Shown here: one piece after another, positions 1-64,000 of the stretch | Layout of the letters: every line of letters begins with the position of its first letter | Position numbering within the stretch: the stretch's first letter is position 1 | Source: Leuctra nigra | Taxonomy: Eukaryota; Arthropoda; Insecta; Plecoptera; Leuctridae | Direction: 5' to 3' | DNA: 64,000 nt | Assembly: GCA_934045905.1 (NCBI GenBank) | Contig: OW203768.1 | Coordinates: 1,392,316-1,456,315 of the forward strand | Translations under genes and position numbers: made by a program | The notes under the pieces: model-generated | Seen by the model: the letters and a program-made list of their open reading frames with translations, nothing else | What the model was told of the DNA's origin: nothing | The model's database searches: none

Positions 1-136
1 ACAGCTGCAAAGAGCTAGGTAATTGTCTTGCCTACCTCAGTTCGAAGAAGGAACTAACTTGGTAGGTAAAGGTACCTCAAAACACACATTACAAACTCTC
101 TATCCAATCACCTTGTCCTTGAAAACCAACAAACAC

Positions 137-3100
137 CTAATCTTCATCCGACGTAACCGTGACAACGAGCGTCGAGTTCTGATCGGCGTTATCTTCGTCC
201 TCGCTCGCATCCGAAACTCCTCCGAGATTCAACGACCTGATCTGCTCGACCACGAGACTGATGGACTGACTTCGATCAGGCGTCGTCGCCCCGCTGACGT
301 AACCGGTACCTGGCGTCTGCGGCGTGTTCGAAGGCGGGATCGGCGTCCTCGAACCGCTCTGCAGCGTCGTCGGACTCTTCGCTCGCTGCGGCTCCTCGTT
401 GACCGGAGTCTCGTCCAGGCGGAGGCCGGCGACTCCCTTCTTCGGGATCGTGGCCAAGTCTCGCTTGATCCTCCGCTTCCTCGTGAGCTCGGTGCGCCGG
501 AGCTGGAGCATCGCGTCGAAGTCGGCGATGTAGAGGAAGCCGGCGACGAGGAGCTCGCAGGTCCGCTCGCCCTTCTTGTACGCGGTCTCGAGCTCGCGGC
601 TCGTGCGCTCGTCGTATTGCCACCAACCTGGAAGACAGCATAGGTTTAGTAACACGTCACAGCTGTGTCGATGCAGTCTTACTAAAACCATCCTGTCCAC
701 GAGAGTTGGTGGCTCCACTTTGTCAAGCGTTTACGATCATACGTAATGCAGTTCCGACAGTAGAGTGTCGCCGTACGATTCCTCAATCATGTCATGCGGT
801 GGATTTGGTTAATATTTATTTATTAGGTAATTGCGACCCACAGAAATTAATGAAATAAACGATTTGAGTTGAACAAATTAACAAAAAAATGTAAGTACAA
901 CAAAATACTTGTAACTCATAATTTGCTCACAATTCGCATTGGGAAATACCTGGGTGGCTCTCGCTTCTAAAAAATTTACATTAAATGTAGAATGTAGAAC
1001 ACCCAACAAAAGATAAAACGGTATTCGAAAGAAATGGATTAGCTGAAAAAGATCTGATGGCATCATCCGATGAAGTCTATGCTAACTCGTCATCTAACTC
1101 GAGTAGGTGAGCTGAGCTCTGGTTCATTGATAATAACAAGAATTGATTGTCAAGGAACCTGACCAGCAGAGCAGCTAATCCGTTTCGCTCAAATAGGTAC
1201 CGTTTTATGATTTGTCGAGTGTACCTAGTTTGTTTATGCAGATTGGCATTTAAAAAACAATGTAAAACACATCAATATATCCGTTAAATCAAAAGGGATG
1301 AGCACTTGATCAGAAAACAGTCATCCATAAATTGCTGTATTGGCAACAATTTATTTTCATAACGAGAAAATATAACAAAATTATCTAATACGAGCCACAG
1401 GTCTTCTGAATGATGACAGGTGGAAATATTTAGTTCATCAAACTAAACTCATTTATTAATAAGAAAATAACAAACCTCCAATAGAATGGGTAGGTACTAC
1501 TAGGCAAAATTAAATTGAATGGAAATTATTGTCAAGAGGTAGCAATGGTTTGAATGGCATGAACGCTAGGAGAGCCCGGCGACACCCTTGCTGTCGATGT
1601 TAACTCTGTCGCGCTTCATTCGCCGCTTGCGCATGGCGTTGTGCTTCTGAAACTGCACGCTGTTCTTAAAGTCTATGATGTAAAGTGAGCCACAAATCAT
1701 CATCTCGCAGAGAGGAATGTTTAGTTTGAACATCTCTTCGATGTCGGCGTTGGTTCGTTCCTCGTAGCGCCACCATCCGCCTGAGACGTGGAACCAAGAG
1801 CTGTTAGTATTTATAATTTACAGATTACGTAGGTGGTACATTTACATGTCTGCTTAGGTAAACATTCAGCTTAAGACGGCGGAGTACCTAGTGAGTTTGA
1901 CCTTGGAGAATTTTTTCATCGATTTTTATCAATATTTTTTACTAGGCAATAAAATTTTTAATAAAATACCTAAGGCTTTGTACGAGTCTTCAGAACAGTT
2001 CAATGGAAACAGCTTCACAGCTTGGAATGGCTTATTATTTTTATTTTGTCCTACAGACGTTTAGTAGATACTACCTGAAAATTAGTAAAAAATAAAAATA
2101 TGGCACTAAAAGTCTGTAGGACGAATATATATATAAATCTTTATTCACAATAAAATAAAGTCTGCCTTTGTACATAAAGGTTGTAAGCACACAGAATAAC
2201 AATCAATAAAATAATACATTAATTTGATATAAAACATAAATGAAAATGATTTGATTAAACAGAAAAGGAAAATCTAACTAACAACAAAAAACAAAACTTT
2301 CGGTAATTACTAACCTTATATACGTGAATGTAAGCGCATCTCTTTCCAGAATATATGTGGTCCCCCTTTTCCGTACTATGACCTCGAAAATTTCAAATAT
2401 TAATTTATTATCAATTTTGACCCTAAGGACAGTATTGTAACTTCTATACCAAGTCAATATGTACAAAACAAAACTTTCAGTAATTATCAACCTTATATTC
2501 GCCAATCTTAGTGTATGTTTCACCAGATTATACGAGGTCCCCCTTTTCCGTACTATGACCTTGAAAATGGGAAAAAATTGAATTCCCAAATATTTGGATT
2601 TTTTTTTTAGCTAGGTTAATGGAGGAATAATTTTAAATGTTTATCATTTAAACATTCGATCGAAGGAAATGTAATAATTACCGGGGTGTGACCTTACTCT
2701 GTCAGTGTGCGAAGTTGTTTGAGAAGATAGTGGAACGGAGATTGAAGAATTATGTTGAAGAGGGGTTGCGAGAAGAACAGTATGGATTTCGGAGAGGGCG
2801 ATCGACAATAGACGCAATTTTCACAGTGCGACAGATGATGGAGCAGCAGTGGGAGAGGGGGCAGGAAATGCATATGGCTTTCTTGGACTTGGAGAAGGCG
2901 TATGACAGGTTGCCAAGGGAAATAGTTTGGGAGTGTTTGGTGAAGAGAGGAATAGGCAAGGACTTGGTTGAGCGGATCAAATGTATGTATCAGAACAGTG
3001 TGAGTTGTGTGCAGTCGGGAGTGGGGAGATCGGAATGGTTTAGTATTAGTGAAGGGCTTCGGCAAGGGAGTGTGTTGTCACCAACACTGTTCATCATAGT

Positions 3101-6100
3101 AATGGACGAGTTGTTGAAGAAAGCAGAGCCGAATGAGGGGATCGATACTCAAACGTTGATTTATGCGGATGATGTGGTGGTGTGGGGAGAAACTAGGGAG
3201 GAAGTGCAGTTAAAGATTGATAAGTGGAGTGAAGAGACAGAGAAGATGGGTTTGAGAATAAGCGAAGAGAAGATTGAAGTAATGACAATGGAAAGAAAGA
3301 AGCTTAAACACGGTCATGCTAGGATCAAGCTTGGAGAGGGATGGTTGAAGGAGGTGGAAGAGTTTAAGTATCTGGGTAGCCTGCTCACCAACAAGGCTAA
3401 AGTAGACAGAGAAATACAAGAAAGAAGAAAGAAAGCAGAGGCATTTTATCAAGCAGTGAGGAAGTTGCTGTGGAATGAGAAGTTTCCACAAGTCTGCAAG
3501 ATCATTATGTACAAGATGTATTTCCTGCCAATTCTAACATATGGGGCAGTGACGTGGTCAGCAGGTGGAAAGGAAATGAATCAGCTACAGGCAGCTGAGA
3601 TGAAGTTTTTGAGGAGTGTGAAGGGGGTGACAAGAATGGATAGGATCCAAAGTAGGAAGATAAGAAAAGAGCTTGGGGTTGAAAGATTAGTGTTCAAGCT
3701 GGGAAGAGAGAGGCTTAGGTGGTTCGGCCACATGAAGAGGATGGGAACCGATAGAGTGCCAAGGCGGGTGTTTGAAGCGGCTACAGGGGGAACTCGGAGA
3801 GTGGGGCGACCAAGAGACAGGTGGATTGGACTGATCAAGGAGGATGTGTTGGAGAGAGGAGGAAGGTGGAGTGAGTTGGAGGCTGAGAGACAGTGGGAGG
3901 ACAGAACATGGTGGAAGGAATTTGTGGAACAATTAGAAGTGGAAGAAGAAGAAGAGGAGGAAGAAGAGGAGGAAACGCCAGGCGTGGCCAGCCGGTTTCC
4001 AGGAGTCCTGCGGCCCTAGTGTTGGTGGGAATACCCACCCCCTGACCCATTAAATTGGAACCAGGGATGGATTATTATTATTATTATCAGCTAATTATTA
4101 TACCACTTGGTATGTAGTTCATACACAAAAATATTTGTTTTGAAATATTAAACATTGAACGAAAAACATTGTCTCAAAAATTCAAAAAAACACGATTTCC
4201 CGCCGAAAATGTGCACCCCAAATTTGCACAGTTAGAGTTGCCCAAATCAAATGTTGAATTTTTTTATTGAAAGATGAACATTTTCTGAATCTAACAACGC
4301 TGGTGGAACACAATTATCTTTGTTTTTGGTACAAATGCAAGACGTGCCGTATACCCTTATTTTGCTTGTTCTCCAAACCTCTAAGGCCCGTATCTTCTAA
4401 ACGACAAAAGTAAAAAATATGCAAAAAATCGTTTTTACATTCATAAGTATATATGTTTCTGTGAGCAAAGTTAGAAAATTGTATTCAATAGTGCCGCAAC
4501 GACCACCGGCGGAATTCCGGTGGAACGACCCTATAACAATAACTAATAACAAACTATATAACTAATAACTATTATAATAATTATTATAAATATTATAATA
4601 ATTATTATTTATTATTATAAAAAAGTTATTATAATAACTAATAACTAATAACAAACTAATAACCCATTCCAAACTATGGCATTATTTTCATTAAAGGTGG
4701 GCTGTCATGGTCAAAAAGTCGAAAATATTGTCAGAAGTAGAATGTCGAAAACGCGAACGCGATGCGATGTTTGGTTCAGGCGCTAGAGCCCCGCGAAATT
4801 TGAAAAACCTGGTTTTTGTGACGTGTATCCCACCCAACCTTTTTGCGGCTGAGTTGTGTGTGAATGACTAGTTTCCCACCCCCTATCCGTCTTCGCTGCG
4901 CTATAACTTAGTTCAGGGAAATATCCTACAGACCTCTAGTTTTCGCCGCTGTGATTGCATGCCTAATGTCATCACGTTTTTTGAATAATAAAAAAATTGG
5001 GCTCAATCAACCCTGAAGACTCGTACCAAGCCTTATTAACAATCACATTGTTAAAAGATAATGACAAAAATCAATTAAAAAACTCTTCAAGGCCACGCTC
5101 ACTACTCCTGCCGTCTTAATCATACTGAAATGTCAATTATCTACGTTGCTAGAATATGACTGAAATCTAAATCAAGATTGAAGTCAATCAAAATAAAACC
5201 TAGACCTATTTTCGAGATTGTTTGAGACAATGTTCATACAGGGCTGCCTGACGTTAAACCAAACAAAATACAACAGCACTTAAACAATCTCGAAATTGTC
5301 CAGTGATATCAGCAATTAAGTTTTAGTGTGCCTACTCAAAGGACTGTGTATGTGTCAAACTGCCAAAAAGTAAAGAAATTTGAAGTGTCTCCAATATCGA
5401 AAGTTTGACCTAGAGCTCCATTTATCGAGCTGATTCATCGCAGAACTTTTTAAATAAAAATCATTTGCAACGACTAACTACAACAGCCTGTTGAAAAACC
5501 TATTTGAATCTTCGACCCTAAAAGTTGCAAAACGCCACCTAGCGGAAAAAGTAAGCATCTATACCACGAGTACTTGTGCACATGCGCACAGGGCGCGTTC
5601 AGGCAAGTCACTTAGATGTCAATCGCAACGAGTTCAGTAAAAGTTATAATTACATCGCGAAATAACAGAAATTGATGAATACCTTAGTGTCAACAATCAA
5701 ATACAATCGGCATATTTCATTACAGCACACATTCATTCAAATTATTGTGAAAACGAGATGTCTATTCACCAAAAATCACCATTTGACAGATACAAATTGT
5801 TTTTCTCACGGCCTTCTGAACACACATTTTTCTTGACGCATCGTTCAAACAATTGCAATCTGTCAAATGCTGCTTTGGTGAATAGACAACTCATTTTCAC
5901 AAGAATTTGTATGAATGTGTGCTGTAATGAAATATGCCAATTGTATTTGATTGTTGACACTGAGGTAAGCATCAATTTCTGTTATTTCGCGATGTATTTA
6001 CAACTTTTTACTGAACTCGTTACGATTGACATCTAAGTAGGGATGGCACTTTTACCGGGTCTGAAAAAATCGGTAAATTTCACGGTAAATTTCACCGGTA

Positions 6101-7173
6101 AATTTACCGGTCAGCGGTAAATTTTGAAAAATGATGGCAGATACCAATTCATGATTATACCAAATACAAAAATGACCCTACTTTATTATTTGACCCATTT
6201 ACAACGATTAGGTACAGCAGTCAGGACAATAACAATACCAACATCTATAATCAATGTTAATAATGACAATACTCCATATTGATAAGGGATGATATAGCCG
6301 AATAGCATTGATTCAACCAATCTAGTGTAGGCTATGCCATGCTGCCTGTGCTATTCTCCCATAAGAGGAATTGCCATTTGCCGACCACCAATTTGATCAA
6401 GTTACAATCTGTGTCTGCTAAACAAGCAAACCTGAAGAGAGATTCCGACATTGGAAGTAATGGTAGGTATATGGATGGAGTTATCATTCTGAATGATTGA
6501 GGACAACCAAAAATCAACGTAAAATATGCCTAACTGCTAATGTTGTCACACTGATGTTTACTTATAGTTTTTACTTAAAATTTGATATCTCCATTCATAC
6601 ATTGGAGAGGATCAAAAAAACAAAATTTACCATTTTTTTTACCGGTAAATTAATAATCGGTAAATTTACCTTAATTTACCGGTAAATTTTACCGGGTGCT
6701 ATCCCTACATCTAAGTGACTTGTATGTAAAAGTACGCACGCGCTGGGATTGTACTCGCGGGAGCGTCCATCTTATATTTACTAGCGCACTCTCTAGGTAC
6801 TTTTAGTGTCGAATATAGCCAACCGCAGCCTACATGCAGTGTTCTTACCATTTCTTCCCTCGTAAAACCACTGGTAGCCGTCCTCAAACGACGAAACATC
6901 TTTCACGGACGCGGACTGCTCAACGAGATGAGGTTTGTCAAGGTAGTCCGATGGTATTTCCTGCCGGCACATCGCACACTTTTTACTCTGATGCGCAAAC
7001 CCCTTCAAGCACAGGAAGCAGAAGATGTGTCCGCAAGGCAGTTGAGCCGGGTGTACACAGGGTTGTAAGCAGACTGCACATTCCAACACAGATGAATTCA
7101 GTTCGGTTGTAGAATCATCTGCTTGCATGTTTCCCTGGGCCTTCTCACTGGGACAAGGAAGTGCTTCAGCCAT
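137..7173 (-). CDS. RNF146: E3 ubiquitin ligase RNF146 (Iduna), RING + WWE
   Basis: Two coding exons, 7173-6849 and 627-137, give 271 residues when joined (816 nt; phase-1 join completes a Gly codon). Exon 1 has a C3HC4 RING with ligands C32, C35, C47, H49, C52, C55, C66 and C69, then the DKP linker and the YEGRNG motif at the WWE edge. The last exon starts [13 protein letters not shown], continues with [16 protein letters not shown] and [11 protein letters not shown], and ends in an acidic, Ser/Thr-rich tail. This order is diagnostic for RNF146, which binds poly(ADP-ribose) through WWE and ubiquitinates PARylated proteins such as tankyrase and axin (family knowledge). The donor GTAAGA and acceptor TTCCAG are clear. 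The start is the first Met ahead of the RING. The 6.2-kb intron contains a second WWE exon, listed separately. Confidence 0.93.
1452..1457 (-). promoter_or_regulatory. AATAAA poly(A) signal after the alternative RNF146 exon
   Basis: TTTATT on the plus strand reads AATAAA on the minus strand, about 110 bp after the stop of the second WWE exon. It supports a transcript ending here. Confidence 0.45.
1566..1780 (-). CDS. RNF146: Alternative terminal WWE exon of RNF146
   Basis: The minus strand of the RNF146 intron holds a second WWE coding exon. The acceptor TCTCAG precedes it, the phase is the same as the standard last exon, and joining to exon 1 gives [15 protein letters not shown]. The 71 codons continue through [17 protein letters not shown] and KGVAGLS, then stop (TAG). 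The protein would be 179 residues, without the acidic tail. Residues equivalent to human Tyr144, Gln153, Arg163 and Lys175, used in iso-ADP-ribose binding, are kept. An AATAAA lies about 110 bp downstream (1457-1452), as expected for a terminal exon. It differs from the standard WWE at roughly half its positions yet has no stop or frameshift, so I infer it is functional. Expression is not shown. A relic exon is the alternative. Confidence 0.72.
2291..2568. repeat. Pair of ~105-bp direct repeats
   Basis: Segments at about 2291-2391 and 2466-2568 are homologous. Both begin ACAAAACTTTC(G/A)GTAATTA and end with CCCCCTTTTCCGTACTATGACC. The open frame across them on the minus strand is an internal duplication of one unremarkable peptide, so I do not call a gene. 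Confidence 0.7.
2655..4088 (+). mobile_element. 5'-truncated non-LTR retrotransposon (RTE-like LINE)
   Basis: The reverse transcriptase frame is open from about 2658 to the TAG at 4017-4019 (454 codons). It shows RT motifs in order: [61 protein letters not shown], then the C-terminal RWFGHMKRM and GRPRDRW blocks. The endonuclease and 5' half are missing, as expected for 5' truncation. A short 3' UTR (GTTGGTGGGAATACCCACC) ends in a (TTA)n tail. The RT frame has no stops, so insertion is fairly recent. It lies antisense in the RNF146 intron. A shorter copy of the same family sits at 13122-13336. Clade assignment is tentative. Confidence 0.9.
2658..4019 (+). pseudogene. LINE reverse transcriptase fragment (intact RT, no endonuclease)
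   Basis: Coding part of the truncated LINE. The frame is already open before the first GTG or ATG, reading [10 protein letters not shown], so there is no genuine start codon. The catalytic YADD is intact. The C-terminus ends in a run of about 15 acidic residues from a GAA/GAG repeat, followed by [14 protein letters not shown]. Mobile-element product, not a host gene. Confidence 0.85.
4540..4672. repeat. AT-rich TAATAACTA-type low-complexity tract
   Basis: Imperfect TAATAAC and TTATTATAA runs. No coding potential. Confidence 0.7.
5612..6722. mobile_element. Foldback element with long inverted arms, hAT-like insert in the right arm
   Basis: The left arm begins CAAGTCACTTAGATGTCAATCG and runs through a block including TCGCGAAATAACAGAAATTG and TCATTACAGCACACATTC. 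The same sequence returns inverted across 5840-6037, so arms of roughly 200 bp face each other round a short centre. The right arm is cut after GACATCTAAG by an insert (6038-6707), after which TGACTTG resumes and completes the terminal repeat. Weaker inverted similarity may extend to about 5540 and 6790. ORFs here are shadows of the palindrome. Confidence 0.8.
6038..6707. mobile_element. Non-autonomous hAT-like element, 8-bp TSD catctaag
   Basis: Ends are TAGGGATGGCAC and, inverted, TAGGGATAGCAC. The 8-bp sequence CATCTAAG is present on both sides (6030-6037 and 6708-6715). Subterminal DNA is rich in a GGTAAATTTACCGG palindromic motif. There is no transposase ORF. An 8-bp duplication with such short ends is typical of the hAT superfamily. 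Confidence 0.85.
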
Positions 7174-8123
7174 GGTCTTTCAACACTTATCTTGTGTCCT
7201 TGGACGAGTTACCAATACTTTCGCCTATGCATTGAATAACTTATGAGAAGTAAATGTAAAATATGGATTTATTTGAAACGCACAAATCAGTAATTCAGTT
7301 TATATACGAAATGTTAAAGAGTTCTTACAAATGACAGCTCAAAAGGAAAAACAGCTGAAGCACAGGTCAACTAGAATGAGATAAAACAACAAGCCACGGC
7401 CATTTTGAATTTACATTTTAACCAAAGAGCTCACTCAGTGCCAAAGAGCTTAGTAAAAGCACCGCTCAGATTTAAAAAATACAAAATTTTAAATTAAATA
7501 TATTTTACAGTAGGTAGGTTATATTTTATATTCTATGAAATTTTAGCATGAAGAAGGGTACCTATGGGTATCTCTGTAATAAATATTTCTACAACAATTT
7601 AAAAAATATTTTTACCCCAAAAATCTCATAATAAATATATTATCTAATTAATAAAACTAGGGTGATATCAGAATAATAAAATAATAAGAATGGTCCATTT
7701 CGAATTCTTAAATTTAAAAGCAATAAATAAAAAAAAACATTAAATAATATTTAAGAAATTAATTACCTTGAAAATACTTTTAAATTTACTTTTGGTTTAG
7801 AAAACATTCATTTATTCTACCTAGGTATTCTATTTCGTAATTTGTAGACAATACAAATTTATTTATTGCATAGGTAATCATCAAGCCATTTGTGATAAAA
7901 ATAGAGATAGGTAATTCCTGTCCAAGAAATCGAGAAAACAGAAAATCAATTCATCAAATTCAAAAAATATTTTTTTTAAATTTTAGTAATTAATGAGTTG
8001 AGGATTTTGATTTTTTTAAGGAATATAGGAGCAATAATTAATTAGTAAGGTACTTGTTATATTATATGAAGAATTATAAAGATATTTATTTTTCCTTGAA
8101 AAGACGTTGCAGAGAATGTTTCT
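7174..8123. other. Intergenic, RNF146 to GEMIN6; AT-rich, no gene
   Basis: The RNF146 promoter should lie just above 7173. The rest is very AT-rich single-copy-looking DNA. An AATAAA on the minus strand at 8090-8085, about 34 bp after the GEMIN6 stop, is the likely GEMIN6 poly(A) signal. Confidence 0.6.
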
Positions 8124-8654
8124 TCAGTTATTGTTCAACTTTGAAACCGGTATCAAGACTGGAAGTGCGCTAATCAAGTCCTGCATTCGTCCAAGAATCA
8201 TTTCGTTGCTGTCCAAACTCTGGCAATCCTCCTTGTCATAAGGTGGCCGAACTTCGATAGCGTTCTTTAACCGCAACACTTCGCCATCCTCCTCGATGGG
8301 TATCTTATTATACACTAGCCAATCTCGAAGTCGGTTCCGTCGCGAAACAATCTCCTCATCGCTGTACGAAGTTTGAGATTCAGGTTGATATACGTTACTG
8401 GGAATGTTCTCGTTTGGTGGAATGATAAATGTGATTGATTTCACAGCATGACCCATGAGCAAGTCTGACACAGTCTCCGAGTCTTCTTGCCTCACTAACA
8501 CCAAGCTGCCCGACACTGGGTCAATCGTAAACACTTTGCCCGAAAACACAGCTCCATCCACAGCAACCAATTCCACATATTTATCTACATAGCTTCTTAG
8601 TTTCAGAGGATCGTTTCGTAAATTTAAAAAGTCTTCACCACTTACGGATTCCAT
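8124..8654 (-). CDS. GEMIN6: Gem-associated protein 6 (SMN complex subunit)
   Basis: Single coding exon of 176 residues (human Gemin6 has 167). The N-terminal Sm-like fold carries the family signature TIDPVSGSLVLV and a following GHAVKSITFI. The C-terminal half has RRNRLRDWLVYNKIPI, VRPPYDKEDC and SNEMILGRMQDLI, which match the Gemin6 tail closely. Gemin6 pairs with Gemin7 in the SMN complex that loads Sm rings on spliceosomal snRNAs (family knowledge). The open frame extends upstream to 8816, but that part overlaps the first exon of the divergent PDCD5 gene and is not Gemin6-like, so I chose the Met of MESVSGEDF at 8654. Identification is by motif recall, without an alignment. Confidence 0.9.
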   Translation of the reverse strand: MESVSGEDFLNLRNDPLKLRSYVDKYVELVAVDGAVFSGKVFTIDPVSGSLVLVRQEDSETVSDLLMGHAVKSITFIIPPNENIPSNVYQPESQTSYSDEEIVSRRNRLRDWLVYNKIPIEEDGEVLRLKNAIEVRPPYDKEDCQSLDSNEMILGRMQDLISALPVLIPVSKLNNN

Positions 8655-8781
8655 TTTCACGTGTTGACTGTAAATAAACAGCTGACTGATTCGTGACCTT
8701 GACCACATGCTTACCTTGTTGATGGTTAGAAACAGAGTTGACAGCCAGAGCTGAGTGAGTAATTTGTAATTTCTGTATACA
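8655..8781. promoter_or_regulatory. Shared divergent promoter of GEMIN6 and PDCD5
   Basis: The two start codons face away from each other across 127 bp, so both core promoters and 5' UTRs must share or overlap this space. No TATA box is evident. Confidence 0.6.
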
Positions 8782-10410
8782 ATGGGAGATTCGGACCTGG
8801 AGGAGCTTCGAGCCAAGCGATTAGCTCAATTACAGTCCCAATATAAGGTTAGTTAAATGATAAAAAGAGTTGCAATTCGTAATAATCTCGTATTTTTTTA
8901 ATTACTTTCCATGTGTCAAATTTAACCTAAACGTGCTCCTGCATCAATCTTGATTTGTAGGGTCCGGCTCAGGGTGGCGCTGATCCTGAGCAACAGAGAG
9001 CAGTTGAAGATCGAAAACGTGAACAAGATGACATGAAAAACTCAATTTTGACTCAAATATTGAGTCAGGGTGCTCGAGCTAGACGTAAGCATTTTGTGAC
9101 AATATTTACAAATTTAGCCTATTGGTGGCCACATGATAATCTGTTGGTCCCTGCTCTTTACCAGGTTATTTACCATTTATACCAGTAGATAGAGACTATA
9201 CTCCAGATTTTCAATAATGTGTTTCAATTTCCGACATGTTTACAGTAAGGCACCTAGTATGAGCTTGTATAGGCTGTTCAATTTACGCTTACAACGCCGT
9301 TAGGGTGTAAATAAGCAGCACCATCCAGACCTTCCATCTGAATTCACACTTTGCCAACCTAAACTCTCCAAATAAAATCCGCTAACTTGAATGTGTCACC
9401 TAGTTCTAGCTGATTTTCATTTTGTTGTGTTGGTACTAGCGTAGTACATCATTTTCGTTGCCATCTTCACCACCATAATCATTGTACAGAAGATTTGAAC
9501 AAACTGTAGTGCTCATTCTGTGATCGGTGATGTAATTTCCTCCTTTTCATTGTAGTGAATACTCTCATGATTGGTAAACCTGAAAAGGGCCGACTAGTAG
9601 AAAATATGCTGATTCAAATGGCACGGTCAGGACAGCTCCAGGGCAAGCTCGGTGAAAGCGAACTCATTGGAATTCTCGAGAAAGTAAATCAACAAATGCA
9701 GAAAACGACGACAGTCAAGGTCAGTATTTGGAGGCAGTTTCACACTTCTCAGTTGTAAAGATTCACATTGGAATTAAATTTAACTATTTTTCAGTAATCA
9801 TTGCTATCACATTAAACAGAATTGCAAACAAAACACTAGTTCCATTTAGTACGATCTCCAAAGTGCAAATAAATGCAACAGAAAATCTATCCTACTAGGT
9901 ACAAAGTTGAAAACAGCTTTTCTTCTTCTTCACATTTGTATTCAAAATCGTTCTTTACACCACACACTTTACCATTGCTACCAATACCATAAGGAAATAG
10001 GTGATGCAGTCCCAAAAATCGATTCGACGAATAATCACAGTCGAAAATTGATTTTTAGTTCAATTCGAATCAAATTGAATTACATTTGGCACACGCCGCA
10101 CGAGTTTGTCAAATTTAAGGATTTCACAGCAATTTTGGACAGCGCCATTCTAATATCGGTTTGGAAGATTGATTCACCATTTATTGCACAGCCGAGAATT
10201 GATTAAATAAAAATCCATTAAATTTCAGTAATTAAATATCAGCCTATCAACTTGGAAATATTCTGTGAAAAGTGAAAAACTTTAATCTCTTGAGCAACAT
10301 GTAGTTCAACTCTACTTAGTTAAAACTGAAAGACATGATGAATATCATTGTTTTATTTTCAGTTTGACCGTCGACGAGCCGCACTGGACAGCGACGACGA
10401 CGACATATGA
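8782..10410 (+). CDS. PDCD5: Programmed cell death protein 5
   Basis: Four exons, 8782-8847, 8961-9084, 9556-9719 and 10363-10410, give 133 residues in frame (402 nt). Landmarks: [18 protein letters not shown], then [76 protein letters not shown] and the acidic end DSDDDDI. These match the PDCD5 helical bundle and its acidic tail (human 125 residues). PDCD5 is a small nuclear/cytosolic protein linked to apoptosis, TIP60 binding and CCT chaperonin regulation (family knowledge). Donors GTTAGT, GTAAGC and GTCAGT and the three AG acceptors are good, and the exon 2-3 join splits a Leu codon. AATAAA motifs follow at 10606 and 10666. Transcription is divergent from GEMIN6. Confidence 0.95.
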
Positions 10411-10691
10411 AGACTCCGCTTCACCTTCATCTGCCTCCTCCGCTTGACATGGCAGAACCTTTCGCTTGCTTCAACTTACACACCAGGAAAATCAAACACT
10501 AAATTATTCAAGTTGAAATTCGTTTATTGTTCATAATTTTGATGAAGTGGCAAATTGCAGTCGTATCAAATATTCTAAGAAGTATTTCCGATTGTTTGTA
10601 TCAGGAATAAAAATCCCATACGACTAATATTAATAGTTAATATAGTGAATTTTTCCTAAAATTTTAATAAATAACAAGGCTGGAAGTTTTT

Positions 10692-10792
10692 TTAGTAAAA
10701 AGCCACGACTATGTTCTGAGGAACGTTGATCCCGTGCCGTCGTTTCTCAATTAAGAGATCGCCAGCGTTTCGCAGCAGCGAGAACCTAACAA
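10692..10792 (-). other. Candidate alternative last exon of TMX3 (unproven)
   Basis: A GC-richer block on the minus strand is open for 33 codons (VRFSLLRNAGDLLIEKRR and on to VVAFY, then TAA). It follows an AG that would accept the phase-1 donor of TMX3 exon 7. An AATAAA lies about 165 bp downstream on the same strand (10530-10525). The polypyrimidine tract is weak and I recognise no homologue. It may belong to TMX3, to another transcript, or to nothing. Confidence 0.3.
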
Positions 10793-10950
10793 CTAACATT
10801 GCTCTACATCGATAACAATCACAATCACAATAAATACTCTCACTATTATAAGTATGGAATTAAATGCTTTTAAGTAACCCTTCCTGATAACATGAAATCC
10901 ATGAAGATCGGAATAGATATTCCAATGAAATGTCACGCGAGAAACAGTAC

Positions 10951-11143
10951 AATGACATGGCAGTGGTGACGGTTTGTTCCGTTGGAGTAAGAGTAAACGA
11001 ATAAGAGACCGCGCTGCCAGCAACATCGTCGCAGTCAACCGCCAGAAGATGAAGGAAGTACATCCTTCGAAACGTCGCGAACGGCCCTTATCAGGGCCAC
11101 CAGCACCTCCAACGGAACAAACCGTCACCACTGCCATGTCATT
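10951..11143. repeat. Perfect 37-bp inverted repeat with 119-bp spacer
   Basis: The arms 10951-10987 and 11107-11143 are exact reverse complements (left arm starts AATGACATGGCAGTGGTGAC, right arm ends CACTGCCATGTCATT). The spacer is GC-rich and open on the plus strand, reading KRIRDRAASNIVAVNRQKMK and PSKRRERPLSGPPAPP. I recognise no protein, and no target-site duplication is clear. Confidence 0.85.
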
Positions 11144-11219
11144 ACAAGATGGTTCCGAAAACGTCCACGACAACAAACAGTACAATCTTTTAGTTTTACA
11201 ACACCAGTGGTGGAATTGA

Positions 11220-12064
11220 GATATCTGCTAGATATGATCAAATCAAAACCCAAAAAACAAAATCAAAATGGCATTAAGCATGATCTGAAAGGATCCCTTG
11301 TATTAGACCTGCAAGGAGTTGATTAGTTTTAACTTTTCAAAATGTATCGTAAATGGCACATAAAATCACAGGAAAAATGCTGTGAAATTTAAAAATCCAT
11401 GTAAAAGGATACCATCTTCAAATACTAGCAAAATTCATTTAAGTTGTATGGTTTGTCAATACAAATTCGTTATGAGGGATGCTTGACACCCACATCTGAC
11501 ATTGAACATGGACCACCACTTACTTTCATTAAACAGAATATAGGAAGATGTGTAATACACAAATCCAGAAATCTGAGTGGTTCTAATTTCTACAAAATTC
11601 AGTTCGATATTCCAGATCTATCGACGTAGGTGATCGTAAAAATTGGCGGTGGAAATGTCAATCTACCTGGACAACCAAAAAGCATGTGAAACAAAGAACC
11701 AGAGCCACCCTGATACTTCTGGATTGGTCTATGGGAACGCTGCGATATGGAGCATGAACTCCGTGGCCGATACGCAGGTCCTCGTACAATGAGAGACTTG
11801 GGAGGTGTGGAACGTCCCAGTGACATGGCCATCTAGCGGCCTTGGTTCCCGCCCATGACACAATGTACAGCGGTAAGACATAGGAAGCGGAGACACGCGG
11901 TTGGTACACCTGACCCAGCAGACGTTTACTCCTTCTTTTCATGGCTGCTCAAGTCTGAAACAAACAAAATATCACATGACTGAGATATTTGGCAAACAAA
12001 ATCAGTTGAACTTCGTTTGGGTTACCGTCCCTATTGGAGGCAGTCACATGGTCAAAATAACAGT
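11220..12064. other. Unassigned intergenic DNA, PDCD5 to TMX3
   Basis: A less AT-rich block at about 11640-11945 is open on the minus strand (94 codons) and partly open on the plus strand, but I recognise no product and see no splice pattern. It could be a decayed mobile element. The rest shows nothing recognisable. Confidence 0.5.
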
Positions 12065-12502
12065 AAGGTTGTGTGAACCAGTTTGAAAACCAGTTAGAAC
12101 CGAACCGGGCCTAAAGGTTCAATTTTCAAGCTCCCAGGTTTGTTTTTCGAACCTTATAAAATGCTTCATGATTGTTTATTAGCGTTATTGATTCAATAAT
12201 ATCAACGAGTGTAACTGTAATCAATTAAAATCACTTGTCTTGATTGGTCACATCACATTTCTTCAAGTGAAGACACTGAGAAAGTATTGTTGGCAACAGT
12301 AACAGGTGTTTTTCCATGATTAATAAACAGAGAAACCCCAATATTCCATTGCTTTGTGTTAAATTTATGTAATCTCTTCAGTACTAAAAATAATTACTTG
12401 AATAGCTATTCACAGTTTTAAAGGTTCAGGTTCGGAAAAGGTACGGAAATTTAGAGGTTCGGGTTCGGTTCAACTTCAAGATTGGAGGTTCGCACAACCC
12501 TA
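12065..12502. mobile_element. hAT-like MITE with GGTTCG-rich ends (copy 1)
   Basis: Ends are AAGGTTGTGTGAACC and, inverted, AGGGTTGTGCGAACC. The interior repeats GGTTCGG/CCGAACC motifs. The same family in reverse order occupies 27293-27701, sharing the block reading GGGCCTAAAGGTTCAATTTTC. No convincing target duplication remains. Confidence 0.75.
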
Positions 12503-12562
12503 GTGAAGATCCCATTGAGTGTGTACATTCGTGGAAATAAATAGCTGTCATTCTCCTCATCA

Positions 12563-12585
12563 CCCCCCCCCCCCCCCCCCCCCCC
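12563..12585. repeat. Poly(C) tract, 23 bp
   Basis: Uninterrupted C run directly abutting the predicted TMX3 stop codon. Prone to assembly and length error. Confidence 0.9.
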
Positions 12586-15500
12586 TCATTCAAACAACTT
12601 TTCCTGTGATAAGGATCGAGGGAGAGGAGCCTTAACTAACGTAAATGAAGGAAAGGGAAGAAGGAGGGTGACAGCCAATAAACGCCGGCACTGTACATAC
12701 CTTCCTCCTCCTCCTCGGCGTCCATGATGTCTGCGCAGCAGATGGAGTAGCAGATGAGGCTGAGGAAGCCGAGCGGCAGACCGAACAGCAGCGAAGTCAG
12801 CACCGGGTTGCCCAGCCACATGTCGTTGAGCGACGTGCGCGCCTCGAAGTACGTGCGGTACGCGCGCACGGGGAACGTGTTGCCTCCGTAGGCCTGCGCA
12901 GAGAAAGCCATGACTTAGACCAGTCACAAGACACTCTACTACAATATTTTTTCTCTCTCCCAACATATCCTTCGACAGACCATAATCTTTCTGATGGAAG
13001 TACAAAATGGTGCAATAGTACGCTCGCAGTGGAAATTACTATAGAGCAGAATGCCAGGACTTTTAGGAAGATTTCAATTATGGAAAAAGTTGTAGAGATG
13101 TTATTTTTATTATTTTCTATAGAGACTGAGAGACAGTGGGAGGACAGAACAAGGTGGAGGCAATTTGTGGAACAATTGGAAGTGGAGGAAGAAGAAGAAG
13201 ACGAGGAGGAGACGCCAGGCATGGCCAGCCGGTCTCCAGTAGTCCTGCGGCCCTAGTGTTGGTGGGAACACCCACCCCCTGACCCATTAAATTGGAACCA
13301 GCGGATAGATTATTAATATTATTATTATTATTATTTTCTATATCCTCAGCCTCAACGGAATTAAATTCCACTGTGAGGATGTAACAGAAACGCGGGAGGA
13401 GAGGAAACCAGGCATGTAGCCTACTTCGAAGGACAGTGTAAAATGCAGAGCACATTCACACCCCACAATCTGCTTATAACTTTATAATTCGATACATTTT
13501 TTTAAAAAAGTAACCAATGATTTTCAATATATGTATTGTCTATCTTCAACGGATTGGTAGATTGAAACGGATTCCACGGATCGGATTGGATTGGTTAGAT
13601 TTTAACAACAACAAAAATTATGATAGACATTCAGACATACTATCAGAAACAAATTCAAACAATACCCACAAGTGTTATTTTAAAAGTTATACACCAAATT
13701 CGAAACGATTTTCTTATACCTCACATGAAGTTTTGTAATTGTTCATTCTCAAAAGACATAAAAATAAAATTGAAAACTTATTATTGGGCAGGAGTTGCAA
13801 ACTACAAGACAAATTAAATGAGTATTTTATACTTCAATATAGTTGTACTATTTAAAAAAAATTTAAATGGTTAATTCAAAAATAAATAAATATGTGCTAT
13901 ATGGAGTGATCGCGTCACGTGAAGCTGCAACTACGTCTGCAAGTGACAAGTGTTCACGTACCGGTGCTGACTCGTTGTGGACTCGCTCCAGGAACATGGT
14001 GAGCGCGTCGGGAGTGAGCTGCAGCGGCTCGTCTTCTGGTATGTGGTGGTGGTTGGTGGTGGAGTTGACCACCAGGAGGTACGGCAGCGGCACCACCGAC
14101 ATCGCGATGGAGTTGGCCAGGTCCGGGCTGCCCACCCAGCCGAACTGGAAGTGTTTGTGGAACTTGTCGCGGTTCTTCTTGATCACCGACTCCACCATGT
14201 CGCGGAACTCCAGCATCTCCGTGGAGACCTGCGACAAACAATAAGTTACATTCCACGCTGGCAGCTTAGCATATTATACATTTTGAGTTCAACTGCTTTA
14301 TCATAAGAGTTTCATAATTATCAGTCATCAGTCATCACACATAGTTTACATTAGAAAAAGTGACTAAATATTAGGGATGTCGGCGGGTACCCGGGCGGTT
14401 CCGGGTAATCAATTACTCGGGTAATAAATAATAATCGCGGGTACCAAAAAAAAAATTTTAAATTACATTTTTTTTTTTTTTTTTTTTTAGAGTGTAGCTG
14501 CAAGACATTTGTTTACGCACCGTTATCAGCTGCGTCTCAAGGGGAAGCTCAACGACCTTGCTTGTTCTGGGGGGTGAGAGAGGAATGGGGAAGGAGGGGT
14601 GAAATCATGTGTCGGGAGTAGGAAGCATGGGAAAAATGCGTCTGTATTTTTTTTTCAATCACACTGTAGCACAGTGAAAACGTTGAGTCCAGGGTGGCTA
14701 TTCTCGAAAGTTCGCATCAACCATGCGGAATTGGAAATGTTCGCACGCCAAGTTCGTCAACGAAAGTCATGATGCGAACTTACCTATTCTCGAGATTTAC
14801 TTTCGCGTGGCAAAACTGACATCTACATCCTCCTTAGCAACCGCACAAACAACAAAACACAGGCGTGTCGACTTTAGGCAAAGTTCGGAATTATACGAAT
14901 TGACCAATGGGAACGAAGATTTTCAATTTGAATTTAAGAATTTCACGAAGGCCGTGTCTGATTAAAACTGGCTGTGAGGTAGAAATCTTTTGTCATTCTT
15001 CTTTAGAATTTAGAATAAGAATATTCATTGTTGTCGAAATATGAAGCAAATAACGAGGGAAAGGAAAAGTTTATTAAAATTATTTTATTTATATTACACT
15101 CCAAGGTATTTATAATATTTACTCTTGTTTCTACATTTTCCAAACCAGCATTATGATAAATGCGTCCATAATAAAGACAAAGTTTGACTGTGTCGTTTGA
15201 CATAACCTTAAAAACTGCACGAGGAAGTGATTTCAAGGGCCCTACACCGAATGAACATTTCCGCATGTCATTTTCACATTTGGGCGGCGGTTTCAAACTC
15301 GAGAATACGATTTCGCATGATTTGACGCCATTGCATGCGGATGTGAACATTTCCACATGCGGTTTCAACTCGAGAATAGGCACCCTGAGTAGAAAGGTGC
15401 ACAAATTCGTGTTTTCTTATGATTGAAGTTGTTAGTTATCAAAGAATGTTATCATGTCCTGTCCTGTTTTCTCAAATTCTTTTCAAGGACAAGCACACAG

Positions 15501-18500
15501 ATGGCCCTGAGAGAGGGTCATTTTCTCCTCTCACGCAGCTAAGTGCCACGTGTTTATTTACCTAAACCCCTACCCCCTTACCTAGCCACCTACCACCAAA
15601 AAAATAAAAATAAAAAATTATTATTTTTTTTTTTAGGGGGGGTTCAATTACCCGATTTCGACCCGAGTATTTATGACGGGTACCCGATTCCTGATTTTTG
15701 GACCCGCCGACATCCCTACTAAATATCACACAAAACAGCTCCATCAATTTATAAATTCACATGTGATTTTTAGTTTTTACTTTTATAACAGCCAACTTAA
15801 GGCCAATACATATCACGTGACTTTATTTCTCTACATCCGATCAAAAGAAATAGTTACCTATGAGTACATACCTTACATCGTTCATGTTGAGTAATCCAAG
15901 GTGATTTATTAAGGAAATTCACTGCATACTGGAGCTTATCAATATTTGCAGTCAATATTATTTAATTTTGCAGTGGTTTTATAATAAAAACAACACAAAT
16001 CTAGTGTATAAGTACGCGTGTGAAGACTGTCAAAACCAAGTGCTGTTCGTTTAAACATTACATTCATAATAGTGATATAATTAATATCTCAACATTTCGT
16101 TGGAAAGATGAAGAAAGAGCGCATGTTTTGTTGGCAAAATTGTGTCAGGTTTGTGATGCATATGTGCCCTTTTATTAGATTAAAGTTTGCTGTTCTTGGC
16201 AACTCATAGGATTTCCTTAAACTTCAGGTCTTGATTTGAGAATATTTAGGTGCAAGGAAGTAAAATCATCTAATAAGTTATTTTCGCAGTTCTTTTCTGC
16301 GTAGATTTGTTCCAACAGATGTGTCCTAACTTATCTGATGAGTGAGAAGTATTTGCTAAACTGAACCCTTCCAAATGAAAATGTGTAGCTTTTTGGTTGA
16401 AAAGTCGCGTGATATGCAGCCACCTTAAGAGATAAGGTCAATACAGGCACCATGTTTAACAGGTTACCAGATTTTTTAAAATATTTTGAATGTATTTTTA
16501 CTTCAATCTCCAGCACCACTGACTTATCGATTGTCTGATCAATTCGTCATTTTCTGAAGTGTCCCAAGTATTTAGGTACTTTTATTCATATAATTACGAG
16601 TAATCAATACTGCCTACCGATGGCAATTCTGTTCAAATTTCACTTCTCACAGGCAGAAAATAGTACCTTATAGATAATTTTTGAGAAAGATTAACAAATT
16701 GTGTAGTGTAACTACATTTCTAAACAAAATCTCTAAATTGGAACTCGTGACAGAATGTCAAGTCAGCTACTACGAGCCGTGTGATACAATGTGGACCGAG
16801 CGGCTCACCTCCTGCAGTTTGTTCTCCTCAACGACGGCCAGCACCAGGTTCTTGCGCGTCTGCAGCATCTGGTGGATGTTGCCGCGCGTGATCTTGGGGA
16901 ACGTCGGGAAGCGTTCCGCGTTGATCCACTCGTACATGGTGGCGTTCAGCGCGTCCTGCGCCGGCGCGGGATCCACCGAGACACCTGCAACGCAAGGGAT
17001 GATGAACCATGGGCCACTCTAGCCGTTAGCCCGTTGGGAGCAAGTTACAGATGCAATAATGTTGACAAAAGCAAATAAATAAAAGGTAGGTTAGGTACCA
17101 AAAAGACAGAAAAGTACAAAATAAATAAATACGATAATTTATATAGTGGAGGGATGACATAGAATAGGATGTTGCGGAGAGAGGCGAAGATTAAGGAAAG
17201 AGAAATGATGGGATGACAGAGAAAGATGAAAGGATTTGGTGCAGCGGCAGGTGAAGGAAGCAATGGAGAGTGAAGACGATGAGGAAGAAGTCAGACTTGC
17301 CAACCGGCTTCGGCATCCCAGGAGGCCCTAGAGGACGGTGGAGCTACCTCAATCCGCAACCCGACATCGTGGATTGCGAAATTTATATAGAATTTTTAGT
17401 GCCAAATATTAACTGGATCATAACAAATAAAGGAAAGTCACATTGAATGGGGTATTCTATTTCTAAGTAATCACCAGTATTTTTTGTTAACCTACAACTA
17501 GGAATGGATCTTTTATGAAAACTCATAGGTACAATTTTTTACATCGATTTCATGATTTAGTGTAAATTATTGTCAATTTTGAGCTTTGTGCAAATTGGTG
17601 CCTCACAACTAGAGGAAATAATATCATCAATCCACCCACCATCAAAGAAGTAGTGCGATCCCTCCTTATAGACGAAGATGCCCGGCAGATTGTCCACCTC
17701 CACGTGGTTCTTTGCGATCTCCTCGTAGACGGAGTAGAAGAAGCCGTGGGGCTGGAGCTTCTCCGCGATCTCCGTGTACGTGCCCCAGAGGGCGCCCTCC
17801 TGCTCGCCCACGTAGACGAAGAAGAGCGGGTTGCCGGCCTTGAGGTTGTCCATGCTCTCGGGCCGCGTGATGTGCTGCACGGGCGGGCCGGCCACGCGCG
17901 TCGCGAAGTTCATGATGTCCTCCTTCGTGCGGTCGCCCTTGAACGTGTACTGCGACTCCCCCTTCAGACTGCAGGCAATAGCATTCATTGGCAGCAATAC
18001 AGTGTAGCACACAGCATTTTAATGGGTTATTCTGATGCAGAGAATGTAGGTAGGTACTATTGATGTTTTGTAGAGATGGGCCGATTCCGATTCCGATTCT
18101 CGAGACTGTCCATATTTTAGCGATTCCGATTCTTTTTGAAAATCCCGCCCTTTTAGCTTGATATTTTAGGTTAAAAACATCGCCAAAGCACAATTCTTAG
18201 TATTACTACTTACTTTCCAACAAAATTAAAGATCTAACACATTAAAAATACATTAAATGTTGTTTTCCTACAACTTTTTTGATTTTTTAATTACTAACCT
18301 GAGGGCAAAATACAGTGAGGTTTGTAGGTATTTGTGAAGAATCGGAATCGGAATCGCAAGAATCGGAGCTAAGAATCGGTATCGGAATCGTGAAATTTTG
18401 GAAATGGCCCATCTCTAATGTTTTGTATTCTACTCACTAAAGGGGCCATTAATTAGTTTAATCTTCAATTTAGTTAAGTTCCACATAGGGAAATGTGATG

Positions 18501-19381
18501 TATCACCATTGACCATTACTGTGGCATAGATTTAAAAACTCATAGTCAATGTAACCTGAGGTAAATTTAAACTGAGGAAATAAGCTCTGGAATAAAATTG
18601 CTGTAGTATATATAATGGTAATAGGTAGGACTTAGTTTTCTGAAGTGGAGTTTAAGCTAACTGTAGTTTAACTTTAAACTATTGGTATGGGCCCTTATTA
18701 CTAGTTCTGAAATTGAATAATTTTTATTGGGAGATGATGATGATTGATGAATAATAAGGAAGTGGGAAGGCGGTGGTCACTCAACTGAGGGAAACCACGG
18801 AGAAACCTGTCACGAAGAACGGCTCAGGGAATGCAAGTCCAGCGCTTTACTGCTCGAGCCGACTTGCTCTCTAACAATATTTGACAGTTTAAATAGTACC
18901 GCTATGACACTCACAACATTATCGTCGGGAAGCCGCTGATCTTGAACTCAGTTGCCATGGTGGTGAATCTCGTGCAGTCGACTCTGCCCACTCGAATGTT
19001 GGTGTTGTGTAGGCTCTGTGCAACGTGCGACCAGATGGGCTCTAGTCGCTTGCAGTGGCCACACCACGGTGCGTAGAACTAACAGACACATTGATCACAA
19101 TCAATAACAACCATAGCTCATTACTCGCAGTTATCAATTCATTTATACTCACCATTATTAGCCATTGGCCCTCCTTCGCTATGTCCAGAAAACGATCGCT
19201 TAATTCCAAAACACGCGACGACTGTACATGAGATAGGAGGCCTGTAGGTACAAAGAAAGACGTGAAAAATCATATCTAGATTGTGAGATAATTACGAAGC
19301 AGCCTTGTAGTTTCATTACATTCGAAAATACACAATTAACTTACCAAATAAAAATATAAACAGTACTACTTTACTCTTCAT
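12586..19381 (-). CDS. TMX3: Thioredoxin-related transmembrane protein 3 (PDI family)
   Basis: Eight exons: 19381-19345, 19241-19153, 19078-18915, 17968-17640, 16984-16809, 14228-13962, 12893-12701 and 12635-12586. All joins keep phase and give 434 residues (human TMX3 454). The order is a signal peptide (MKSKVVLFIFLFGLLSHVQS), the thioredoxin domain with FYAPWCGHCKRLEPIW, FKGDRTKEDIMNFA, two further thioredoxin-like domains (FFVYVGEQEG; WINAERFPTFPKITRG; HFQFGWVGSPDLANS), then a membrane segment with LLFGLPLGFLSLICYSIC and a short acidic tail. TMX3 is an ER membrane oxidoreductase with the CGHC active site (family knowledge). The first seven exons are firm. The last one (VKAPLPRSLSQEKLFE) rests on a good polypyrimidine acceptor only and lacks the usual KKxx ER-retrieval end, so the true C-terminus is uncertain. 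Confidence 0.9.
13122..13336 (+). mobile_element. Short 5'-truncated copy of the LINE at 2655
   Basis: Starts at ACTGAGAGACAGTGGGAGGA and follows the 3' end of the longer LINE: acidic run, TPGMASRSPVVLRP, the same TAG, the same 3' UTR and a (TTA)n tail. Only about 200 bp was inserted. Antisense in the TMX3 intron between exons 6 and 7. Confidence 0.9.
13337..13480 (+). repeat. Retroposon fragment, related to 23919-24310
   Basis: Follows the (TTA)n tract and shares, with the longer copy at 24 kb, the blocks GGAGGAGAGGAAACC, GGCATGTAGCCTACT and GAAGGACAGTGTAA. No coding capacity is recognised. Confidence 0.55.
13597..13850 (-). repeat. Dispersed repeat (copies at 37560 and 57880)
   Basis: Inverted relative to 37560-37790 and 57880-58110. 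Shared landmarks are AAAGTTATACACCAAATTCG and the stretch around TTGTTCATTCTC. Small ORFs in all three copies are incidental. Confidence 0.7.
14372..15718. mobile_element. Non-autonomous hAT-like element, 8-bp TSD ctaaatat
   Basis: Both ends read TAGGGATGTCGGCGGGT inward. CTAAATAT is duplicated exactly at 14364-14371 and 15719-15726. The subterminal DNA repeats GGGTACCCG. There is no transposase ORF. A second element (14689-15387) is nested inside. It lies in the TMX3 intron between exons 5 and 6. Confidence 0.9.
14689..15387. mobile_element. Nested MITE with CAGGGTGSCTATTCTCGA ends
   Basis: The left end CCAGGGTGGCTATTCTCGA matches the inverted right end CAGGGTGCCTATTCTCGAG. Both subterminal regions repeat variants of ATGCGGAAATG / CATTTCCGCATG. 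AGT flanks both sides. A decayed copy of the right end is at about 31770-31951. Confidence 0.75.
17150..17390 (+). repeat. Possible LINE 3'-end remnant
   Basis: An A/G-rich stretch followed by GACTTGCCAACCGGCTTCGG and CAGGAGGCCCTAGAGGACGG resembles the acidic tail, stop and 3' UTR layout of the LINE at 4 kb, but sequence identity is low. Confidence 0.35.
18071..18417. mobile_element. Non-autonomous hAT-like element, 8-bp TSD atgttttg
   Basis: Ends are TAGAGATGGGCC on both sides, inverted. ATGTTTTG flanks exactly at 18063-18070 and 18418-18425. The interior starts with repeated ATTCCG and ends with GAATCGG repeats. It lies in the TMX3 intron between exons 3 and 4. Confidence 0.9.
18726..18895. 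repeat. SINE-like dispersed repeat (GGGAGATGATGATGA family)
   Basis: TTGGGAGATGATGATGA followed by a GGAAG...GGTCACT block recurs in diverged form at about 28420-28603 and partly at 20905-20990. Function is unknown. Confidence 0.4.
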
Positions 19382-19507
19382 TGTCAGATACAGAAATCGA
19401 GTAAAAATTGTGTCTATAATCTAATCAATCGATGCTTGAACTGTCACCAATGCATTGTACATCTAATATTACTAATATAAGACATGAATTATAATTTAAT
19501 TATAATT

Positions 19508-19630
19508 ATGAGTAAAGAACCGGAAAATATTGAAGAATATGACAGTGACAGCAGAAGTTGTCAGATTTTAAAGATGGCTGCCGAAATAGTTCCAAAAACG
19601 ATCGTAGCAAAAAACTGGAGGGGCCTTTAA
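19508..19630 (+). other. Small ORF divergent from TMX3, unassigned
   Basis: A 40-codon frame (MSKEPENIEEYDSDSRSC onward) starts 127 bp upstream of the TMX3 start on the opposite strand. The acidic, soluble composition and divergent position hint at a short gene or first exon, but length alone does not exclude chance. Confidence 0.25.
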
Positions 19631-20032
19631 TTGGCGCGGGAATTCAAAATTTTAAAAACTTGATTAGAGTGCTAGTTTCTTTTTTGGAAGCTAAAATCAA
19701 AAAATTTGATAGAATAGGTACTTATTAAAAAAATAGGATAAGGAACCTTACAATTTGTACAAAGATGGGCAATTACACACAAAAAAAACTAGTAGTAAGT
19801 ACTTATACACATAAAATTTTATTTCATTTGTCTGAAAATAACACATTTTTGGTGCAAATAGGTACATAATATTTTATACATAAATACTTTGGCTCTAGCA
19901 CTCTCACATTATCTGCTAAGACACATTTATTACTGCAGCGTTAAAAATATGTTATCCAGTAGGCAAGATTTGGCAAATTACTTCAGCTACGTTACACGTA
20001 TCACATTCACAGCATGAAAACGAAACACATTA
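19631..20032. other. Intergenic, downstream of AHI1; no gene
   Basis: AT-rich. AATAAA on the minus strand at 19931-19926, about 100 bp after the AHI1 stop, is the probable poly(A) signal. Confidence 0.5.
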
Positions 20033-23000
20033 TCATGCTCTCTCTTTAATCCTACGTCTATCTCTTGCCGTCCCTTCAGCAGTTGTCCTTCCATTGGTCA
20101 CGATCTCAGTAGCAGTCGGAGGGCTTTCAGAAGGCGTCTTCTTCAAAGTTGAAGGGCTTTTAGATGGCGTCATCGTCATGGTCGCAGGGCTTTTAGATGG
20201 TGTCTTCGCAGCCGCATGGCTTTTAGATGGCGTCTTCTTCAAAGTTGAAGGGCTTTTAGATGGTGTCGTCGCAGCCGCAAGGCTTTTAGCCGGTGTGGCC
20301 AGCAACACTTTATCCATCCTCTCGATGATCTCGTTCAGCTTCATCCTCGTGTCCCCGTCCTTGACCGGCGTCGAGGAAACCAACTTACTGGCAGTGAATG
20401 AATCCCCGTGACCTTGAGAAACATCCGCAACGAGATCCTCCTTCTTCGTTTCCTCGGTGACCTTGGTCAGCATCTGCAGTCCTACCGACGCGCCGTCCGA
20501 GGTCTTGTCGAAGCCGGCTAGAACCACTCCGGTGTGGCTGGTGGCGGAACAGAAGGCGGCCATGTGCTCGAACGGATGGTAATCCACGCAGCTGGCCGCA
20601 CCCTCGAACTGCAGGCCCGAGTACACGGCCGTCTGCTCCCCGGTGTCTGAGTTCCAAACGCAGACTGTCCCGTCTTCCGTGGCCGCCAACACGAGGCCGC
20701 CGCACGGGGATATCGTGGAGTATGCCTGCACTCTACAGGCAGGGCACAGAGGTGTTAGTCATAACATAGCACTGAGGCCCTCTTCTAGAACTGTTGAATT
20801 CCCAATTCTGATGGAATTCGATTTCATGCAAATTTAATCCTTATGGCCATGACCGGATTCCATCAGAATGGAATTGGGAAAACGTTCCGAAATAGACTTC
20901 CTGTTCCTCAACCAGGCGAATGGAAGCAGAGGAATGATTATGATGATGATGATGATGATGATGATGAAGAAGAAGGTGGACATTAGGATGGATGGTAGGA
21001 AGTAGGCATCAAATCAATATATAATTTTAAAATCAAATGGAAATAATTGATTGTCTTGCTTCTTTCCAGTGGCATAATCTATTCTATACGATAATCGAAA
21101 GTAACTGAACTGACACACGATACAGGCAGAAGCAAGAGCCAATCAAACAAGCTGTGTAATATTATCAACTCAAAGTTAGAGCATCGAACTATGTATGTCA
21201 AAAAAAATATAACTAAAATCAAAATGATGTCAAATGATTACCTATACAATTCACAGAATCCAAATGGATGTTGAATCGAAACTAAATAATAACTTCGAGA
21301 TTGAAGTATTAAAACATGGTACACACTGTCAAGTACAGCTACGATTACAGTTCGAAGCGCCAACGTGTCGACGTTGAAAGATGAACATGGTTTATGTTTC
21401 ATGGACAGCGCTCGGGCGTGTCCGAGAGAGTTACTTGACAGTGTGTCCGGACTTTCAGCACTGACCTGTAGTTGAGTCCGCCGTGGAACCACTGGATCAC
21501 GCTGGCTGTGGTGAGGTCCACCATGCGCAGGAGGCTGTCTCGCGAGTGCACCAGCAGTCTGGATCCTCCGGGATGCAGTGACAGGCTGTTGATGATCACG
21601 TCTTGCAGCTCTCTCACTCTCAGCTCTCTAGAACACAACACCAGTTGCTTCGTCGTAGCACTGTATTCACTGGCATCAAAACAAAACACAAACATTTGCA
21701 AGTGATAAAGGTGGAGGAGTGCTTAACTTTATTAAGGGGGTTTCATGGTTACGGCATAGCTGTTTGCTGTAATTCACACCAAAGATTAATGGAACCATAT
21801 TACATACAACTAGCAAAAAAAAATTGCCCCTTACGGTATCATATAATTAGAAATTCTTGATTGAAGATCATCTTTTCCCCCATAAGATAACACAGGGAGA
21901 CATGAAATCCTCCCGTAAAATTGGTCTTAAATTGCTCCTAAAACCGCAAGAGGAATGACAAAATATTAAAAATAGTCTCAAATTAAAGATAATAATTTTT
22001 AGAATAAGACTGCCGTTTAAAAATATAGGGTCACGGGCCAAATAAGAAAGAAAATGTGTACAATGTGTGAAATTTACCATAAATCTGGCAACATAGCACT
22101 ACAAATATGAATTATTTTGGGATAGTTTAATTGGAACTTCAATTAAAAACATGTAATTGGAGCACACGGTAAGATATAATTGTTTTATGCTGTTGTTTGA
22201 GGCATTATTTCATCGGAGATTTGTATGAATTACGGCGATTTCTAAGCACCATGGCTGGAGCAGTGGGACCACTTTAATTCGAGAAAATAAAGAACACGAC
22301 TGACCTCTGGTGGATTCTTTGGTACTACGATAATGGCGGTTGTAAAGGGATTATTTATGTAAATAAAATATATAAAATTTGCTTTAGTTGTTTGTTATGG
22401 CTGAAAAAGTAAACTTGTAACTAAATCTACAGTTCATTTGTTTCTACTTTTTCACTGCCTTGTGGAAACACGAACATCAAAACAAAAAAGTGCATCTAAA
22501 AATTTTCCTGCCAGAAGTGGCTCCATCACGTATCGCTTATTTGTTCGAATAGGTAAATTTTGACAACAATGTCAAAATAAGCTTCAAATGCCAGTATGTA
22601 ACTCTTCAAGTTTTTGACTACCTATTTTCGCAAAAAAATGGAAAACGCTCTGTGTAACGTGTTGATGAGCGAGCATTTGTATAGCATGTATATACGTTTG
22701 TATATACGTTTGCAAGCTTCTGTTCTACCGACCTTGGAAAGAGCCGAAATGAAATGCTTCAAAGAACAAGTGATAAAATATCTGAAATTCCTTAAGAAAT
22801 TTGACAAATATTTCCAAACAAGCATAAAATGTCTGTAAAACTAAAATTGAAGCTAGCGACAGATTAGTCTGAAAATTTCCAAAAACATCTAAAATGTTGA
22901 TTGCGATACCAATGCAAAATTTTAAGTTGATCAGTCAAAAGGTTCCAGTTTTAAATTTCAAAAAATCACAGGATCCTGTTCAAAAACTATACATCTTATG

Positions 23001-26000
23001 GCATTAGTGTGTGTGCAAAATGTCAGATCAATGAATTGAATGGCTTGACGTGCTCAGTGGCCTCAAGGGAACGTGCGGTGAGAGTACCTGTGAGAGATGG
23101 CCTTGCTCCGGACGGACCGCCACACGAGGATCCTGCCTACGCTGTCGCCCGACACCAGAGTGCCGTCCTTGTCGAAGCAGAGGGCGGTGACGTAGCCGCC
23201 GTGCTCCTCAAGCTCCTCTCTCAGCTGCAACACACAGTCACTTCAGTCTCCACGTTTACACTATCACTTTCATTACAAGAGGAAGGTGTACAAATTACAG
23301 AGGCCAGAATTACAACGATCAATTTGTTTCAACCACGACTATCAAGTTTTGAAACAAACTTACAGCTAACATAGAAAGTCAGCTTGTAGTATAATGTTTT
23401 ATTCATTCACTCCTAATTCTAAATTCAAGTTAATTCAATTAATTTTATTGTTTTCTTTCAATACTCTTGTAGCTTTTAAAAGGTTGATTAGGACTGCATT
23501 GTCACTGCAACCACCAATGACATTCCTAGAATGACTGTGTTAACTTAATTAATTACTGGTTTTAACAGAGTATGGAAATCTGTATCTTAGGGCCAGTTTG
23601 TCCAGACTTTGCTTAATTTTAAACAATTGATCAGGACTAAATTGCCATGGCAACAACCACTGATGTTCCTTGAATGTCCATTTAACTTAGCTACAGGTTT
23701 TAGCAGAGCATTGAAAAAACGGCCCTTAGTTGCCTGTGACTTGTCTTTACAGGAATTGGTTGGAGTTCGTTACAGATTTTCTGAACCTTATTAAACCTAA
23801 CAACCTTTAATTTCTTTTTTAAATGTCAATGCATTTATTTGTGGAAAAATCTGAATGGTTTGTATTAAAGTTCGATTTGTGTACCGTCATATCAAGATTC
23901 TGAAATGAACGTCGATATTATTATTATTATTAAATCTATATTCTCAACAGAGCCAGGCTCCACTAGTGAGAATGTAATATAGAGAAGGGAGGAGAGGAAA
24001 CCCGGTACCGGCATGTAGCCTACTCCTGACGAAAGATACCAAGGGGACCAACGGCTTAACGTCCCTTCCAAAGGACGGTGTAACATTCACAGCACGAGCC
24101 TCCACAACCCGCGCCGTCGAGAGACTGATAATAGGTGGAGGGAGGTCGTCACACTGACCCCCAAACACCCCAGTCTCTCTGACCCAACGGCAGCAACCTG
24201 GCAAGGCAGAGTTGAATGGTCACCCATCCAATCGCTGACCGCGCTCAATGTCGCTTAACCTCGGTGATCTAACGAGAACCGAGGTATCCAACACACCAGC
24301 CGTTGGGTTGAAAGTGTGATTGCAAGTCTCGTATCACGTATTGAACGATGTATCTCACCTCGAACAGCGAAGTCTTCTTCGGCTGGCTCCAGACCCTGAT
24401 CACGTGATCGCTGCATGCGGTCACCAGCGTTGCCACGTTCACCGGGGAGAACCGAGCGGCGTACACGAAACCGGGGTGCGGCAGCATCTGGCAACACAGC
24501 AATGTATCATTTCAATAGCAGTGTTAGGGTGCAACTGCCTTGGATGCTGTTTCAGTTATCTATCCTTATCATTGCCTAATGTCTATTTATATGTAGAAGC
24601 AAGTGTTTTATGAGTAGGTATGTGAAAAAGGTATGTACAGGTCATGGGAAAGAGAATAGTATTAATTAAATATTAAAATGGGAACCCTCCAGGAGGGTCA
24701 ACTGTCATAATAGTAGGGGAGCAAATGTAAATCCGCTCGATTGGAGTGCCGAAATTGATTTTTTCAAAATTATCGATTGTTCACATCATTCTTAATATTA
24801 CCTGACGTGCCTTCAATTTTTTTGGTGGCCATCTTGGAAAATATGGCGGAAAACGGGCGAAAAACGTAAATTTTACAAATTTTTTAATTGTTGGTAGAGG
24901 AAAGATTGAAAAATTATGAAATAATTCACTAAACCTAACTCAAATATAGTGACTTGAAAAAAAAATTACGCGGTAAACAAAAATTTTAAAATGTTTTAAG
25001 AAAAATTTGATTTTTTTTTTTTTTTTTAAACGCATATTGTTCAAAATGAAATTGTCTACAAATTTTAATTCTACATATTTTAGTCTAAGTCCACGCGTTT
25101 CATAATAAATTAAGAGCAAAAAAACACAGAAACGTGATTGGTCAATTCCAACAATGAAAAAATATAATTTGTTCACGGCGTATTTTTTTTTCAAGTCCCC
25201 ATTATTTGAGTTAGTTTTAGTGAATTATTTCATAATTTTTCAACCTATCCTCTAGGCTCTACCAGCAATTAATAATTTGTAAAATTTACGTTTTCCGCCA
25301 TATTTTCCAAGATGGCCACCAAAAAAATTGAAGGCACGTCAGGTAGTATTAAGAATGATGTAAACAATCGATAATTATGAAAAAATCAATTTCGGCACTC
25401 CAATCGAGCGGAAAGCATTTTTTCTACACTTGAACCTGCACCATAACATGTAGGTAAATGTATGATCGATGGAAATAATTCATGGTTTATGTATGGATTC
25501 ATGATTCAGTATGAACTAGCATTAAAACAATAAAGAAACTGAATAAATAATGATTCAACAAGTCTTCTACTAAGAACTTAAAGATCGATCAACAGACTTG
25601 ATGACAAGGTATTCACCTGCACGAGCTGGCTCTTCTTGTCGGCCGCTACCGTCCACACGCAGGCGGTGCCGTCCGCTGAGGCCGACAGCAGCAGAGTGTC
25701 ATCCGCTGACCAGTTGAGGTCGTACACCAGGCCCTGGTGGCCGCTTAGTCTCACGTGCTCCTTGCCACCGGGGATCTGCGGAACAATACGCCATTACACC
25801 TTCAAGCAATCTCGTCCTACAGATGTTAACATGCCGGAAAATTATACTTAGGGCCGGGTTTTCAATAAACTGTTAAAACCAGTACTAGTTAGGTTTAAGC
25901 GGTCATTCGAGGAATGTCATTGGTCGCTGCCATGGCAGTACAGTCCTAATCAACTAAGGTCAGCGTCCCCAATCTCGACCACCATTAATACTCCAATAAT

Positions 26001-29000
26001 AATACTCTACGTCTTTAAGATGATACTAGCGCTCGGCCGTTTTAGAAAATTGAGCGAGAAAAATTGTTATATAAGTAAGTGTAACTTTTACAGGATGTTC
26101 ACATGATCAGTCTGATTGTATATTGGTAGCACTTCTTAATTTTTGTTCATTGCATCGTTAATTAGGCGCCGGTTATTCAACAAAAACGTGAAAAACTATG
26201 AAATTTGCGATACGATTGGAGACCAAACCCGTTAACCAATTGATCTCAAATTTTAATTATGATTAGATGAAAGACAAAATTAGGGTTATCGCTTGGCACA
26301 TTTTTGAAATTTAATTCTATACGGCGCCCAGGGAGACCAGAAAATAGCTAATTTTTCACCAAAAATCCACTAATTATTACTAATTAACGAAACAAAAAAT
26401 TAAAAATGTACCAAGGGATAACCCTAAGTTTGTCTTTTATCTAATCACGATAAAAATTTCAAATAATTTGGTCTACCCATTTCGTCTCCAATCGTATCGC
26501 AAAAAGTGTCTACAAAAGGCAGCAAAAACGCTCGCACTTGCAGCACCTTAACATTGAATTTCTCAAGTGGACGAGATTAAGGGCAGGGTTTTTTTGCGCA
26601 TTTAAACTGTAAAATAACTTTTCTGAGCTCACCCTGCTAGCAAGGACCAATCAGAAATGAATCTTCAATGTCTATTACCATGGAATGCAGTAAAGTTGTG
26701 ACATTTCACGAACAGTTGTTTTAAAAATTAGTGTATGCTGAATTGAAATAAAAGGGTGATGAGAACTGGTACACTGACCCTAGATATAAAATTTAGTCGA
26801 GTAGTATTGAATAGCCAGTGAAAAACCAATTAATTAACTTTCTTTCATAAAGTTTATTTAAAAAAAAACAAGAAACAAAATATCGGAAAATCAAAATTTT
26901 CTTGGTTGAAAATACTATTTCGACTTGCATATCAATCTATTTTTTCCTGATTTCAGACTCATGGCTAGATTGAATCTCTGTTTTCTATGTGTGTTTTTAC
27001 GAACTTACCGTGTACACGAGTACAGTGTAGTCCTGCTTGGCAAGCGTTGCGCACGCGAGGTACAGTCCCGCGCGGCTGAAGCGCACCACGAAGCAGCCCC
27101 GCGCGCCGGTGGGGAGTGCGAGCGCGCGCTTGTTGGGCACCTTGCAGGACTGCGTGGGCAGCCGGCTCCACGCCACGCGCTCCACGCCGGGAGCTGAGGG
27201 AGCGGAGATGTCGGCGGCCGCCAGCTCAGTCAAGCCCTCGGGGCTCTGGGGCAAGCAACAGGGCACTTTAAATTAAACTCAAAACTTACTTAAAGGGTTG
27301 TGCGAACCTTCAATTCTTAAGTCGAACCGAACCCCAACCTCTCGATTTCCAAACCTTTAAAAACTGTGCATCGAGTCAAATTTCAAATAATGCCTTTTGT
27401 ACCAAGAGATTACATCAATTTAACACAAAGCAATGGAATTTTGAGGTTTCTGTTTATTAATCATGGTAAAACACCTGTTACTGTTGCCAACAATACTTTC
27501 TCAGTGTCTTCACTTTAAGAAATGTGATGTGACCAATCAAGACAAGTGATTTTAATTGGCAACTAGTAGCTGGTAATAACGCTAATAAACAAATCATTAA
27601 GCATTTCATAAGGTTCGAAAAACAAACCTGGGAGTTTGAAAATTGAACCTTTAGGCCCGGTTTGGTTTAAGTTGGTTTTCAAAATGGTTCGCACAACCCT
27701 AAATATCAGATCAATTGGTAGACCGGTGTAACCTGGGCATGGCCTACAAAACCAAATACACCGACAAAGCAAGTGCCACAAGATGAGTGTACCTTGTGCG
27801 TTGCGGTTGCGTTCTCCCCCTGCATGGCCAGACGGGACCGGAGCACCGGCGCCAGGTTGCTCGGCGGTCGTATCGCCTTCACCGTGACGTACAGCGTGCC
27901 GGGGTACTTCCTCCATCCCCCGTCCCTCCACCAGCTGTACGCCGCGCAGCTGTCGCAGCCGGCCCGGCGCACGGCGGCCGGCCGGTACAGCTGCAGGCGG
28001 CACTCGCGCTCGATGTTCAGGTGTCCGTTGCCGCCCACCGGCTTGAGGAACGCCCACGCCACGCGATGCCAGCCCCCGTCGGCGCCTGCACATTGCAGTC
28101 AGGTCACATTGCATTGATTTGTCAACGAAATCACACAATAATTATATTTTTTGCCTTCAAGGGCCCAAACCCGTTAAAATTACTTATTTGTGGGATAAAA
28201 TTAGAAATATCAAATAAGTATTAATATTAATAACTATTGATTGGTTAGAAGGAAATACATAAAAATTACATATCAATTGCATAGAAATTTGTATAGGTAA
28301 TTGATATTTAATATTTATAAAATTCGTAAAAATGTTGAACATTCAAATATAGCAAAATAATTATCACATGGGTTTAAAATTGGTAAGATACCTATTTTCA
28401 TGGTGTTTAACCTCACACTTTCTGCAACCAGGCTAAGAGAGACGGATGAATGATTATAATGATGATTGGGAGATGATGATGAAGAATAGACAGAGGGAAG
28501 GAGACGGTCATGGCCTAAGTAGAACCCCTTCCCAATATTTGCCTCTCGCCTAAGTGAAACCTGCCCGTAAGGACGGCCCCAGAGTGTACTTGGCACCTGT
28601 CGCTCACCCAGCTTCTTGTACTGGTCGCTGGCCACGGAGAAGCTGACGGAGTTCAAGATCTCCAGCAACACGATGACCGGTCGGTCAGGGTTGAGGATGC
28701 AGCTGATGTCCTCGTTGAACACGATCAGCTCCTCCCAGCTCGGTGTCGTCGACCTGACAACACAAGCTCACATGATTCATAGCAAGATCTCCAGCAACAC
28801 GATGACCGGTCGGTCGGGGTCGAAGATGCAGCTGATGTCCTCGTTGAACACGATCAGCTCCTCCCAGCTCGGTGTCGTCGACCTGACAACATAAGCTCAC
28901 ATGATTCATAGCAAGATCTCCAGCAACACGATGACCGGTCGGTTGGGGTTGAGGATGCAGCTGATGTCCTCGTTGAACACGATCAGCTCCTCCCAGCTCG

Positions 29001-32000
29001 GTGTCGTCGACCTGACAACACAAGCTCACATGATTCATAGCAAGATCTCCAGCAACACGATGACCGGTTGGTCGGGGTTGAGGATGCAGCTGATGTCCTC
29101 GTTGAACACGATCAGCTCCTCCCAGCTCGGTGTCGTCGACCTGACAACATAAGCTCACATGATTCATAGCAAGATCTCCAGCAACACGATGACCGGTCGG
29201 TCGGGGTTGAGGATGCAGCTTATGTCCTCGTTGAACACGATCAGCTCCTCCCAGCTCGGTGTCGTCGACCTGACAACACAAGCTCACATGATTCATAGCA
29301 AGATCTCCAGCAACACGATGACCGGTCGGTCGGGGTTGAGGATGCAGCTGATGTCCTCGTTGAACACGATCAGCTCCTCCCAGCTCGGTGTCGTCGACCT
29401 GACAACACAAGCTCACATGATTCATAGCAAGATCTCCAGCAACACGATGACCGGTCGGTCGGGGTTGAGGATGCAGCTGATGTCCTCGTTGAACACGATC
29501 AGCTCCTCCCAGCTCGGTGTCGTCGACCTGACAACACAAGCTCACATGATTCATAGCAAGATCTCCAGCAACACGATGACCGGTCGGTCGTGGTTGAGGA
29601 TGCAGCTGATGTCCTCGTTGAACACGATCAGCTCCTCCCAGCTCGGTGTCGTCGACCTGACAACACAAGCTCACATGATTCATAGCAAGATCTCCAGCAA
29701 CACGATGACCGGTCGGTTGGGGTTGAGGATGCAGCTGATGTCCTCGTTGAACACGATCAGCTCCTCCCAGCTCGGTGTCGTCGACCTGACAACACAAGCT
29801 CACATGATTCATAGCAAGATCTCCAGCAACACGATGACCGGTCGGTTGGGGTTGAGGATGCAGCTGATGTCCTCGTTGAACACGATCAGCTCCTCCCAGC
29901 TCGGTGTCGTCGACCTGACAACACAAGCTCACATGATTCATAGCAAGATATCAAGTCAATTTTTTTTACCTAGTAACTAGGAAAACGCTTGGTGTTGCGC
30001 GTATATCTTACCCCGGAATATCGTAACGTACAGAAAATATAATATACATCCATAGTGAATTGAAATACGATCCACTCGATCAAAATAAAATTATCTGATC
30101 TTCATTGAAACTGAGAAAAGCCATCTAGAGATACACTCTGATCCGTAAAGAAAATCAGATCTAAGTTGCACTGGAAATTAAATGTCGATAAAATCTCTTC
30201 TGACATTCTATTTAAATGTCAATACATTCTCTTTTGATTGGCTAGAAACTTGTAAAATTCGAGAAAATGGTAGTCTTAATGTCCATGCAAAGTTTGAACT
30301 TAATCGGAACATTTTGATTTTCGACCAATCGGGAGATATTTTTATTTTTAAACCAATCATAGGTCAGCTCTCAAAAACTATAGGTACACAATTAAGTTAG
30401 ATGATAGTATATGTGCAAAATTTCAGCTCCATCTAAAAAAATTTGTGACCTGTGGCGTTGGGCCAAAAAAATAAGAAAGTGTGCAAAAGTGCAGAACGAA
30501 GTCGCTCGCTCCCTCACCTTCTGGCGTGAAAGTCGTACTCCTGCGTCATGAGCGGGGAGATGAAGTCGACGCTCTCGCTCTCGTTGAAGTACGCCACCGA
30601 GCGCCTGGGATCGCTCTTCTTCAGATACTCCCCGCTGGCCGTCTCCACGATGTAGACCTTGACCAGCGGACTCCGCAGCAAGCGGTCGGGCTGCAGCGGG
30701 TCGCAGCGGTGCACGTACACGCCGATTATCTCCTCGTAGCGGAGCTCGGGATTCTGGGCTACGGGGCTGTGCATAAAGTACGTCATGTTAAAAATGGGAT
30801 AGGTATTTTGACACCCCCCCCCCCCCCCCCCTCCTCCCTATCTCGCTGTGTCACACTTTTCGCGACCCCCCCTCTAATAGGACGTCACAAATCTGTCGCT
30901 ACCCCCCCCTAAAGTAGAATATTTTTTACTTTAAAATGTATCAGAATTTATCGTTTTTAGCGAAATTTCCGGTCCCGACATATCAACTGAAATTTAAAAT
31001 GTTTGAAAATAGAGATGGGCCGATACCGATACCGATACTCGCGATACCACCTACCATCGGTGGTATCGGTATCGGTCAATTTTAATGCAATATTTTCGAT
31101 ACTTCGATACTTATTACTTTTTTGGTTGAAATTTTGAAATGTAGCCGTTTTCCCGCCATTGGTGCTCATTGGCATCACATCAGTGAGCTGTATCACCATT
31201 GGCAGATGCCTCAACCAATCAGAGCCAAGGTTGCAAGTGACATAATCTCCAAAAAAATCTCTAGTTTTGTGAATTTTGATTGAATTGAGACCATGGTGGA
31301 CAGGAACTACAGAAATATAAAGAAACAAAAGTATCGGCGATACTATCGGTATCGCTAATCATAAAGTGAGTATCGGTATCGGTGAAAAAGTGGTATCGAC
31401 CCATCTCTATTTGAAAATCTATATCAAAAAGATGACGTCCTACTACCTCCAATACCCCCCTCCCCCCCACCCCAGCCCCTACACCGCTGGGGGAACATTG
31501 TCTAGTAGACAAGTAGGTACCTAGCTATAAATCATTAACATTTTGGTACATGTAGTGTAGCCTACTATTAAAAATTGATTGGAAATCAAAAGAAAAAAAA
31601 TATAGAAAAAAATGCTCTTTGCACACACTGATTTCAAATTTTTGTTAACAAAGGTAGAGAGCCATAAAAGCTGAACTAGTTTAAAACACATCCAGTTTCT
31701 AAATGTTGGCAAAACGTATAAAACCTACAATAAACCTTAAACAATTTTAAGTACTAACTACCTCATCCACCTTAGTGCCTAGAGAAGCTAATTGTCGAGT
31801 TTGTTGAAAATGTTTGCCATGCGGAAATGAATCACATTCACAGCACAATGGATTCAGCTAATTTAACATTGATAGGTAAAACAAAAGATTTCTTTTGCTT
31901 TTGCATAGTGGAACATTTTCGCATGCGGTTTCAACTCGAAAATAGGCACCCTGGAGAAAGCCATGGAACAAGTTTTGTCATGCAAATAAAATCACTGAAA

Positions 32001-33305
32001 ATGTAATTATCGATACAGTCACCTAAAATAAAATAATGATTGGAAATACAACAATATTAGTTAGGTATATCTTGGAGAGTACGTAAGGTACCTCTCCAGT
32101 GTGTGGACAAAACACGTCCATCTTGCATAAAGGCTTCTAGACTACCCAACTTGAGGTACATTTGTTAAAAGTACCTGTCATCGTGAGCCTTCTCTTGATT
32201 CCCGACTCGACGGCTGGGTGAGATCTCCTCGTACGAAGCCTTGAGGTTCTGCATCTCGATGTCCCCCATTTTCTTGGCTTTGCGTCGGACTTTCGGCACC
32301 GGACCGCCATCTTTCTCCAAGTTCTCGTAGCTCGCGGACGTCGCGGAGTAGAGTGGAGGAGCCGGCTCCCGGTCGTCTTCGATCAGATCCTGGCTGGATT
32401 CCGTCGACAGTTTGTTGCGTTGAGTCTCCGGCTTCTTGTCTCTACGCTTTCTCGGAACTGGGACCGGTTTTTTAGGTGAAGCTTCTCGTGGAGGTGATAC
32501 TTCGTCGGAAACGTCTGCTTTATGAATTGTGTAACTTAAACGACGTCTGACAGCGTTCTTGTTATTCTTATCGTCGTCGGAGCTCGAATCAAAGTATTGG
32601 ACGGATTGGCTTTGAGTCCTACGCTTTTCTTTAACTTCAGCCAACTCTTCGTTTTTTTTCAGTTCATCTCGATTAGACTGTTTTAAATTTTTACTAACTT
32701 TAAGACTTGGTAGTTGACCACTTCGTATTAACCCTCCAGAATTATTTCCAGCTGGGTTTTGCGTGATAACGTCGTCATCACTCGATGACACATGGACTTC
32801 TTGAGTCTCGTCGATATCAATGTTGTCGCCTCTCACAAAGCCAGGTTTCTTGGGTTTCTCGGAAATAAAAGTCACCGTAGAAGTGTTCTCGCGTTCAGGT
32901 GGCAACTTTTCCAAATCTCTCTGCATTGGTACGAAGCAAGAGAGAGCATAAAGATGAGTTTTATTTTCAAAACTCCAACCGTCATCAGTTAGAAAATAGT
33001 GCAACGATTAACGAACAAGTGCTCTTCTAGGTTAGATTGCAGTTAGTCATCAGACAAAGTGCAAACGCTCTACGTGCATTGAAAACAACACAGTGAGTTA
33101 GTAAATATCCACAGTTTAGTGACAAACTTACATCAGCAGTGTTCTTGTCACGCTTCTTCTTCTTCCCTGATGTACCCTTCTCCTTGGTCAAAGCTGAACG
33201 CAATAGATCATCGAAGCGCGATCTCGTATCGACAGTAATTGACCGGGTTGGACTCGGATATTGTGTCAGAGGAATTTCATCCTCAACTAGGGAATGCTTC
33301 CCCAT
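20033..33305 (-). CDS. AHI1: Jouberin (AHI1), WD40 ciliary transition-zone protein
   Basis: Eleven exons: 33305-33132, 32920-32175, 30766-30518, 28753-28608, 28085-27793, 27245-27009, 25775-25617, 24487-24359, 23224-23088, 21627-21466 and 20732-20033. They join without frameshift to 1043 residues. Exons 1-2 encode a charged, disordered N-terminus. Exons 3-5 encode the conserved pre-WD40 region (IIGVYVHRCDPLQPDRLL, SPLMTQEYDF, SWEELIVFNEDISC, VAWAFLKPVGGNGHLNI, YPGTLYVTVKA). WD40 repeats follow (CKVPNKRALALPTGARGC; LSGHQGLVYDLNWSADD; LPHPGFVYAARFSP; CFDKDGTLVSGDSVGRILVW; GGSRLLVHSRDSLLRMVDL; SPCGGLVLAATEDGTVCVWN; YHPFEHMAAFCSA). The vertebrate C-terminal SH3 domain is absent, replaced by TPSKSP repeats and a basic end. 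AHI1 acts at the ciliary transition zone (family knowledge). Exon 4 is preceded by a nine-fold copy of its own acceptor region. Confidence 0.95.
20090..20300 (-). repeat. AHI1: In-frame TPSKSP coding repeat in AHI1
   Basis: About six imperfect copies of a TPSKSP-x(5-9) unit in the C-terminal tail. At DNA level the segment GGGCTTTTAGATGG recurs. Low-complexity, Ser/Pro/Lys-rich and probably disordered. Confidence 0.8.
20772..20893. mobile_element. Short MITE (GAATTC/CCATCAGAATGG family), copy at 60466
   Basis: An inverted copy with the core ATCCTTATGGCCATGACCG and flanking TTCCCAATTCTGATGGAATT appears at 60466-60590, so this is a mobile repeat. It lies in the last AHI1 intron. Confidence 0.65.
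21925..22185 (+). repeat. Dispersed repeat shared with the core of the 61.4-kb hAT-like element
   Basis: AAATTGCTCCTAAAAC, ATATAGGGTCAC, AAGAAAGAAAATGTG, CAAATATGAATTATTTTG and the final CGGTAAG block recur in the same order at about 61685-61912. Confidence 0.7.
22637..22690 (+). repeat. Copy of the GAAAACGCTC...GATGAGCGAGC motif
   Basis: GGAAAACGCTCTGTGTAACG followed by GTTGATGAGCGAGC, in an AHI1 intron. Other copies: 33784-33815, 37290-37327, 56907-57135 (split by a MITE), 57747-57793 (-), 60726-60770 (-) and 60973-60998. Confidence 0.75.
23588..23732. mobile_element. MITE with TTAGGGCC ends
   Basis: The left end CTTAGGGCCAGTTTGTCC and right end ACGGCCCTTAG face each other. A related truncated piece with TTAGGGCCGGGTTTTCAA and the shared GCCATGGCA core is at 25849-25970. 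It lies in an AHI1 intron. Confidence 0.55.
23919..24310 (+). repeat. Retroposon-like repeat with (TTA)n head
   Basis: Starts with (TTA)n and carries GGAAACCCGGTACCGGCATG, GGACCAACGGCTTAACGTCC, TCGCTTAACCTCGGTGATC and CCAACACACCAGCCGTTGG. These look like a conserved retroposon 3' region. A shorter copy is at 13337-13480. It lies in the AHI1 intron ahead of exon 9. Confidence 0.6.
24713..25442. mobile_element. Foldback element with ~300-bp arms (copy 1)
   Basis: TCCGCTCGATTGGAGTGCCG at the left returns inverted at the right (GCACTCCAATCGAGCGGA), as do ACCTGACGTGCCTTCAA and GGTGGCCATCTTGGAAAA. The arms face a short AT-rich centre. A complete copy in the opposite orientation is at 59626-60356. 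There is no coding capacity. It lies in an AHI1 intron. Confidence 0.85.
26019..26547. mobile_element. TTAA-flanked 529-bp element (intact copy)
   Basis: Flanked by TTAA at 26015-26018 and 26548-26551. Ends read GATGATACTAGCGCTCGG and, inverted, GGTGCTGCAAGTGCGAGC. The centre is itself an inverted repeat around TAGGGTTATC. A second copy (40423-44506) is also flanked by TTAA and is exactly 529 bp once its Harbinger insert is removed. A piggyBac-type non-autonomous element is the best fit. Confidence 0.85.
27293..27701. mobile_element. hAT-like MITE with GGTTCG-rich ends (copy 2)
   Basis: Ends are AAGGGTTGTGCGAACC and inverted GGTTCGCACAACCCT. The interior is homologous to 12065-12502 in the opposite orientation. 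It sits in the AHI1 intron between exons 5 and 6. Confidence 0.75.
28420..28603. repeat. SINE-like dispersed repeat next to AHI1 exon 4
   Basis: GATTGGGAGATGATGATGA and GACGGTCATGGCCTAAGTAG, ending five bases before the exon 4 donor side. Related to 18726-18895. Confidence 0.4.
28656..29948 (-). repeat. Tandem array 1: 129-bp unit over the AHI1 exon 4 acceptor, 10 acceptors
   Basis: The unit is about 32 bp of intron end (reading GTGTTGTCAG at the splice site) plus the first ~97 bp of exon 4. Acceptors recur every 129 bp from 28753 to 29914, ten in all. The copy at 28753 continues into the complete exon and its donor; the others have no donor. In the exon reading frame each extra copy ends LEILL-stop (TGA) at the unit junction. 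The outer intron edge carries ATCTTG, as does the exon at the inner breakpoint, so the first duplication may have used this 6-bp homology. Long ORFs on both strands here are by-products of a unit divisible by three. Confidence 0.95.
30812..31480. mobile_element. C-rich element split by a hAT-like insert
   Basis: A poly(C) run, GCGACCCCCC and AGGACGTCAC on the left face TGACGTCCT and AATACCCCCCTCCCCCCC on the right, forming imperfect inverted ends around the 31010-31409 insert. No ORF. It lies in the AHI1 intron between exons 2 and 3. Confidence 0.5.
31010..31409. mobile_element. Non-autonomous hAT-like element, 8-bp TSD tttgaaaa
   Basis: Ends are TAGAGATGGGCCGATACC and, inverted, TAGAGATGGGTCGATACC. 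TTTGAAAA flanks exactly at 31002-31009 and 31410-31417. Subterminal GATACCGATACC and GGTATCGGTATCGG repeats. Sister family to 18071-18417. Confidence 0.9.
31770..31951. repeat. Decayed copy of the 14.7-kb nested MITE
   Basis: The right end reads GCATGCGGTTTCAACTCG then AATAGGCACCCTGGAG, matching the right end of 14689-15387. The left end is badly eroded. Confidence 0.5.
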
Positions 33306-33627
33306 CTTCAGAAAATTACGGAATATACCACAAATACACAAACAAATCTAAATTATCTTCGCCAAACCAAAAACACAACAAACTCTAGCTGTCAAACCGC
33401 CATTTGTAAACAAAAGCACCTGCTTGCGCGAACGCGATGCGCTCTCAAATTGCGGGAAATTTAAACACACATTTGATTGAAATCGTGTACACAAAATTTC
33501 GTTGCTATAAGCATAAACTATAAGCTAAGTAGCCCATTCAAAGATTGAATAATGTGATACTAATTATTGAAATAAAATATTCTTTGCATTGGTGCTAGTG
33601 CAGTGACTTCTCTGAAGTAAGTTAATT
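33306..33627. other. Intergenic, AHI1 promoter region and channel gene 3' end
   Basis: 322 bp between the AHI1 start and the channel stop, both genes on the minus strand. It must hold the AHI1 promoter and the channel 3' UTR. No clear AATAAA or TATA was seen. Confidence 0.5.
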
Positions 33628-36600
33628 CTATTTCTTTCTCCACTGTTTAGCTCGATAGTTTCCGTAAATCCTCGGCAAGAAGTAGTAAAATATTTCCACG
33701 AAGCTGAGCAGACTTGCCCCCATGAAGAGCCCCGCAGTTCCACCCATTGACACTGTGAATGACAAGGTGTGTGAATACGCGTGGAAAACGCTCAGTAGGC
33801 GTTGATGAGCAAGCAAGCGACTCACCGACTAGATCCAGCACACCGCGCACAACGTTGCGCTTTAACCGCACTGTTGGCAGGTAGTCCAGTCTCAACGTGA
33901 TGGATGTCTCACCAGACCGACTGCACAACAACAGTACATTAGGGACCCTGTCTCTAGTTGTAGCATGGATAAAACACGATGTAGCTACGATGTGTTGATT
34001 TCCACTCTATGATGGGGTTCATTAGGTAGGTGTACACTGCTAATGCTGCAGCACTGAATAATTTCGTCGATGTCGGAGGCCCCCTTTCTTTACAAGATTC
34101 TGGCTTTATCTGCCAGAATCTGCCAGAATCTGGCGGGTTTCCTTGCAATCTGGTGAAATGTAAGACGATCTCAGCCGGATGTGACAAGAATTTGACCTTG
34201 GTCTTTACGTAAGAACGAGGCGGCATTCTTTCTCAGCAGACATCAACGACAGACTTGCTGATCCCAAACAAAGAATTGTTTGTCAATGACATCCGAGGGG
34301 TAAGCTATTCCGGAAATCTGGTGTACACTAGCCTAGAAATCTTTGGAAATCTTGAAAATCTAGGAAAACTCTAGAAATCCTAGAAATCTTAAAAATCTTG
34401 GAATCTTAAGAAATCTTTTGATTTTGTAATATTTGGAAATCTTGTAAATCTTTTGAAATCTTTGGAAATCTTGGAAAATTTGGAACTCTTTGGAAAACTT
34501 GTGAAAACTTGGAAATCTTGGAAAATCTGCGGAAATCCCTGATAATCCTAGACATTTTCTGAAATCATTGATGTATTTGGAAAGCATTGAAATCTTTGAA
34601 ATCTTATGAAATCTTAGAATCTTCGGAAATCTTGGAAATCCAAAATCATGTGCACACCAAAACTTTTAGTCGCCAACCCCTCGATGACATCTAAATGATG
34701 ATCTCACCCCTTGCCGGCCTCATCGGGGGACTCGGCTTGTATCTGCACATCCACACAGCTCTGCGCGCAGCCGCAATACAGCCCCTTGCCTTGGCTCCAG
34801 GACGACTTCATCACGACGAACTGCGAGAACTTGGACTCCAGACACATGAGTCCTGTCAGGTTGCAGCTGCGGTCCACGCTGGCTGGAACACATCATATAG
34901 CAGACAGCAATACAGCCCCTTGCCTTGGCTCCAGGACGACTTCATCACGATGAACTGCGAGAACTTGGACTCCAGACACATGAGTCCTGTCAGGTTGCAG
35001 CTGCGGTCCACGCTGGCTGGAACACATCATATAGCACACAGCAATACAGCCCCTTGCCTTGGCTCCAGGACGACTAAATCACGATGAACTGCGAGAACTT
35101 GGACTCCAGACACATGAGTCCTGTCAGGTTGCAGCTGCGGTCCACGCTGGCTGGAACACATCATATAGCAGACAGCAATACAGCCCCTTGCCTTGGCTCC
35201 AGGACGACTTCATCACGATGAACTGCGAGAACTTGGACTCCCGACACATGAGTCCTGTCAGGTTGCAGCTGCGGTCCACGCTGGCTGGAACACATCATAT
35301 AGCAGACAGCAATACAGCCCCTTGCCTTGGCTCCAGGACGACTTCATCACGATGAACTGCGAGAACTTGGACTCCAGACACATGAGTCCGGTGAGGTTGC
35401 AGCTGCGGTCCACGCTGGCTGGAACACATCATATAGCAGACAGCAATACAGCCCCTTGCTTTGGCTCCAGGACGACTTCATCACGACGAACTGCGAGAAC
35501 TTGGACTCCAGGCACATGAGTCCGGTCAGGTTTCAGCTGCGGTCCACGCTGGCTGGAACACTTCATATAGCAGACAGCAATACAGCCCCTTGCCTTGGCT
35601 CCAGGACGACTTCATCACGATGAACTGCGAGAACTTGGACTCCAGACACATGAGTCCTGTCAGGTTGCAGCTGCGGTCCACGCTGGCTGGAACACATCAT
35701 ATAGCAGACAGCAATACAGCCCCTTGCCTTGGCTCCAGGACGACTTCATCACGATGAACTGCGAGAACTTGGACTACAGACACATGAGTCCTGTCAGGTT
35801 GCAGCTGCGGTCCACGCTGGCTGGAACACATCATATAGCAGACAGCAATACAGCCCCTTGCCTTGGCTCCAGGACGACTTCATCACGATGAACTGCGAGA
35901 ACTTGGACTCCAGGCACATGAGTCATGTGAGGTTGCAGCTGCGGTCCACGCTGGCTGGAACACATCATATAGCAAACAGCAATACAGCCCCTTGCCTTGG
36001 CTCCAGGACGACTTCATCACGATGAACTGCGAGAACTTGGACTCCAGGCACATGAGTCCTGTCAGGTTGCAGCTGCGGTCCACGCTGGCTGGAACACATC
36101 ATATAGCAGACAGCAATACAGCCCCTTGCCTTGGCTCCAGGACGACTTCATCACGATGAACTGCGAGAACTTGGACTCCAGACACATGAGTCCTGTCAGG
36201 TTGCAGCAGCGGTCCACGCTGGCTGGAACACATCATATAGCAGACAGCAGTACAGCCCCTTGCCTTGGCTCCAGGACGACTTCATCACGACGAACTGCGA
36301 GAACTTGGACTCCAGACACATGAGTCCTGTCAGGTTGCAGCTGCGGTCCACGCTGGCTGGAACACATCATATAGCAGACAGCAATACAGCCCCTTGCCTT
36401 GGCTCCAGGACGACTTCATCACGATGAACCAGTGGCGGCTATTTGGCTTTACAACAGGTGTTCAATTACATAGAAGGACGTAGAAGAAAGTACTCTAAGA
36501 GGAGAGCCCCCAGCAGATGCGGGGCCGGGGCGCATAACCCCGAATTTTTTTGTATCTTTAGTTTGAAATTGATGCATTTTTACGTCTTTTGGAGAGCAAA

Positions 36601-39600
36601 ATGATAAGACAAAATATTTAACTTCCTACTTCCTGGATTAGGGAGCACTTTTAAATAATTTTCTTGGATGATCAGGTGTGCAATTGTCACACCTTGCACA
36701 CTGTAATAGCCGCCACTGCGATGAACTGCGAGAACTTGGACTCCAGACACATGAGTCCTGTCAGGTTGCAGCTGCGGTCCACGCTGGCTGGAACACATCA
36801 TCTCATAGAAGGGTACAGGGAAAGAAAGATATGAGTCCATTTTTAGAAAATATGAGTCTAAGGTGTAATCTTGCAGTGATTCGTATGAGCTTTCAGAATA
36901 TACCCTCAGTTTCTAGAAAATATTGTCACAAAGTCTTGAAAACGCTATTGAAATATCGATCTGTATGGAAGATAGACAAGTTTCAACATAAAACTTCGAT
37001 TTAGTCCAATTTAGTCCAGTTTCATCCGAATGTGACTTATAGCCTTCTTTCCATGTACCCTTCATATGCTTCTACTTACTCCTTAGTTCTCTCAACCTGG
37101 GGCTGGATTCACAAAAAGTATTATCTGCTAATACGTATTATCTTTTGATTTAATACCAAAAACACCATGTTAAATGAAAGATAATACCAAATAGTAGTAC
37201 GAATTAAGAGATAATACTTTTTGTGAATCTGACCCCTGGAGTCTGGAGCCAATAATGATAACTATGCTAACTCAGGTGTTTATATACTAGGAAAACGCTC
37301 TGAGTAACGCGTTGATGAGCGAGCACGGATACGCGCAACACCTCGAACCGAAATTCTGTTTATCGAAAATGTCCCAATTCCTAAAATATTGGTCCCAATA
37401 ACCACGCAATGTTTTAACTTAAGTTGATCGATTAAACCTTTGGGATTGAACGATTCCTTGTTAATTTTCAAAAATCACAGGATCTCGTTTTAAGGGGGAG
37501 CAATCGATCGACATATACAAAAAAAAAATTATTCTTGAAATTAAAAGTTCTAAAAACGTTTTCCTACATTTCAACTATATTTAAGTACAACAGACTCATT
37601 AAATGTTCTGTAGTTTGCAACTCCAGTCCAACAATGAGTTTTCAATTTTATGTTATCAGAGGATGAACAAAACTTTAACATGGGAGGTATAGGAAAATCA
37701 TTTCGAATTTGGTATATAACTTTTAAAATAGCACACGTTGGTATTGTTTTCAATTTTTTTCCTGATAGTATGTCCATATGTCTACCATAAAAAAAGTTTT
37801 TTGCTCAAATCTATCGAGACAAAAAAAATAGATCTTCATTTTAGCCTAAAAATGACACGATTTTCTTATTCCGCCATAAGATAACATGGGGGAGACAAAT
37901 CAATTTATCTCAGAAACTGGACACGAGAAGTGTTTCATTTTTTCATGGATTGTGTATTGCATGATTATCAATGAGTCACCAAAATTTCAAGTAAATCGGA
38001 AACATTGAGGTTATGGTGGTTCTACCTTAAACGGTCATCAGTTTCATATACGTTTGAAAGTTTCTGCTCTAACAACCTTGAACTGAAGATTCGAAGATGC
38101 CGTGAAATGTGAAATTAGAGAAATATGACAGCCAACACGCAAAATATCCGTAAACTGTCAATAACTTTTGAATTTAAACACAGTTTAGTCTGAAAATTGT
38201 CAAAAATACTGATAATGTTGAACCCAATGACCATGCAAATTTTTAAGTTGATCGGTCATAGAGTTCTGGTTTAAATTTCAAAAAGCACATGAAGTATTTT
38301 TTTAATTTTTAACCAATGGGAGGATTTGGCTGAAAATTTGTAAAATAAGAGACAATGTTGGTCTTAATGACCATGCAAAATATAAGGTTGATCACATTTG
38401 TCGAAGACCATTTTCATTTTTCAGCCTATCAGGAGATGTTTATTTAAATTTTAACCAATCAATGGATTTCAAAAAAAATTTGGGTCAGCAAACAGAAAAG
38501 GTTGTCTCTACATGTGTGCAAAATTTCAGATCGATAGGTGAAACGGTGCGACTTCTATTGCTCCAGATAGCAGCCAAAAGTAAAAACAAAAAAAAAAAAA
38601 AAAAAAAAAAAACAGAGGTCCGTGTCAAAAGAGTCAAAAGGAGACGCTCGCTTCGCTCGCTCAAAAAGAATGGGTTTAAAAGCAAAATCTAATCCAGAGA
38701 TTGGCTGCTGACTCCAGACTTTCCGAGGCCTTCTTTGAACCAACTAAGCGCCGTGGTACGTTTGAAGGAATTAGGGCCGGTATAACCAAAGTTAATCTGA
38801 GCCGGATTAACTAAATATTGGACTAAATTGGCGGCACAGCCAATCAGATACCTCAAAATGAGTGAAACAATTGAATTTAATCCAAAAGTTAGTTAATCCA
38901 GCACAATTTAACTTTGGTTATTCCGGGCCTAAGGTACCTAAATAAAAGCTAAAAATGAATTAAATGGATTAAACTGTGTAAAATATTAAGTTACACAGGA
39001 GGTGAATACCTTTAAAAAAATCAGTGTACAATTTGAAAAAAATATAAAATAAATCACCTAACAACCAAAAAGTCTCCATGACCAAAAATCAACATGACCA
39101 AAATATCACGGCCGGGAATAAAATAAAACATCAACAAATAATTTAAATCAGGAGTCAGGACAAATAGAAGTAAGTATTGTGCGAAAATTGGAAAATCGAA
39201 AAAACTAAATAACCGAAAGGAAAATTTAAAATCATGTAAAAAAAATATAAAAAGCACAATCTTTGAAATATCATTAAAAATATCTAAACATATATCAAAA
39301 TGTAACCCCTTTGCGTGTGGCTCACTTGTGTCTAGCCTGGGCATGAGATGGCTGGTACAGTTACATGCGCTGATCTGCGCGCGCCGCCTACAGTCCGTCA
39401 GACAGCCGCCTGGCGAGTAGTATCTGAAGGACTCCAGGTCGCTCTCCTCGGGGAACCTGCACTGCCGCTGCGCCAGACTCACGTCCCGTAGCGCCGCGTC
39501 GTTCACCGTCGTCAACACCGTGAACTTCACCAGGTACGTGCGCCGCAGCTTCAATTCCATGGTCTCTCTGTATACAATTTGTACGTGATGTCATCTCATT

Positions 39601-42600
39601 GTTGCCGGCCGCCATCTTGATGGCACGCAGAATAGCTGTGATTCTCTGCTTTTTTGACGTTATTTTATAGTTAATGTGTACCTGGAAAACTGTATAGGCT
39701 CCGGAGATATCTTTAGTACGAAGAGGAATCACTCACATTACAAAAATACATCGATTTACTTCAATAAAGTTATAAATCTGACCCGTCAATGTGCCAACAA
39801 AATGTCCGTCCTCAGGTGGAAAATTCAATAATTTTGCATTGCGGATATAAAACAAAAAAAGTTTGTGTTTCCAAGTGCTGTGAAAAAGGATAAACAATTG
39901 AAATTGAAATTAAGTTACATACATTTATGGCGTTTTCGGCTGGCCACACTGGGTTTGCACTTGGTTTGAAATTAGCATTGAGTTTTGTATGGTGACGTCA
40001 CTTCAATGCAAACCCAGTGCAGCCCCGGTGTGGCCAACCAAAAACGCCATTACTCTTTTGGCCATAACAAACAACTAAAGCAAATATTTATATTCATACA
40101 AACGTGCCCCCATCATCCGCCATTATGTAGTACCATAATAGCCACCCTAGTGCATATTTTCTCGAATAAGACAAGTAGTTGGCAAAGCTGTTTCATGAGG
40201 TCACATAAGTAATGGTAACGCAAGGAGGTTTTATATACCTTTTCGTCTGTGCAGAACAAAATAGAAATAAAATGTTAATTTTACATTTGGTGGCAGAAGT
40301 AGGATTATTTTTAATTTCTGTTTTTACTAATTTGTCTGATGAAATTGATTGTACTCCAGCCATAAGCAAGTGTACATTTATTCAAAATGAAAATATGTAA
40401 ATATAGAAGCAATGATACTTAAAGGTGATACAAGCGCTCGGCCATTTTAGAAAATTGAGGGAAAAAAATTGTTTCATAAGTGGGTGTAACTTTGATAGGA
40501 TGTTAACATGATCAGTCTGATTTTATATTAGTAGCACTTTTTAATTTGTGCTTCTTGCATTGTTAATTAAGCACCAATTATTCAGCAAAACCGCTCAAAA
40601 CTAAGAAATTTCCGATACGATTGGAGACCAAACCCGTGAACTAATTGATCTGAAATTTTAATCATGATCAGATAAAAGAAAAACTTAGGGGGGGTCATTC
40701 TGGTAGCGGTTGCAAGTACTTGCAACCGGTTGTAAGTACTTGCTACCGGTTGTATAGTTGCAACCGGTAGCATCCTTATTCTGGAAGCGGTTTTAGCAGA
40801 AAAAATGGCGGCATATTGGTTGCAACTTTAAAACCAACTATTTGTGGTTTTAAGTGAGTTGCAACCAATACAAATGGCGTCGATATTAGTTGAAAGTAAG
40901 TGCTTTTCATTGCTTTAGTCATCAATTGTCGTATAAGATGAAAATATTCTCGTTAATAACATAGTGAGTTGAAAACATAATAATGTGGCTCTTTTAAATA
41001 ATCGCGGGCTTACGCGAGCAGCGACAAACAACGTCAAGGTCGAACAACTAAAGTGACAGCACGGCAACGCCCACCAGTTCTGCCAGAAAACATCATAACA
41101 ATATCGTTTACTTTTCGTATTATAATGACATCTTTGATGACATTGTGTTTGGCGTGTTTTGTGAGTGAGATGATGAAGATACTGTCACATTTCCTCGACT
41201 GAAATCCACGGACTGTACAGACGAAAATGAAAATGTCAAACGTTGCACTCGCTTCAACCGCCCATTAACCTCGAAAAAGACACAACGAAAATATAATGCC
41301 CTACCTGCAGACACAGTTTTTGCTAGTGGCGGCTTTCAGTGGCTAGTTGGAAGTAATTGTCATTTGTCACAATCATCTGCAAGTCGCATAATAACTGCAG
41401 TTGTCAATGCAATCTACGTAACAGATCAAGAGAGACTGGACACGAAGCAAGGATTCTCTACAGTGTAGCCAAGTTCCCTAATGTAGTTGGTGCAGTAGAT
41501 GTCACACAATGTCCACATCAGGAAACCCACCAAGAACCTAGAAACCACCCAGCGGAAAGCAAATTATCATCAACGTGCAGATCACGTGCAAATCGACATT
41601 GCGAGTCATCGATGTGCTCGGCGACTTCCCAGGATGTAATCACGACAAGCACATCTGATTCCTATGAAGCAACCTGCTAAAGTGTTGACCAGCGGCTTAA
41701 TCCCAGATGGCGTGCTCATCGGTGAGTCAATAAAAAATATTCACATATTTTCCATAGTCTGAATTTTAGCAGAAAGTAGTAGTACCTACCTAGTTAGTAG
41801 TAGGACTAGGAACACACATTCCATTCCAATGAATGTTTATTTTCACTGCAATGCAATGAAGTAGGTAAACCGAGGTACTAGAACCACTAGGTACTAGTAC
41901 TAAAATCTTAATTATATGCATCAATAAAGAAATGAGATAAAGTAAATAAAAAAAAAAGTACCTAGTTAAAATTTCCCAATTGAAATTATTGTCTGGTTAA
42001 AAATATAAAATAGGTACCTATTTCAACTTAATATGCAAAGAAACCCTAACGTATCTCACTAATAGCTAATGTGACATTATATTTGTTGCTCGACAGCGGG
42101 CAGTGGATGTTCCTTCAAACTGTGGCTGATGAATTCGATTGAACGACCCCAAAGTGAAGCGGAAGAGCGTTACAACTCGCAGCACTCCAAACATCGTTGA
42201 GCGCTGCATTGGACCGGACTGGCGATGCACTCTGCCACTCTCCTACAATGGCTTGCCAGATCTTCACGACTGTGTTCGTCCTCCACAACATGGCCTAGAC
42301 TTCGTCTTGAGTGACGTGGATGTCGACCGCACAGTGTTAGCGTTGAAAACTGCATTGAAAAACTGCCGGATGTTTGTGACTGAGGCCAAATATGTTTGTG
42401 GAATAATCGATGGCCTGGATTTAGAATGGACTTGTGAGTTTGTAGCCGGAAGAGTGTTTGATGGAGCTGTGGCTTGAGGCATGGATGAAGGATTTGGACC
42501 ATTTAGATGGTGAAGCACATTATTCTGGTGTTTAAAGAAAAATTGTTGATTAATTAAACATTCGCTTCATATTTTTGTTATGTAAAAAGGTTACTAGTTA

Positions 42601-45600
42601 GGGTATTACCAATGAATACAATAGACTATGTAAATTTAATTCTTAATTTATTGATGTCAATTGTATGGGAATTAAAAATTTCACTATTAAATACAATCCA
42701 AAAATAGTATTCTTTTTGAATTGGTCGATTGAGTGCAAACTGATTCTTCACGCATATCACACATAAAAATAATCAAAGTATTTACCTACAATTATACAAT
42801 TTAGGTACCTAGTATGATGTCACTGGATTGTTAAATATGATTGTTATCAATACTATACGCTTTTCAGCATCACTTCAGGCAATACCTAGGTATCGATGAA
42901 TGAAATGCAAATTGTTTCAGGATGGCCAAACGTTTTACATTGATAGTTAGCAACTGTATCAGGCTGAATATAACGCCTGTCCCTTATAGGTATTACCTAT
43001 TATTTTTTAGTTAAAAGTATTGCTGCCCTCATAAAATAATAAAATAATAAATATTGAAAAAATAAATTTTGAATGACTTGAATGGTACCCATCTTTAATT
43101 TTTCCAATCTTACAGCGATCTGATAATGTTGATAATGAAAATTGTCACAACTTTATTATTCACTGTCACATATTGATTGTCAATGCACCTCTTAAACGGA
43201 ACATTCGACGAGAAGTGTCGGGGGCCTCCGAACCTTCAACGCTCTCTTTTCCGATGGCCTTTTCGACCATTGTTTCCTCAGCGGCTGTTAATGGTTAATA
43301 ATTCGATGGGCCGTCTCTTGTGCAAGTCATGTTCAAGTAGTATGCTGAAGCTTCCTTTTTAGTTTGGCATTTCAAATCTTTGAACTTGCTCCTTATCTAA
43401 CAATAGAAAATTAAATGTAAGTGAAGTTTCATGTAATTTATAGGTAGAACAAGACCAATGAACAAGAGTTATCAATATTACAATGCATTTAGTACCAAAT
43501 TTTTATTAGGTGGTCAGGTCCTTTTCTAGCAGTACCGAGTAAAATCCTCGGCAATGCTGGTATGTACAACAATAGTAATTCCAACTTACCTCGGCTATAC
43601 TGATCGGTGGACATGGGACCGCGTTGACTTGATCAGCTCCATGGCTGCTTCTTATCATTTTGTATGAGTTCAGGCCCAAAATCTCCAAAAAGAGTTGCCT
43701 CTCTATTCATTGTTCACTTCACAAATTATCAATCACATCTCCAGTTGGCTATTTATTTTTAAAAGGTATCGCTTCTTTTTATTCTCTTTTTCAGACATTA
43801 TAGAGGCACTAATAATATTTTGATTATTTAATAAGGGACAATAAAATATAAATTACACTTGGTGGTAGGTAGGTAACTCTGATAATGTACACATAGGTTT
43901 AATATTTCAGCTAAAGAAATACCTTTTTATAGGTAATTACAAATGAATCCCATTTTCATTGAACATTTTTAAATACCTATCCGCAATGTTGAACCAGGAC
44001 TGTAACACGAGCAGAACATTCCATTATTTGAAATTTTACCCGCGAAATTTCAAAACGGAATATCTTTTGTACAAGTTATTTGGAAATTCCACTGCCGACT
44101 TGCAACCACACTAAAACCGCGTACAAGAATACCGATTCAAGAAAGTTGCAACCGGTTATAGCGTGGTTGCATCTTTTTGCAACCATGGTTGTAAAGTGAT
44201 ACTTGCAACCATTATTTGCAACCGCTACCAGAATGACCCCCAGGGTTATCACTTGGCTCATTTTTAAAATTAAATATCATACGGCACTCATTGAGACAAG
44301 AAAGTTTAAAATTTTTCACCATAATCAACTAAATATTACTAATTAACGAAGCAACAAAATAAAAACGTACCAAGTGATAACCCTAAGTTTGTCTTTCATC
44401 TAATCATAGTTAAAATGTCAAATCATTTCGTCAACCCATTTTGTCTCCAATCGCATTCAAAACAGTGCCTGCAACACGCGGCAGGATCGCTCGCGCTTGA
44501 AGCACCTTAAGGACACGTATGTAAACTCACGCTCTGGGCACGGAAGTGACAGTTGGTACTTCATACTGGGAGTGCCAGTAGACCTGCAACACAACATATC
44601 TTGTTACTCAAGCTGCTGTCAAACTGCAGTTCATTCTTATCTCAGTCATAATTGGGGCTGGGATGCTTAGGAATTATCCTGTTTTAGTTATTTGTTCAGA
44701 CGCGTCTAAAAATTATATATAATGTTTCCTGTGTTCCTGATTTCAAAAATATGCGTTTTATTTTGTCAGAAAAAGCCTTTTTCTCAATTTTTGATGAATT
44801 CAGTCCATTTCTTGCTATTTTAAGGTCTTTTTGTCATTTTTTTTACTTATTTGGGAAAATAATATGAAATGCTTGTTGCAAGTTACAACAATTTTATGAA
44901 TCTTGGTCTAGAGACCACAATTCGTAAAATTTCCATCCACATTTTGGATGCGCCATCAACAATTGACACATTCACACATTCATACAATCATTTTAAGTTT
45001 ATTTTAATATATTACTCCAAGTTCAACTCCTAAACCGATAAATTGAATAATAAACCGTAAATTATATCAATGACAATAAATACTGAAAAACAGATTGACA
45101 GCCGTTCTGACATGTATCACCAAGATGGCCGCGCAACAATGAGATGACGTCACGTGCAAACTATGAATTGACTCACATCGCCGGAGACTTTGAGTTTGAC
45201 CTGCAACTCGCCGGGACCTGTTGATCGGTTGGAGATCATGTCCAAGAAGTGCGGCCGATGGATGTCCTCCCTGTGTGAAAACAAAACAACATAGCGTGAC
45301 GTGATGATGGTAGCCATGTTTCTCAGGAGAGGCCAATCGAAACTTGGGGAGGGCACAAAAAAATATTCAAAACATTATTTCAGAATGTGAAAATTAATTT
45401 TCCACTAGCACAAAGTATAAGCAAGAAAACAAGGGGATATTTACATTAAAAGTGCAATTTCTTATATTGCACAAAATTTCTTAGTGATTTCTTTATATAG
45501 AGCTTTAATCTTTCACTTATAACATTTTGCTATGTTTTCTAAATTGTGTGGAAATTTCATAACTCTACCTTTAATAGTTTCGATATTGTGACCTCTCAAA

Positions 45601-48600
45601 CAAGGTCACCCGATATACGAGTGGACTCACTGCGTCTGCATGCTGTTGATGGAGTAGCACACGCCCAGTTCTGTCTCGAGCATCAGGAAGTATTCACAGC
45701 AGTCGAACTCCACGTTGTTCCATGTGCATGTCACGAACATGTTCCTGCACGGGCTGTGATGCTGGGACAAGATATACATGCAGTGAGACGGTACAGACCC
45801 TGTGGGGAATGGTTGCTTCATGCCAGAGCATGTCCTCTTAATGTAACAGCCACTGACTTCTAGGAAGCAGTGAAATTAAATATTGTTTTGTTTTAAGAGT
45901 TTTACATTATTGACATGTAATTTTTCTTTGTTGTGAAGTTTGTAGAGGTGTTGGATGGAAATTGTAAGGAACTGATTGTGATCTTTGAAATTATCAAAGT
46001 AAAATAAAATATTTTATCAAAATAAAAACAATTTTTGTTAATTATCTAACAAGAAAGAAAGCGTGGTTCAAGCGCTCGGCCGTGGGAGAAAGTTGAGAGT
46101 TAAAAATTGTTTCATATGGGTGTAACTTTGACAGGATGCTCACATGATCAGTCTTAATGTATATTAGTCGCGCCTTTTTATTTTTGCTTTGTGCCTTGTT
46201 AATTAGGCGCCGGTTATTCAATAAAACAACACTATACTTACTACGAAATTTCCGATACAAATTAACACCAAATCCGTTAACAAATTGATCTCAAATTTCC
46301 TATTTAAAATACCTATTTAACATACCTATTTAAAATTACTTTTTATAAGGCACCCAGCGAGACAAGAAAATAGCCACTTTTTCACAAAAAATTCACTTAC
46401 TAAGTTACGAAACAAAAAATTAAAAATGTACAAAGTGATAATCCTAAGTTCCATAAATGGCAGTTTGTAGCTTGATTCTTCATCTTCAAGGAAAATGAAG
46501 CTCAAAGAGGTTTACTCGACTTTATACAGTGGTGTTTTGACAACTTAAAATCCGTCAAAACGCATTAAATTCCCATGAAATTGTGTCTTTTTTGTAGATA
46601 CTGTTCTCTCGCGGTATAGACTCTCCATTAAATTAATTCGGATTAAACTGACCTTATAGAAAATGTATGACTTAGTGAATTATTGGAAACGTACAAGCTC
46701 AATGGGCTTCCACGCTGCCATTTGCTCTCACTACTCAGCGCTAGGGTGAATTGTTCTTTTTCCTTCCACGCATGCGTCTGTACAAAATGACAGCTAGATG
46801 ACAGATCACTTATAACTTCTTGTATTTGAAATGTAATGTCAGACTGTTGTGTTCGGAGTGAAGGTAATTGTTTTAAAATGTAATATATACTTATTAAATA
46901 AAGAAATAGTTTCAATTACTTACTTTTTATACTGGAAGATCACTTTATGTTAAATAACTTCTTTTGTTTATTCCGACAAAGTAGCAACCTGTCAACAATT
47001 ATTTGACTGTTGCCATAGCAACCAGGTGTGGTCGTCGGTGGCGCGCTCTATTCTAGCTTGGAGTTTGGAAGCCCATAACAATTTGAAATGCTTTACTGTG
47101 GGTGTAAGAATTATTGTGACAATGTCGTTGACAAAGCATGAGACTCACCTTCTTGGCGATGTTGTAGAAGTCGGTGACCGGACAGTTGGGGTTCTTGATC
47201 TCGCCCTTGTCGTCAATGCAGTTGGATCTGATGAATGCGGCTCCTTGTCTGAAGAACACCAGCTCCTGAGCGGCGATACGCGTGTTGTATTCCTCCGTCT
47301 TGAACTCCCTAGCAACAGAATCAACAGTTGGGGTTCTTGATCTCGCCCTTGTCGTCAATGCAGTTGGATCTGATGAATGCGGCTCCTTGTCTGAAGAACA
47401 CCAGCTCCTGAGCGGCGATACGCGTGTTGTATTCCTCCGTCTTGAACTCCCTAGCAACAGAATCAACAGTTGGGGTTCTTGATCTCGCCCTTGTCGTCAA
47501 TGCAGTTGGATCTGATGAACGCCGCTCCTTGTCTGAAGAACACCAGCTCCTGAGCGGCGATACGCGTGTTGTATTCCTCCGTCTTGAACTCCCTAGCAAC
47601 AGAATCAACAGTTGGGGTTCTTGATCTCGCCCTTGTCGTCAATGCAGTTGGATCTGATGAACGCGGCTCCTTGTCTGAAGAACACCAGCTCCTGAGCGGC
47701 GATACGCGTGTTGTTTTCCTCCGTCTTGAACTCCCTAGCAACAGTATCAAAAGTTGGGGTTCTTGATCTCGCCCTTGTCGTCAATGCAGTTGGATCTGAT
47801 GAACGCGGCTCCTTGTCTGAAGAACACCAGCTCCTGAGCGGCGATACGCGTGTTGTATTCCTCCGTCTTGAACTCCCTAGCAACAGAATCAACAGTTGGG
47901 GTTCTTGACCTCGCCCTTGTCGTCAATGCAGTTGGATCTGATGAACGCCGCTCCTTGTCTGAAGAACACCAGCTCCTGAGCGGCGATACGCGTGTTGTAT
48001 TCCTCCGTCTTGAACTCCCTAGCAACAGAATCAACAGTTGGGGTTCTTGATCTCGCCCTTGTCGTCAATGCAGTTGGATCTGATGAACGCCGCTCCTTGT
48101 CTGAAGAACACCAGCTCCTGAGCGGCGATACGCGTGTTGTATTCCTCCGTCTTGAACTCCCTAGCAACAGAATCAACAGTTGGGGTTCTTGATCTCGCCC
48201 TTGTCGTCAATGCAGTTGGATCTGATGAACGCCGCTCCTTGTCTGAAGAACACCAGCTCCTGAGCGGCGATACGCGTGTTGTATTCCTCCGTCTTGAACT
48301 CCCTAGCAACAGAATCAACAGTTGGGGTTCTTGATCTCGCCCTTGTCGTCAATGCAGTTGGATCTGATGAACGCCGCTCCTTGTCTGAAGAACACCAGCT
48401 CCTGAGCGGCGATACGCGTGTTGTATTCCTCCGTCTTGAACTCCCTAGCAACAGAATCAACAGTTGGGGTTCTTGATCTCGCCCTTGTCGTCAATGCAGT
48501 TGGATCTGATGAACGCCGCTCCTTGTCTGAAGAACACCAGCTCCTGAGCGGCGATACGCGTGTTGTATTCCTCCGTCTTGAACTCCCTAGCAACAGAATC

Positions 48601-51600
48601 AACAGTTGGGGTTCTTGATCTCGCCCTTGTCGTCAATGCAGTTGGATCTGATGAACGCCGCTCCTTGTCTGAAGAACACCAGCTCCTGAGCGGCGATACG
48701 CGTGTTGTATTCCTCCGTCTTGAACTCCCTAGCAACAGAATCAACAGTTGGGGTTCTTGACCTCGCCCTTGTCGTCAATGCAGTTTGATCTGATGAACGC
48801 GGCTCCTTGTCTGAAGAACACCAGCTCCTGAGCGGCGATACGCGTGTTGTATTCCTAAGTCTTGAACTCCCTAGCAACAGAATCAACAGTTGGGGTCCTT
48901 GATCTCGCCCTTGTCGTCAATGCAGTTGGATCTGATGAACGCCGCTCCTTGTCTGAAGAACACCAGCTCCTGAGCGGCGATACGCGTGTTGTATTCCTCC
49001 GTCTTGAACTCCCTAGCAACAGAATCAACAGTTGGGGTTCTTGACCTCGCCCTTGTCGTCAATGCAGTTAGATCTGATGAACGCGGCTCCTTGTCTGAAG
49101 AACACCAGCTCCTGAGCGGCGATACGCGTGTTGTATTCCTCCGTCTTGAACTCCCTAGCAACAGAATCAACAGTTGGGGTTCTTGATCTCGCCCTTGTCG
49201 TCAATGCAGTTGGATCTGATGAACGCCGCTCCTTGTCTGAAGAACACCAGCTCCTGAGCGGCGATACGCGTGTTGTATTCCTCCGTCTTGAACTCCCTAG
49301 CAACAGAATCAACAGTTAGGGTTCTTGATCTCTCCCTTGTCGTCAATGCAGTTGGATCTGATGAACGCGGCTCCTTGTCTGAAGAACATTAGCTCCTGAG
49401 CGGCGATACGCGTGTTGTTTTCCTCCGTCTTGAACTCCCTAGCAACAGAATCAACAGTTGGGGTTCTTGATCTCGCCCTTGTCGTCAATGCAGTTGGATC
49501 TGATGAACGCCGCTCCTTGTCTGAAGAACACCAGCTCCTGAGCGGCGATACGCGTGTTGTATTCCTCCGTCTTGAACTCCCTAGCAACAGAATCAACAGT
49601 TGGGGTTCTTGATCTCTCCCTTGAAGTCAATGTAGTTGGATCTGATGAACGCGGCTCCTTGTCTGAAGAACATTAGCTCCTGAGCGGCGATACGCGTGTT
49701 GTTTTCCTCCGTCTTGAACTCCCTAGCAACAGAATCAACAGTTGGGGTTGATCTCGCCCTTGTCGTCAATGCAGTTGGATCTGATGAACGCGGCTCCTTG
49801 TCTGAAGAACACCAGCTCCTGAGCGGCGATACGCGTGTTGTATTCCTCCGTCTTGAACTCCCTAGCAACAGAATCAACAGTTGGGGTTCTTGACCTCGCC
49901 CTTGTCGTCAATGCAGTTGGATCTGATGAACGCCGCTCCTTGTCTGAAGAACACCAGCTCCTGAGCGGCGATACGCGTGTTGTATTCCTCCGTCTTGAAC
50001 TCCCTAGCAACAGAATCAACAGTTGGGGTTCTTGATCTCGCCCTTGTCGTCAATGCAGTTGGATCTGATGAACGCCGCTCCTTGTCTGAAGAACACCAGC
50101 TCCTGAGCGGCGATACGCGTGTTGTATTCCTCCGTCTTGAACTCCCTAGCAACAGAATCAACAGTTGGGGTTCTTGACCTCGCCCTTGTCGTCAATGCAG
50201 TTGGATCTGATGAACGCCGCGCCTTGTCTGAAGAACACCAGCTCCTGAGCGGCGATACGCGTGTTGTATTCCTCCGTCTTGAACTCCCTAGCAACAGAAT
50301 CAACAGTTGGGGTTCTTGACCTCGCCCTTGTCGTCAATGCAGTTGGATCTGATGAACGCCGCTCCTTGTCTGAAGAACACCAGCTCCTGAGCGGCGATAC
50401 GCGTGTTGTATTCCTCCGTCTTGAACTCCCTAGCAACAGAATCAACAGTTGGGGTTCTTGATCTCTCCCTTGTCGTCAATGCAGTTGGATCTGATGAACG
50501 CGGCTCCTTGTCTGAAGAACACCAGCTCCTGAGCGGCGATACGCGTGTTGTATTCCTCCGTCTTGAACTCCCTAGCAACAGAATCAACAGTTGGGGTTCT
50601 TGATCTCGCCCTTGTCGTCAATGCAGTTGGATCTGATGAACGCGGCTCCTTGTCTGAAGAACACCAGCTCCTGAGCGGCGATACGCGTGTTGTTTTCCTC
50701 CGTCTTGAACTCCCTAGCAACAGAATCAACAGTTGGGGTTCTTGATCTCGCCCTTGTCGTCAATGCAGTTGGATCTGATGAACGCGGCTCCTTGTCTGAA
50801 GAACACCAGCTCCTGAGCGGCGATACGCGTGTTGTATTCCTCCGTCTTGAACTCCCTAGCAACAGAATCAACAGTTGGGGTTCTTGATCTCGCCCTTGTC
50901 GTCAATGCAGTTAGATCTGATGAACGCCGCTCCTTGTCTGAAGAACACCAGCTCCTGAGCGGCGATACGCGTGTTGTATTCCTCCGTCTTGAACTCCCTA
51001 GCAACAGAATCAACAGTTGGGGTTCTTGATCTCGCCCTTGTCGTCAATGCAGTTGGATCTGATGAACGCCGCTCCTTGTCTGAAGAACACCAGCTCCTGA
51101 GCGGCGATACGCGTGTTGTATTCCTCCGTCTTGAACTCCCTAGCAACAGAATCAACAGTTGGGGTTCTTGTTCTCGCCCTTGTCGTCAATGCAGTTGGAT
51201 CTGATGAACGCCGCGCCTTGTCTGAAGAACACCAGCTCCTGAGCGGCGATACGCGTGTTGTATTCCTCCGTCTTGAACTCCCTAGCAACAGAATCAACAG
51301 TTGGGGTTCTTGATCTCGCCCTTGTCGTCAATGCAGTTAGATCTGATGAACGCCGCTCCTTGTCTGAAGAACACCAGCTCCTGAGCGGCGATACGCGTGT
51401 TGTATTCCTCCGTCTTGAACTCCCTAGCAACGGAATAATCACCTAGAGTCGGTGACAGGCAAAGAGGACCCACTTTAGCATTGACAGGTATAGGGCGGCC
51501 CATGCTAGTGCGGGTTCATCTTTTCATACATTCATACATTCATTCATTTTGAATGTACCTTATACCATACTCATGAAGTACACTCGGCCAAACAAAAATT

Positions 51601-54600
51601 GATCGTTGATCAAATTTGAATGACTGATGGTCATGTCCCATACCAATCTAAGCTTGTTATTATCATTGAAATTTGGGGTCACCTACTAGAGTGAGACAAG
51701 GAGATCGCTTGGACTGACTTCGGATGGTGCAATCTAACATTTATCATTCAATCAAATTTGATCAACGATCAATTTTTGTTTGGCCGAGTGTACCTCATAG
51801 TAAATGAAACAAAAAATATTCTTCAAACTATTATGAAAATTAAAACTTTCATGTAAGATGTCATGAAAACTATTATAACATGATTTTGTCGTGTTTTGTC
51901 GTTCTTCTTTTAGGCACATTAATTTGCTTCACTACCAGACTGAATATGACACAGAATGGAGGCATTACCTTCATTAGATCTGGTTTGTCTTTTAATTCAA
52001 AGCAGCGACATGTTAAACCCTCTTAATTTTTTTTTCAATATGACTATTGTATTTGCATCCCCCGCAAAAGTTCAGCCCCCCCCCCCCCTCCACCCGATAG
52101 ACACCGAAGATTTTCAAGTTCCAATAAAATGCCTGACTGTGAACATTTTTTATTTGTTTAAATTTCAACGAGATGGCGACATAACACTAGCCTTCCGAGT
52201 TCCGCGTGTCTACAGTTCGTTTTTCCTATGTATGAACCAATGACCTATTATATTCTAGACAAATTCAGTTGCGCGGGAAGTGAAGCCTCGCGTAAGTCAC
52301 GTGATGACTGGACTACTGCAAAGCGAATAGCCCAGCTAAATCAGAATTAAAATCGGCATTTGTTACATAGGTCTTATAATCAGCTGAAAATTTACACACT
52401 TATTCGAAACCATGTTACCCCTACACCAAAGTTTTTTCAACAAAAAACTTTTTCCAGAAGTTGTTAAAAAAATAAAAAGAATGACAATTTATCAAAACAA
52501 TAAAATTTACGATATACAATTGATTTACTCTGAAAGTACGCATCATAAAATTATAAAATAAATACAGGTTGAAGGTAGTAGATTAATAAAAAGGTATATA
52601 CAAAAGTGAAGTCTCAAAACTGTTCAATTTTAATTGTGTAGTCATATAAAGTAAAAAATTAACAGAATAGTCCAAAAACGTTTCGGAGACCTTTCCGAAA
52701 ATGTTAAAGCGACAACCCCCAATTTTTATTCACTTACTATCAAGAACACAGTACCAGGATGTTTTACATACTTTTGTCAAGTTTATTGGAGCAAAATAAA
52801 GGTGTCAAACTGAATTGCAGAGCTATGTATTACAAAGCGCGCGTCTTCTGTTGGCCAACCATCACGTGGTACAGCGCATATCTCTGTCTCTGTCTGACTC
52901 ACGGCATCTGTCTCACTCACACGCCGGCCGGCCGGCTTCACTCGCTCCCGTGTACTGGTATTATAATGCGCCGTCTACTGAAAGTATTAATAGGTCATTG
53001 GTATGAACTCTCTACAGACCGAGACACCGTCAGTTGTTCTGTAAGGCCGAGAAAGACAACATTGCAAGGTGAGCGCGCAATGAAGTCTTTCTCGGCCTAG
53101 CAGAACAACTGACTGTGGCTCCATCTGCAGTGCGATTGTATAACTTTCCCAAATGCTAACAATATCAATAACAATAATGGTTTCCCTAACGATCATTATC
53201 GTACACTAGCAACCAGTGTGATTGTATAAGGATAACAATAAAAATCGTTGAGATATAAATTGTATTTAGATCTTTCAAAGTTGGCGGTATCCATACGTCA
53301 CTTCCGTTTTAAACCATCCAATGAAATTGCAGTATTATTTTAAAATGAAAATTCGAATGTTTAAAGTATGTTGTGATTTTAAGTTTTGTTTCAAACTCTT
53401 TGAAGAAACAATTTTAGAATGGGGTTGTTCACGCAAAACTATTGTAGATGGCGCTGCTGTTCTAATCGTCCGGGAGAGAGCCAATCAAAATTCATCTAGC
53501 GGAATGGAAGGTTTTTAAACCTTGGCGGGAGTTTGATTCATAGATCTTGGATTCAGAGACCAACCAATCAGAGTGAGACACCTCCAACGCCACTAGCGCT
53601 GCGAGTGAGAGCAATGGCAGTGAACAACCCCATTACAATATGTCTTCAAGGTAGGTTTTACTTTATTTAAAAACATGTTATTTAATTAGTTGACACACAA
53701 TTTTGCTAAATATATTCACAAATATTTTTTTAAAAATTTTGCCAAAATTTTATAAATCTTTACAACTATTTTTTATTTAATATTTTAAAAATTCATACAA
53801 AAAGCAATTGAAAAATATTAAAATATTTTTTCTATGTTATTTTGACTTCTATTTTCACGAATCATTATTTTAGTATATGAACTGCAAATTTTAAAAGATT
53901 TGACCTCCGGAAAATTTGCAGTTCATATACTAAACATCATCCCATCTGAGACTGTCAGATTATTTCTACATTTCAATCATTATTTTGGAACATTTTCTGT
54001 TAATTTTGAAATTTTTGACAAAATTTAGCCAAAATCTTGTAAAATGTTCCCCAAAAAATAATTTGTCAAGATTTTTAAAAATTATAAAAAAATTATGAAG
54101 CTATTAGGTAAAATATTTTAAATTATTTTTACATTGACTTGTGAAAATTTTATAAAATTTTTGCAACATTTTGAAATAGTACTTTCTTAATTTCATTTTT
54201 TTTATCCTTAAAATAATATTTGTAAATATTATATAAAATAATGGCAAAATTTTGAAAAAATTATTTGTGAAAAGCAAGCAAAATGTCGAGCTACTAAAAT
54301 CCCTTCGCTTTTATTCGGTAGCCAATCTCAAAAGCAGACGAAAGAGAAATGCATAAATGTTTGCCATCACCATTCTGTCACCCACGAATTCAAGTGTCAC
54401 CATAACCTCAAAATCCAGCTGACTCATCACGCGACATTCCACCTCGCAATTTAAACATCTAATTTTGACATAAATAAAGACCAGTTTTTCATTACCTAAG
54501 TAATAATAAAATGGTAATATGTGTAACATTGTAATTATCTTGCTTTTTTTACTATACTATACATTGTATCGCTGTTAATAGTGATATAAATGTCAAAATC

Positions 54601-55179
54601 CTAATATTGTTATCGATAATGGCTGGGTACAAAGCAATCGTTATCTCCAAGCAGCGTAGTCATTTGTTTTTCATTTAGATTGTTAGCAAAATGTTATACA
54701 ATCACACTTTCATCAAATGTTATAGATAACGATCCATTATCTCGGCTAAGAAAGTTATACAATCGCACTGCTGGTGAGAGTTCAAACAGAGGAAAAACGA
54801 ACTGTAACTACTGAATAGACGATTCCATAAAGTATCTGAGGTGCTCTGGTTTCTAAGACAATGCCCCTGGCGTTTTGATTTCCACCTACCTAATGCTGTG
54901 TCAACAATGAGTTACACGTCAAGGTATCTGGAGATCGAACCAGAGCCACTCAGATACTTGATGGAATCGTCTTTGACTCACTGTGCACAGATCCTCCTGA
55001 TGAACTCCTTGTCGGTGTTCCTCTCGCAGAATGTGATGGCTGGGAACTCGGTCTGCCAGTCCAAGTAGGCCGTGTCGACCGCGAAGCTGACGGCGTTGTT
55101 CTGGAAGGCCTCCCACGCATCCCACATGATGTATCCCGTGCCCATCCAGGACAGAACCAGGAAGAACAGCCAGCATATG
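33628..55179 (-). CDS. DEG/ENaC (pickpocket-type) sodium channel subunit, N-terminus missing
   Basis: Nine exons: 55179-54982, 47308-47149, 45761-45631, 45270-45177, 44583-44531, 39567-39326, 34882-34708, 33920-33826 and 33752-33628. All phases agree and encode 424 residues. They begin inside the first membrane segment (CWLFFLVLSWMGTGYIMWDA), followed by the family block FPAITFCERN. The extracellular Cys-rich domain has CTWNNVEFDCCEYF, ETELGVCYSINSM, RQCRFPEESDLESFRYYSPG, GCLTDCRRRAQISACNC and the next Cys set. The end carries GGTAGLFMGASLLSFVEIFYYF, with the G-A-S selectivity filter and second membrane segment. These are trimeric amiloride-sensitive Na+ channels, sensory in insects (family knowledge). 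The exon for the cytosolic N-terminus must lie above 56.9 kb or outside the window. Three exons are preceded by tandem copies of their own acceptor. The ligand and the exact ppk subfamily are not known. Confidence 0.93.
34325..34650 (-). repeat. Degenerate ~10-bp tandem repeat (TGGAAATCTT)
   Basis: More than 20 imperfect copies of GGAAATCTTG-like decamers in the channel intron between exons 7 and 8. Frames through it are meaningless low-complexity peptides. Confidence 0.85.
34773..36800 (-). repeat. Tandem array 2: 134-bp unit over a channel exon acceptor, 13 acceptors
   Basis: The unit is the intron end reading GATGTGTTCCAG plus the first ~110 bp of channel exon 7. Acceptors recur every 134 bp from 34882 to 36356, and a thirteenth at 36787 is displaced only by a hAT-like insert and its 8-bp duplication (134+289+8 bp). 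Only the 34882 copy leads to a donor. Read in the exon frame, an extra copy runs on for 41 nt of the next unit and then stops (TGA). Copies are close to identical. Scattered changes include Val/Ile (GTC/ATC) between the exon and most units. Confidence 0.95.
36430..36718. mobile_element. hAT-like element inside array 2, 8-bp TSD cgatgaac
   Basis: Ends are a perfect CAGTGGCGGCTATT inverted repeat. CGATGAAC flanks at 36422-36429 and 36719-36726. It interrupts a repeat unit, so it arrived after the array formed. 289 bp, no ORF. Confidence 0.93.
37096..37239. mobile_element. Short MITE with GGATTCACAAAAAGTATTAT ends
   Basis: The left GGCTGGATTCACAAAAAG and the inverted right GGTCAGATTCACAAAAAG continue into matching AGATAATA arms. 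About 144 bp, in the channel intron between exons 6 and 7. Confidence 0.8.
37285..38690. repeat. Dispersed repeat family with GAAAACGCTC...GATGAGCGAGC border
   Basis: Begins with GGAAAACGCTCTGAGTAACG and GTTGATGAGCGAGC, includes the block shared with 13597-13850 and 57880-58110, and ends near CGCTCGCTTCGCTCGCTC. Pieces of it recur at 22637, 30180-30470 and 57120-61060. No protein is recognised. Confidence 0.65.
38771..38932. mobile_element. 162-bp MITE with TTAGGGCCGGTATAACC ends
   Basis: TTAGGGCCGGTATAACCAAA and, inverted, TTAGGCCCGGAATAACCAAA continue into AGTTAA on both sides. Non-coding, in a channel intron. Confidence 0.85.
39926..40051. mobile_element. 126-bp MITE with ATGGCGTTTT ends
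   Basis: TATGGCGTTTTCGGCTGGCC and GGGTTTGCA face TGCAAACCC and GGCCAACCAAAAACGCCAT. Non-coding. Confidence 0.8.
40690..44241 (+). mobile_element. PIF/Harbinger DNA transposon, 3-bp TSD AGG
   Basis: Inverted ends GGGGGTCATTCTGGTAGCGG match on both sides, with subterminal TTGCAAC repeats. The paralogous empty site at 26 kb reads TTAGGGTTATC and here is TTAGG-element-AGGGTTATC, so the duplication is AGG, 3 bp as usual for Harbinger. The interior carries a broken HARBI1-type nuclease. 3552 bp, in the channel intron between exons 5 and 6. Confidence 0.93.
40873..42477 (+). pseudogene. Degenerate Harbinger (HARBI1-like) transposase
   Basis: Conserved pieces in order but in different frames: FASGGFQWLVGSNCHLSQSS then RIITAVVNAIY; KFPNVVGAVDVTQ, the VGAVDGTH nuclease motif with changed residues; and NIVERCIGPDWRC then LHDCVRPPQHGLDF near the end. 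Stops and frameshifts separate them. Part of the break at about 41697 looks like an intron donor (GTGAGT). Probably inactive. Confidence 0.75.
46048..46450. repeat. Truncated copy of the 529-bp TTAA element
   Basis: CAAGCGCTCGGCCGTGGGAG, TAATTAGGCGCCGGTTATTCA and GTACAAAGTGATAATCCTAAG match the 26-kb element in order. Ends are eroded. Confidence 0.7.
46451..47148. other. Channel intron DNA, nothing recognised
   Basis: No repeat structure or coding signal was recognised before the exon donor at 47148-47141. Confidence 0.5.
47182..51435 (-). repeat. Tandem array 3: 142-bp unit over a channel exon acceptor, 30 copies
   Basis: The unit is about 18 bp of intron end (TGATTCTGTTGCTAG) plus the first ~124 bp of channel exon 2. 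Thirty copies, the innermost being the exon itself (acceptor at 47308), span 4.25 kb. One copy has a 3-bp deletion near 49749. Units differ at scattered sites, several at third codon positions (GCC GCA / GCG GCG), others changing a residue (TAC/AAC, ATC/GTC). In the exon frame each extra unit ends NPNC-stop (TGA) at the junction. The repeated 95- and 66-codon ORFs on both strands are artefacts of the repeat. Confidence 0.95.
51578..51793. mobile_element. MITE with near-perfect ~46-bp inverted ends
   Basis: GTACACTCGGCCAAACAAAA at the left and its exact inverse at the right, continuing through TTGATCGTTGATCAAATTTG. 216 bp, in the channel intron between exons 1 and 2 as numbered here. Confidence 0.85.
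51794..53020. other. Channel intron DNA without recognised genes
   Basis: Contains a poly(C) run near 52077-52088 and a (CCGG)n stretch near 52924. Two overlapping ORFs at 52759-53100 have no recognisable features. Confidence 0.5.
53031..53111. ncRNA. Candidate hairpin RNA or foldback, 27-bp stem
   Basis: 53031-53057 pairs with 53085-53111 (25 of 27 positions; CAGTTGTTCTG and GGCCGAGAAAGAC), and ATTGC/GCAAT extend pairing into the loop. Flanks add a few more pairs. The size fits a pre-miRNA, but a small MITE is equally possible. Confidence 0.3.
53416..53635. mobile_element. Nested MITE with AATGGGGTTGTTCAC ends
   Basis: AGAATGGGGTTGTTCAC faces GTGAACAACCCCATTAC across about 220 bp. Non-coding. 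Confidence 0.65.
53871..53932. ncRNA. Candidate hairpin, perfect 22-bp stem with 18-nt loop
   Basis: TAGTATATGAACTGCAAATT(TT) at 53871-53892 is exactly complementary to 53911-53932. The loop is AAAAGATTTGACCTCCGG. Stem length is miRNA-like but shorter than a typical ~33-bp pri-miRNA stem. It could be an AT-rich micro-element. Confidence 0.3.
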
Positions 55180-56866
55180 CTAGACATATCAGTATCACAT
55201 GATGTAGCCAGTCCCCATCCAGGACAGAACCAGGAAGAACAGCCAGCATATGCTAGACATATCAGTATCACATGATGTAGCCAGTCCCCATCCAGGACAG
55301 AACCAGGAAGAACAGCCAGCATATGCTAGACATATCAGTATCACATGATGTAGCCAGTCCCCATCCAGGACAGAACCAGGAAGAACAGCCAGCATATGCT
55401 AGACATATCAGTATCACATGATGTAGCCAGTCCCCATCCAGGACAGAACCAGGAAGAACAGCCAGCATATGCTAGACATATCAGTATCACATGATGTAGC
55501 CAGTCCCCATCCAGGACAGAACCAGGAAGAACAGCCAGCATATGCTAGACATATCAGTATCACATGATGTAGCCAGTCCCCATCCAGGACAGAACCAGGA
55601 AGAACAGCCAGCATATGCTAGACATATCAGTATCACATGATGTAGCCAGTCCCCATCCAGGACAGAACCAGGAAGAACAGCCAGCATATGCTAGACATAT
55701 CAGTATCACATGATGTAGCCAGTCCCCATCCAGGACAGAACCAGGAAGAACAGCCAGCATATGCTAGACATATCAGTATCACATGATGTAGCCAGTCCCC
55801 ATCCAGGACAGAACCAGGAAGAACAGCCAGCATATGCTAGACATATCAGTATCACATGATGTAGCCAGTCCCCATCCAGGACAGAACCAGGAAGAACAGC
55901 CAGCATATGCTAGACATATCAGTATCACATGATGTAGCCAGTCCCCATCCAGGACAGAACCAGGAAGAACAGCCAGCATATGCTAGACATATCAGTATCA
56001 CATGATGTAGCCAGTCCCCATCCAGGACAGAACCAGGAAGAACAGCCAGCATATGCTAGACATATCAGTATCACATGATGTAGCCAGTCCCCATCCAGGA
56101 CAGAACCAGGAAGAACAGCCAGCATATGCTAGACATATCAGTATCACATGATGTAGCCAGTCCCCATCCAGGACAGAACCAGGAAGAACAGCCAGCATAT
56201 GCTAGACATATCAGTATCACATGATGTAGCCAGTCCCCATCCAGGACAGAACCAGGAAGAACAGCCAGCATATGCTAGACATATCAGTATCACATGATGT
56301 AGCCAGTCCCCATCCAGGACAGAACCAGGAAGAACAGCCAGCATATGCTAGACATATCAGTATCACATGATGTAGCCAGTCCCCATCCAGGACAGAACCA
56401 GGAAGAACAGCCAGCATATGCTAGACATATCAGTATCACATGATGTAGCCAGTCCCCATCCAGGACAGAACCAGGAAGAACAGCCAGCATATGCTAGACA
56501 TATCAGTATCACATGATGTAGCCAGTCCCCATCCAGGACAGAACCAGGAAGAACAGCCAGCATATGCTAGACATATCAGTATCACATGATGTAGCCAGTC
56601 CCCATCCAGGACAGAACCAGGAAGAACAGCCAGCATATGCTAGACATATCAGTATCACATGATGTAGCCAGTCCCCATCCAGGACAGAACCAGGAAGAAC
56701 AGCCAGCATATGCTAGACATATCAGTATCACATGATGTAGCCAGTCCCCATCCAGGACAGAACCAGGAAGAACAGCCAGCATATGCTAGACATATCAGTA
56801 TCACATGATGTAGCCAGTCCCCATCCAGGACAGAACCAGGAAGAACAGCCAGCATATGCTGGCAGA
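55123..56866 (-). repeat. Tandem array 4: 73-bp unit over the first-membrane-segment exon acceptor, 24 acceptors
   Basis: The unit is about 18 bp of intron end (ACTGATATGTCTAG) plus the first ~55 bp of the exon encoding CWLFFLVLSWMGTGYIM. Acceptors recur every 73 bp from 55179 to 56858. Array units appear identical to one another. The functional exon differs from them at three sites, all third codon positions (GGC ACG GGA in the exon, GGG ACT GGC in units), leaving the peptide unchanged. In the exon frame each extra unit ends GYIM-stop (TGA). Confidence 0.95.
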
Positions 56867-56924
56867 CATAATTTGTTTATAACCAACCATGTTGTTACAA
56901 ACTATAGGAAAACGCTCTGTGTAA

Positions 56925-57114
56925 AGCTGGCTTTCCATGCTCCGTCAACTTCCGTCACCGTCCGACGAAAACGACCACGTGACCCGTCTCGACCAATCCC
57001 TCGCCGTCCGATATTTTTGGGGATGGCTCTGATTGGTCGAGACGGGTCACGTGGTCGTTTTCGTCGGACGGTGACGGACGTTGACGGAAGATGACGGAGC
57101 ATGGAAAGCCATCA
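56925..57114. mobile_element. Palindromic MITE, 3-bp TSD TAA, inside a dispersed repeat
   Basis: GGCTTTCCATGCTCCGTCA at the left and its inverse at the right; the interior is nearly fully palindromic (GACGAAAACGACCACGTGAC). It splits the motif GAAAACGCTCTGTGTAACGC, which is intact elsewhere. Removing the element and one TAA restores it. The TAA target suggests a Harbinger-type MITE. Confidence 0.9.
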
Positions 57115-58242
57115 TAACGCGTTGATGAGCGAGCCTTCGTACTGAATGCGATTTGATATACGTTTGTAATTACCTGCTCTACAGGCCTTGGAACTGATGC
57201 ATCAAGAAAGCGGCGATGAAATAATTAGTATAAACTTTGCAAATAGTTTAAGATCCCAGAAAAAAACAATCCGTGTAAAAAGGCAGCCTAATCTCTGTCA
57301 ACTAAAAAAAAATAGAAGTAATGGAAAAGGAGTGAATCAAAAAGGAGTGATCAAAAAGGGAGCCAAGTCATTGAAATTTCCAAATATTTAATCGTACCTT
57401 AAAATAAAAAATTTGACCCACAGATAATACTTTAAATATGACTTGGCGCATCGCTTTTTAAAGACAAAACTTTAAGAGTCAGTATCGAAAAATCATGCTA
57501 CTTTATGATAGGTACTTACGTTACTAATTTCTGTTTTGTAATTTTGTCAATGACGATACATTTCTTGGTAGGTATAGTGGATAAGTTATTTCAATGGTGG
57601 ATGGATTCAATGGGTGATTGAATTATTTGACAAATGTATGCCAAGAATTGCATTTATTTTAACACAGCATTCTTACTGCTTCAGTTCCAAGGCCTGTAGA
57701 GCAGAAACTTCATATCAAACAAACGCCTGTCAAAACGCATGCAATACGAAGGCTCGCTCATCAACGCGTTAGAAAGAGCGTTTTCCTAGTGCATAACAAG
57801 TGCTATCAAATTGGGTATCAAAAATTTAAGGTAGTACCTTCATTATACATATACAAAAAAAAATCTTGAAATTACAAGTTCAGAAAACGTTTTCCTACAT
57901 TTCAACTATATTTAAGTATAAATGAATCATAAAATGTCATTTAACTTGCAACCCCTGTCGTATAGCGAGGTTTCAATTTATTGCCTTCCGAGAATGAACA
58001 AAACTGTAACACAGGAGGTATAGGGAAATCGTTTAGTTTTTGGTTGATAACTTTTAAAATATCACACGTTGGTATTGTTTTCAATATTTTTCCTAATAGA
58101 ATGTCCAAATATCTATCTAGAAATCAGTTTTTTGAAAAAACTTTGAACCTCAGTAAAATTCAAAACTCAAAAATAGCATGGAAATCGTCATGATTTTAAT
58201 GGCCCCCATAAGACTAGGTACATGTTAAAAATAGGAATTTAT
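57115..58242. repeat. Cluster of dispersed-repeat fragments
   Basis: Holds the second half of the GAAAACGCTC motif, an inverted copy at 57747-57793, and the block shared with 37560-37790 (57880-58110). No gene is recognised. The missing N-terminal channel exon was sought here without success. Confidence 0.6.
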
Positions 58243-58690
58243 CCCTCCCCGACGGCTGCCACCTTATCGCGGTGGTGGGGTTTGTGTTGGCCAACGATCC
58301 ATTGAAGCTACGCCGGCGAGCATATGCTCATGTGTAAGGGTTACCCATGCCGGACAGATCAGTGGTGAGGTCCAGACAAAGAGCAGCCAGGGTTGGCCTA
58401 ACCATGTCCTCCCTTGAATTTGCGGTTCCCATCGGGCCGGCCTTCCCCCTCGAGATGGCGATCCCCCTGAAATCGGGTTCCGCCGGCCCGAATCCTTACA
58501 CCCTCCCGGTCCGTCCCCATTACGGCCTGGCCTTCCCACCATTGCTGGACTCCCCCGGATCGGGCCCGTTAGGTCAACCCCCTCCCAATGTCCTCCACTT
58601 AATTCAACAAAGTTTAAAGTAAAATAATTAATGTGCGCAATATAACCTCGTCGTTGACGCGCCGTTAAACCCTAATAATCTAATCTAATC
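58243..58690 (+). mobile_element. Retroposon (SINE- or LINE-end-like), 11-bp TSD taggaatttat
   Basis: TAGGAATTTAT is repeated at 58232-58242 and 58691-58701. The 448-bp insert is GC-rich, begins CCCTCCCCGACGGCTGCC and ends CGTTAAACCCTAATAATC followed by a (CTAAT)n tail, as in a target-primed retroposon. No full ORF. Confidence 0.85.
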
Positions 58691-58701
58691 TAGGAATTTA
58701 T

Positions 58702-59625
58702 AACTACAATATCTCAAAATCTAGACACGAGAAGTTGTTCATATTTCACAGTATCGTGTAAATAGTGATTATTGATACCTCTGCCAAAAATAGGCTTATT
58801 TGGAAGATATGAGATATCAGATGTGCTCCTTAAATTAATATTCTTACCACATCAGAAATGCTCCTGATCAATGGTGATTTCTCCTTCGGTCAGAGCAAAA
58901 TATTTTTCGTATTCGGAATGTAAAATGTAACCTGATTCGGATATTTTGATACCAACAATGGGTAACTTCCAAGAATGATACAATAATTTTAATATCTCAA
59001 TGAAATCAACCGCGAATCATTATTGACTCAAATCCACTGGATAATCTGTAGCGATGTCTCGTTTGCGGGATATTCGAACAAACATGCATTTGAAAACCTC
59101 ATTCGAACGGATGCATTCAACTGACACGGTTGAAATTCGACGCTCATGAAATTTCAAATACTTTGGCTTCCCAAAAAACATTGATTTTAAAACGCAGTTA
59201 GATTCCTTCAGGAAGAAATCACATTTCAGCGATGATTTTGTTTCAAAAGATACCAAGATATTACGTCCAAACAAATAGATTATTGAAAAAGACGTGTAGG
59301 TATAGGTAGTAATACCAAAGAGTTTCTATGGTAAAACCACCATGTAGCAATAGCAATTCAGGTAGCAATACCATTTCTTTCTGCTATTTACCGATACACA
59401 GGTCGCACCGTTTCACCGATCGTTCCGAAATTTTGCACACATGTAAAGACTTTTTTTGAAATCCATTCAGTGGTTAAAATTTAAATAAATATCTCCTGAT
59501 AGGCTGAAAAATGAAAATGGTCTTCGATAAATCTGATCAAACTCATATTTTGCATGGTCATTAAGACCAACATTGTATCTTATTTTACAAATTTTCATCC
59601 TAATCAGTTAAGAACGTATTAGTGC
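58702..59625. other. Intergenic or intronic DNA, dispersed-repeat fragments
   Basis: Parts near 59400-59600 are inverted copies of 38330-38560. The rest shows nothing recognisable. The 84-codon minus ORF at 59020-59274 has no known features. Confidence 0.5.
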
Positions 59626-60356
59626 AGGTTCAAGTGTAGAAAAAATGCTTTCCGCTCGATTGGAGTGCCGAAATTGATTTTTTCATAATTATCGATTGTT
59701 TACATAATTCTTAATATTACCTGACGTGCCTTCAATTTTTTGGGTGGCCATCTTGGAAAATATGGCGGAAAACGTTCATTTTACAAATTATTTAATTGTT
59801 GGTAGAGTGAAGGTTGAAAAATTATGAAATAATTCACTAAAACTAACTCAAATATGGGGACTTGAAAAAAAAATACGCCGTAAACGAATTTTATTTTTTC
59901 ATTGTTGGAATTGACCAATCACGTTTCTGTGTTTTTTTGCTCTCAATTTATTATGAAACGCGTAGACTTAGACTAAAATATGTAGAATTAAAATTTGTAG
60001 ACAATTTCATTTTGAACAATATGCGTTTTAAAAAAAATTATGTTTTTTTAGAAAAAAACTTAATTTTTTTTAAAAATTTTTAAATTTTTTGTTTACGGCG
60101 TATTTTTTTTTTCAAGTCACTATATTTGAGTTAGTTTTAGTGAATTATTTCATAATTTTTCAATATTTCCTCTACCAACAATTAAATAATTTGTAAAATT
60201 TACGTTTTTCGTTCGTTTTCCGCCATATTTTCCAAGATGGCCACCAAAAAAATTGAAGGCACGTCAGGTAATATTAAGAATGATGTAAACAATCGATAAT
60301 TATGAAAAAATCAATTTCGGCACTCCAATCGAGCGGAATTACATTTGCTCCCCTAC
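59626..60356. mobile_element. Foldback element with ~300-bp arms (copy 2, inverted)
   Basis: Same family as 24713-25442 in reverse order: the end TTCAAGTGTAGAAAAAATGC leads and GGAGCAAATGTAATTCCGC closes. The 73-codon ORF inside parallels an ORF in copy 1 and lies in the loop. I consider it incidental. Confidence 0.85.
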
Positions 60357-60465
60357 TATATGAACTTATTGACATTTTTAATAGCTGTCAGAAATGAAGT
60401 ATCGAAATGAATGTTTTCCAGTGCCAATTTGAGTTGAATATGGATTACTATATGTACCAGAGGTA

Positions 60466-60590
60466 TATTCTAGAACGATTTTCCAATTCCATTCTGATGG
60501 AATTCGGTCACGGCCATAAGGATTAACATTGTATGGAATCGAATTCTAGTTGAATTAGGAATTTAAAAGTTCTAGAATAGGGCCCCAGGG
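60466..60590. mobile_element. Short MITE, inverted copy of 20772-20893
   Basis: TTCCATTCTGATGGAATTCG and GGCCATAAGGATTAA match the 20.8-kb element in inverse order. Confidence 0.65.
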
Positions 60591-61327
60591 TGCTTGGATG
60601 CTATTTTCAAGTTTCGATAAATAGCATATTACTTTTATGTTGATTGAGTGGATCATATTTCAATTCAATGGATGTATATGTTATGTGCGTTGTATCGCAT
60701 TTCCGGTTCGAGAATTTGCACGTATCCGTGCTCGCTCATCAACGCATTACACTGAGCGTTTCCTAGTCAATTACCTTCTCACATAATATGCAAAAAGGGT
60801 GGAGATGTTAAGAATAGTCTTAAATTATATTTGATTGATGCATGTTTTTATTCTGTACCATGCATGATGCTCAGCATTCCAGTATCACTTTAATTCCTTG
60901 TAACGCCATACGGGGCGTTTATTGAGTTGATTAATAAAAGCATAGAGGTAAGAAAGGTTATATTGATAAAACTAGGAAAACGCTCAGTGTAACTCGCAGT
61001 GTAACTTGTATTGCTCCAAGTAGCAGCAAAAAAAAGTCGTTCGCTTCGCTTGCTCAACTTACTTCAAATCGGGAAGTAGAAAAGTGTTTAATTGTGTTGT
61101 GGCCAGTTTTGATAAGTGTTTGTCATAATGTAACACTAATTACTCATTACTAATTAGGTATGCGTCTGAACTCTTGACTAAACCCATTTTCTTTTGTCTG
61201 CAGATTCTGTAAAGCAGCTTGGCGAGTTCGCCGGGTCGGCACCAGGCTAGTGGACTGCTTCTCATCTCAATTGACTCAACCGGTTGACATTTCTCAGCAT
61301 CTTATTCCTCCTCCATCTTCGTAATTA

Positions 61328-62745
61328 AACCATTCCAGATGTCGTTATCCATCGTCCCTCTTCAACCGTCTTCCAGTCTTCCCCTCTTCTTCAATCAAAC
61401 TAGGGATGGAGCGAACTTGGATTTTGATATCGACTATCGATATCATTTATATATCGATATATATCGATATATCGATACTTCGATATATCGATATATTGAA
61501 ATATCGAAATATCGAAATATCGAAATATTGAAATATCGAAATATCGAAATATCGATATATTGAAATATCGAAGTATCGATATATCGATATATCGATATAT
61601 TGAAATATCGAAATATCGAAATATTGATATGGAAATAATATTTAGATGTATAGGTATGGAAATATTGATATATCGTATGAATGTATTAAATTGCTCCTAA
61701 AACTGCTAGGAATTTCAAAAGAAAATGTAAAAAGAAATAACACAGCTGTTCCAAAATATAGGGTCACCGGCCAGATAAGAAAGAAAATGTGAATAATCTG
61801 AGAAATTGTCCATAAATCTTGTTTGTAAACGCTGCACTGCAAATATGAATTATTTTGCCATAGTAGGTATAAACTTCAATTAAGAACATAATTGTATCAT
61901 GCGGTAAGGCTTCAATATATCGATATTTCAATATATCGATATTTCAATATTTCGATATTTCAATATATCGATATTTCGATATTTCAATATTTCGATATTT
62001 CGATATTTCAATATTTCGATATTTCAATATTTCAATATATCGATATATCGATATTTCAATATATCGATATATCGATATTTCAATATATCGATATTCAATG
62101 TATACAGGTATCGATATTTCGATATTTTTTTGATATCGATATATATCGATATATCGATATTTTCTCCATCCCTAAATCAAACTCTTCCACTGTGCTCTAG
62201 GCCTTTTAACGCTTCTCTTTCTAATAACATTTGATTCCAACTCTTGCCTGGCCATTCTTCCAATATCCATTCTCTTCATGTTACCAAACCACCTCAATCT
62301 CTCCCCCTCCCCAACTGGAATCCCAATCTCTCCACACCCAATTCCTTCCTTATCTTTGAACTTCTAATTCTGTCGAACTTCGTAACTCTTTCGAACTCCT
62401 AAGAAATTTCATCTCCCCAACATTCCAGGAAATGTTTAAATATCAGTAATTTACATTTTAATCTTAGCTCCAATGAAATTTTCTAACTGACTGATAATAG
62501 CATTCAGCCACATTCATGATTGCATTTCTCTCCCATAGTTGCATTTTTTGTAAACATACTTCCTAAGTATTTGAACTCCTTCTCCTCCTTTTGCCTTTCT
62601 ATCCATAACTTTCATAACTTGTTTCCAGTAAAAGTGCAGACTAAATCCTCGACTAGTTCCAGTTCATCCTGCGCATCTCTGTTGGCAAGGTCCAGCCGTT
62701 TAGGAAGCGATGATAGCCAGAGCACTGTCTCTTACGCCTAGGCGG
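61328..62745 (-). pseudogene. Decayed LINE reverse transcriptase, interrupted by a hAT-like element
   Basis: On the minus strand, EFKYLGSMFT, then RLRWFGNMKRMD and RPRAQWKSLIEE are recognisable, the same C-terminal landmarks as the LINE at 2.7-4.0 kb, but with stops and shifts. The hAT-like element at 61401-62174 splits the block near WKSLIEE. Confidence 0.75.
61401..62174. mobile_element. hAT-like element with ATCGAT(AT) arrays, 8-bp TSD aatcaaac
   Basis: Ends are TAGGGATGGAG and its inverse CTCCATCCCTA. AATCAAAC flanks at 61393-61400 and 62175-62182. Both arms are long imperfect runs of ATATCGAT / ATATCGAA motifs, in opposite orientation. The core (61685-61912) is the dispersed repeat also present at 21925-22185. 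Confidence 0.9.
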
Positions 62746-62884
62746 TGGCAAGGCTAGAGACAGGCATAGACCTGATCAAGGTCTATTGATATCACTTCCC
62801 ACAGATGCAGACGGCAGATGCATGGCATGTGTTAGACACGGCCTCCTCGGTCTTGCTGTACGCTGAATCCAAACACCAGGGTAA

Positions 62885-63437
62885 AGTGGCTATCACACTG
62901 GGTTGCAACCCACGGTTGGAACCCGCGTATGGAAACTTTTGTTGCAAAAGGAGGCAACCGCCTATCACACGCAACTGTTTGGTTTGATGTTGGTTGGTTC
63001 ACAATTGACACTCATGAGTTGCGCAGAAAGCACCATTTCCGGTTCCGGAAAACGTTGCCATAGTAACCAAAATAAAAGTACAGGGAATAACAAATCTGAC
63101 AGCGGCAATCCAAATCTCATATTTTGAGTGATTACTTGTGAAAGAAAGATATTTAAGTAAGTACAAGTTAATAATTACGCAATATTTATCCATACACATG
63201 TTCAAGTTAAATATTCATCTGATAAATATGATTTATAGTTATTATTTATAGCATCGTATTGGTCAGTTCACGTCACGTGGTACTACAACAAATGGTTGGA
63301 ACCGGAAAAATAGAGACTTCTCTATTTTTCAAACCAACCCGCGGGTTGACGAAATTTAGTCTCTGCACATGCGCGGCCAACCATATTTTCCAACCGCCGG
63401 TTCCATACACGGGTTGCAACTCAGTGTGATAGGGCTT
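62885..63437. mobile_element. MITE with TATCACACTG(G/A)GTTGCAACCC ends, TSD TAA
   Basis: AGTGGCTATCACACTGGG and, inverted, AAGCCCTATCACACTGAG, both followed by GTTGCAACCC and tandem GGTTGGAACCG-type motifs. TAA flanks both sides. 553 bp, no transposase. Harbinger-type by target site. Confidence 0.8.
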
Positions 63438-63753
63438 TAAGTTGTCCGAACTTTTATCTTAATATCGAAAATGGCACAACACCTTTTTTCATTTGTCTTG
63501 ATGGACATCATTGTAAATATTTACAACAAATAATTATTGAGCGAGCGAAGCAAGGACTGCCACCTTAAAATGATTATTTTTTAAATGTTGGCATTACATA
63601 AATTGAACAATGTTGGCTGCCACTCGCGTTTTCGGGCAGAGTGGGCACACTCTGGTGAGAAAAAGTGTAACTACTACAATCGGGATTGTTTGCGGCCGCC
63701 ATTGTTATTGCATGTTATTTTAATCAGAGAATAGTATAATATTACTTTCGAAA
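63438..63753. promoter_or_regulatory. Upstream region of the THAP gene
   Basis: About 316 bp between the MITE and the THAP start codon. Becomes less AT-rich near TTTGCGGCCGCCATTG, a likely promoter/5' UTR zone. No TATA box is obvious. Confidence 0.4.
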
Positions 63754-63988
63754 ATGGACCACAATTATGGTAAGGAATCTGGTGGAAAGACTAAAAAGAA
63801 GTCTAATAACTACTGCTCAGTTCCACAATGTTCGAATGGCTGTGGAAATGGCATATCATTACATTTTTTCCCCAAAGATGACGTTCTAAAACAGCAGTGG
63901 TCTGTTGCCTTACGAATTGGCAAGACCATAACCAAACACATGTGCGTTTGCAGCGACCACTTTCTAAAGGAAGATTTCTTCTTGTTTG
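63754..63988 (+). CDS. THAP-domain protein, first exon only (runs off window)
   Basis: The exon encodes 78 residues plus one nt and ends at a GTAAGT donor 12 bp before the window ends. After a Lys-rich start it shows the THAP zinc-finger pattern: C21 and C26 (CSVPQC), HFFPKDD, W49, then C66-x2-H69 (CSDHF) with KEDFF. The C2-C-H spacing fits THAP (C-x2-4-C-x35-50-C-x2-H). THAP domains bind DNA and occur in both host regulators and P-element-type transposases, and the downstream part needed to tell which is missing. The start is the first Met, just before KESGGKTKKK. Confidence 0.85.
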
Positions 63989-64000
63989 GTAAGTTTATAC

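Follow-up and report, generated by a model that had tools for sequence, protein, structure and literature searches.

Tandem arrays at exon edges in two adjacent genes of Leuctra nigra and at other loci of its genome

In two adjacent minus-strand genes of Leuctra nigra, four exons each terminate a head-to-tail array whose unit joins the end of the preceding intron, the acceptor and the start of the exon, and arrays carrying exon edges were also found on other contigs of the same genome. We consider it probable that these arrays are exon-edge minisatellites of the kind known in amphioxus as mirages, and that they arose where a duplication seeded in an exon expanded, with splicing acting as the filter on what survives. 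Throughout, the window is the whole stretch of 64,000 nucleotides that was analysed.

Four arrays in the window and their host genes

The host genes are a jouberin (AHI1) gene, which matches a Diploptera protein at 52% and has its best matches in cockroaches, stick insects and a katydid (49-53%), and a DEG/ENaC channel gene, identified by a Pfam ASC match. Four relatives of the channel were found among 140 candidates (Phaedon, Gonioctena, Nilaparvata and Cylas). With these beetle and planthopper proteins, tblastn (matches displayed for three of the four) placed eight channel exons and missed the exon of array A3, which aligns in frame to the proteins of Phaedon and Nilaparvata, where it directly follows the A4 exon. 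In the list below, the real exon is the one that closes its array.

20282..33305, minus strand: jouberin (AHI1) gene, 11 exons by tblastn homology, one of them weak (E 0.15)
28608..28753, minus strand: real jouberin exon closing A1; in tblastn with three insect jouberins the match extends past the repeated part in this copy only; donor by reading
28654..29949, minus strand: array A1, jouberin (AHI1) gene, 10 x 129 bp (100 bp of exon start, 29 bp of intron end); TRF, AG in 10 of 10 units
33631..55179, minus strand: DEG/ENaC gene of the Nach/pickpocket-like kind, exons 2-9, with exon 1 beyond the window near coordinate 72,800
34708..34882 (end approximate), minus strand: real DEG/ENaC exon closing A2; the tblastn match extends past the array in this copy only
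34773..36811, minus strand: array A2, DEG/ENaC gene, 13 x 134 bp (110 bp of exon start, 24 bp of intron end); a transposon splits the first copy
36430..36718, minus strand: hAT-like non-autonomous transposon of 289 bp, with 14-bp TIRs and an 8-bp target-site duplication GTTCATCG, inside the first A2 unit
47149..47308, minus strand: real DEG/ENaC exon closing A3, read from sequence; phase 2 agrees with the donor at 54981; in-frame alignment to relatives
47182..51436, minus strand: array A3, DEG/ENaC gene, 30 x 142 bp (127 bp of exon start, 15 bp of intron end); one copy of 139 bp
54982..55179, minus strand: real DEG/ENaC exon closing A4, first transmembrane segment (Pfam ASC, tblastn); differs from 23 copies at three third-codon positions
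55123..56866, minus strand: array A4, DEG/ENaC gene, 24 x 73 bp (57 bp of exon start, 16 bp of intron end); 23 identical copies

The original prediction had given 10, 13, 30 and 24 copies of units of 129, 134, 142 and 73 bp, and TRF together with unit splitting returned exactly these values for arrays that were cut at the exon start, with the unit of the real exon counted in. The TRF spans are 28654-29949 (129 bp x 10.0), 34773-36429 (134 bp x 12.4), 47182-51436 (142 bp x 30.0) and 55123-56860 (73 bp x 23.8); the second ends at 36429 because the 289-bp insertion splits the first A2 unit. The acceptor lies inside the unit of every array, with the first 57-127 bp of the exon joined to the last 15-29 bp of the preceding intron, and AG stands immediately 5' of the exon start in all 77 units of A1-A4. 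On the minus strand the arrays follow one another in the order A4, A3, A2, A1. When the units of A1-A4 were compared with one another by eye, no cross-similarity was seen, and the results support the earlier view that the four arrays are independent, share one anatomy and originated at exon edges.

Each of the four repeated exon segments is found in a single place in the related proteins compared. Read in the true frame, the units of A1, A3 and A4 run into stops, and the length of the A2 unit is not divisible by three. In A1, A2 and A4 the 60 bases 5' of the real exon are identical to those 5' of the second copy, and in A3 a single exonic base differs; the real acceptor thus carries no stronger local signal. 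An in-frame ATG in each A4 unit raised the alternative that A4 is the first exon, with its start codon repeated. This was rejected, because an upstream exon with the HG motif of the family ends in a phase-2 donor (exon end GAGAG, intron start GTGAGA; beyond the window, at about 72,740 in its coordinates) whose phase agrees with the A4 acceptor.

Once the transposon and one target-site copy are subtracted, the first A2 unit is exactly 134 bp long. The element is a recently active MITE, with at least 40 full-length matches at 99-100%, itself counted, among the best 40 scored of 502 candidates. Simple assembly stutter is ruled out for A2, since a transposon with an 8-bp target-site duplication lies within one of its units. 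Elsewhere in the window, 8-bp simple repeat arrays of the ATATCGAA type occur in both orientations at 61427-62162, and a long open frame at 2652-4019 has, by eye, the look of a non-LTR retrotransposon reverse transcriptase.

Models of the two genes place 18 acceptors and 17 donors within the window, the modelled acceptors lying in 37 kb. Under random placement, the chance of finding an acceptor within a unit is 0.0625, 0.065, 0.069 and 0.035 for the individual arrays (product 9.8e-6, several exon edges being approximate), and the same calculation for any splice site gives a product of 1.3e-4. The location of all four arrays on acceptors is therefore far beyond chance under random placement (P about 1e-5). 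As the window was picked for its arrays, the independent evidence is that of the wider genome sample.

Exon-edge arrays elsewhere in the genome

The genome surveyed comprises 536 Mb in 144 contigs, referred to below by short handles (C3, C7 and so on). A stretch of 264 kb that contains the window and its surroundings held 12 larger arrays (unit of at least 40 bp, at least 2.5 copies, score 300): A1-A4, the array at C7:1327944-1355570 and seven that look non-exonic by eye. Four 10-kb stretches from other contigs were also sampled, one of which, on C3, held an acceptor array. The C8 locus was picked from the DEG/ENaC list partly for its 833-aa open frame, a length that any in-frame array would increase, and the C3 tiles L033 and L034 were picked because they lie beside an array.

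C7:1327944-1355570: array in a UPF0489 gene (Pfam above cut-off), 158 bp x about 175; the real exon is the first copy
C7:1381660-1381801: two-copy acceptor duplication (2.0 copies, laxer scan) adjoining a long open frame; exon by open frame only
C3: TRP-like gene with a three-copy acceptor array; Ion_trans below cut-off, covering the exon 5' of the repeated one
C11:20302035-20330365: DEG/ENaC locus (ASC above cut-off), unit of 161 bp repeated about 176 times, as estimated from the span; three stretches of the array were read
C8:18677652-18679486: second DEG/ENaC locus (ASC above cut-off), donor-only array with 15 copies of 123 bp, the first of them being the real exon
C3:5014654-5015149 (L033 4654-5149): in-frame coding array, 129 bp x 3.8, wholly coding; odorant-receptor-like by eye

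The single fully coding array has a unit of 129 bp, which is divisible by three; a Pfam search of its open frame did not confirm the odorant-receptor likeness, and a Pfam search of the open frame beside C7:1381660-1381801 gave no match. In the 158-bp array on C7, the GT donor is kept in 159 of 169 readable copies, and on a whole-exon reading 21 nt would separate the donor from the next acceptor. We took this array as whole-exon because its junction holds a degenerate acceptor-like stretch, TATTGCATCAG; on a strict reading it is a donor array, and the one-sided score is then 6:2. The C11 units were read as a whole exon, donor included. The classified exon-edge arrays thus comprise six acceptor-only, one donor-only and two whole-exon arrays, a tally that omits the in-frame coding array and four loci that resisted classification: C7:1461272, C7:1305191, L034:6344-7087 and L027:4140-4399. 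The last two, both on C3 (66 bp x 11.3 and 94 bp x 2.8, respectively), could not be placed on an exon.

These results support the prediction that such arrays occur outside the window, as they do on C3, C7, C8 and C11. Since donor-side as well as acceptor-side duplications are present, the rule is the exon edge rather than the acceptor alone. The claim that donors and whole exons are never covered by an array is true of the window and fails elsewhere in the genome, and an acceptor-only origin was rejected, a donor array and arrays read as whole-exon having been found in the same genome. The proposed confinement of the process to 3' splice sites is contradicted by the donor-only array on C8, the arrays with donors on C7 and C11 and the purely coding array on C3. 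As for the enrichment of acceptors over donors, one-sided arrays at the sampled loci do show an excess of 6:1, but it is not significant (P 0.125); it is possible that the excess is real.

A sample unselected for arrays (200 kb of flank and 40 kb elsewhere) contained three exon-edge arrays. Extrapolation gives some 6,700 arrays for the whole genome (95% interval 1,400-19,600), a very rough figure because the surroundings of the window supplied 200 of the 240 kb and two of the three arrays. In a DEG/ENaC survey (best 93 of 818 candidates), the one regularly spaced cluster was that on C11, and A1-A4 were absent from the survey. No regularly spaced cluster was seen by eye among P450 genes (best 92 of 836 candidates scored, 98 matches), PDZ genes (112 of 112 candidates scored, 67 matches), RRM genes (best 150 of 300, at least 151 matches, multi-RRM proteins set aside) or sugar transporters (best 9 of 255 candidates, 9 matches). 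These surveys of four conserved families (325 matches) reveal only copies long enough to score, and their null results caution against expecting arrays everywhere.

Two further observations were made outside the window. A 118-bp minisatellite unit, probably carried by a transposon, is common to C7:1313146-1313918 and to L028 2184-3068 on C5. A near full-length COX1-like copy lies at C13:51651552-51652892, on a chromosome-sized contig, and is likely a nuclear mitochondrial copy.

Divergence, edges and junctions of the copies

When the real exons of A1-A4 were compared with the consensus of their arrays, six of the seven differing sites fell at third codon positions. Among the copies themselves, 37 variable sites (counted with neither the 139-bp copy of A3 nor the split copy of A2) were distributed 15/7/15 over codon positions 1/2/3 (P 0.18). 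The contrast between the two sets gave a Fisher P of 0.042, with three of the seven sites lying in A4 and not independent. The real copies look to be under constraint and the other copies much less so. The C8 array does not repeat this pattern, because its real copy differs from the consensus at two sites only, both shared with other copies.

Acceptor arrays end with the real exon as their last copy; the donor array begins with it. Units are composed mostly of exon, with intron making up 0.106-0.225 of the unit in six one-sided arrays and 0.6 in one, and an intron share of at most 0.225 in six of seven gives P 7e-4 with a cut-off set post hoc. By eye, junction microhomology is present in A1 (ATCTTG) and in the TRP-like array (CCACC), and the junctions of A2, A3 and A4 show fillers or small indels, not clean microhomology. 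In an informal comparison of array edges, the real A4 copy was three sites off its 23 identical copies, and the left edges of A2-A4 differed by small indels. At these left edges the intron tail of the first copy is three bases longer (about GAG, ATT and GCC) than in the second and real copies, possibly marking edge copies that were left out of homogenisation.

Adjacent double substitutions were noticed in the units at 35150, 48869, 49437 and 49721, two of the four distinct events being GA>TT. Such doublets account for 4 of 50 distinct substitution events among the copies of A1-A3 and the 158-bp C7 array, and for 0 of 7 further events in C8. In the accessible part of one report, GA>TT doublets belong to a class linked to polymerase zeta (PMC5147774); we do not claim error-prone synthesis here, because the doublet events are too few.

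Relation to known arrays, origin and meaning

Ordinary intronic and intergenic minisatellites (VNTRs) form head-to-tail arrays, and unequal exchange is expected in them. The arrays described here are likewise head-to-tail; unlike ordinary minisatellites, however, 5 of the 12 larger arrays in the 264 kb carry exon sequence with a splice site, the other seven being non-exonic by eye. Mirages, reportedly first described by Canestro in 2002, provide a closer parallel. The accessible parts of two reports describe tandem intron-exon boundary repeats in amphioxus Adh3, globins BflGb6 and BflGb9, PGBD5 and TnC, with units of 10 to about 160 bp, at acceptor and donor edges, with the authentic exon at one end and edge copies that escape homogenisation; the globins and Adh3 gave normal RT-PCR products, and some mirages showed length and somatic instability (PMC3087553, PMC3902484). 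The same parts of these reports already show the structure at both exon edges, and the idea that the arrays form a new class of minisatellite was therefore abandoned (PMC3087553, PMC3902484).

We file the insect arrays with mirages because the testable structural features are present, save that edge-copy divergence is no more than suggestive: the unit spans the intron-exon boundary, both edges occur in the genome and the authentic exon lies at one end. The host differs, being an insect and not a cephalochordate, and the arrays are known here from genome sequence alone. Copy number reaches about 175, as compared with 6 and 3 units given for two BflGb6 haplotypes in the accessible amphioxus text, and for some units here we read a whole exon, the donor then lying 21-28 nt from the acceptor that follows. 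Host group, copy number and whole-exon form are thus what is new. Our search of open papers found no mirage-type array in an insect, which is no proof of absence. Intron gain by tandem duplication across an AG/GT site (cited in PMC3087553, in its accessible part) is similar in that a tandem duplication copies splice signals within a gene; it differs in that no new intron is demonstrated here, and the copies appear inside an existing intron.

Alongside this anatomy, we infer three steps. A short tandem duplication (70-161 bp here) would arise with its breakpoint in an exon or close to one, sometimes via 5-6 bp of microhomology. The two-copy repeat would then grow and be homogenised by unequal exchange or slippage, to a maximum of about 175 copies here; a possible founder state of 2.0 copies is seen at C7:1381660-1381801, with 3 copies in the TRP-like gene and many elsewhere. 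Selection would purge arrays that spoil the mRNA, so that survivors keep one exon with its own acceptor and donor, the remaining copies lacking one splice site or being too closely spaced to serve as exons and being spliced out with the intron; other survivors would be purely coding arrays that preserve the frame. The copy beside the real partner site (the last acceptor copy or the first donor copy) is predicted to be used, because only that copy makes a complete exon. Selection alone does not explain why arrays are seeded by exons and not by introns, which are longer; one possible cause is the GC-rich sequence of exons within a region of 41% GC.

A different reading places the cause in a mutational process that acts at 3' splice sites, through lariat intermediates, R-loops or a polymerase that pauses where exons begin, and that favours acceptors, with the donor and whole-exon minority arising separately. 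Six acceptor-only arrays against one donor-only array, and the short intron tail (14-42 nt) in each acceptor unit, are in its favour, and unequal tolerance of the two edges is not an obvious cause, the first donor presumably being safely usable. We nevertheless consider it unlikely, given the donor-only array on C8, the arrays with donors and the in-frame coding array; moreover, the 6:1 ratio gives a P of 0.125, and the window, which was picked for its arrays, contributes four of the six. It is more improbable again that the arrays are selected devices tuning splicing or expression, for example through acceptor competition, as had also been suggested. Three arrays do lie within one channel gene, and the AG is retained in 77 of 77 units; but copy divergence is so low that about one AG change would be expected (an estimate from copy identities), so that retention is no evidence of selection. 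The copies show no clear codon constraint (15/7/15, P 0.18), the units and genes are unrelated, and copy number ranges from 2 to about 176; the proposal is so far without support.

An assembly or polishing artefact behind A1-A4 and their kin would agree with the identity of 23 of 24 A4 units in the single assembly examined. This explanation is very improbable in view of the shared and private variants borne by the A1-A3 units, the intact target-site duplication around the transposon within an A2 unit, and the arrays with differing flanks on C3, C7, C8 and C11. Least probable of all is that transposon-borne satellites landed at exons. Dispersed minisatellites do exist in this genome, such as the 118-bp unit common to C7:1313146 and C5, and by eye a transposon-like stretch adjoins the 158-bp C7 array. 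The sequence of each exon-edge unit, however, is that of the host exon and includes the splice site of that exon, and for a stretch of A1 all five genome matches lay inside A1, in a search that can miss common words.

Duplication seeded in exons remains the preferred origin. It is possible, though somewhat doubtful, that exon sequence recurrently seeds minisatellites genome-wide, on the order of thousands, and that in many genes the spliceosome chooses among up to about 175 near-identical sites, perhaps with a true acceptor excess. If so, such seeding would be a natural experiment on exon recognition and an ongoing source of new exon/intron edges. Should the sampled density hold, the genome would offer many natural competitions between near-identical splice sites, which are otherwise the province of artificial constructs; an origin by exon-edge duplication could then be tested by counting acceptor, donor, whole-exon and in-frame arrays, and mirages would not be peculiar to cephalochordates.
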